Source: Borrelia coriaceae (GTDB taxonomy: Bacteria > Spirochaetota > Spirochaetia > Borreliales > Borreliaceae). Taken from it: a stretch of 32,505 nt of DNA. A program made the translations under genes and the position numbers. Below, piece by piece: positions 1-32,505 of this stretch; the stretch's first letter is position 1; the number at the start of each line of letters is the position of its first letter. The stretch spans positions 1 through 32,505 of the forward strand of contig NZ_CP075095.1 of the NCBI RefSeq assembly GCF_023035295.1. Reading direction: 5' to 3'. The notes below the pieces were generated by a model. The model searched no databases and had not been told where the DNA came from. It saw only the letters and a program-made list of their open reading frames with translations.

Positions 1-22
1 TATATAATTTGTTTTTAGTACA
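1..22 (+). other. Left hairpin telomere sequence
   Basis: The first 22 bases match the inward reading of the opposite end at 20 of 22 positions. They begin TATATAA, continue TTGTT, and end with TTAGTACA at 15-22. This resembles the Borrelia telomere layout of an AT-rich tip followed by a TAGTATA-like 'box 3', with TAGTACA here. The tip would form half of the palindrome that ResT cuts and seals. Whether the closed hairpin is complete to the last base cannot be seen. Confidence 0.8.
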
Positions 23-48
23 TAAGTGTTTGGCTAATAATATTGCAC

Positions 49-215
49 AAAGTTGCCTCAAATAAACACAAAGTTGCTACATAAATATACATAGTTGTTG
101 CCAAAACAAACAAAGTTGACTTTCAAGATTTTTTATTTTTAAGAGTTGCCCCTAACATGAACAAAGTTTCCATAAAAATATATAAAAGTTGCATCTAAAA
201 TATACCAAAGTTGAC
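49..215 (+). repeat. Left subtelomeric phased 21-bp degenerate repeat array
   Basis: Eight copies of a short core, consensus AWAGTTGMY, read inward from the telomere. The G of the core lies at 52, 73, 94, 115, 145, 166, 188 and 210. Steps are therefore 21, 21, 21, 30, 21, 22 and 22 bp. Only the core is conserved; the 12-14 bases between cores vary. The same array, in mirror orientation, sits at the right end. Confidence 0.75.
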
Positions 216-868
216 ATTTTGCTATTATAGATAAATCTACTACTAACTCATTTAAAATAAATCCTAAAAGAATCATTGCTTTAGCTAAAAGCTACTTCTT
301 AATATCAAATAGTACAAATCTCAATAACAAAAATTTTTCTAGCTCTAGTACACAACAGATAACACTCTTTATAAGGTATAGTCAAATCAAATAATAATTT
401 ACAACTTTCATAATATTCTTTTATCAATTCTTAAATTATGATTAATAATAATTCTACAACATACATTGCAAACAAATACCCATAAAAATCTTTAATATAC
501 CTTAAAAAATCTTACTTGTTCTTTTTCATAAAAATCAAATTTTTTACTCTCAAGATCTATGATAGTACACATATTGATATTTTTTTGAACTAAAATTCAT
601 ACAACAATATACTAACTAAAAGTATACAATCGAATACAAATATATATACTAATTTACATTTAAAAAATTATTTATGAATAATATATAAATTTAAAGTAAA
701 CAAAATATTTACCACTATTTAAAAGATCTAAAAATCGCTGCAAAAAATATTTTTTCTTCTTTCTACTATACTAACCACCTCTGTACTATTCACTATTATT
801 CTTATAACTTGAAATCCTTCTCAGAATAACATCCATTAGTAGATATTCGTTCCCACAATACAAAATAC

Positions 869-897
869 TTCCAATTTACCACTTTTTACTGTATAAT
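869..897 (+). promoter_or_regulatory. Candidate promoter of bdr
   Basis: A perfect TATAAT lies at 892-897, preceded by a weak TTCCAA at 869-874 with a 17-bp spacer. It is 19 bases upstream of the bdr ATG, which has its own AAGGAG ribosome site. The -35 element is poor, so this rests mainly on the -10 box and its position. The stretch from 216 to 868 is AT-rich and I see no gene in it. Confidence 0.5.
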
Positions 898-916
898 TAT
901 ACTTAAGGAGACTATC

Positions 917-1549
917 ATGGCACTTCCTCAACCAATAATTACTCAACAAATGGTTATAGCCGAACTTACTAAAGCAGGCATTAATAAAGATATTGCTATT
1001 GATTTATCTTATAGGTACTATAGAAATGAGTTAACTTACAAAGACATTGAGTTTTTAAAAGAAAACTTTGACATAAAACTTGAAAAGGTTGAAGCACTGC
1101 TACAAGCAGAAATTCAGAGGGTTGAAGCAAGTTTACAGTCTGAAATTAAAGACCTTGATAATAAAATTGACAATAAATTCAATGAACTTGATAATAAAAT
1201 CAATACCGTTAGAAATGAATTAAAATCTGATATTAAAAACCTTGACAACAAAATTGACAACGTTGAGAATAACTTAAATAACAAAATTGACAATAAATTT
1301 AACGAGCTTGATAATAAAATTGACAATAAATTCAATGAACTTGACAATAAAATTGATAACGTTGAGAATAACTTAAATAATAAAATTGATACTGTTAGAA
1401 ATGAATTAAAATCATACGTTAGCAATGAAATCTCTATTGTTAGAAGAGATATATCCAACCTAGAGAAGAATAACAAGTGGATATTTGGTTTAACTTTTGC
1501 ATTATGGTTAACAATTCTCGGAGGATTTATAGCCTTAATACTTAAGTGA
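917..1549 (+). CDS. bdr: Bdr (Borrelia direct repeat) protein
   Basis: A 210-residue Bdr-family protein. The N-terminal part has the typical AGINKDIAIDLSYRYY and NELTYKDIEFLKENF segments (about residues 20-50). The middle, about 70-160, is built from repeats of KIDNKFNELD and KIDNVENNLN, predicted to form a long coiled coil. The C-terminal 22 residues (WIFGLTFALWLTILGG...) form one membrane anchor ending in a Lys. Bdr proteins are inner-membrane proteins of unknown function, found on many Borrelia plasmids with variable repeat number. The start is supported by AAGGAG seven bases upstream of the ATG. The gene stands alone, reading away from the left telomere. Copy number of the central repeat is likely to vary between strains. 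Confidence 0.93.
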   Translation: MALPQPIITQQMVIAELTKAGINKDIAIDLSYRYYRNELTYKDIEFLKENFDIKLEKVEALLQAEIQRVEASLQSEIKDLDNKIDNKFNELDNKINTVRNELKSDIKNLDNKIDNVENNLNNKIDNKFNELDNKIDNKFNELDNKIDNVENNLNNKIDTVRNELKSYVSNEISIVRRDISNLEKNNKWIFGLTFALWLTILGGFIALILK

Positions 1550-1597
1550 ATTACTCAAGTTCTATAACCTTTGGTCATAAACTAGCAATTCACTTAA
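1542..1597 (+). terminator. Inverted repeat at the end of bdr, possible terminator
   Basis: Perfect 11-base arms (TTAAGTGAATT at 1542-1552 and its complement at 1587-1597) are separated by 34 bases and include the bdr stop codon. There is no T-run after the second arm, so this may be a 3' stabilising hairpin rather than a classical terminator. Confidence 0.4.
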
Positions 1598-1615
1598 ATC
1601 ATAATAGCATCAACT

Positions 1616-2006
1616 CTACGCAATTGTTATCTTACCCTTCTTAAATCCTTTACTTTGCTTCCCTTGTAACCTTTCAAAAGGTACTTCCCTTTCATCAACA
1701 GGTTCAATGCCACCAAACCTTACCTTTACTATCAACAGACTCCCTTTCCAAACTACCAAGAAATAATTCCTTATAATCCTCAAAAATCATATCCAAAATA
1801 TTACTCATCAAAGCACCTTGGATTGTTTCACATTCATAATTATCACCAACTCTATTAATTGTAATTCCATGACTAGAGCTATATTTCTTTCTTACCCAAT
1901 CCTTAAGATATGCATATACATACTCATAGTCAATATCTTCAGAACTAAGTATTGGAAAGTTAATTATTTTCTTATCTGTCCTTTTAGATTATACTTCACG
2001 GCTCAT
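1616..2006 (-). pseudogene. Decayed plasmid gene with one stop and one frameshift
   Basis: Reading leftward from an ATG at 2006 gives MSREV, then an in-frame TAA. The frame then stays open for about 80 codons, including YEYVYAYLKDWVRKKY and MSNILDMIFEDYKELF. Around 1705 the frame is lost in VDSKGKVWWH and resumes one base shifted as FGGIEPVDEREVPFERLQ, ending at a TAG at 1616-1618. The composition and continuous sense of the segments point to a former gene of about 130 codons. I do not recognise the family; a plasmid or prophage protein typical of Borrelia is possible. It lies directly downstream of the maintenance-type gene on the same strand. There is no ribosome site of note at the ATG. 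Confidence 0.55.
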
Positions 2007-2069
2007 GTAAGTATTCCAAAATCTATGCCTTTTTATATAACCTTTTTACTAAATATTTCAAATTAAATC

Positions 2070-3479
2070 TCATTTACTCTCCTTTTCTTTTAAATTATCA
2101 TTTTGGCCTATATCTTCAATCATTATTCCTAAATTCAGCATACTCATACCCTTAGTAGTTTTAAATCCTCCAAAATCATCTCTAATTGCAAATTTAACCA
2201 TAGAATCCTCATTTGAACTAGCACATATCATGTTATCCTTCCCATTATTTGATATACCCAACTCAACACACCTTTCCTTACTCCTTTCCAAAGTAGCAAG
2301 CATGCTTTCTCTAGCTTTCTTTTTTAAATTCAATTCTTCTTCTCTAGCCTTTCTAAGTCGCTCTTCTCTTTCTTTTGCTTCTATTTCAAATAACCCAGTT
2401 AAATATTTTTGAAGCCTATCAGCTTCTCGTTTTCTTTCCTCTTCTCTTTCTTTTGCTTTTTCTATCTCTTTTTCTTTTAATTCTTCTACATTTAACTGCT
2501 CATTAGCCCTTTTCTCCTTAACAACAGATGCTTTTTTAATTCCTATTCGTAAATTTTCTCCATAAGTCGATTTGACGGCACAATTACTCTTGTACTTATT
2601 GGGATACCAATCCCTAAACCTACCTTCCCAAATAAGATCATAATCGCTAATAACTCCATCACTACGCTTCATCATCATCCAAATCTTATACTTGTACCTA
2701 TTACCAAACTGCTTTAAGAAATGTTCTAAAATATCTTCGATGTAATATTCACCTTGGTACTCATCTATTGCAGTCTCTAGATTGATTAGGGCATTGATAT
2801 ACGTTGCATCGTTGTTACTGTATTCTTTTATTTGTTTTAGATAATTTTTACTGATTTTATGTTCACAAGTTAGCCTTGTCTCTATATCATTCCTTTTGAA
2901 TCTACACTCTTCTTTTTTTAGTTTACTTGAATTAGTATTCTTAAGAAGCAATTCTTTAGAATTCTTATTATTGCTTATATTAGCTTTATTATTAAAAGCA
3001 TGAGGGGCAACACGATGCGACATTACACTTTTATTTGGGTCATCTATTTCAGACAGGATTCCAAATTTTTTAAGGTTTGTGTAATTAAAATTGCCTTCTT
3101 CTAATGAGTCATCAAAATTACCAACAATTTTTTTATCACTTAAACTATCTTTTAGTAAATGTAAAAGGTATTTAGAAATTATGTCTTTATGTAAATGTGC
3201 TAATTGCATATTTTGTTTATAAAAAGACATGCTGCCCTTATTCTCACCAAATCTTAGAATTTTAGATTCTAAGAGACCCATTTCATTTAATAACTTTATA
3301 TCTCTTTCAATTGTTCGTTTACATACTGTCTTCTGTCCATCATTTTTCAGTAGCTTGATTACTATGTTGTATATATCACGTGCTGAGTAGTCTTCTACTC
3401 CACACGACTTCTTGTATTTTGCATTCTTAATTGCTATTATCCAGTAGATTTTATACAAGCGCAGCTTGCGTCTTAACAT
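2070..3479 (-). CDS. Orphan PF57/62-type plasmid maintenance protein
   Basis: A 469-residue relative of the Borrelia PF57/62 (ORF-A) replication and maintenance family. Residues about 1-95 align with the 22161-23084 protein: RRKLRLYKIYWII against DRRLKVFWVIQ, then KRTIERDIKLLNEMGLLESK against KRTIQSDIKNFEEIGLLKTN, a winged-helix-like region. The centre is basic. Residues about 310-400 are highly charged (KEKEIEKAKEREEERKREAD), probably a coiled coil. Unlike the set near 22-25 kb it has no PF50, PF32 or PF49 neighbours; a decayed gene follows it. No clear ribosome site precedes the ATG. The frame remains open upstream to about 3608, but without a conventional start codon. It may be a relic or second replicon gene captured from another plasmid, or still be active as a DNA-binding protein. 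Confidence 0.75.
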   Translation of the reverse strand: MLRRKLRLYKIYWIIAIKNAKYKKSCGVEDYSARDIYNIVIKLLKNDGQKTVCKRTIERDIKLLNEMGLLESKILRFGENKGSMSFYKQNMQLAHLHKDIISKYLLHLLKDSLSDKKIVGNFDDSLEEGNFNYTNLKKFGILSEIDDPNKSVMSHRVAPHAFNNKANISNNKNSKELLLKNTNSSKLKKEECRFKRNDIETRLTCEHKISKNYLKQIKEYSNNDATYINALINLETAIDEYQGEYYIEDILEHFLKQFGNRYKYKIWMMMKRSDGVISDYDLIWEGRFRDWYPNKYKSNCAVKSTYGENLRIGIKKASVVKEKRANEQLNVEELKEKEIEKAKEREEERKREADRLQKYLTGLFEIEAKEREERLRKAREEELNLKKKARESMLATLERSKERCVELGISNNGKDNMICASSNEDSMVKFAIRDDFGGFKTTKGMSMLNLGIMIEDIGQNDNLKEKESK

Positions 3480-3722
3480 TCTGTTGATTTGATATCTAAC
3501 TTGAGATACACGAATAAATTTAATATCAGCAGATGTTTTATCTTTATTTAATGCTACAAGAGATTTTAGTATTGACTTTACTTGGCTTTTGGTATCATTT
3601 GAATTGAAAAAATTTTTTTATATTTTGTTAAAACGTCCATACGTTTTGTACCTTGAATCCAAAATTAAATTTTCAATTCGAAATCTTTGGTATTGTTAAG
3701 CACAATCAAATAATATTACCTG

Positions 3723-5177
3723 CTACTTATTTTCTAACACATCATGCGTATGAGATTCTCTTAAAGAAGCAGGGCTTATTCTTACAAATTTAGCGTTTAT
3801 CTTTAATTCTAATATTGTGCCCACTCCCAAATAACCCATTCCAGACATCAAACCTCCCTTTAATTGGAATATAATGTCTTTTAATTTCCCAGCATAAGGA
3901 ACCATGCCTTCAATACCTTCAGGAATCAATTTACCAGAAGACTCTTCATTTTCAAGTTGGAAATACCTCGATTTAGAACCTCTAGCCATAGCAGCAAGAG
4001 AACCCATCCCAACATAAACTTTAAATTTCTTTCCATTATACATTATTTCTTCTGAAGGAGACTCATAAGCACCAGCAAAGAGATTGCCCAACATTACACT
4101 ATCAGCTCCTGCTGCAATTGCTTTAACTATATCTCCTGAGAATCTAATTCCACCATCCGCAATAACACAAGTATTTGTATGTTTACAAGCTTCAAAAACA
4201 TCATGAATGGCAGTCAATTGCGGTACCCCAACTCCTGCAACTATTCTCGTAGTACATATGCTTCCTGGACCTATTCCTACTTTCACACAATCTACTCCTA
4301 AATCAATTAAATCAAAAGCTGCTTCCTTAGTCACTATATTACCCGCAATGAGGTCCAAATTTGGGTACTTATTTTTAATTTTCCTTGCAAGCTCAAGTAC
4401 TCTCGTAGAATGTCCATGCGCAGAATCAATCGCAATGACATCAACATCCGCCTTTACTAATTCCTCAACACGCTCTAAAGCATCAACATCAGTAGAAACA
4501 GCCGCACCCACTCGTAATCTATTCTTTGCATCTTTACATGCATTAGGAAAATACTCTTGATGTTCCACATGATCTATGTCTTTGCAAGTTATTAATCCTC
4601 TTAAATTATGAGCCTCATCAACAATAAGTAGCTTTTCTATCTTATGTTTAAACAAAATTTCCTTAGCCTCTGTTAACGTTATATCTTCTTTTGCTGTAAT
4701 TAATTTTTTAGTCATTGCACTCATTACGGGGACATTATTATCTGTAATATATTTAATGTCTCTATTAGTTACTAGACCCAATATTTTCCCTGCTCTATCC
4801 GTAACAGGCAATGCAGAGATCTTATGTTGTGCAATCAATATCTTAGCTTCTTGTATATTTGCATTCTCATCTATAGTAATAGGATTCCTGACAATTCCAG
4901 TACGATGGTAGCCTTTTACTAACTCTACTTCTTTTCTTTGAGCTTCAATTGGAAAATTTTTATGTATAATGCCCATTCCACCTTCTTTAGCCATAGCTAT
5001 TGCCATTCGACTTTCTGTAACTGTATCCATAGCTGAGCTTAAAAAAGGTATATTTAAAGATATATTTTTTGTTAACTTTGTTCGCAAATCAACATCACTA
5101 GGTAATACAGATGATTTTCTAGGAATTAAAGAAACATCATCAAACGTCAAAGCTTCTTTCACGATTTTCTCTACCAA
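3723..5177 (-). CDS. guaB: Inosine-5'-monophosphate dehydrogenase
   Basis: IMP dehydrogenase, which oxidises IMP to XMP with NAD+ in GTP synthesis. It is 484 residues, a standard full length. A TIM barrel is interrupted by two CBS domains at about 94-205 ([40 protein letters not shown]). The catalytic loop [10 protein letters not shown] carries Cys308, Asp251 is in IAIDSAHGH, and the flap has Arg404-Tyr405. The start is TTG at 5177: AAGGAG lies six bases upstream and no ATG fits. It follows guaA by 19 bases, so the two are co-transcribed. My recollection is that the B. burgdorferi cp26 enzyme is shorter, with its CBS region largely absent, so the intact CBS pair here would differ; this needs an alignment. 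Confidence 0.97.
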
Positions 5178-5196
5178 CAGATTCTCCTTATTTTCA

Positions 5197-6735
5197 TTAT
5201 TCCCATTCTACTGTAGCTGGGGGCTTAGAAGAAATATCATAACAAACTCTATTTATACCTCTAACCTCATTAATTATTCTTGAAGAAACCTTCCTTAAAA
5301 AATCATAAGGCAATTCAACCCAATTAGCAGTCATAAAATCTAGAGTATTAACACACCTAATAACAGCTGTATACTCATACGTCCTATTATCTCCCATAAC
5401 TCCAACAGATTTTACAGGCAACAACACCACAAATGCTTGTCTTATATTATAATATAAATTATTTGCCAAAAGCTCTTCTACTAAAATACTATCAGCTTCC
5501 TGTAAAATATTAATTTTTTCCTGAGTGATCTTACCAATTATTCTTATTGACAATCCTGGCCCTGGAAATGGATGTCTATAAAGAACATTCTCTTCAACCC
5601 CTAATTGAATTCCCAATTGAACTACTTCGTCCTTAAAAAGCTCTCTTAATGGCTCTAAAAGTTTTAATTTAATCTTCTCCGGAAGTCCCCCCACATTATG
5701 ATGTGATTTGATATGTGATGAAAAACCATTATTGCCCGACTTAGACTCAATGACATCTGAATAAATAGTGCCTTGAGCAAAAAACTCAACACGCTCTTCT
5801 TCCAAAGCTACTTTTTCAAAAATATCTACAAATGTTTGTCCTATGACTTTTCTTTTCTCTTCAGGTTCTTCAATATTGTCCAAATTATTCAAAAATATTG
5901 AAGAAGCATTAACATGTTTTATGTTTAAATTGTAATGTCTACTAAGTTCTAATATTTCATGAACTTCATTTTTGCGTAACAAACCAGTATCGATAAAAAC
6001 ACAGATTAAATTACTTTTTATTGCCTTATTAACAAGTAAAGCACATACTAAAGAATCTGTTCCACCAGAAAGTCCTAAAATTACTTTTTTATCACCTACT
6101 TGAAGTTTTATTTTTTCAACAAAATCGTATACGCTAGCACTTAAATTCCAATTAACCCGAGCTTGACAAATTTTAAAAACAAAATTTTTAAGTATTTGAT
6201 TTCCAACCTCTGAACAAGTGGCTTCTGGATGAAATTGTAAGCCATAAATTTTTTTCTCTTCACTAAATACGGCTGCAATACAAGTTTTGGTAGAAGCTAT
6301 TTGTTTGAAATTACTTGGAACCTTTTCAATATTATCTCCATGACTCATCATTACTTTCAACTTACCAGAAAGCCCTAAAAACAAATTAGACCGATTATCT
6401 TCTATAAAAAGTTCAGTATCACCAAATTCTTGCTTATCGCATTTAGAAATTACGCCTCCAAACAATTTAATAACAAGTTGCATTCCATAACATATTCCTA
6501 AAATAGGAATACCTAATTTAAAAATTTCAATATCCACAGTAGGAGCTCCCTCTAGATAAACAGAAGCAGGACCTCCACTTAAAATTATCCCAACAGGATG
6601 CATATCCTTAATCTCTTGTGCAGAAACAGAATATGTAATGATTCTTGTATAAAAACCTATCTCTCTAATTTTTTTCGCAATCAATTGACTATACTGCGAG
6701 CCAAAATCTAATATAATTACTGCATCATTGTCCAT
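5197..6735 (-). CDS. guaA: GMP synthase (glutamine-hydrolysing)
   Basis: Converts XMP to GMP using ATP and glutamine. The 512 residues hold, in order, a class I glutamine amidotransferase domain (1-190) with nucleophile Cys82 in GICYGMQL and His169/Glu171 in QFHPEA; an ATP pyrophosphatase domain with P-loop SGGTDS at 223-228; and the C-terminal dimerisation domain ending ISSKPPATVEWE. Many family members have SGGVDS, so Thr226 is a mild variant. AAGGAA precedes the ATG. It is the first gene of the guaA-guaB pair. Borrelia lacks de novo purine synthesis, so with the permease at 10124-11479 this forms the salvage route from hypoxanthine to guanine nucleotides. The 300 bases upstream (6736-7035) show no gene. 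Confidence 0.97.
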   Translation of the reverse strand: MDNDAVIILDFGSQYSQLIAKKIREIGFYTRIITYSVSAQEIKDMHPVGIILSGGPASVYLEGAPTVDIEIFKLGIPILGICYGMQLVIKLFGGVISKCDKQEFGDTELFIEDNRSNLFLGLSGKLKVMMSHGDNIEKVPSNFKQIASTKTCIAAVFSEEKKIYGLQFHPEATCSEVGNQILKNFVFKICQARVNWNLSASVYDFVEKIKLQVGDKKVILGLSGGTDSLVCALLVNKAIKSNLICVFIDTGLLRKNEVHEILELSRHYNLNIKHVNASSIFLNNLDNIEEPEEKRKVIGQTFVDIFEKVALEEERVEFFAQGTIYSDVIESKSGNNGFSSHIKSHHNVGGLPEKIKLKLLEPLRELFKDEVVQLGIQLGVEENVLYRHPFPGPGLSIRIIGKITQEKINILQEADSILVEELLANNLYYNIRQAFVVLLPVKSVGVMGDNRTYEYTAVIRCVNTLDFMTANWVELPYDFLRKVSSRIINEVRGINRVCYDISSKPPATVEWE

Positions 6736-7035
6736 GATAAATTCCTTAAAAAATAGTTGCTACTCATAATATTGAAAAAAACAAGCTTAGAAACCCAACT
6801 AACCGCTTATGCAAGCCTCTAACAAGATAAGAAAAATTTATAACTATCATCCTTGAACAATTTATAAGCACGAACACACTTTCCTAATCAATCCAATACG
6901 CCAAATACACAAATTAATCCGAACAATAGTGATTAATCTACCAAATTAAGTTCCCAATATTCTGTCAACAAATAACTTCATGCTAATTAACTTAAACAAC
7001 AAGTTTACCACTAATCATACTAAATGGTCTATTAA

Positions 7036-7839
7036 CTACATTAATCTCAAGATTTCCTGTACCATTTTAGCTGCATTCACCTTTGCCAATTTAAGGAATT
7101 CACTATATTCAACTTCATTACCCTCATGGTTTACAATATCAGATATAGCTCTAACAACTATAAAAGGAACATTAAAGATATGAGCAACATGTCCCAATGC
7201 TCCACCTTCCATCTCTACTGCTACTACATCTTCAAAATTTGAAACAATCTTTGCCATATAAGATGGATCAATAAATTGATCTCCTGTCAATATTAATCCT
7301 GCATATCCATTAAAATCTTTAAGTCTTGTTTTAATCACTTTTAATGCCTTTTCAAGCAAATTTCTATCGCTACTAAATCTTTGAGGAAACTCTGGGATCT
7401 GTCCTACTTTATACCCAAATTTAACCAAATCAAAATCATGATAAGCTACTTCTGAAGATACTACTACATCTCCTAACTTAAGATTAGGCATCTTAGAACC
7501 AATAACACCACCAGCAACACCACAATTAATTATATGACTTATCTTATACTTTGACAAAAGATAACTGGTCCATAAACCTGTATTTACCTTGCCAATCCCC
7601 ACAACAGCAGAAATAACATTGCGATTAAATATTTTACCTTTAATAATTTTTTTATTAATCCCATAATCCTTCAATACTATTTCTTCCTTAGGAGACATAA
7701 GCTTATTCAGCTCCTCAGCTTCTGAAGCTAGAGCAAATATCACCAAAACACTGCTATTTTTACTAAAAACAGCATACCCATTAGAACAAACTAATAAAAA
7801 GATTAATAACGTTACAAACGAACATTTATGATGAAACAT
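7036..7839 (-). CDS. 5'-methylthioadenosine/S-adenosylhomocysteine nucleosidase with signal peptide
   Basis: Cleaves MTA, SAH or 5'-deoxyadenosine, releasing adenine. From the ATG at 7839 it has 267 residues; GGAGGGGG lies nine bases upstream, which favours this start over the one 14 codons earlier. The enzyme core starts near residue 30. The active-site acids expected for MTAN are visible: Glu40 in ALASEAEEL, Glu211 in AVEMEGGA and Asp234 in AISDIVN, plus NCGVAGG at 105-111. In front is a hydrophobic signal segment (FVTLLIFLLVCSNGYA), so the protein is probably exported; LLVC could be a loose lipobox or YAVFS a signal-peptidase site. Lyme Borrelia also carry a plasmid-borne MTAN besides chromosomal copies. 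It is separate from guaA. Confidence 0.92.
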   Translation of the reverse strand: MFHHKCSFVTLLIFLLVCSNGYAVFSKNSSVLVIFALASEAEELNKLMSPKEEIVLKDYGINKKIIKGKIFNRNVISAVVGIGKVNTGLWTSYLLSKYKISHIINCGVAGGVIGSKMPNLKLGDVVVSSEVAYHDFDLVKFGYKVGQIPEFPQRFSSDRNLLEKALKVIKTRLKDFNGYAGLILTGDQFIDPSYMAKIVSNFEDVVAVEMEGGALGHVAHIFNVPFIVVRAISDIVNHEGNEVEYSEFLKLAKVNAAKMVQEILRLM

Positions 7840-8728
7840 CAATTCGAACCCCCTCCATTGCTTAAAAATAGTTATTATCAATTGTAATAATTAACACCTT
7901 TTCCCTATTTTTCAACAAAAATCTATAAGTAATATATTACTTATTAAAAATAAAGAATTTTATTACTTATTCCTTAAAATAAAAGTTTCATTGATACAAT
8001 CATCATAACAAAATATTAGTAGGTTTTATAAAAAATTGCGAAATTGAAAATGGCACTATTGAAAGAACGGTTACTCACAACTTTCACAATATTGTAATTC
8101 TTAGTATGAGTAATGAATATTTATACAGAATAGCAAATCTTATTATCAAAAATAAAAGAAGTTTATGAGCCTCAAATAACCAAGATAACTTAACGTTAAA
8201 TCTACCTTATGGATTTTATGAATATATAATTTTTGTAAGGATGTTTTAAGTACTAATTTAGATTTTCAATTAATAGCCCCATCTTTAATATCATTAATGA
8301 CAATTCCTTATTTGAACTTATTTAAAAATAAATGATAAAAAATTGTTTGACGTTGACTCCTTTTCTTCTTCTTGAAAAGAATTAATACATCAAAAACTGA
8401 CAATTCTTATTTCTGTACTATTAAGTTATGTCCACTGATAATTAAATTACCCTTTATAACTAAATAATTGCATAGATAAAACTAAACATTTCAATAAAAC
8501 TAGAAAAAATCCACATATAACATTAAACTTCTCAGATAATTTTTTAATTACTTCAATACCCCTTTAAAAGGAAAGACACAATATTTATACAAATATTATG
8601 TTTACCGGCTAAAATCTTTATATAAAGAATAACAAAAAAAGTGAGATATACAACCCCTATATTAATCTTGACAAAATAATTTCATAAATCCAACAAGGAT
8701 GACAAGTTATAACTCTTAGCCTAAAACA
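7840..8728. other. Noncoding or decayed stretch
   Basis: No intact gene is visible in about 890 bases. A plus-strand frame without a start codon runs from 7995 to 8168 (57 codons, containing CEIENGTIERTVTHNFHNIV and YLYRIANLIIKN). Further fragments follow near 8205-8335 (LPYGFYEYIIF; STNLDFQLIAPSLISLMTIP). These look like remains of a coding sequence, but I cannot assign a family. Confidence 0.35.
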
Positions 8729-9529
8729 TTAGATTATCAACTTCAAAAGAACATCTACCAATATTCCCACTTTTTCCATTTCCCCCATTAAAAATTTAAA
8801 TCGCTGATTAATAAAATGATTAAATTCTTCTAACATAAATTCTGTTCCTTTAAAATTTCCATTAATAAAATTAATAAGTTCATTTATTCTATCATTCCAT
8901 GCTTCTCTTAAAGACAAAATCCATTCAAGATTTGATTTAATATAATTTAAATCCTTAATAGACATAGTCATCAATATATTTCTTTTAAGATTCATATTCT
9001 CAATTAAAGACTCAAGCTTTAACTGATACGCACAAGATACCACACTAAAAATACAGTTTAAAAGATTAATAACACTATCCAAACTTATTTTAGCAAAAAA
9101 CATTCCTAGCTTTTTAAGTCTATTTTCATTATAATCAAGTGATATATAAAATCTTCTTCTATAGATTTTGGCACATTTAGGGTCAGGACACACTAGAACA
9201 AACTTACCGTCTCTAGATATAATGTAACTAAAAGGTAAACCATAAAAATCACGGGGTTCTCTCATGATTTTTAATTCAGAAAAGCTTATCTTGTCAATTT
9301 CCCTAGCTATCAAATTAACTATTTCTAATCTCAAATTAAAAACTACTTCATATAAAGAAATTTCTTTCTTTCCTTTTCCCGTAACAACATCATTTTTGGA
9401 TTTTTTAACTTTAACAATCTTTGAAATATACCCTTTATCTACTTTAGAAATATCATTCTTATGTCCATTGAAATCACAAGATATTAATAGTAAACTGACA
9501 ATTGACAAGACAAACAAATATCTCTTCAT
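8729..9529 (-). CDS. Helical lipoprotein, function unknown
   Basis: A 266-residue predicted lipoprotein. The start is placed at the ATG at 9529 because AGGGGAA lies just upstream and because it begins a good signal peptide, MKRYLFVLSIVSLLLISC, with lipid-bearing Cys18. The mature protein is basic near its N-terminus and then largely helical, ending in a hydrophobic stretch (EKVGILVDVLLKLII). A CPDPKC motif lies near the middle. It occupies the place between guaA and the purine permease where, as I recall, Lyme Borrelia carry ospC. Nothing I can see resembles OspC or Vsp. It is isolated, with long A-rich gaps on both sides. No function can be assigned beyond surface or periplasmic lipoprotein. 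Confidence 0.8.
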   Translation of the reverse strand: MKRYLFVLSIVSLLLISCDFNGHKNDISKVDKGYISKIVKVKKSKNDVVTGKGKKEISLYEVVFNLRLEIVNLIAREIDKISFSELKIMREPRDFYGLPFSYIISRDGKFVLVCPDPKCAKIYRRRFYISLDYNENRLKKLGMFFAKISLDSVINLLNCIFSVVSCAYQLKLESLIENMNLKRNILMTMSIKDLNYIKSNLEWILSLREAWNDRINELINFINGNFKGTEFMLEEFNHFINQRFKFLMGEMEKVGILVDVLLKLII

Positions 9530-10087
9530 ATAAATTCCCCTTGCCATTACAAATGATGATACTAAACTAAATCTACTTTAACATAAATATTAAATTATAT
9601 AAGATATCAAATTATATAACTTATTAGATTATAATAAACCTTAATATATTATATTATAATAATACGCTTAAGATTACTAACATTATATTGATTCTTAACC
9701 ATGAGAAAATAAAAACCTAAAATTTTGCCAAAATAAAAAATATCTAATAAACGAATTTAATGATATAGGAATTGACAATTTCAAGATAAAAACAACAAAA
9801 CTATCAAGCTAACATATACATAAAATTCTTAACTTCAATTTAAAAGAACATAAGTTAGGAATACAAAACATATTCTCACAATGCTAAGAAATATAACTAT
9901 CAGATATAACTAAACTTTTAAAAAATAGATAATACAATAACTTATCAATACAGATAAAGACAAGGCTAAATAAAGGGACTAATAAATATTCAATAACAAT
10001 ATAAATAAAACATTAAATAATCAAAACAAAAAGTGTTCTCAAAAAAGAGAAAAAATAAAATTTAATAAAAAAACTAAAAAACATCAC
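9530..10087. other. A-rich noncoding stretch
   Basis: About 560 bases of A/T-rich sequence with no convincing open frame, repeat or RNA gene. It lies between the 5' end of the lipoprotein gene and the terminator of the permease, so promoter elements of the lipoprotein are expected near 9550-9600. Confidence 0.4.
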
Positions 10088-10119
10088 TTTACTCTATTGG
10101 CTTCTAACAATAGAGTAAA
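10088..10119 (-). terminator. Intrinsic terminator of the purine permease gene
   Basis: A perfect 12-bp stem (TTTACTCTATTG and its complement) with an 8-base loop lies five bases beyond the permease stop. On the minus strand it is followed by a T-rich tract (GTGATGTTTTTTAGTTTTTT). Stem, position and T-run all fit. Confidence 0.85.
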
Positions 10120-10123
10120 CAAC

Positions 10124-11479
10124 TTAATGAGAAAATATTAATTTTAAAATAAAAATAAAAAATAATAAAAGTATTGCGGGAGAAATTTTTATATTTTCTT
10201 TGATGCACACAATATGCAATATATTTATAACCACATAAAAAATTATCCCAATTCCTATTCCTGCAGCTATACTATAAGTCAAAGGAATCAAAAACAATAC
10301 CAAAAAACTAGGAATACCCTCTCTCATATTTGAAAAATCTATATTCTTTATTTCTTTACACATAAAAAATCCCACGTATATTAAAGCAGCTGATGTTGCA
10401 CTAGCAGGAACAGCAATAAACAAAGGTGCAAAGAATACTGCCAATAAAAACAAACTACCTGTTACAATTGATGTAAGCCCTGTCCGTCCACCCTCAGCAA
10501 TACCTGTTGAACTCTCAACATAAGTAGTTACAGGAGATACACCCATAACTGCTCCAAAAGTAGTAGCAATAGCATCAACTAATAATATTTTACTAGCCTT
10601 ACGTATCTTACCTTGCTCGTTAACCAAATCTCCCTTTGAAGCAACGCCTAGCAAAGTTCCAACAGTATCAAATAAATCATTAAACAATAAAATCAATACT
10701 ATAAAAATAAAATTCCAAAAATTTTCATCTAACATATAAGAAAAGCTCAACTTATTAAATACAGGTGCTAGTGACTCATATCGTAAAACACCATCCGGTA
10801 ATCTAATTCCTACACTAGCAGCAGATTCGCTATCAAAGCAAGCATAACACCATGCTATTATAGTAGTTATACAAATTGATAACAATATACTTCCCCTAAT
10901 CATTTTAAGTTCAAAAATAAATATGGAAATAATCCCTAATAATGTAAGTAAAACCTTTAAGCTCATAAGATTTCCAAGACCAACTAATGTAGCCTCATTC
11001 TTAACAATGACTTCCCCATTTACAAAACCAATAAAGGCAATAAATAACCCTATCCCAACAGTAATAGAGCACCTTAAATTCATTGGTATAGCATTTACAA
11101 TTTCCTCACGTGCTCTAGATAAAGATAAAATGATAAAAATAATGCCTTCAACAAAAACTGCACCTAAAGCAACTTCCCAAGGTATATTCATACCTTTAAC
11201 AACAGAAAATGCAAAAAAAGCATTCATACCCATTCCAGAAGCCAATGCTAAAGGAGTATTAGTAAAAACACCCATAAAAATAGTCGCAAATCCAGCTGTC
11301 AAGCATGTTGCTGTTACTAATGCTCCCACAGGCATTCCTGCACTAGAGAGTATATAAGGATTAACAATAATTATGTATGCCATGCTTAAAAATGTTGTAA
11401 GTCCAGCTATAATCTCTGTCTTATAATCAAGACTATTATTCTTAATCTGCGACATTAATGTCATTTCATCTTTAGCCAA
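10124..11479 (-). CDS. NCS2/AzgA-type purine permease (hypoxanthine/guanine/adenine)
   Basis: A 451-residue inner-membrane transporter with some 12-14 hydrophobic segments. Family signatures are GMGMNAFFAFSVV near residue 80 and GVSPVTTYVESSTGIAEGGRTGLTS near 310-335, typical of the AzgA-like branch of the xanthine/uracil permeases. It should import hypoxanthine, adenine or guanine by proton symport. The start is TTG at 11479: GGAGG lies eight bases upstream, whereas the first ATG, five codons in, has no ribosome site. Lyme Borrelia cp26 carries two adjacent paralogues at this place, as I recall; only one is here. It has its own strong terminator. With GuaB and GuaA it forms the purine salvage route. 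Substrate preference cannot be read from sequence. Confidence 0.94.
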   Translation of the reverse strand: MAKDEMTLMSQIKNNSLDYKTEIIAGLTTFLSMAYIIIVNPYILSSAGMPVGALVTATCLTAGFATIFMGVFTNTPLALASGMGMNAFFAFSVVKGMNIPWEVALGAVFVEGIIFIILSLSRAREEIVNAIPMNLRCSITVGIGLFIAFIGFVNGEVIVKNEATLVGLGNLMSLKVLLTLLGIISIFIFELKMIRGSILLSICITTIIAWCYACFDSESAASVGIRLPDGVLRYESLAPVFNKLSFSYMLDENFWNFIFIVLILLFNDLFDTVGTLLGVASKGDLVNEQGKIRKASKILLVDAIATTFGAVMGVSPVTTYVESSTGIAEGGRTGLTSIVTGSLFLLAVFFAPLFIAVPASATSAALIYVGFFMCKEIKNIDFSNMREGIPSFLVLFLIPLTYSIAAGIGIGIIFYVVINILHIVCIKENIKISPAILLLFFIFILKLIFSH

Positions 11480-11767
11480 AAGTAATTCCTCCTTTCAAAC
11501 AATTCTTATTCTATAAAGAAAAACAAAGTTAATACCATTGCTACCAATAATTAATCCCAAAATTATGAAATACAGAAAATGATATATACAAAAATGTATA
11601 CCGAATTAAACATATTGCTATTAACTGAATCAAACTATATCCATTTAAAATCCATATTTATATTTAAAAGTTACAAAAATAAATTTTTATCGCTTTGATT
11701 AATCTCAAAAAATTCACCAAAAAACAAAAAAAGTAGCAACAATCAAAATAAAAGTGCAAAATATATT

Positions 11768-12229
11768 TCAGTTAATATTATTATTTTGAATAAAAATATC
11801 TTCACTATCTGGCAAATGTGAGAAAACAATGCTCTTGAGAACCTTACCAGCAGTGTTTACAATAAAAAATTTTCTAGTCTCAACAAGTTCTAAATATGCT
11901 TTTAAAGCAATATCTCTACCCACACTAAAAAAAGTTTGAATATATTCATCGCCAATTCTTCTATAACTCCCAAGCAAAAATGAAGCCACTATATCATTAC
12001 CACATTGCAAAAACAATGGTTCCTTATATCTCAAATTGTATTTTCCAGAAATAGTAAAATAATGCCTTAGTGAAACTTTATTTTTATCAAATATCAATCT
12101 AATATACTTTGAATTCCCAATTAACCTCTCAAGATTCTCCATCTTATTTCTCACCTCAATGGTTGAACAAGCAAACATCAAGAAAAGAAAACAACAAAAA
12201 ATAACATACCTATTAAAAAATCTCGACAT
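11768..12229 (-). CDS. Small lipoprotein, function unknown
   Basis: A predicted lipoprotein of about 153 residues. The signal peptide MSRFFNRYVIFCCFLFLMFAC ends in a lipobox with Cys21. An adjacent TTG at 12232 could also start it. No good ribosome site is seen, and it follows the next lipoprotein gene by some 30 bases, so expression may depend on that transcript. The mature part contains KNKVSLRHYFTISGKYNLRY and shows no motif I recognise. It is probably a beta-rich exported protein conserved at this position in cp26-type plasmids, but that rests on gene order only. Confidence 0.75.
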   Translation of the reverse strand: MSRFFNRYVIFCCFLFLMFACSTIEVRNKMENLERLIGNSKYIRLIFDKNKVSLRHYFTISGKYNLRYKEPLFLQCGNDIVASFLLGSYRRIGDEYIQTFFSVGRDIALKAYLELVETRKFFIVNTAGKVLKSIVFSHLPDSEDIFIQNNNIN

Positions 12230-12262
12230 CAACTTACTAAAAACCCTTACACAATATAAATA

Positions 12263-12769
12263 CTATAAAATATTATTCTCAAGTGCATATTTTAAAGTAT
12301 CTCGAGTACTCTCAAAGTCAACATCAATAAAGCTAGCATCATATTTAAAAGTTTCTCTAGTCCACACTTGATAAGAATTATCATTCAAAACAAAAGACAA
12401 ACTCTTGGAAGGGTTAAGAGCCGTTAAGATAAGATCAGCATTGTTTCTATCAATAGAAATATACAAAAATCTAAAATTTCCAATACCAACTACTTTAGAA
12501 ATATTAACATTACCAATATAATTATCATCTTGAATTAATTTTAAATAACCGCTATCAAAATTTAATTTCGAATCCAAAACGACATTAAAAAACACAGAAA
12601 AATTATTAGTCGACTTATCTCTCTTTATATAAATTTGACTATTTGGATAAAAATAAAGAAAATAGTTAGCCCTTTCAATCTTGTCAAATTTCTCATCTAG
12701 CAATTCATATACCTTTAATGTCTTACATGAAAAAAAAAACAAGACAAATAAGAAAAAACTATATCTCAT
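12263..12769 (-). CDS. Small lipoprotein, function unknown
   Basis: A 168-residue predicted lipoprotein: MRYSFFLFVLFFFSC gives a very short signal peptide with Cys15. The mature part is rich in Tyr, Phe and Asn (ANYFLYFYPNSQIYIKRDKS) and alternates in a way that suggests beta strands. No catalytic motif is seen. Two overlapping TATAAT boxes lie 6 and 11 bases before the ATG and no Shine-Dalgarno sequence is present, so the mRNA may be leaderless. It leads a two-gene unit with the lipoprotein gene ending at 11768. It is divergent from the ImmA/IrrE-like gene, with only 46 bases between the start codons. Confidence 0.78.
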   Translation of the reverse strand: MRYSFFLFVLFFFSCKTLKVYELLDEKFDKIERANYFLYFYPNSQIYIKRDKSTNNFSVFFNVVLDSKLNFDSGYLKLIQDDNYIGNVNISKVVGIGNFRFLYISIDRNNADLILTALNPSKSLSFVLNDNSYQVWTRETFKYDASFIDVDFESTRDTLKYALENNIL

Positions 12770-12775
12770 AATGCA

Positions 12776-12786
12776 ATTATATTATA
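12776..12786 (-). promoter_or_regulatory. Tandem -10 boxes for the 12263-12769 gene
   Basis: On the minus strand two TATAAT hexamers overlap by one base, at 12786-12781 and 12781-12776. They end 6-11 bases before the ATG at 12769, which would place transcription starts at or beside the start codon. No strong -35 is evident. Confidence 0.5.
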
Positions 12787-12815
12787 CAATATTAAAAGGA
12801 GAATGTTTATATTGA

Positions 12816-13508
12816 ATGAAATCCAATAATTTTAGCACATATATTAAAGCCCCTTATATTTACTCTGATTATATAATCTCAAAATATGCTGTACTACTCA
12901 TTCCAGTACCAATAATAAAGATTGCAATAGGAGAAGGCCTTAAAATATTTGAAATTGCATTCGAAGACAAATACAAAAATTTTGCAGGCTACATTAAACC
13001 AAATAAAAAGACTATATATATAAACGAAACAATGAATCTAGAAAACAAAAGATTTGCAATAGCACAACAACTTGGTCATTATTTAATGCATAAATATCAA
13101 GTGTTTAATCCATCAAAGAGAACAGATACTGTTAATACTCAAGATAACCACATGAAAATAGAAGCCAATATATTTGCAACAAATTTATTAATACCAACTA
13201 CTACTTTAAAACTAAAAGTATTACAATATAAATCAATCAAATATCCACAAAAAGTGATGGCAAAAGAATTTCAAGTATCTGAAAACATAATACACTTTAA
13301 ATTAAGTATGCTTAATGAGATCCACAAGCTTGAGAAAACAAACAAAATACAAAAAAAACTAAAAGTTAAGCAAATAGACAAAGCAAGAGCTAAAGAGCTT
13401 TTACTTCAAAACATAGATAAGTTAAAAGAATCAATAGCTATTGATTTAGAGAAAAGAGAAATTACAAGGAAAGAAAGCATAAAAAAAATCTTCGAAGAAC
13501 TTGAATAA
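12816..13508 (+). CDS. ImmA/IrrE-like protein with degraded metallopeptidase motif
   Basis: A 230-residue protein with the fold signature of the ImmA/IrrE (COG2856) metallopeptidases: a strand KKTIYIN, then NKRFAIAQQLGHYLMH (78-92), then EANIFATNLLIP (116-127), the family's EANxFAxxLLxP. In active members the helix reads HExxH; here it is Gln84-Gln85-Leu-Gly-His88, so the first zinc ligand and the catalytic Glu are both Gln. His88 and Glu116 remain. The C-terminal 60 residues are Lys-rich and helical. Relatives cleave XRE-type repressors of mobile elements, but no repressor gene lies nearby. It may be a binding-only remnant or a regulator. AAGGAG is present, about 13 bases from the ATG, longer than usual. 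It converges with the lipoprotein gene at 13514. Confidence 0.8.
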   Translation: MKSNNFSTYIKAPYIYSDYIISKYAVLLIPVPIIKIAIGEGLKIFEIAFEDKYKNFAGYIKPNKKTIYINETMNLENKRFAIAQQLGHYLMHKYQVFNPSKRTDTVNTQDNHMKIEANIFATNLLIPTTTLKLKVLQYKSIKYPQKVMAKEFQVSENIIHFKLSMLNEIHKLEKTNKIQKKLKVKQIDKARAKELLLQNIDKLKESIAIDLEKREITRKESIKKIFEELE

Positions 13509-13513
13509 ATAAA

Positions 13514-14080
13514 TTACTCATTAGAAAAGCTTTTAAGCATATTTTCCAACTTTCGTTTAGCAACACTTAAAGATTTTTTATCTTGAATAATCATATCGAA
13601 AAAGATCTTTTTAAGCACAATCCAAGATTTATTATCCATATATACTCTTGAAAAAGGAAATTTTATCCTTAAAGGAAATTTTTCTTTAATATTATGCTTA
13701 TCTAAATACTTCAAGACTTCTGTTTTAAAAGACAAACCCTGAACTATGCTATATGCTAAGATGATTTTATATAATCTCTTATTATATAAATAAAGATGCT
13801 TAATATATTCAATATTATCATTATAACTAGGCTCAGAAATATAAACTTCATTCTCTTGATTTCCTTCTAAAATATCAAAACTATGCTCAGAAGAGTCACT
13901 TAAATCTGTATACTTTCTTAGATCAGAATTTGAAATCTTAAGTTTAGGATATAACATTAAAGCCTTTAAAGCTATAAGATCCATAGTAGCTTCCTTTTCA
14001 GATTCATCTAATAAAAATGTGGAACAACTTAACAAAAATAAAAAAATGAAAAATACACAAGAATCTAAAAATACACGCAT
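13514..14080 (-). CDS. Lipoprotein, function unknown
   Basis: A 188-residue predicted lipoprotein; MRVFLDSCVFFIFLFLLSC gives Cys19 as the lipidation site. The mature part is helical and basic towards the end (KKSLSVAKRKLENMLKS), with no motif I recognise. No ribosome site precedes the ATG; a TATAAT ends 11 bases upstream, so the leader may be only a few bases. Its stop is five bases from that of the convergent ImmA-like gene. It is divergent from the ankyrin gene at 14174. Confidence 0.78.
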   Translation of the reverse strand: MRVFLDSCVFFIFLFLLSCSTFLLDESEKEATMDLIALKALMLYPKLKISNSDLRKYTDLSDSSEHSFDILEGNQENEVYISEPSYNDNIEYIKHLYLYNKRLYKIILAYSIVQGLSFKTEVLKYLDKHNIKEKFPLRIKFPFSRVYMDNKSWIVLKKIFFDMIIQDKKSLSVAKRKLENMLKSFSNE

Positions 14081-14091
14081 ATAACAATTTG

Positions 14092-14097
14092 ATTATA
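14092..14097 (-). promoter_or_regulatory. -10 box of the 13514-14080 lipoprotein gene
   Basis: TATAAT on the minus strand, ending 11 bases before the ATG at 14080. Transcription would start about five bases before the start codon, leaving no room for a ribosome site. The -35 region is not convincing. Confidence 0.45.
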
Positions 14098-14136
14098 CTT
14101 TCTCACACAAACAAAGTAAATAAAATAGATCTGTTT

Positions 14137-14145
14137 TGATATAAT
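14137..14145 (+). promoter_or_regulatory. Extended -10 promoter of the ankyrin gene
   Basis: TGATATAAT is a perfect extended -10 element, 28 bases upstream of the ATG at 14174, with AAAGGAAA between as ribosome site. The -35 region is weak, as is common with extended -10 promoters. Confidence 0.6.
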
Positions 14146-14173
14146 ATATAAAAATTAACCTAAAGGAAATCAA

Positions 14174-15421
14174 ATGAGTTATTATGCATTAAGCAAAACA
14201 TTTATGTACCTTGGATATATTATTATAGGAATTATATCTTTCACTATTTTTAACAAAAATTTAAGAATCAAGCTCAAGAACAAAATGAAAAAGTTTAATT
14301 CTTTATACTACTTAACACTATTTATTCTTTTTATCATGATTTCTAATTTTTCTCATTATTTCTCAGAAAAACAACTATTAGAAGATTTCCAAGCATTCAA
14401 AGAAGATTTCATTGAAATACACAAAATTAATTCAACATTTTTACAAAAATATATTTCAAGATTACAAGAACCAATAAAAATGGAAGTAATGTCAAAACTA
14501 ACACCAATAAATACCATATTTAATGCTAGTTTTGAAAAATATTCAGAAAATATAAACAAACCATTAGATGAGATCGTAAAAAATTATAATGCATATATTA
14601 AAGCAATGAACACAGCAATCAAAGACAAAATTGCAGCATTAGAAGAAGAAATTTCGCCAATGTATAACAAATATAAATTACCCAGTGTAGATAATAAAAT
14701 ATCAGACATAAGTGTTGACAAGTATGGCAATATCATTCCAATACTTAAAGACTCAAAAGGTCAAATAACTGACTTACTATTTTACGATCAAAACTATAAT
14801 TTAGTTCCATTCAAAGAACATCAAAACCACGAAGTCAAATTCGAGATCATTAAAGATGATAATAATTATTTCAAAGAACTACTAAATGTTTATTATATTA
14901 ATTCAGATAAGATTAAAATTGCCATTGATTATTATAAAAATAATATTGACACGATACCCTATTATATAGACTTAAAAGAAAACAAAAATACTTTTTTAAA
15001 AAGTATTAAAATTAAAGACAAATATCAAATATACATTGAAGAAAAACGCAAACTAAAAGCATTAGTAAGCAATGATAACATAGACAAGGTTAAAGTCTTT
15101 TTAGCACAAAAGTCAAACAGTTTTTCATTAAATACAATATTTTCTGATGGAAATCCTATATTAATTCATGCAATAAAATCAAAATCCAAGAATATAATAA
15201 ATTATGCAATGTCAAAAGATTGCAACATCAACTTAACAAATCAAGAAGGCAAAACCGCTCTTCACAATGCCATAATTATCGGATATGACATCAATTTCAT
15301 CAAATCGCTTATAGAAAAAGGAGCAAATCCATACATACGAGACTTAAATAAAAAGCTACCATTAGATTATGCTCCCAAAGACAGTGAAATTTATAACTAC
15401 CTAACCACCATTACAACATAA
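14174..15421 (+). CDS. Membrane-anchored ankyrin-repeat protein
   Basis: A 415-residue protein. Two hydrophobic segments near the N-terminus (about 10-26 and 43-60) anchor it in the inner membrane. A helical stretch follows (KINSTFLQKYISRLQEPIKM; about 80-165, likely coiled coil), then a central region with DKYGNIIPILKDSKGQ. The C-terminus has ankyrin repeats: NPILIHAIKSKSKNIINYA, then GKTALHNAIIIGYD and KSLIEKGANPYIRDLNKKLP (about 325-405), with the characteristic TALHxA and GANP motifs. Ankyrin repeats bind other proteins; the partner is unknown. The start is supported by an extended -10 promoter and AAAGGAAA. It precedes the PTS genes in the same direction, but the large palindrome after it suggests separate control. 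Confidence 0.85.
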   Translation: MSYYALSKTFMYLGYIIIGIISFTIFNKNLRIKLKNKMKKFNSLYYLTLFILFIMISNFSHYFSEKQLLEDFQAFKEDFIEIHKINSTFLQKYISRLQEPIKMEVMSKLTPINTIFNASFEKYSENINKPLDEIVKNYNAYIKAMNTAIKDKIAALEEEISPMYNKYKLPSVDNKISDISVDKYGNIIPILKDSKGQITDLLFYDQNYNLVPFKEHQNHEVKFEIIKDDNNYFKELLNVYYINSDKIKIAIDYYKNNIDTIPYYIDLKENKNTFLKSIKIKDKYQIYIEEKRKLKALVSNDNIDKVKVFLAQKSNSFSLNTIFSDGNPILIHAIKSKSKNIINYAMSKDCNINLTNQEGKTALHNAIIIGYDINFIKSLIEKGANPYIRDLNKKLPLDYAPKDSEIYNYLTTITT

Positions 15422-15472
15422 ACAATGTTAGTAACTTCATAAATGTAATCAAGATAATTAATTATTATTGTT

Positions 15473-15521
15473 TTAAATATAGTATATATTAATTAAATTA
15501 ATTAATATATACTATATTTAA
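15473..15521. promoter_or_regulatory. 49-bp perfect palindrome upstream of the first PTS gene
   Basis: Two perfectly complementary 24-base arms (15473-15496 and 15498-15521) flank a single A. The inner arm sequence starts TTAATTAATATATACTA. The palindrome ends 25 bases before the PTS ATG and 8 bases before the ACGAGGAG ribosome site. In DNA it could be an operator for a dimeric regulator; in RNA it would be a strong hairpin in the 5' leader or the terminator of the ankyrin gene. Confidence 0.75.
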
Positions 15522-15546
15522 CAAGTGAGTACGAGGAGCATTTATT

Positions 15547-17184
15547 ATGACTACCACTGTAAACAAATTTGCCATTTTACAAAAAATCGGTAAGGCTTTC
15601 ATGTTGCCAATAGCCCTCCTGCCAGCAGCAGGACTTTTACTAGGAATTGGTGGCGCATTTACCAACGAAACAATGATTCAAACTTACAGACTTGAAAATA
15701 CTCTGGGACAAGGAACCCTGCTAAACATTATCCTATCGGTCATGAGAGATACTGGTGGTGTAGTATTTGAAAATTTACCGCTAATATTCTCATTAGGAAT
15801 TGCCATTGGTCTTGCCAATGTAGAAAAAGGTTCTGCTGGACTTGCAGGAGGAATTGGATTTTTAATTATGCATAAAGCCATAAGCAGTACTCTCGCAATC
15901 CAAGGAATAACTGCTGAAACAGTCAATCCTGAATATTTAATGACAACAGGATTTACTGAAGCACAAGCTGTTGCAAAATCATTTGAATATACAAATGTGC
16001 TTGGCATACATACCCTCCAGATAGGAGTACTTGGGGGTATGATCTCAGGGTTCATTGCCGCACATCTCCACAACAAGTATTACGACATTAAACTACCTCA
16101 GTTTCTAGCGTTCTTTGGAGGAACAAGATTCGTCCCAATAGTTACAACCGGTACTATGTTAATTATTGGTATAATACTCGTATTTATTTGGCCACCTATA
16201 CAAAGCATAATTGCAATGACAGGTCAAATTGTAGAAAAATCTGGTTACTTTGGTTCATTTTTATTTGGCATAATTGAAAGAGCATTAGTCCCAACAGGTC
16301 TTCATCATATATTCTACATGCCATTCTGGCAGACACCTTTAGGCGGAACAATGGAAATTCACGGAGAATTGATTTCAGGAGCACAAAAAATATTTTTTGC
16401 ACAACTTGCAGACCCAAATTTTTCAGGACACTTTGAAGTTACAAAAGGGACAAGATTTTGGGTTGGAAAATGGCCAGGACATGCATTTGGACTCCCCGGA
16501 GCAGCACTTGCCATGTGGTGGGTAGCAAAACCTGAACGCAAAAAAGAAATGGCAGCATTTCTTGGTTCTGTAGCATTCACATCATTCTTAACAGGCATAA
16601 CAGAACCTGTCGAATTCACATTCATTTTCGCAGCACCTATTTTATTCTTTGGTTTTAACGTCTTTATGTATGGCATGGGATTCGTATTGATGCATCTTTT
16701 AAATGTTGGGGTAGGAGTTACATTTGCAGATGGATTTATTGATTACCTTCTTTACGGAATACTTCAAGGGAATGAAAGAACAAGTTGGATAAATATATTC
16801 TACGTAGGAATACCTTATTTCTTTATATATTTCTTTGTCTTCAAATGGAGCATAGTCAAATTTGATTTCAAAACTCCAGGAAGAGAAGATGATGGAGTAA
16901 CTGCTACAAGAGCAAGCTCAAAAGAAATACTTGATAATTTAAAAGAAATTACAACCAAAACCATCACAGGCCTTGGAGGCGTTGGTAATATTAAATACCA
17001 CAGTGCATGCATTACAAAATTAAGAGTTGAGGTACATGACATGAATCTTGTCAAAAATAACGCTTACTTTAAAGAACTTGGTGCTAAAGGCATTATAAGG
17101 CAAGACAAAGGACTACAAATTATATTTGGCGTTGTATCAGATAATGTCAACACAGAACTAGAAAAAATAACAAAAGAATCATAA
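15547..17184 (+). CDS. ptsG: PTS glucose/maltose-type EIICB transporter
   Basis: A 545-residue EIICB permease of the glucose-maltose PTS family, which imports and phosphorylates its sugar in the inner membrane. The EIIC domain (about 1-430) starts FAILQKIGKAFMLPIALLPAAGLLLGIGG and contains GLHHIFYMPFWQT and TGITEPVEFTF. A linker KFDFKTPGRED leads to EIIB, with the phosphorylated Cys488 in YHSACITKLRVEV. There is no EIIA, so an EIIA encoded elsewhere must phosphorylate it. The start is supported by ACGAGGAG. It corresponds to the single PTS gene I recall at the end of cp26 (BBB29, also called malX-2). It is closely followed by a paralogue of the same architecture. Glucose is the likeliest sugar; maltose or glucosamine cannot be excluded. 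Confidence 0.93.
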   Translation: MTTTVNKFAILQKIGKAFMLPIALLPAAGLLLGIGGAFTNETMIQTYRLENTLGQGTLLNIILSVMRDTGGVVFENLPLIFSLGIAIGLANVEKGSAGLAGGIGFLIMHKAISSTLAIQGITAETVNPEYLMTTGFTEAQAVAKSFEYTNVLGIHTLQIGVLGGMISGFIAAHLHNKYYDIKLPQFLAFFGGTRFVPIVTTGTMLIIGIILVFIWPPIQSIIAMTGQIVEKSGYFGSFLFGIIERALVPTGLHHIFYMPFWQTPLGGTMEIHGELISGAQKIFFAQLADPNFSGHFEVTKGTRFWVGKWPGHAFGLPGAALAMWWVAKPERKKEMAAFLGSVAFTSFLTGITEPVEFTFIFAAPILFFGFNVFMYGMGFVLMHLLNVGVGVTFADGFIDYLLYGILQGNERTSWINIFYVGIPYFFIYFFVFKWSIVKFDFKTPGREDDGVTATRASSKEILDNLKEITTKTITGLGGVGNIKYHSACITKLRVEVHDMNLVKNNAYFKELGAKGIIRQDKGLQIIFGVVSDNVNTELEKITKES

Positions 17185-17205
17185 CCATCAAAAACAATAA
17201 CTTGT

Positions 17206-17230
17206 AAGGAATGGGCACCACCCATTCCTT
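17206..17230 (+). terminator. Hairpin after the first PTS gene
   Basis: A perfect 10-bp stem AAGGAATGGG/CCCATTCCTT with a 5-base loop lies 21 bases after the stop. It is GC-richer than its surroundings. The downstream tract (CTGAAACAATTTTGTCTTT) is only moderately T-rich, so it may be a terminator or a processing/stability hairpin between the paralogues. Confidence 0.65.
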
Positions 17231-17291
17231 CTGAAACAATTTTGTCTTTAAATTTATTTACAAGATTAACAAATATTGTTAATATATAACT

Positions 17292-17326
17292 AAATAATAT
17301 AATTAAAAATGTTAATTATATTATTT
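17292..17326. promoter_or_regulatory. Inverted repeat upstream of the second PTS gene
   Basis: Perfect 15-base arms (AAATAATATAATTAA at 17292-17306 and its complement at 17312-17326) flank a 5-base loop. It ends 27 bases before the ATG, almost the same spacing as the palindrome before the first PTS gene. The inner arm TTAATTA is shared. A common operator or leader hairpin is plausible. Confidence 0.65.
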
Positions 17327-17353
17327 TAACAACTATTCAAGGGGGAGAATATT

Positions 17354-18982
17354 ATGTCAATATCATCAGAATCTATATTTACAATATTACAAAAGGTGGG
17401 AAAAGCTTTTATGTTACCAATAGCTCTTCTACCAATAGCCGGGATCTTACTAGGAATTGGTGGTGCACTTACCAACAAAACCATGATTCAAGCTTATGGC
17501 ATTGAAAACATACTTGGTGAGAATACTTTAGCAAGTTCAATACTGTTTTTAATGAAATATACAGGTGAAGTAATTTTTTCAAACTTACCTTTAATGTTTG
17601 CAGTGGCAATTCCAATTGGACTGGCAAGAGCTGAAAAAGGAACAGCTGCTCTTGCTGGAGTTGTAGGATTTTTAGTCATGCATCAAACTATCAATGGAAT
17701 CTTATCTATCCAAGGAATAAACCCTTCAACCGTAAGTGTAGAATCACTAATATCAATTGGAACACCCGAAGCAGAGGCAATCGCAAAAAATCAAGAATAC
17801 ACAAATGTACTTGGAATTTTCTCTCTTCAGATGAGCGTAATGGGGGGAATGGTAGCAGGATTTATTGCAGTAATGTTGCATAATAGACTGCATAACATCC
17901 AACTACCGATATTTCTAGCATTTTTTGGAGGGTCAAGATTCATTCCCATTATAACCACACTTATGATGTTTATAGTAGGGATAATTTTAACATATATTTG
18001 GCCACTAATTCAAGGAATGATGACTACACTTGGAAATATTATAGAACAATCTGGATATTTCGGTTCTTTTGCATATGGGGCTATAAAAAGATCTTTAATA
18101 CCTTTTGGACTTCATCATATATTTTATATGCCATTTTGGCAAACATCTTTGGGTGGAATCATGGAAATTAACGGAGAATTGATCTCAGGAGCACAAAATA
18201 TTTTTTTCAAACAACTCTCAGATCCTAATACTGTACACTTCGAAGTTACAAGAGGTACACGATTTTTCAGTGGTGAATTTATAGTAATGATTTTCGGATT
18301 ACCTGGGGCTGCCCTTGCCATGTATCATACTGCAAAAAATGAGAATAAAAAAAACACAGCTTCTCTATTATTATCAGCTAGTTTCACATCAATGTTAACA
18401 GGAATAACAGAACCTATTGAATTTGCATTCCTGTTTGCTGCTCCTGCTCTTTACTATCTCATATATGTTCCTTTATTTGGACTAGCACATCTACTAGCAC
18501 ATATTTTCAATATTGGAGTTGGATTAACATTTTCTGGAGGATTCATTGATATGTTTTTATTCGGCATATTACAAGGAAATAATAAAACAAATTGGATAAT
18601 GATCCCTCTAATTGGAATATTTTACTTCATAGCATTTTATTACATTTTCAAATTTGCAATTATAAAGTTCAATCTAAAAACACCAGGCCGTGAAGATCTA
18701 GAGACAGTCATAAAAACAAGTTCACAAAACACAGGAATATCAAAAATTGCAAAAAAAGTACTAGAAGGACTCGGGGGCAAAGACAACATCACATATCTTG
18801 ACGCATGCGCATCAAGATTAAGAATAAATGTTAACAAAATCGAACTAGTAAAGTCTGTTACCTATTTTAAATCCATTGGAGCAAGTGGAGTGCTTAAAAA
18901 GGGAAATGGTATCCAAATTATATTTGGAGGATTATCTGATAATATAAGAATGGAAATGGATAAAACTTATATCAATGCATAA
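17354..18982 (+). CDS. Second PTS glucose/maltose-type EIICB transporter
   Basis: A 542-residue paralogue of the preceding gene, alignable end to end: TILQKVGKAFMLPIALLPIAGILLGIGG, GLHHIFYMPFWQT, TGITEPIEFAF, the linker KFNLKTPGRED, then EIIB with Cys485 in YLDACASRLRINV. All key features are intact, so it should be active. Substitutions are spread over the whole length, so the duplication is not recent. The two may differ in sugar; the substrate cannot be read. GGGGGAG lies just upstream of the ATG. It has its own upstream inverted repeat and a downstream hairpin, so it can be transcribed separately. As I recall, Lyme cp26 has only one gene here. Confidence 0.92.
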   Translation: MSISSESIFTILQKVGKAFMLPIALLPIAGILLGIGGALTNKTMIQAYGIENILGENTLASSILFLMKYTGEVIFSNLPLMFAVAIPIGLARAEKGTAALAGVVGFLVMHQTINGILSIQGINPSTVSVESLISIGTPEAEAIAKNQEYTNVLGIFSLQMSVMGGMVAGFIAVMLHNRLHNIQLPIFLAFFGGSRFIPIITTLMMFIVGIILTYIWPLIQGMMTTLGNIIEQSGYFGSFAYGAIKRSLIPFGLHHIFYMPFWQTSLGGIMEINGELISGAQNIFFKQLSDPNTVHFEVTRGTRFFSGEFIVMIFGLPGAALAMYHTAKNENKKNTASLLLSASFTSMLTGITEPIEFAFLFAAPALYYLIYVPLFGLAHLLAHIFNIGVGLTFSGGFIDMFLFGILQGNNKTNWIMIPLIGIFYFIAFYYIFKFAIIKFNLKTPGREDLETVIKTSSQNTGISKIAKKVLEGLGGKDNITYLDACASRLRINVNKIELVKSVTYFKSIGASGVLKKGNGIQIIFGGLSDNIRMEMDKTYINA

Positions 18983-19008
18983 AAACATTTAAAAATATAA
19001 ACTATCAA

Positions 19009-19042
19009 TAAGAGGAGTTCAATTTTACAATCTCTCCTCTTA
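19009..19042 (+). terminator. Hairpin between the second PTS gene and acyP
   Basis: Nine-base perfect arms TAAGAGGAG and CTCCTCTTA flank a 16-base loop, followed by TATTTTAT. It lies 24 bases before the acylphosphatase ATG and could terminate PTS transcription or act as an attenuator for acyP. Confidence 0.6.
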
Positions 19043-19065
19043 TATTTTATAAAAAGGATAATACT

Positions 19066-19347
19066 ATGTATAAATACCAATACCTCATTTCTGGGAAAGT
19101 ACAGGGTGTGGGATTCAGGTTCTTTATAGAACAAATCTCAAATAAAATATCAATCAAAGGCTTTGTTAAGAATCTAGATGATGGAAGAGTCGAAATAATA
19201 GCCTTCTTCAACAATAAAGAACAAATTGAATTATTTGAAAACACTCTAAAAAAAGGCAACAGTTACTCAAAAATTGAAAAAATTGAAAAAAAACTTTTAG
19301 ATAACAAATCTCCCTTTGATTTCAAGAACTTCCGCGCTTACTACTAA
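19066..19347 (+). CDS. acyP: Acylphosphatase
   Basis: A 93-residue acylphosphatase, a small cytosolic enzyme that hydrolyses carboxyl-phosphate anhydrides such as acetyl phosphate. The signature [11 protein letters not shown] gives the phosphate-binding loop and Arg18. [13 protein letters not shown] gives catalytic Asn36. Length is normal for the family. AAAAAGGA precedes the ATG. The last 26 bases overlap the end of the convergent gene at 19322-19774. It stands next to resT and its neighbour, as BBB01 does in cp26 as I recall. In the cell it may limit acetyl phosphate, but that is inference. Confidence 0.93.
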
Positions 19348-19774
19348 TATCTTTAATATTCTTACCCTTAATTACTCTCCTTTTTCCAATTCTTGTTTTA
19401 TTATTACCTTTATTTACAAAGTTAAGACCCCTTGAACTAGACTTAAAAAAATGTTCAACCCTAAATTTCAAAAAGTCTAATGATTTTTTATCCTTACAAA
19501 AAATATTTAGATTACCATCGGAAAATTTAATGTCAAGACCATAATTAGTTTCTGTTTTTAAAAAATTACAAGAAATAAATTCTCCATTCAATTCACTTCT
19601 TTTAAAAAGGAAAAAATATTTTTTACCTCGCTTAGAGTCTCTAAAATCAATTTTTAACCAATCATGCATTGGTTCAATTGACACTAAGTTATCATAAAGA
19701 TAAGAAATATAAATCATTCTATCACCATCGACACTTAATGCCTTTTTAAAAAAATAAAGAAATCCTGTATCCAT
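19322..19774 (-). CDS. Conserved small protein next to resT (BBB02-like position)
   Basis: A 150-residue protein without signal peptide or membrane segment. It is rich in aromatic and basic residues ([23 protein letters not shown]), with a strongly basic tail ([28 protein letters not shown]) that could bind nucleic acid. I do not recognise a domain. Position between acyP and resT matches the small gene BBB02 of cp26 as I recall. The ATG at 19774 has no clear ribosome site, and an internal Met20 is possible. It lies 97 bases downstream of resT on the same strand. A role with ResT would be speculation from position only. Confidence 0.75.
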
Positions 19775-19871
19775 ACAACTAACAAATATATTACAAACAA
19801 AGGTATTTTAAAAAAGGCTCCAAAATAATTAAAATTAAACATTGAATCAAAATCAACTTTTTATAAGCTCC

Positions 19872-21221
19872 TTAAACATTATATCCAAAAATTACGGCCA
19901 GATACTCACCAAGTTTGACATAGTTATAATTATAACCATATTTTTGCTTGAAAGCCTTACGAATTCTAACATTAAGACCCCGTATCATTTCCAACTCTTC
20001 TATACCATCTGATGTCATCAAATCTTTAATCACAGACAAAGTCTTTATATAATTCTCATCCATCATACCACTCTCCTTGAACAACATCTCCAATTGTTGC
20101 ATGGTAATAACAGAATATGTAGTTTTTCTCCTAACATAGATATATATTCGTCTTTTAATCAATTTCAACAAATCAATATCAGCACTATCATCCAAATTTT
20201 CTAAGACATAACGATTATAATGAAAAGCCGTTATTATATCATCATGTTCATGTCCCAAAACCGTGGTTATCCACAAATTTAGCTCCATATTTTTTGGAGC
20301 AAATGCAAGATAAGAAAATCTACTATAAAGTCTTCTACAAAAATAAATTGACTCTTCAGGTTCAAATATATTTTCAAAGATCTTACGAAACAATCTATTA
20401 TAACTATAAGAAAGATTTGAAGATACAATTTCTTTTGAAAGTTTTTCTGTCCTTTCCATATACCTTATCTCCTTTATTGAATCAATAATCAATTTAGAAT
20501 CAGCAAAAGTAGGAAAAACAACTTCATGAACTAAATTATGCTCTTTCTTCTTTGCAATATGTTTCATTAAAATATGTTCACTATCTTCAACATAAAATTT
20601 AGATACTTTCAGTATTTCAACAGGACGTCGTCCTGTTGCCATTAACACTCCATAAAACTTCAACCTAATATCTCTTTTTTGAGTCAATAAAATATTGATT
20701 ATCTCAATATAAGTTTTTAAATTGATCTTAACCGATATCTGCTCTCTTCTATAACTATTAATTTTTGAAATCTTATAATGATGTGAATAATTATTTAACC
20801 ATTCCGGGCTTTTAAACAAACCTAGGAAAGACTCAAAATATACTTTTTGACCTAAAATATTATTAGCAACCATCAATTCTTCGATTCTACATAGATCTTT
20901 TATATCTATATTGGACAAAGCCTTAACCTCTTTAGGAATCCAAAAAAACAAAAGCTTATTTTTCTGCCTTATCTCCTCAATCACTGCAAGATTGATATAT
21001 TCCTTTATTATTTTACGAGTTTTAGAAAGATTCAATATAATTGAAAGGTTAGTAAATTTATCTTTCCTTAAGAGGAGACTTTTATGTTGTTCAGCAAGAA
21101 CACTCAAGTTCTTATTTAACCTAGAATATGAGATCTCGTATTTCAAATATCTAATATATATTGATTCCAAGTTTTTTCTAAAAAACTCAAGATCTTTTTT
21201 TACACTAACTTTTAAAGACAT
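19872..21221 (-). CDS. resT: Telomere resolvase ResT
   Basis: Resolves replicated linear replicons by cutting the telomere palindrome and sealing hairpin ends, through a type IB topoisomerase/tyrosine recombinase mechanism. Length, 449 residues, equals that of B. burgdorferi ResT. The catalytic residues fall at the same numbers: Arg199 (ATGRRPVEIL), Lys224 (AKKKEH), Arg296 (FCRRLYSRF), His324 (VLGHEHDD) and nucleophile Tyr335 (FHYNRYVL). The N-terminal domain (about 1-160) is basic and helical. The start at 21221 keeps this numbering. An extended -10 lies only nine bases before it and there is no ribosome site, so the mRNA may be nearly leaderless. Its presence fits the telomeres at both ends; it presumably serves all linear replicons of the cell. 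Confidence 0.97.
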   Translation of the reverse strand: MSLKVSVKKDLEFFRKNLESIYIRYLKYEISYSRLNKNLSVLAEQHKSLLLRKDKFTNLSIILNLSKTRKIIKEYINLAVIEEIRQKNKLLFFWIPKEVKALSNIDIKDLCRIEELMVANNILGQKVYFESFLGLFKSPEWLNNYSHHYKISKINSYRREQISVKINLKTYIEIINILLTQKRDIRLKFYGVLMATGRRPVEILKVSKFYVEDSEHILMKHIAKKKEHNLVHEVVFPTFADSKLIIDSIKEIRYMERTEKLSKEIVSSNLSYSYNRLFRKIFENIFEPEESIYFCRRLYSRFSYLAFAPKNMELNLWITTVLGHEHDDIITAFHYNRYVLENLDDSADIDLLKLIKRRIYIYVRRKTTYSVITMQQLEMLFKESGMMDENYIKTLSVIKDLMTSDGIEELEMIRGLNVRIRKAFKQKYGYNYNYVKLGEYLAVIFGYNV

Positions 21222-21230
21222 ACTAAGTAA

Positions 21231-21239
21231 ATTATATCA
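21231..21239 (-). promoter_or_regulatory. Extended -10 promoter of resT
   Basis: TGATATAAT on the minus strand ends nine bases before the resT ATG. A start point 6-7 bases downstream would leave only 3-4 leader bases. The same nonamer serves the ankyrin gene at 14137-14145, there with a normal leader. Confidence 0.55.
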
Positions 21240-21304
21240 AGAAAAAGTGATAAGAACATCTAACTATCACCAACTTCTAAAACAAAAAATTAATAATAAA
21301 GCCT

Positions 21305-21943
21305 TTATTGTTGCATAAATCTCTCAATGGACTTAAAAACATAATAATATAGCACAATATATGTTTCTCTTAAGGTAGCATATTTAGAACTTCCTACAAA
21401 GTACATAAGTTCACTTGTACTGGAATTAATATCCTCTTCATGATTTCTAATCTCAAATTCACGATTAATATCTCTTATATGCTCTATACTAAAAGTATAA
21501 GTAGAAACTTGCCTATTATTATCTATATCAAGATCCTTGTTTAAGGAAATTATTCTCTTAAAAAATTTTTTAACTTGAAATTCAAATGAATTGGGGGAAA
21601 TAGCATTAAAAAAATCAAATCTAAAACCAAAATCAAAAATAAATCCAAATCTATAATCCAACAAACTTGCTACTTCCGAATACAAAGTTATCTGCATAAC
21701 AATATTTTTCATATCCTTATCCAATATAAAATAATAAGAATAACCATTAATATCTTTAACGGAGTTAAAATAATCTTTAGAATGAACTCGAGTTTTAAAT
21801 TTACCACCACCTAAAAATTCATAACCTGCAATTTCCAACTTTATTGCTTCTTCTAAAGAAAGGCAAAATCTCGATGCAGTATTAAAATTACAAGAATAAA
21901 AGATAAAAACTAAAGTTAAACAAATCTTGTAAACTACTCTCAA
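21305..21943 (-). CDS. Lipoprotein, function unknown (cp26 BBB08/09-like position)
   Basis: A predicted lipoprotein of 212 residues if started at the TTG at 21943: GAGG lies five bases upstream and the product begins MRVVYKICLTLVFIFYSC, a proper lipoprotein signal with Cys18. The frame can be extended to an ATG at 22036, but that gives an implausible N-terminus and no ribosome site. The mature part includes LSLEEAIKLEIAGYEFLGGG and FGFIFDFGFRFDF, suggesting alternating beta strands, and a helical end. No known domain is recognised. It lies upstream of resT on the same strand and is divergent from the replication cluster; the cp26 position suggests BBB08 or BBB09, from recollection only. Confidence 0.75.
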   Translation of the reverse strand: MRVVYKICLTLVFIFYSCNFNTASRFCLSLEEAIKLEIAGYEFLGGGKFKTRVHSKDYFNSVKDINGYSYYFILDKDMKNIVMQITLYSEVASLLDYRFGFIFDFGFRFDFFNAISPNSFEFQVKKFFKRIISLNKDLDIDNNRQVSTYTFSIEHIRDINREFEIRNHEEDINSSTSELMYFVGSSKYATLRETYIVLYYYVFKSIERFMQQ

Positions 21944-22160
21944 AAATTCCTCGTGATAAAATTTACCTAGTATTAGAAACTTACATCTATTTAACAATAT
22001 AGTAAACAACTCACAAATCAAAAAACATAATTTCACTATTACTAGAGTAAAAAATACAAAGTATAAACATAATTATTTAAAGACTTTACTTTCTGTCCAA
22101 TATTCAATTAAAATATCATTAGCATTTTAAAGATGAAGATCAAACGATAGGAGTTTTAAG

Positions 22161-23084
22161 ATGAGACAAGAAAAGACCAGCAAGATGCCATTTAACAAAG
22201 TAGTAGATAGAAGATTAAAGGTGTTTTGGGTAATTCAAAAATTACAACATAATTATTTTAAAAATAAGAAAAAGTATTCTTTAAAAAATGTTGTAATGAT
22301 GGTAAACTCAATCCTAGAAAAAAAAGGATTTAAAACAGTAACAAAAAGAACAATACAAAGTGATATTAAAAATTTTGAGGAAATTGGTCTGTTAAAAACA
22401 AATTTTAATCCACTTGGCAAAAATAATGGTAGTTTCACTTATTATATAATCAACAAAACTCTTGAGAAGATAGCCAATAAAGCAATAAGTAAAACTTATT
22501 TCATTCAAAAGAAAAAAAACATAAATAGAGCAAAAGACAATGCCATTAAAAAATATAAACTGAAAGAACAAAATCAACAATTTAAAATTTCACATCAAAT
22601 ACTTTCACATCTTTTAAGTAATATGAAAAGTAAATATAAGAATTCTAAATCATTAGATAATAAAGAAAAAAATTTAGAAAGAATAATACTAGAAAAATTT
22701 GAAAAAATAAAAAAGAAAGACCTAAACGAAATAAAAAACATTGTAAAAAAACAGATAAGCTATAAAAATACGCTATGGAACTTGAAAGACTTCATGGAAG
22801 AACTTAAAGAATATGACGAAAAAAATGCCATAAATTTTTTTAAAATAATACTGAAGAAAAAAAAGAACAAGATATGGTTCATGTCAAAAAGAAATGCAAA
22901 AACAGATTTCAAGACAATAATAGGAACGTTCAAAGACAAAAACAAAACAAAAACGCAAAAATTATATTTAAATCAAATAAAAATACATCAACCAAAACTT
23001 GACTATATAGACAATCCAAATGAAATCTTAAAGGCAAATGAACTGATAAAGAAAATAATTAAAATAGAAGTTATCGGTTCTTAA
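22161..23084 (+). CDS. PF57/62-type plasmid replication/maintenance protein
   Basis: A 307-residue, Lys-rich protein of the Borrelia PF57/62 family, thought to be the replication initiator of these plasmids. A winged-helix-like N-terminal region runs from about 20 to 100 (DRRLKVFWVIQKLQ, KRTIQSDIKNFEEIGLLKTN), followed by a helical basic body. It is the first of four plus-strand genes in the order PF57/62, PF50, PF32, PF49, the standard Borrelia maintenance locus, which also determines plasmid compatibility. AGGAG lies eight bases before the ATG. The next gene starts 19 bases after its stop. The origin probably lies in or near this cluster. It is shorter than the orphan homologue at 2070-3479, which has an added charged C-terminal region. 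Confidence 0.9.
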   Translation: MRQEKTSKMPFNKVVDRRLKVFWVIQKLQHNYFKNKKKYSLKNVVMMVNSILEKKGFKTVTKRTIQSDIKNFEEIGLLKTNFNPLGKNNGSFTYYIINKTLEKIANKAISKTYFIQKKKNINRAKDNAIKKYKLKEQNQQFKISHQILSHLLSNMKSKYKNSKSLDNKEKNLERIILEKFEKIKKKDLNEIKNIVKKQISYKNTLWNLKDFMEELKEYDEKNAINFFKIILKKKKNKIWFMSKRNAKTDFKTIIGTFKDKNKTKTQKLYLNQIKIHQPKLDYIDNPNEILKANELIKKIIKIEVIGS

Positions 23085-23103
23085 TTAGGAAAATATAAAA
23101 AAT

Positions 23104-23670
23104 ATGGAAAGAGCAATACATGAACTAAAAGCAAAGTTAACTGCAAGAAAATCAAAAATAGATAAAGAACGCAGAAACTTTTTTAAGAAAATAGAAAACA
23201 AAAAATGTAAAATAATGTATCATACAAAAATCTTTAGTATGATAAACAATTTTGAAGCAAAACCCAAAAAAGGTAAATTTTGGTTATGTTTTAGGAATGT
23301 TTTTAATCCTAATGAATATGAAAGCCTTCACTTATTTCAAACAAGGCAAGAAGATAAATTCATGGGTATTTACTATGGATTTACAAAATTAACCAAACCA
23401 TTTATTATAAAATATGAGGAAAACGACATAAAAAAGACTTCCAAACTAACAAAAATTTATTATATTGAATTCCGATTTAAAAAGGGCAGTGTTTTTTGTT
23501 ATCTGAGAAGCCTATACACACTGCTAAAAGAAAAAAATAAAGAAAGGATATTTTATAATTCTTTGTTAAATAGAACATTAAAATTGGAAAGAGAAGTGCA
23601 CCGATTCTATGGAAAAGAATACCTTGAAAACAAAGGAATACTAAAATGGATAAAAGAAAACCAAAAATAG
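23104..23670 (+). CDS. PF50 (DUF226) plasmid maintenance protein
   Basis: A 188-residue basic protein of the Borrelia PF50/DUF226 family, always found beside PF32/PF49. Recognisable segments are KGKFWLCFRNVFNPNEYESL (about 58-77) and the closing LEREVHRFYGKEYLENKGIL. It has no signal peptide or membrane segment. Its biochemical function is unknown; genetic work on other Borrelia plasmids links the locus to replication and segregation. AGGAAAA stands upstream of the ATG. Its end overlaps the start of the PF32 gene by 25 bases, implying translational coupling. It is A-rich in codon use like the gene before it, in contrast to the genes that follow. Confidence 0.9.
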   Translation: MERAIHELKAKLTARKSKIDKERRNFFKKIENKKCKIMYHTKIFSMINNFEAKPKKGKFWLCFRNVFNPNEYESLHLFQTRQEDKFMGIYYGFTKLTKPFIIKYEENDIKKTSKLTKIYYIEFRFKKGSVFCYLRSLYTLLKEKNKERIFYNSLLNRTLKLEREVHRFYGKEYLENKGILKWIKENQK

Positions 23671-24446
23671 TTACTGTAGCTTCAATTAAAGGTGGTGTCG
23701 GAAAAAGTACAACGTCTTTGTTATTTAGTAATATTCTTTCAAGCAAAAATTACAAAATACTATTGATTGATTTAGATCCACAAGCTAGTAGTACAAGTTT
23801 TTACATCAAGTTTATAAAGGGTCAAAATATAGAGATAAAAAAAATAAATATATACAGAGTTTTAAAAAAGGAATTGGACATTGAAAATTCAGTCATAAAG
23901 ATCAATGAAAATCTCGATTTTATTGCAAGTCATTTGAGCTTGAGCCAATTTAATGAAGAAAATATATCCTTAAAAGAAAGTTTACTTAAGATATTTTTAA
24001 GTTATATACACTATAGGTATGATTTTATCATTATGGATACAGCTCCTACTTTAGGCAGCCTACTTAACAATAGTTTAGTAATCACAGATTATCTTGTCAT
24101 TCCTTTACCAACAGATCAGTGGGCGATTGAGAGTTTAGATTTAATAACTAACAGATTAAGAGATATATTTAGAAGTGAATTACCAACATTCTACTTAGTA
24201 ACTAATCTAATTGAAAGGCAAAGCATAGATAAGGAGTTAAAAGAATTTATTGAGAGTGAATATAAAGAAAAATTTTTAGGAAGCATTCCAAAACGAGATA
24301 ATTTGAGAAAGGCTATTTTCCACAGAGTGGATTTTAATCCTAATGAGGACTATTATAAGGCTTATAAGATAGTGTTGGATAATTTTTTAATTAAGATTAG
24401 CAATAGAACAGTTCCAAATGGAACTGTTAGTTCCATTTGGATATAA
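23646..24446 (+). CDS. parA: PF32 ParA-family partition ATPase
   Basis: A 266-residue P-loop ATPase of the ParA/Soj type, which segregates plasmid copies. Deviant Walker A KGGVGKST at residues 14-21, Walker A' LLIDLDPQASST near 40, and Walker B FIIMDTAPTLGSLL near 130 are all visible. PF32 variants define Borrelia plasmid compatibility groups, so this sequence would type the plasmid. It overlaps the PF50 gene by 25 bases. Its final codons (VPNGTVSS) lie within two overlapping inverted repeats that also cover the start of the PF49 gene. Codon use is more G/T-rich than in PF57/62 and PF50, suggesting a strand-bias change near here. Confidence 0.95.
   Translation: MDKRKPKIVTVASIKGGVGKSTTSLLFSNILSSKNYKILLIDLDPQASSTSFYIKFIKGQNIEIKKINIYRVLKKELDIENSVIKINENLDFIASHLSLSQFNEENISLKESLLKIFLSYIHYRYDFIIMDTAPTLGSLLNNSLVITDYLVIPLPTDQWAIESLDLITNRLRDIFRSELPTFYLVTNLIERQSIDKELKEFIESEYKEKFLGSIPKRDNLRKAIFHRVDFNPNEDYYKAYKIVLDNFLIKISNRTVPNGTVSSIWI
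24407..24440 (+). promoter_or_regulatory. Overlapping, mutually exclusive hairpins at the PF32/PF49 junction
   Basis: Hairpin A pairs AACAGTTCC (24407-24415) with GGAACTGTT (24420-24428). Hairpin B pairs CCAAATGGAAC (24414-24424) with GTTCCATTTGG (24430-24440). They share bases and cannot both form. One candidate PF49 start (24418) lies inside, the other (24448) just after. This could tune PF49 translation relative to PF32, or in DNA be a ParB-type binding site. Confidence 0.55.
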
Positions 24447-25002
24447 AATGAATAGGAATAAAAAAATAGAGATAGTCAGAAGAATTGATATAGAAAATTT
24501 TCCTCTTAACCCTTTGAATAAAACAAGAGAAGAAAGATATTCAGCACTAAAAGAAAAACTTAAAATTTTAATAAAAGAAGAATCTTATAATAAAATAGAA
24601 ACAGCTAGGATCTTAAAAGAAATTAATGAAAGCAAATATTATGCTCTTGACGGGTATAAAAGCTTCACAGCTTTTATCAAAAGTTACAATATAGCAAAAA
24701 CCTCCATATATAGGTATATCAAGTTAGTTATAGGAATTGATAGCGGTAAGATTGATCATAACTTAATTTTAAGTAAAGGGGTGGATTACGCAATTAAGGT
24801 TTTAGAGAATAATAATGAAATTATCAAAAATAATGTCAATATTTTAAAGTCTTTAAAGATTCAACTAGACAATGAAGAAATTTTAGATTTTTACAAATCT
24901 AATATAAAATTTGCTAGTTTTTTGCTCAAAGAAATATATAAAAATGAAAAAGATTTTTTTAATAAGATGCTTGAGAAATTCAATAATTTAAAAATACGAT
25001 AA
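24418..25002 (+). CDS. PF49 ParB-like plasmid partition protein
   Basis: A protein of up to 194 residues of the Borrelia PF49 family, the partner of PF32 in plasmid partition. Segments KTREERYSALKEKLKILIKE (about 36-55) and DGYKSFTAFIKSYNIAKTSIYRYIKL (about 79-104) look like a helix-turn-helix region. Two starts are possible: ATG 24418, overlapping the PF32 gene, or ATG 24448, one base after the PF32 stop. Neither has a strong ribosome site, which suggests coupling to PF32 translation. The gene ends the four-gene maintenance cluster. About 490 bases of noncoding sequence follow, holding two hairpins. Confidence 0.88.
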   Translation: MELLVPFGYKMNRNKKIEIVRRIDIENFPLNPLNKTREERYSALKEKLKILIKEESYNKIETARILKEINESKYYALDGYKSFTAFIKSYNIAKTSIYRYIKLVIGIDSGKIDHNLILSKGVDYAIKVLENNNEIIKNNVNILKSLKIQLDNEEILDFYKSNIKFASFLLKEIYKNEKDFFNKMLEKFNNLKIR

Positions 25003-25201
25003 ATTTATTATGTTTAAGTCATGTAATTTATACTATCTTAATACGATGTCAAGTTATAAACAATAAGTCTTTAATACTTTATTTTAGATAGAATAAAAAC
25101 TTTTGAAAAAGACTTTACAAAAAGATAAAATAGTTTATAATTATTTTATAGACTGAGATTTTGAAGTCTCACTCTTATTGTTTGATTAGAATAATAGGTT
25201 G

Positions 25202-25217
25202 GCTACGGTAGTAGCCT
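25202..25217 (+). terminator. Possible terminator of the PF57-PF49 cluster
   Basis: A GC-rich 6-bp stem GGCTAC/GTAGCC with a 4-base loop is followed by TTTGTCATTTTATTTTAG. It lies 200 bases past the PF49 stop; the intervening sequence shows no gene. The stem is short, but GC-rich for this plasmid. Confidence 0.5.
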
Positions 25218-25427
25218 TTGTCATTTTATTTTAGTTTAGATATATAAATTTTAAATTTCTTGTATAGGTAATCTTATTATTTTGAGATTAGATAGTATTC
25301 ATTTGGTTAACAGATATAACTTTATATTAATTTTGTTTGTAAATTGACATTGTTTTTATTTTAAAGGTGGCTTTTGATGCTTAAATTGTTTATACAAAAT
25401 TTTATCATTTGATAGTCATAATAAAAC

Positions 25428-25469
25428 AGCTTTAAAACTAACGTTGTCTATATCGTTAATTTTAAAGCT
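25428..25469. terminator. Bidirectional terminator-like hairpin
   Basis: Sixteen-base arms starting AGCTTTAAAACTAACG pair at 15 of 16 positions around a 10-base loop. Plus-strand T-rich sequence follows (TGATTATTATTATTTTTT), and on the minus strand GTTTTATTAT follows. It sits 23 bases past the stop of the minus-strand lipoprotein gene and faces the end of the partition cluster, so it can serve both. Confidence 0.7.
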
Positions 25470-25492
25470 TTGATTATTATTATTTTTTAAAT

Positions 25493-26011
25493 CTATTGTT
25501 TTTCGAGATGTTCTTTTGTAGTATGTTGTTTTTCAATTGCATCCAGTTTTAACATAAAGTCTCTAATTTTGGCTTTATTGACTTGTAACGTTTCTAGGCC
25601 AACTTTAATTTTAATGTCTTCTTTGTTATATACGTATTCATCTTCATTGAGTACTTTTTCTAACATAGCTTTGTTTAAGCTAAAAGAGGAGGTATTAATC
25701 CATTTCCCAAATGAAGCTTTACTATCATATTCATAACTTGTTTTACCTTCTATTTTAGTTCCGTCTGGTAGTGTTAACGGAGTTTGTTTAATGATACTGT
25801 GGTTTCTTAGTTTAGTATATAAGAATATTTGCGTTGTGTTATTTTGGTAATCAACCACGCCTGTTAATTCTAGGTTGTTGCTTAGATATTGGTATATCCT
25901 CATTTTCTTGTTGATTTTATCATCCTCAACTTGCAAGGAAGAACACGCTGCAAGTAAAAAAACTAGTAATATTTTTGTTGTTAATTTTAAGTTTTTGAAA
26001 GAAAATAACAC
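25493..26011 (-). CDS. Lipoprotein, function unknown
   Basis: A predicted lipoprotein of 172 residues from a GTG at 26011, chosen because AAAGGGGGA lies just upstream; the ATG eight codons earlier at 26035 has no ribosome site and would place the ribosome site inside the gene. The signal peptide runs MLFSFKNLKLTTKILLVFLLAAC with Cys23. The mature part (GVVDYQNNTTQIFLYTKL, PDGTKIEGKTSYEYDSKASF) looks beta-rich and ends in a charged helix. I do not recognise a family. A 39-bp inverted repeat lies 31 bases upstream and may control it. It stands alone between the maintenance cluster and vlp. Confidence 0.75.
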   Translation of the reverse strand: MLFSFKNLKLTTKILLVFLLAACSSLQVEDDKINKKMRIYQYLSNNLELTGVVDYQNNTTQIFLYTKLRNHSIIKQTPLTLPDGTKIEGKTSYEYDSKASFGKWINTSSFSLNKAMLEKVLNEDEYVYNKEDIKIKVGLETLQVNKAKIRDFMLKLDAIEKQHTTKEHLEKQ

Positions 26012-26042
26012 ACTTCCCCCTTTTGTACTAATCATTATTAAT

Positions 26043-26081
26043 ATAATGTATTGTTTAGTTTTTTTTAAAGTAATACATTAT
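26043..26081. promoter_or_regulatory. Inverted repeat upstream of the 25493-26011 lipoprotein gene
   Basis: Perfect 10-base arms ATAATGTATT (26043-26052) and AATACATTAT (26072-26081) are separated by 19 bases. The position, 31-70 bases before the start codon, is that of a promoter or operator. No other copy was noticed in the window. Confidence 0.45.
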
Positions 26082-26104
26082 GATATCTTTAACATTATAC
26101 TTTA

Positions 26105-26859
26105 ATAAGTGTTAAAAACAAGGTAATAGTTGTTAAATTAAAATTTAATGAAATCGTAGTCAATTTGTCATTGTGTTTAGTTCGTTTACAGGACATTTAT
26201 TTTTTTAAATTATTAAATAGTGATTTTGTTTTTTATAAACTGATTATACTACCAGGTAAATTCAATTTTATTGAAGTTTTACTGGTTTTGGATTGAATTT
26301 TGTATTTTCAGGTATTTGACTGTGTAAGTTGTATATTGGGGTTTAAAGTTAAGGAGTTATTTAAGCACTTTGTAAAAAGTTGAAATAATAAGATAAATAT
26401 AGATTTGCCTTCATTTAGAGCATTGAGCTCATTTAGATGAGACCACTTTTTTTTTTGCTTGGATAAAGGCCTTTTTTGAAAAGAGATAAGGTTTAAATCC
26501 GTAGCAAGGAATAATAATAAGGGAGTATTTGTTGTAAAGTTTAGGTAAAGTGTCTAATGAGATGGTTTTTATTTTGCATTGTATATTAATGATATAATAT
26601 AGAAATTTTATTAACTATGTTTCGTTTACTGTGTGAATATATTGTGCAACTATGAAGTTAACTCATATTTATAGTTAGTTCTTTATGCAATTAATAAGAT
26701 TATTTGTGATACACAACCGATATGTTATCTTAATTAAGCATAATTTTATCGATTTTAAGTTTAACTTTTTATTTAAGTTATTTTTATAATAATAATAAAT
26801 TATATTATTTTTATTTTATTAAACTATTCTTAAGATTTTCAAAAAGTTTTAATAATAAC
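26105..26859. other. Noncoding region upstream of vlp
   Basis: About 750 bases without a convincing gene. It includes a T10 run at 26447-26456, a short direct repeat of TCATTTAGA at about 26411 and 26429, and a stand-alone TATAAT near 26593. Long noncoding leaders are usual before Borrelia vlp/vsp expression loci, but no specific element is recognised. Confidence 0.4.
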
Positions 26860-26887
26860 TTGAAAAATAAAATTTTTGCATTAAATT
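26860..26887 (+). promoter_or_regulatory. Candidate vlp promoter
   Basis: TTGAAA at 26860-26865 and TAAATT at 26882-26887 are separated by 16 bases and lie 28 bases before the vlp ATG. AAGGAGG at about 26899-26905 is a strong ribosome site. The -10 box is imperfect. Confidence 0.45.
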
Positions 26888-26914
26888 ATTAGGTTAATAA
26901 GGAGGCACATAACA

Positions 26915-27976
26915 ATGAAGAAGAATACATTAAGTGCGATATTATTTATGACTTTATTTTTTTTGGTTAGCTGTAATAATGGTTCTGTTGATGAAGAGAA
27001 TCCTCAGAGTAAATTCTTAAAGTCTGTTGTTAGTTTAAGTAATGATTTTTTAAATGTTTTCACTTCTTTTGGTGAGATGGTGGGTAGTGTATTAAGGTTT
27101 AATACTAATACTAAAAAATCTGATGTTAAAGATTACTTTAAAAAGGTACAAAACACTGTTCAAGGTACTAAAAAATCCCTTGAGAAAATTGTTTCAGATA
27201 TGAAATCAGAAGGTAATCCTAATGCTGAGTCTGTAGAGACAGAAGTGAAAAAACTCATTGATAGTGTTCTTAATAAAATAATTGATGGTGCTAAGGGTGC
27301 TAGTGATGCTATTGGTGATTCTGATGCCTTACTTGGGAATGCTGCTGCTGCTGGTGCTGCTGGTGCTGGTGGTGTTAAAGGTGATAATGTTGATTCTCTA
27401 GTGAATGGGATTAAGTTAATTGTAGATGTGGTTCTTCAAGGTAAAGGAAATCCAGATGCAGGAGATGGTATTCAAGCTGACACCGGTGCCCAAAGAGGTC
27501 AGAATGCTGGTGAAGCAGGTAAATTATTTGGTACTGATGCTGGAGGTGCCGCTGCTAATGCAAAAAAAGCGGTTGGTGATGCAACTAAAGCTGTTGGGGC
27601 GGTAACTGGTGCTGATATATTAAAAGCTATTACTAAGGGTGTTGGTGGTGATGCTGCTAAGTTAGCTAAACATAATGGTGTTGCTAATAATATTACTGCA
27701 TCTGGTGTTGCTCAGAATGCAAAAGATGCAGTTATAGCAGGGGGTATTGCGTTAAGGGCAATGGCTAAGAATGGTAAGTTTGCTAATGGTAATAATGTCA
27801 ATAATGATGTAAAGGATGGGATAAAAAACGCAGCAGTTAGTGCCGTTACTAAAGCGTTAGATACTTTAACTATTGCAATAAGAAAGACTATTGATGAAGG
27901 ACTTAGAACTGTTAAAGATGCTATGCAAATTGATCCTGATGCTGCTCCTGTAACTACTGCTGAGACTAAGAAATAA
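26915..27976 (+). CDS. vlp: Variable large protein (Vlp) lipoprotein
   Basis: A 353-residue variable major protein of the large (Vlp) class, the surface lipoprotein family that relapsing-fever Borrelia switch by recombination to evade antibody. The signal peptide MKKNTLSAILFMTLFFLVSC gives lipid-bearing Cys20. The mature protein starts NNGSVDEENPQSKFLKSVV and is helical. It has Ala/Gly-rich variable stretches (GNAAAAGAAGAGG near 140; DAGGAAANAKKAVGDATKAV near 205) and a conserved end (KDGIKNAAVSAVTKALDTL, TVKDAMQ). The frame is intact. A strong AAGGAGG, a possible promoter and a terminator surround it. Silent archive copies normally lack a promoter and are packed together; this one is solitary, so it could be an expression locus or a constitutively expressed Vlp. 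Subfamily not assigned. Confidence 0.93.
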   Translation: MKKNTLSAILFMTLFFLVSCNNGSVDEENPQSKFLKSVVSLSNDFLNVFTSFGEMVGSVLRFNTNTKKSDVKDYFKKVQNTVQGTKKSLEKIVSDMKSEGNPNAESVETEVKKLIDSVLNKIIDGAKGASDAIGDSDALLGNAAAAGAAGAGGVKGDNVDSLVNGIKLIVDVVLQGKGNPDAGDGIQADTGAQRGQNAGEAGKLFGTDAGGAAANAKKAVGDATKAVGAVTGADILKAITKGVGGDAAKLAKHNGVANNITASGVAQNAKDAVIAGGIALRAMAKNGKFANGNNVNNDVKDGIKNAAVSAVTKALDTLTIAIRKTIDEGLRTVKDAMQIDPDAAPVTTAETKK

Positions 27977-28025
27977 TATAATAATTAGATAAAATTTATA
28001 CGATATACATAACTAAATAAAGTCA

Positions 28026-28067
28026 TTAAAGGAAACTCTTCTTTTGATAGGAGTAGTTTTCCTTTAA
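28026..28067 (+). terminator. Intrinsic terminator of vlp
   Basis: Arms TTAAAGGAAA (28026-28035) and TTTCCTTTAA (28058-28067) are perfect, with a partly paired interior, and run directly into a T-tract at 28068-28075. It lies 50 bases past the vlp stop. Confidence 0.85.
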
Positions 28068-28075
28068 TTTTTTTT

Positions 28076-28364
28076 CCTTAATAAGGGTGATCGATAACAT
28101 GAAGAATTTTGTAGATTTCAGATTTAATAAGATTCATAACTATATTAATATTACTTTAATCTAATGATATGTTGTGGACATCGATCAGATGATTATGTTG
28201 ATAAAAATGACCTAGCTCAAGAGTTTGAGGGAAATTTAGGTAAAGTAAGGGCGGTAGTTTATATAAATGCTGAGTATGCTTTTTACTCTTTTATAGTTTA
28301 TATATTTTTAAAGTGTCTTTTCAATAGATTTTTGATTTTGTGGAAACTTTAATGATTTTCAGTG
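28076..28364. other. Short open fragments between vlp and pncA
   Basis: Two small plus-strand frames are present: MKNFVDFRFNKIHNYIN from 28099, and one from 28164 beginning MICCGHRSDDYVDKNDLAQ (62 codons). Neither has a ribosome site or a recognisable domain. They may be remnants of sequence flanking the vlp gene. I do not call a gene here. Confidence 0.3.
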
Positions 28365-29015
28365 TTAAAGTATGTGAAAATTTACTTTTTGGAAATTATG
28401 GTTTAACTTAAAATTGTTTAGAATATCTTTAGCTAAACAAGTTAATATCCCAAGCTTTTGGAGCTTTAAAATTATTAGTTCAGGGTAATGTGAAATACTT
28501 TTTGTAACATCAGTGATTAAGTAAGATTGAAATTTTAAATTATGAGCATCAATTATTGTTTCTCGTACACAATAATCGAGAGCCAATCCTACTACAAATA
28601 CTGTATCAATTGCATTGGAGTGGAGATAATGGAAAAGACCAGTTTTATTTTTTTTGTTAGAATCGTCATAAAAACCACTGTAGCTGTCATAATTTTTATT
28701 TTGTCCTTTTAGAAAAACAGCTTTTATTTTTTCGATATTTAGATTCTTTGGGAATTCTGAGCCCCATGTATTTTGAATACAATGTTTAGGCCAAGCTTTG
28801 TGATTAGCATGATTTGAAAAGCTTATATGGTTTTCGGGGTGCCAATCCTTGGTGGCAACAATATGTTCAAAGCAATGTTGAAGTTGGTTAATCAATGGTA
28901 TAATTTTATCCCCTTGGGGAACAGGAAGAGAGCCTGCTTCTAAAAAATCGTTTTGAATATCTACTAGAATTAATGCAGAATGCTTAAATGTTGGATTAAA
29001 AATTGTAGTTTTCAT
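28365..29015 (-). CDS. pncA: Nicotinamidase
   Basis: Hydrolyses nicotinamide to nicotinate for NAD salvage, in the cytosol. From the ATG at 29015, supported by AGGAAA eight bases upstream, it has 216 residues of the isochorismatase-like fold. The catalytic triad is Asp19 (LILVDIQNDF), Lys103 (AVFLKGQ) and Cys149 (GLALDYCVRET). The metal-site residues Asp57 and His59 (ATKDWHPENH) and His78 (WPKHCI) are present. In B. burgdorferi the gene is on lp25 (BBE22) and is needed for infection of mammals. Here it stands on a different plasmid backbone, alone, between vlp and a region of decayed genes, which suggests it moved between plasmids. Confidence 0.96.
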   Translation of the reverse strand: MKTTIFNPTFKHSALILVDIQNDFLEAGSLPVPQGDKIIPLINQLQHCFEHIVATKDWHPENHISFSNHANHKAWPKHCIQNTWGSEFPKNLNIEKIKAVFLKGQNKNYDSYSGFYDDSNKKNKTGLFHYLHSNAIDTVFVVGLALDYCVRETIIDAHNLKFQSYLITDVTKSISHYPELIILKLQKLGILTCLAKDILNNFKLNHNFQKVNFHIL

Positions 29016-29239
29016 AAATAGATTTCCTGTTAAATAGTGATAGTAATTATATGAATAATAGGGCATATTATTAAATAATTCTGTAGATATGTTAATTTTT
29101 TATTTTAGTATTAAATATTGTATTAGGTGAGAGTAAGGTAAAATAGATTTATCAGGATTAATCGTGAGATTAGAGATATGAGAATTCTTTTTTTTGAAAA
29201 ATTAAAAAGTTAAGTCGTGGTGATTTATGTGAATTATTA

Positions 29240-29488
29240 GTCTTTAATTAAAGAATATAGTGTCATTAGTCATTCATTAGGTATTAAGGCTATAAACCTT
29301 ATAATTACTGTTGACCATAATGTAAAGGTGAGGCTAAATGTTCATTTGTTATTCTTATCTAAGTTGGATATATTTTGTATTTTAGATTACCGTTAAATGG
29401 TATAACCTATCAAGAGTTAATCACTCGTATTGAATATAGAGCTACTTACTTAAACATCAATGGTAATAATAGTCCGAACATCCAATAG
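29240..29488 (+). pseudogene. Unassigned decayed coding fragments
   Basis: Two adjacent open segments in different plus-strand frames: one containing ISHSLGIKAINLIITVDHNV, ending with TAA at 29394-29396; the next containing GITYQELITRIEYRATYLNI, ending with TAG at 29486-29488. They may be parts of one frameshifted gene. There is no start signal. The family is not recognised; a prophage-type plasmid gene is possible. Confidence 0.35.
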
Positions 29489-29529
29489 TGTAATTTTCCA
29501 GTCTGTCTTATTAATTTTTATGTCTTTTC

Positions 29530-29690
29530 TAACGAGATAAAATCTCATTGCCAACAGTATTAATTTTGTTGCCAAGATTGGTTTTAATTGCTGTAATTTC
29601 TGATGTTAAGTTTCGTTTGAACATTTACAGTTTAATATCACAAAGGTCGCTTTTAACAATTTGATACTTTGTGAGTAAGCTCATTTAAAA
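29530..29690 (-). pseudogene. Relic of a bdr gene
   Basis: Reading leftward, NELTHKV, then in another frame VKSDL, DIKL, a stop, then NLTSEITAIKTNLGNKINTV followed by GNEILSR and a stop. These match the intact Bdr at 917-1549, which has NELTYKD, LKSDIKNL and NKINTVRNEL. Several stops and shifts make it nonfunctional. It reads inward from the right end, mirroring the intact bdr that reads inward from the left end. Confidence 0.6.
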
Positions 29691-30130
29691 AACCTTGAAA
29701 AGTAATGAATATTTGGGAGGTTCAATATAAGAATAGCCTTATATCATTATTATACAGTATTTTGAGAATTGATAAAATAAGGTTTTGCGAATGTAGAGAG
29801 TATTGTTAGTTGAAGTTTAAGGCAATAAGATATTATCAAAAAGCTGATTTTGAATTCTATTAGTATATTTATAGTTAATGCCAAGTGTTTTGAGGTGTAG
29901 ATTAATGTAAGATTTGAGAATGGGTAAGTTTTTGTTTGATTTGCTATTAAAAAAGAGTTTTGGCAATATAATCCAATAATTGGTTAAATTAATATTTAAT
30001 CATTTAATATATATACTTTAGATGAGAGATGTGTATGATTATATTTAGAGACGAAATCCATCTTACTGTTAAATAGTACAAAATTATTTATAAGTATTTT
30101 TGTTGTGTTAAGGATTAACACAAGAATAGA
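29691..30130. other. Noncoding stretch
   Basis: About 440 bases of G/T-rich plus strand with many stops in all frames. I see no gene, hairpin or repeat that I can defend. Confidence 0.35.
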
Positions 30131-30390
30131 TTATAAATTGTTTTCATGATCTCCTTGATAATTTCATTGAGAACCATTTGACTTATAATTATTGATTGAA
30201 AAATTCTCATAAGATCTTTCCTTATAGAGAGATGGTAGCGATGTCATATTTGTAGCAGTAGGATTTGCATTTCTTGGATTTAATTAAAGCTTCCCACAAT
30301 CTTTGAGATAGGTATTATGTTATTAGGTTGAGCACGCTTAATCATATCTTGCACTTGATAATATTTAACCTTGGTTATTAACAGTGTTGC
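30131..30390 (-). pseudogene. Decayed gene, family unknown
   Basis: Reading leftward from about 30390, ITKVKYYQVQDMIKRAQPNN continues to ISKIVGSFN and a TAA. One base shifted, NPRNANPTATNMTSLPSLYK then ERSYENFSINNYKSNGSQ follows, then a stop, then NYQGDHENNL and a final TAA at 30131-30133. The clear protein-like segments joined by a shift and a stop mark a former gene. I cannot name the family. Confidence 0.5.
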
Positions 30391-30416
30391 AAATTATATT
30401 TATTAGAGCACAAAGA

Positions 30417-30635
30417 ATGAATTTAAATACAAATGATTTTGATTGTGAGAAAATATTAAAATTAGAACTTAAAGATGGTTCTGTGAGCATTATTAGTCCC
30501 CGATCTAAAATCGGGGATGACATTAGAGTTGAGATTGAAACTATAGAAGATAGAATAACGAATGGTATTATTGTCGTGCCAAGTAATTTTGGCGAATATA
30601 ATAAGTTTTTAGATATTTGTAATCTATTGAATTGA
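30417..30635 (+). pseudogene. C-terminal fragment of a bmp-family gene
   Basis: A frame of 72 codons (MNLNTNDFDCEKI...). Its end, VEIETIEDRITNGIIVVPSN, then EYNKFLDI, resembles the end of the complete downstream Bmp-family protein (IQVEIVNGELVIPSTDYELD). It therefore looks like the 3' remnant of a bmp paralogue whose 5' part has been lost and replaced by decayed sequence on the other strand. No ribosome site of note is present. It could instead be a short expressed peptide, but nothing supports that. Confidence 0.5.
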
Positions 30636-30777
30636 TACCCTTCTATTTATAGATATAATGGCATTAATGTTTTTTATTTTGTCTTTATTATAAAATAAAT
30701 TTTATATTTATAATTTAGTGTTATTTTTATTGATAGTTTGTTTTTTTTTAAAATTTGTTTTTAGGAGAGGATTGGTT

Positions 30778-31851
30778 GTGTCAAAAAATTTATGTTTTAT
30801 GTTTTTATTTTCTTTATTTTTTATATCTTGTTTTTTTTCAAGAAAGTCATCGACTGTTATTAATAATCAAGTTGTTATGGGAATTATATCCCCACGTAGT
30901 TTTGATACTAATGGCTATTTTAGAAATGCCTTTAATGGTGCCCTTAATGCGAGTAATGAGTTTGGGATTAAACTTATTCCAAAAGTTTTGACACCTTATC
31001 CTGTTGAAGGTAAAAGATTGATGACATTTGATGAGGTATTATCGGAAGATATTTTTGCCTTACAAAAGGAAGGTGCCAATTTTATTTGGTTTGTTAGTTC
31101 TTATTTTTCAGATATGGCTATAAGGTTTGCTTACGAGAATTCAGATATTTTATATGGAATTATAGATGATTTTAGTCGTGAACAAGCTGTATTTCCTAAA
31201 AATTTGATATCTATTGTTTTTAGGGTAGAAGAGGGGGCATTTTTAGCTGGATATCTTGCTTCTAAGGTGAGTAAAAGTAATAGGATTGGATTTGTGACAG
31301 GTGTTAATATTCCTAATGTTAATAGATTTTTGGTTGGGTTTAGAGCTGGAGCTTTTTATGAAAATTCTAAGACAAGAGTAATTTTAAAAAGAATTTTAAA
31401 AGATCGTGACGAAGCTGTTGGTGAGGCTGTTGCCAAGTATATGTACCTTCAAGATGGAGTTGATGTTATTCTTCCTGTAGTGGGTCCTGCAGTATTTGGT
31501 ATATTTCGTGTTGCAAAGGATCTTGGACCTGGGCATTATGTCATTGGGATAGATAAAGAGCATTCAAACTTTGCACCTGGACATGTTATTGCTTCTGTGA
31601 TTAAAGATGTTGGAAAAGTAATATCTGATTGTTCATCAGATATTATAAAAAGTCGTAATTTTAATGTTGGTGGCCTGATTGAAAACGGAATTAAGGAAGG
31701 GATTGTAACTCTTATTAAAGATCCTAGTATTATTGGTAAAGATTTATTTGATGTTCTTACAAAAATTCAGGTAGAGATAGTGAATGGTGAACTAGTTATA
31801 CCGTCTACTGATTATGAATTAGATTTATTTAAAGAAAAATTAAAGAGATAA
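30778..31851 (+). CDS. Bmp-family (PnrA-like) substrate-binding lipoprotein
   Basis: A lipoprotein of the basic membrane protein family (PF02608), the substrate-binding component related to PnrA purine-nucleoside receptors. The start is a GTG at 30778: AGGAGAGG lies seven bases before it, and the product begins MSKNLCFMFLFSLFFISC with Cys18. Family features include MGIISPRSFDTNGYFRNAF, NRIGFVTGVNIPNVNRF then LVGFRAGA, VDVILPVVGPAVFGIF and VIGIDKEHSNFAPG. Length, 357 residues, is typical. An ABC permease partner is not encoded here. Chromosomal bmp genes are known in Borrelia; this plasmid copy is next to a bmp remnant. It may bind purine nucleosides, which would suit the salvage genes on this plasmid, but the ligand is inferred. 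Confidence 0.9.
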   Translation: MSKNLCFMFLFSLFFISCFFSRKSSTVINNQVVMGIISPRSFDTNGYFRNAFNGALNASNEFGIKLIPKVLTPYPVEGKRLMTFDEVLSEDIFALQKEGANFIWFVSSYFSDMAIRFAYENSDILYGIIDDFSREQAVFPKNLISIVFRVEEGAFLAGYLASKVSKSNRIGFVTGVNIPNVNRFLVGFRAGAFYENSKTRVILKRILKDRDEAVGEAVAKYMYLQDGVDVILPVVGPAVFGIFRVAKDLGPGHYVIGIDKEHSNFAPGHVIASVIKDVGKVISDCSSDIIKSRNFNVGGLIENGIKEGIVTLIKDPSIIGKDLFDVLTKIQVEIVNGELVIPSTDYELDLFKEKLKR

Positions 31852-32310
31852 TAGTTTGATTAAAGGATATTGTGTTGTAACAATTTTGTGGGTTTTTGAA
31901 AAAAAATGTGAACTTAACTACTAGTTTAGTATGTTCTAATTTATGTTTATTAGTTAATTAAACTGTAAATTAGTACGAATTTTGTATTCGATTATATAAT
32001 TTTAATTAGTATATTTTAGTATGAATTTTAGTTCAAAATAAATATTAAGATGTGTACTGTAATAGATCTTGGAAGTAAAAAATAAAGTTTTTTATGAAAA
32101 ATAACAAGTGAGATTTTTTAAAATATATTAAAGATTTTTATGGGTACTTTTTGTGATGTATGTTGTAGAAATATTATTTGATTTGAGTATAAATTATTGG
32201 ATATTGTAATTTTTTGTTTTATTAGATCATAAAAATATTTTGGTTATAAAGACAGTAGGATTAAGAAATTTTTAGAGAAATCCTTTAGTAAGGATATTAT
32301 TAATGTGTTG
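31852..32310. other. AT-rich noncoding stretch before the right repeat array
   Basis: About 460 bases with stops in all frames and no recognisable gene, strong hairpin or promoter. It counterpart-matches the gene-free stretch inside the left array. Confidence 0.4.
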
Positions 32311-32314
32311 AGAT

Positions 32315-32454
32315 CAACTATTAATTTTTTACTGTCAACTATTAAGTTCTTGGCGTTAACTTTTAATTTTTGTGAAACTAATAAGATCAACTTTTGCTTT
32401 TTTGGTATTAACTTTTTAGTTATTGTAAACAACTCTTTATTTTTTAGGCTCAAC
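32315..32454 (-). repeat. Right subtelomeric phased 21-bp degenerate repeat array
   Basis: Seven copies of AWAGTTG or AAAGTTA on the minus strand, reading inward from the right end. The core G pairs with plus-strand C at 32454, 32433, 32412, 32391, 32360, 32339 and 32318, giving distances of 52, 73, 94, 115, 146, 167 and 188 from the end. The spacing and the single long step match the left array. A minus-strand open frame across it is an artefact of the repeat. Confidence 0.75.
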
Positions 32455-32483
32455 TATTGAGAGAGGCCGGCGGCAGAATACTC

Positions 32484-32505
32484 TGTACTAATAACAATTT
32501 ATATA
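32484..32505 (-). other. Right hairpin telomere sequence
   Basis: Read from the end inward on the minus strand this is TATATAAATTGTTATTAGTACA, differing from the left end at two of 22 positions (8 and 14). TTAGTACA is again at 15-22 from the tip. It supports a linear molecule with both ends present. Confidence 0.8.

Follow-up and report, generated by a model that had tools for sequence, protein, structure and literature searches.

Helically phased AGTT arrays at one class of Borrelia hairpin telomeres, with PF-88, a predicted resolvase relative, as candidate binder

Introduction

What could be the role of short words repeated in helical phase just inside both hairpin ends of a Borrelia linear plasmid? 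The protein whose action at these hairpin telomeres is known is ResT. The question was raised by the whole sequence of contig NZ_CP075095.1 (32,505 nt; assembly GCF_023035295.1) from Borrelia coriaceae, referred to here as the window. One paper promises a more extensive treatment of telomere sequences in Borrelia (PMC12958805). Our leading answer, with a probability of about 0.4, is that the array is a set of phased sites for a sequence-specific protein, most likely PF-88, within a telomere cassette.

Results

Both ends of the window were assigned to tip class 1 by sequence and tip classification: the left tip (positions 1–20, forward strand) begins TATATAATTT... and the right tip (32486–32505, reverse strand) begins TATATAAATT.... 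Each carries TTAGTA (15–20 and 32486–32491), which we take to be box 3. In the left array, units 1–4 (51–117, forward) place AGTT at 51, 72, 93 and 114 from the tip, in exact 21-bp steps. A T-rich gap (118–143, forward) makes a 30-bp step to units 5–8 (144–212, forward), with AGTT at 144, 165, 187 and 209 (steps of 21, 22 and 22 bp). The right array has units 1–4 at the same distances of 51, 72, 93 and 114 (32389–32455, reverse), then a gap (32362–32388, reverse) that makes a 31-bp step and contains an off-register AGTT 127 from the tip, and then units 5–7 at 145, 166 and 187 in 21-bp steps (32316–32361, reverse). A first-pass annotation had described this layout at both ends correctly, its distances being those of the A of AGTT plus one throughout. 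The core that it proposed, AWAGTTG, needed to be shortened: AGTT is constant, but among the in-register sites the literal word occurs at only 6 of 8 on the left and 4 of 7 on the right, the others reading AGAGTTG, AAAGTTT, AAAGTTA and similar.

The same annotation had allowed that such register matches might be common by chance. Each 230-bp end was shuffled 20,000 times with its dinucleotides preserved. Four successive AGTT at 21-bp steps never arose on the left (0/20,000) or on the right (0/20,000), nor did seven positions common to both ends (0/20,000). Across the whole window, on both strands, runs of at least three AGTT at exactly 21 bp were found only at the two ends. All 23 AWAGTTG-N14-AWAGTTG pairs in the window's genome lay less than 200 bp from a contig end, and the reversed control pattern gave 0 matches. 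The sequence between cores does differ from left to right, as had been claimed, with the spacers of the first four units 51% identical against a shuffle mean of 41% (z 1.9). With megablast the right end matched none of the named plasmids; a slower search gave two matches, both from puertoricensis.

Phased short words just inside hairpin ends were found on many Borrelia linear plasmids, often adjoining a PF-88 gene. Their spacing and diverged spacers are common to three Borrelia clades, while the core word varies by group (AGTTG, AGTTT, AACTTTAAC). In 16 arrays, with positions partly set by hand, 82 of 100 steps were 21 or 22 bp, and the mean deviation of the steps from a multiple of 10.5 bp was 0.44. 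Cores vary less than spacers. Together these features suggest sites for a protein more than they do a recent duplication; this part of the earlier interpretation was supported, the interpretation as a whole partly so. An AACT-N4-AGTT dyad was present in 4 of 7 parkeri units, 2/8 and 2/7 type-B units and 2/4 puertoricensis C17 units, and in none of the units of four other ends checked.

The proposal of a role at telomeres in general was not supported. Many telomeres have no array, among them the two chromosome ends in the window's genome, and the array was therefore rejected as a site universal to telomeres or to ResT; neither resolution by ResT nor protection of the end can depend on it on every replicon. 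Telomeres lacking the core were among the findings that the first-pass annotation had named as counting against its own proposal. A fixed distance from the tip held for most relapsing-fever arrays, in which box 3 lies 34–38 bp outside the first core, but not for B. turcica lp32-B (22 bp) or one puertoricensis type (about 30–32 bp). The exact pair pattern occurred in 12 of 18 Borrelia genomes, but matches at contig ends were confined to G000, G004, G009 and G017; the other matches were internal, and the reversed control matched in 3 genomes. As a telomere marker outside Borrelia the pattern was rejected. At least 118 stretches carried the triple pattern; of the 11 inspected, most were tandem or coding repeats, and without position the pattern therefore says little.

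The arrays are statistically associated with PF-88 and with tip class. The association with this subtelomeric family is an observation that the first-pass annotation did not contain. Matches to PF-88, an unannotated family, were found in 183 plasmid records, and no open-access paper linking Borrelia to "PF-88", "PFam88" or "paralogous family 88" was found. The window itself carries an inward-reading PF-88 remnant without a start (236–322, forward; tblastn to P0016, 62% identity, E 3e-5) and a C-terminal remnant reading inward from the right end (29823–29984, reverse; E 2.9e-10, and E 7.6e-13 for 29823–29969). It also encodes ResT (19872–21221, reverse; 449 aa; PF16684 E 2.5e-21), the putative active relative of PF-88, outside the array.

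The association has exceptions. Five of 20 PF-88 ends fell below the lag-21 cut: G004C11L has few units, at 22 bp; turcica lp34R has a lag of 20; and bavariensis lp25, N40 lp17L and burgdorferi B500 lp28-6 scored 1.9, just under 2.0 and 0.2. A motif search without a step prior gave 41–59 bits at 8 ends without PF-88 and 50–115 bits at 20 others, with overlapping ranges, and the control end G009C1L also showed two 21-bp steps. PF-88 copies also occur internally, and the first gene at type B ends is gene Y, not PF-88. G001 and G015, genomes of several contigs without PF-88, had no telomeric core pairs, with three G001 tips inspected. The core word does not simply track PF-88 relatedness, since Lyme and parkeri PF-88 are about 55% identical and parkeri and hermsii 47%, yet AGTT is common to parkeri and hermsii. 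The array and the PF-88 gene may travel together by descent alone.

PF-88 is a small, basic protein of about 250 residues, and its predicted fold is the catalytic fold of telomere resolvases. The working catalytic set appears to be missing. R199, K224, R296, H324 and Y335, which we take to be the catalytic residues of ResT, were all invariant in the ResT alignment. In a comparison made by sequence register rather than structure coordinates, ResT ATGRRP faces ASGI-P in PF-88, with no Arg in any of the 23 rows covering the site. No column of PF-88 reaches 80% conservation of Arg, and no His or Tyr is conserved between 130 and 190. The invariant K129 of PF-88 may face ResT R296. Residue 17 of PF-88 faces ResT 163 and is preceded by only a short, poorly predicted stretch, so a counterpart of the ResT N-terminal domain with its hairpin-binding module (about 1–163) is lacking. 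One study reports that TelA without its N-terminal domain still resolves telomeres, whereas ResT 164–449 cannot (PMC7861564).

Profile searches did not detect this likeness. PF16684 was absent from the Pfam matches of 24 PF-88 members at E 1, and resT was its only match in the window's genome at E 10. The hhalign score of PF-88 against ResT (22.2–22.5) was equalled by 2–3 of 100 column shuffles and was not significant; the C-terminal part gave nothing against the ResT 336–449 profile, 96 of 100 shuffles being as good. Weak matches in Pfam (E 0.0049 at best, with Phage_rep_org_N at 0.009 in a single row of 24), in PHROGs and in the PDB by sequence (best E 0.23) were taken as chance.

Discussion

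We propose that a sequence-specific protein sits on the first ~200 bp inside the hairpin, on helically phased sites, and that the cassette would consist of a class-1 tip, the array and an inward-reading PF-88 gene. PF-88 would be a catalytically dead resolvase relative that retains DNA binding. Because units stand two helical turns apart, many PF-88 molecules would be aligned on one face of the DNA. Bound there, PF-88 would control its own promoter, located where the array ends, and would shape the end by helping or restraining ResT or by protecting the hairpin. A stronger form of the proposal is doubtful: that PF-88 is a dedicated telomere-binding protein, an ex-resolvase that lost catalysis and the N-terminal domain and spread to the plasmid ends, coats the array, marks one telomere class and controls ResT or recombination at ends.

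Several known systems resemble parts of this arrangement. PF-88 has the same predicted catalytic fold as ResT, TelA and TelK (PF16684), but at its size it lacks the first catalytic Arg, a ResT N-terminal counterpart and a PF16684 match. A recombinase fold without a functioning catalytic set, which prediction and sequence assign to PF-88, recalls the recombinase-fold repressors MrpR (YopR, phage SPbeta) and SroF (phi3T). These are phage regulators unlinked to telomeres, and the predicted PF-88 fold is nearer the resolvases. Iterons of plasmid origins are also direct repeats about 21 bp apart beside the gene of a basic protein, and their helical phase is found here as well. The Borrelia arrays, however, lie at both linear-plasmid ends on many replicons per cell, and PF-88 had no Rep-like fold match among the matches listed. 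Borrelia replication origins are internal. LytTR response regulators use GTT-containing direct repeats spaced 21–22 bp. A LytTR regulator was rejected as the binder, with 0 matches to PF04397 in the window's genome and 5 of 14 control genomes positive. Box 3 (TAGTATA), which ResT binds, shares the end with the array, but it is also present at array-less telomeres, while the array occurs on one tip class only.

That the array has no telomere role and acts only as operator or activator for the subtelomeric gene nearest the end (PF-88, or gene Y followed by PF-88), under PF-88 or some other regulator, seems to us somewhat unlikely. With promoters called by eye, the array does end at a promoter: the last hermsii core supplies TTGACA, followed after about 16 bp by an A+T-rich -10, and the last cores of turcica lp32-B and N40 continue into TATAAT near the ATG. 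Array remnants inside G002 contigs also sit ahead of PF-88. Against it stand the link to tip class and the near-constant distance from box 3 to the first core in most relapsing-fever types, kept although the intervening stretch is only 24–59% identical between types of equal length. Cores are also kept at ends without intact PF-88, though that loss may be recent. The distance to box 3, together with ResT being encoded in the window, would suit a different binder, such as ResT, by way of its N-terminal domain, or a chromosome-like protein, with Hbb as a candidate; PF-88 would then be a bystander in the cassette. We consider this quite unlikely, since ResT does not need the array at array-less telomeres of the same genome, two genomes without PF-88 (G001, with three tips inspected, and G015) show no telomeric core pairs, and LytTR regulators are absent from the window's genome.

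Two readings dispense with a binding protein. A tandem repeat of old origin, spread from end to end through telomere exchange and without present function, would fit the extra copy of a 51-bp block in garinii lp28-7 and the type-A ends of the same genome, which are 82–87% identical to the window's left end (the perfect copy C18R aside) and indicate that copying between ends is ongoing. A mere relic is improbable, because cores vary less than spacers, and because many spacer pairs between array types are near shuffle level yet core 1 and core 4 stay 62–64 bp apart in the types measured. Intrinsic bending, in which phased A-tracts curve the end and cores matter only as bend parts, was evaluated with a wedge model with assumed parameters. 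For hermsii the end-to-end ratio was 0.58 and for parkeri 0.54, values equalled by 0/200 and 1/200 shuffles, and 3/200 (left) and 4/200 (right) shuffles were as curved as the window ends. Turcica lp32-B (80/200) and afzelii lp28-7 (29/200) were not unusually curved, and miyamotoi CP114733 was weakly curved (14/200). Within AGTT, G and T are conserved as well as the A runs, and bending as the sole explanation is highly improbable.

If the stronger form of the proposal is correct, a capping complex would have arisen from the cap-building enzyme itself. For the unannotated PF-88 family there is now a predicted fold, together with a candidate site of binding. A telomere class recognized by its tip, phased array and resolvase-fold protein would make hairpin protection testable, and would also open to test the movement of telomeres between replicons and the control of end-adjacent genes.

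Phased AGTT arrays at both window telomeres

The window is a complete contig, C20, in a 24-contig Borrelia genome of 1.79 Mb, with hairpin-type tips at its left and right ends. It carries resT (19872-21221, minus strand; PF16684 match), two PTS transporter genes, and guaB- and guaA-like genes, the PTS and gua-like genes occupying regions 3723-6735 (minus strand) and 15547-18982 (plus strand). Its gene content is thus similar to that of cp26 in Lyme Borrelia, which makes it a linear counterpart of cp26.

The first-pass annotation had described a core, AWAGTTG, in mirrored 21-bp arrays at both telomeres. AGTT cores were found at those sites, shifted one base towards the tip by the present count. 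Neither the four-core run at 21 bp, at either window end, nor the seven positions common to both ends was reproduced in 20,000 dinucleotide shuffles. The word AWAGTTG was too strict (6 of 8 sites on the left, 4 of 7 on the right); its AGTT is the constant part.

All 23 spaced core pairs in this genome lie less than 200 bp from a contig end. The contig ends sort into several telomere types, lettered A-F here by our own naming. The array is present in type A (11 ends) and type B (right ends of contigs C11, C20, and C22 and left end of C17). Type D (C10 left, C19 right, C22 left) has no AGTT array and a weak 21-bp signal, type E is degenerate, and types C and F are without the array, which is also absent from the left and right chromosome ends. 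At the right chromosome end, similarity to the type-A telomere extends over 66 bp and is then lost, which marks a truncated array end (right ends of contigs C1 and C23).

Across the 11 type-A ends, 2 of 32 AGTT columns were variable versus 48 of 131 spacer columns (Fisher, 5e-4). The distance from core 1 to core 4 was steady at 62-64 bp in the AGTT types measured. Spacer identity between types over the first four units was near shuffle level for many pairs (type A and parkeri, 44%, shuffle 38%; type B and miyamotoi CP114733, 44%, shuffle 44%) and clearly related for others (type B and puertoricensis C17, 69%, shuffle 43%).

Arrays across Borrelia

The array was present at ends of genomes matching hermsii, parkeri, turicatae, and puertoricensis and at named miyamotoi, nietonii, and turcica ends; at several of the miyamotoi ends, some cores read AATT. 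In the majority of relapsing-fever arrays, 34-38 bp separate core 1 from box 3, the tip motif, and the successive steps are about 21, 21, 21, 28-31, 21, and 21-22 bp. The long step is one helical turn shorter, at 20 bp, in three arrays of the turicatae type. In the reptile-clade B. turcica lp32-B, box 3 is at 13 and the cores are at 35, 56, 78, 99, 129, and 150, giving steps of 21, 22, 21, 30, and 21 and a start 22 bp from box 3.

At Lyme ends with PF-88, a subtelomeric gene family with a predicted telomere-resolvase fold and predicted loss of catalytic residues, the core is AACTTTAAC, with AAAGTT on the opposite strand. AACT occurs at 44, 66, 87, 117, and 138 in afzelii lp28-7 and at these positions plus 168 and 189 in garinii lp28-7, lists that omit extra AACT sites at 16, 72, 93, and 144. 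Garinii lp28-7 has an additional copy of a 51-bp block (21 + 30 bp) within the array at about 80-205, read as unit gain in progress. Two or three units were found in valaisiana lp36 and burgdorferi N40 lp17, and little array signal in burgdorferi B500 lp28-6 and bavariensis PBaeII lp25. A motif search that left the step length free picked up the steps at most ends with an array; its scores overlapped those of 8 controls. Box 3 and array also occur internally, about 1 kb or more from the record end and before PF-88, in miyamotoi lp72 (1151-1400) and turicatae lp42 (1027-1203), either because a telomere has become internal or through an artefact of assembly.

Association with PF-88 and tip class

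At many ends, the first inward-reading gene past the array belongs to PF-88, a name taken from one NCBI record. A tblastn search with a parkeri protein matched 183 plasmid records (121 Borrelia, 62 Borreliella); for each of the 60 records listed, the top match is no more than about 2.1 kb away from a record end. Internal copies exist, for example in genome G002, on C5 of genome G004, and on C15 of the window's own genome. TATAAT was seen by eye very close to the PF-88 ATG in five records (L323, L324, L325, L327, L329), as if the mRNA were leaderless.

At type B ends, the first gene belongs instead to another family, Y. Family Y lies ahead of PF-88 or on its own at several ends (L054:2014-2748, minus strand; C10 right, C13 left, C22 right, C23 left). 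Its protein has a signal-peptide-like start, and a Pfam/NCBIfam search with one copy gave no match.

Periodicity was scored with a lag-21 test that names no core (positive, z of 2 or more), using non-redundant ends and counting whole or remnant PF-88 matches within 1.3 kb. Fifteen of 20 ends with PF-88 were positive versus 6 of 39 without (17 and 8 for lags 20-22); of 2,950 shuffles, 53 scored z 2 or more at this lag of 21. Among the six positive ends without PF-88, five have an AGTT array, the gene being lost, decayed, or outside the analysed stretch. Two tip sequence classes were distinguished, TATAATTT-like (class 1) and TTTAGTT-like (class 2), the window tips lying at 1-14 and 32492-32505. 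The array was associated with 20 of 26 class-1, 1 of 23 class-2, and 10 of 59 unclassed tips. No telomeric core pairs were found in G001 and G015, two several-contig genomes without PF-88.

Possible function of the array

The array, gene, and tip findings can be joined by proposing that PF-88 binds its own array, the 21-bp phase setting its molecules along one face of the DNA. Core words that do not simply track PF-88 relatedness, and the lack of a clear array at two Lyme ends, count against such binding. Intact PF-88 was found at 1 of the 11 type-A ends (C13 right); core constraint at the others is suggestive only, since gene loss may be recent. The strongest rival is that the array is regulatory only, without a telomere role. 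Bending was predicted for the relapsing-fever arrays but not for those of turcica or afzelii, so it would be at most an aid. Neither a phased telomere array nor the PF-88 fold was found described in searches of open-access papers.

If PF-88 does bind the array, it likely controls its own promoter, since the array extends inward from close to the tip as far as the promoter. The steady box 3 distance in relapsing-fever types suggests that PF-88 on the array may contact or exclude ResT, the telomere resolvase. PF-88 remnants lie towards both window ends, and stop-free copies are on C11, C13, C19, and C22; therefore, PF-88 could act in trans on the window.
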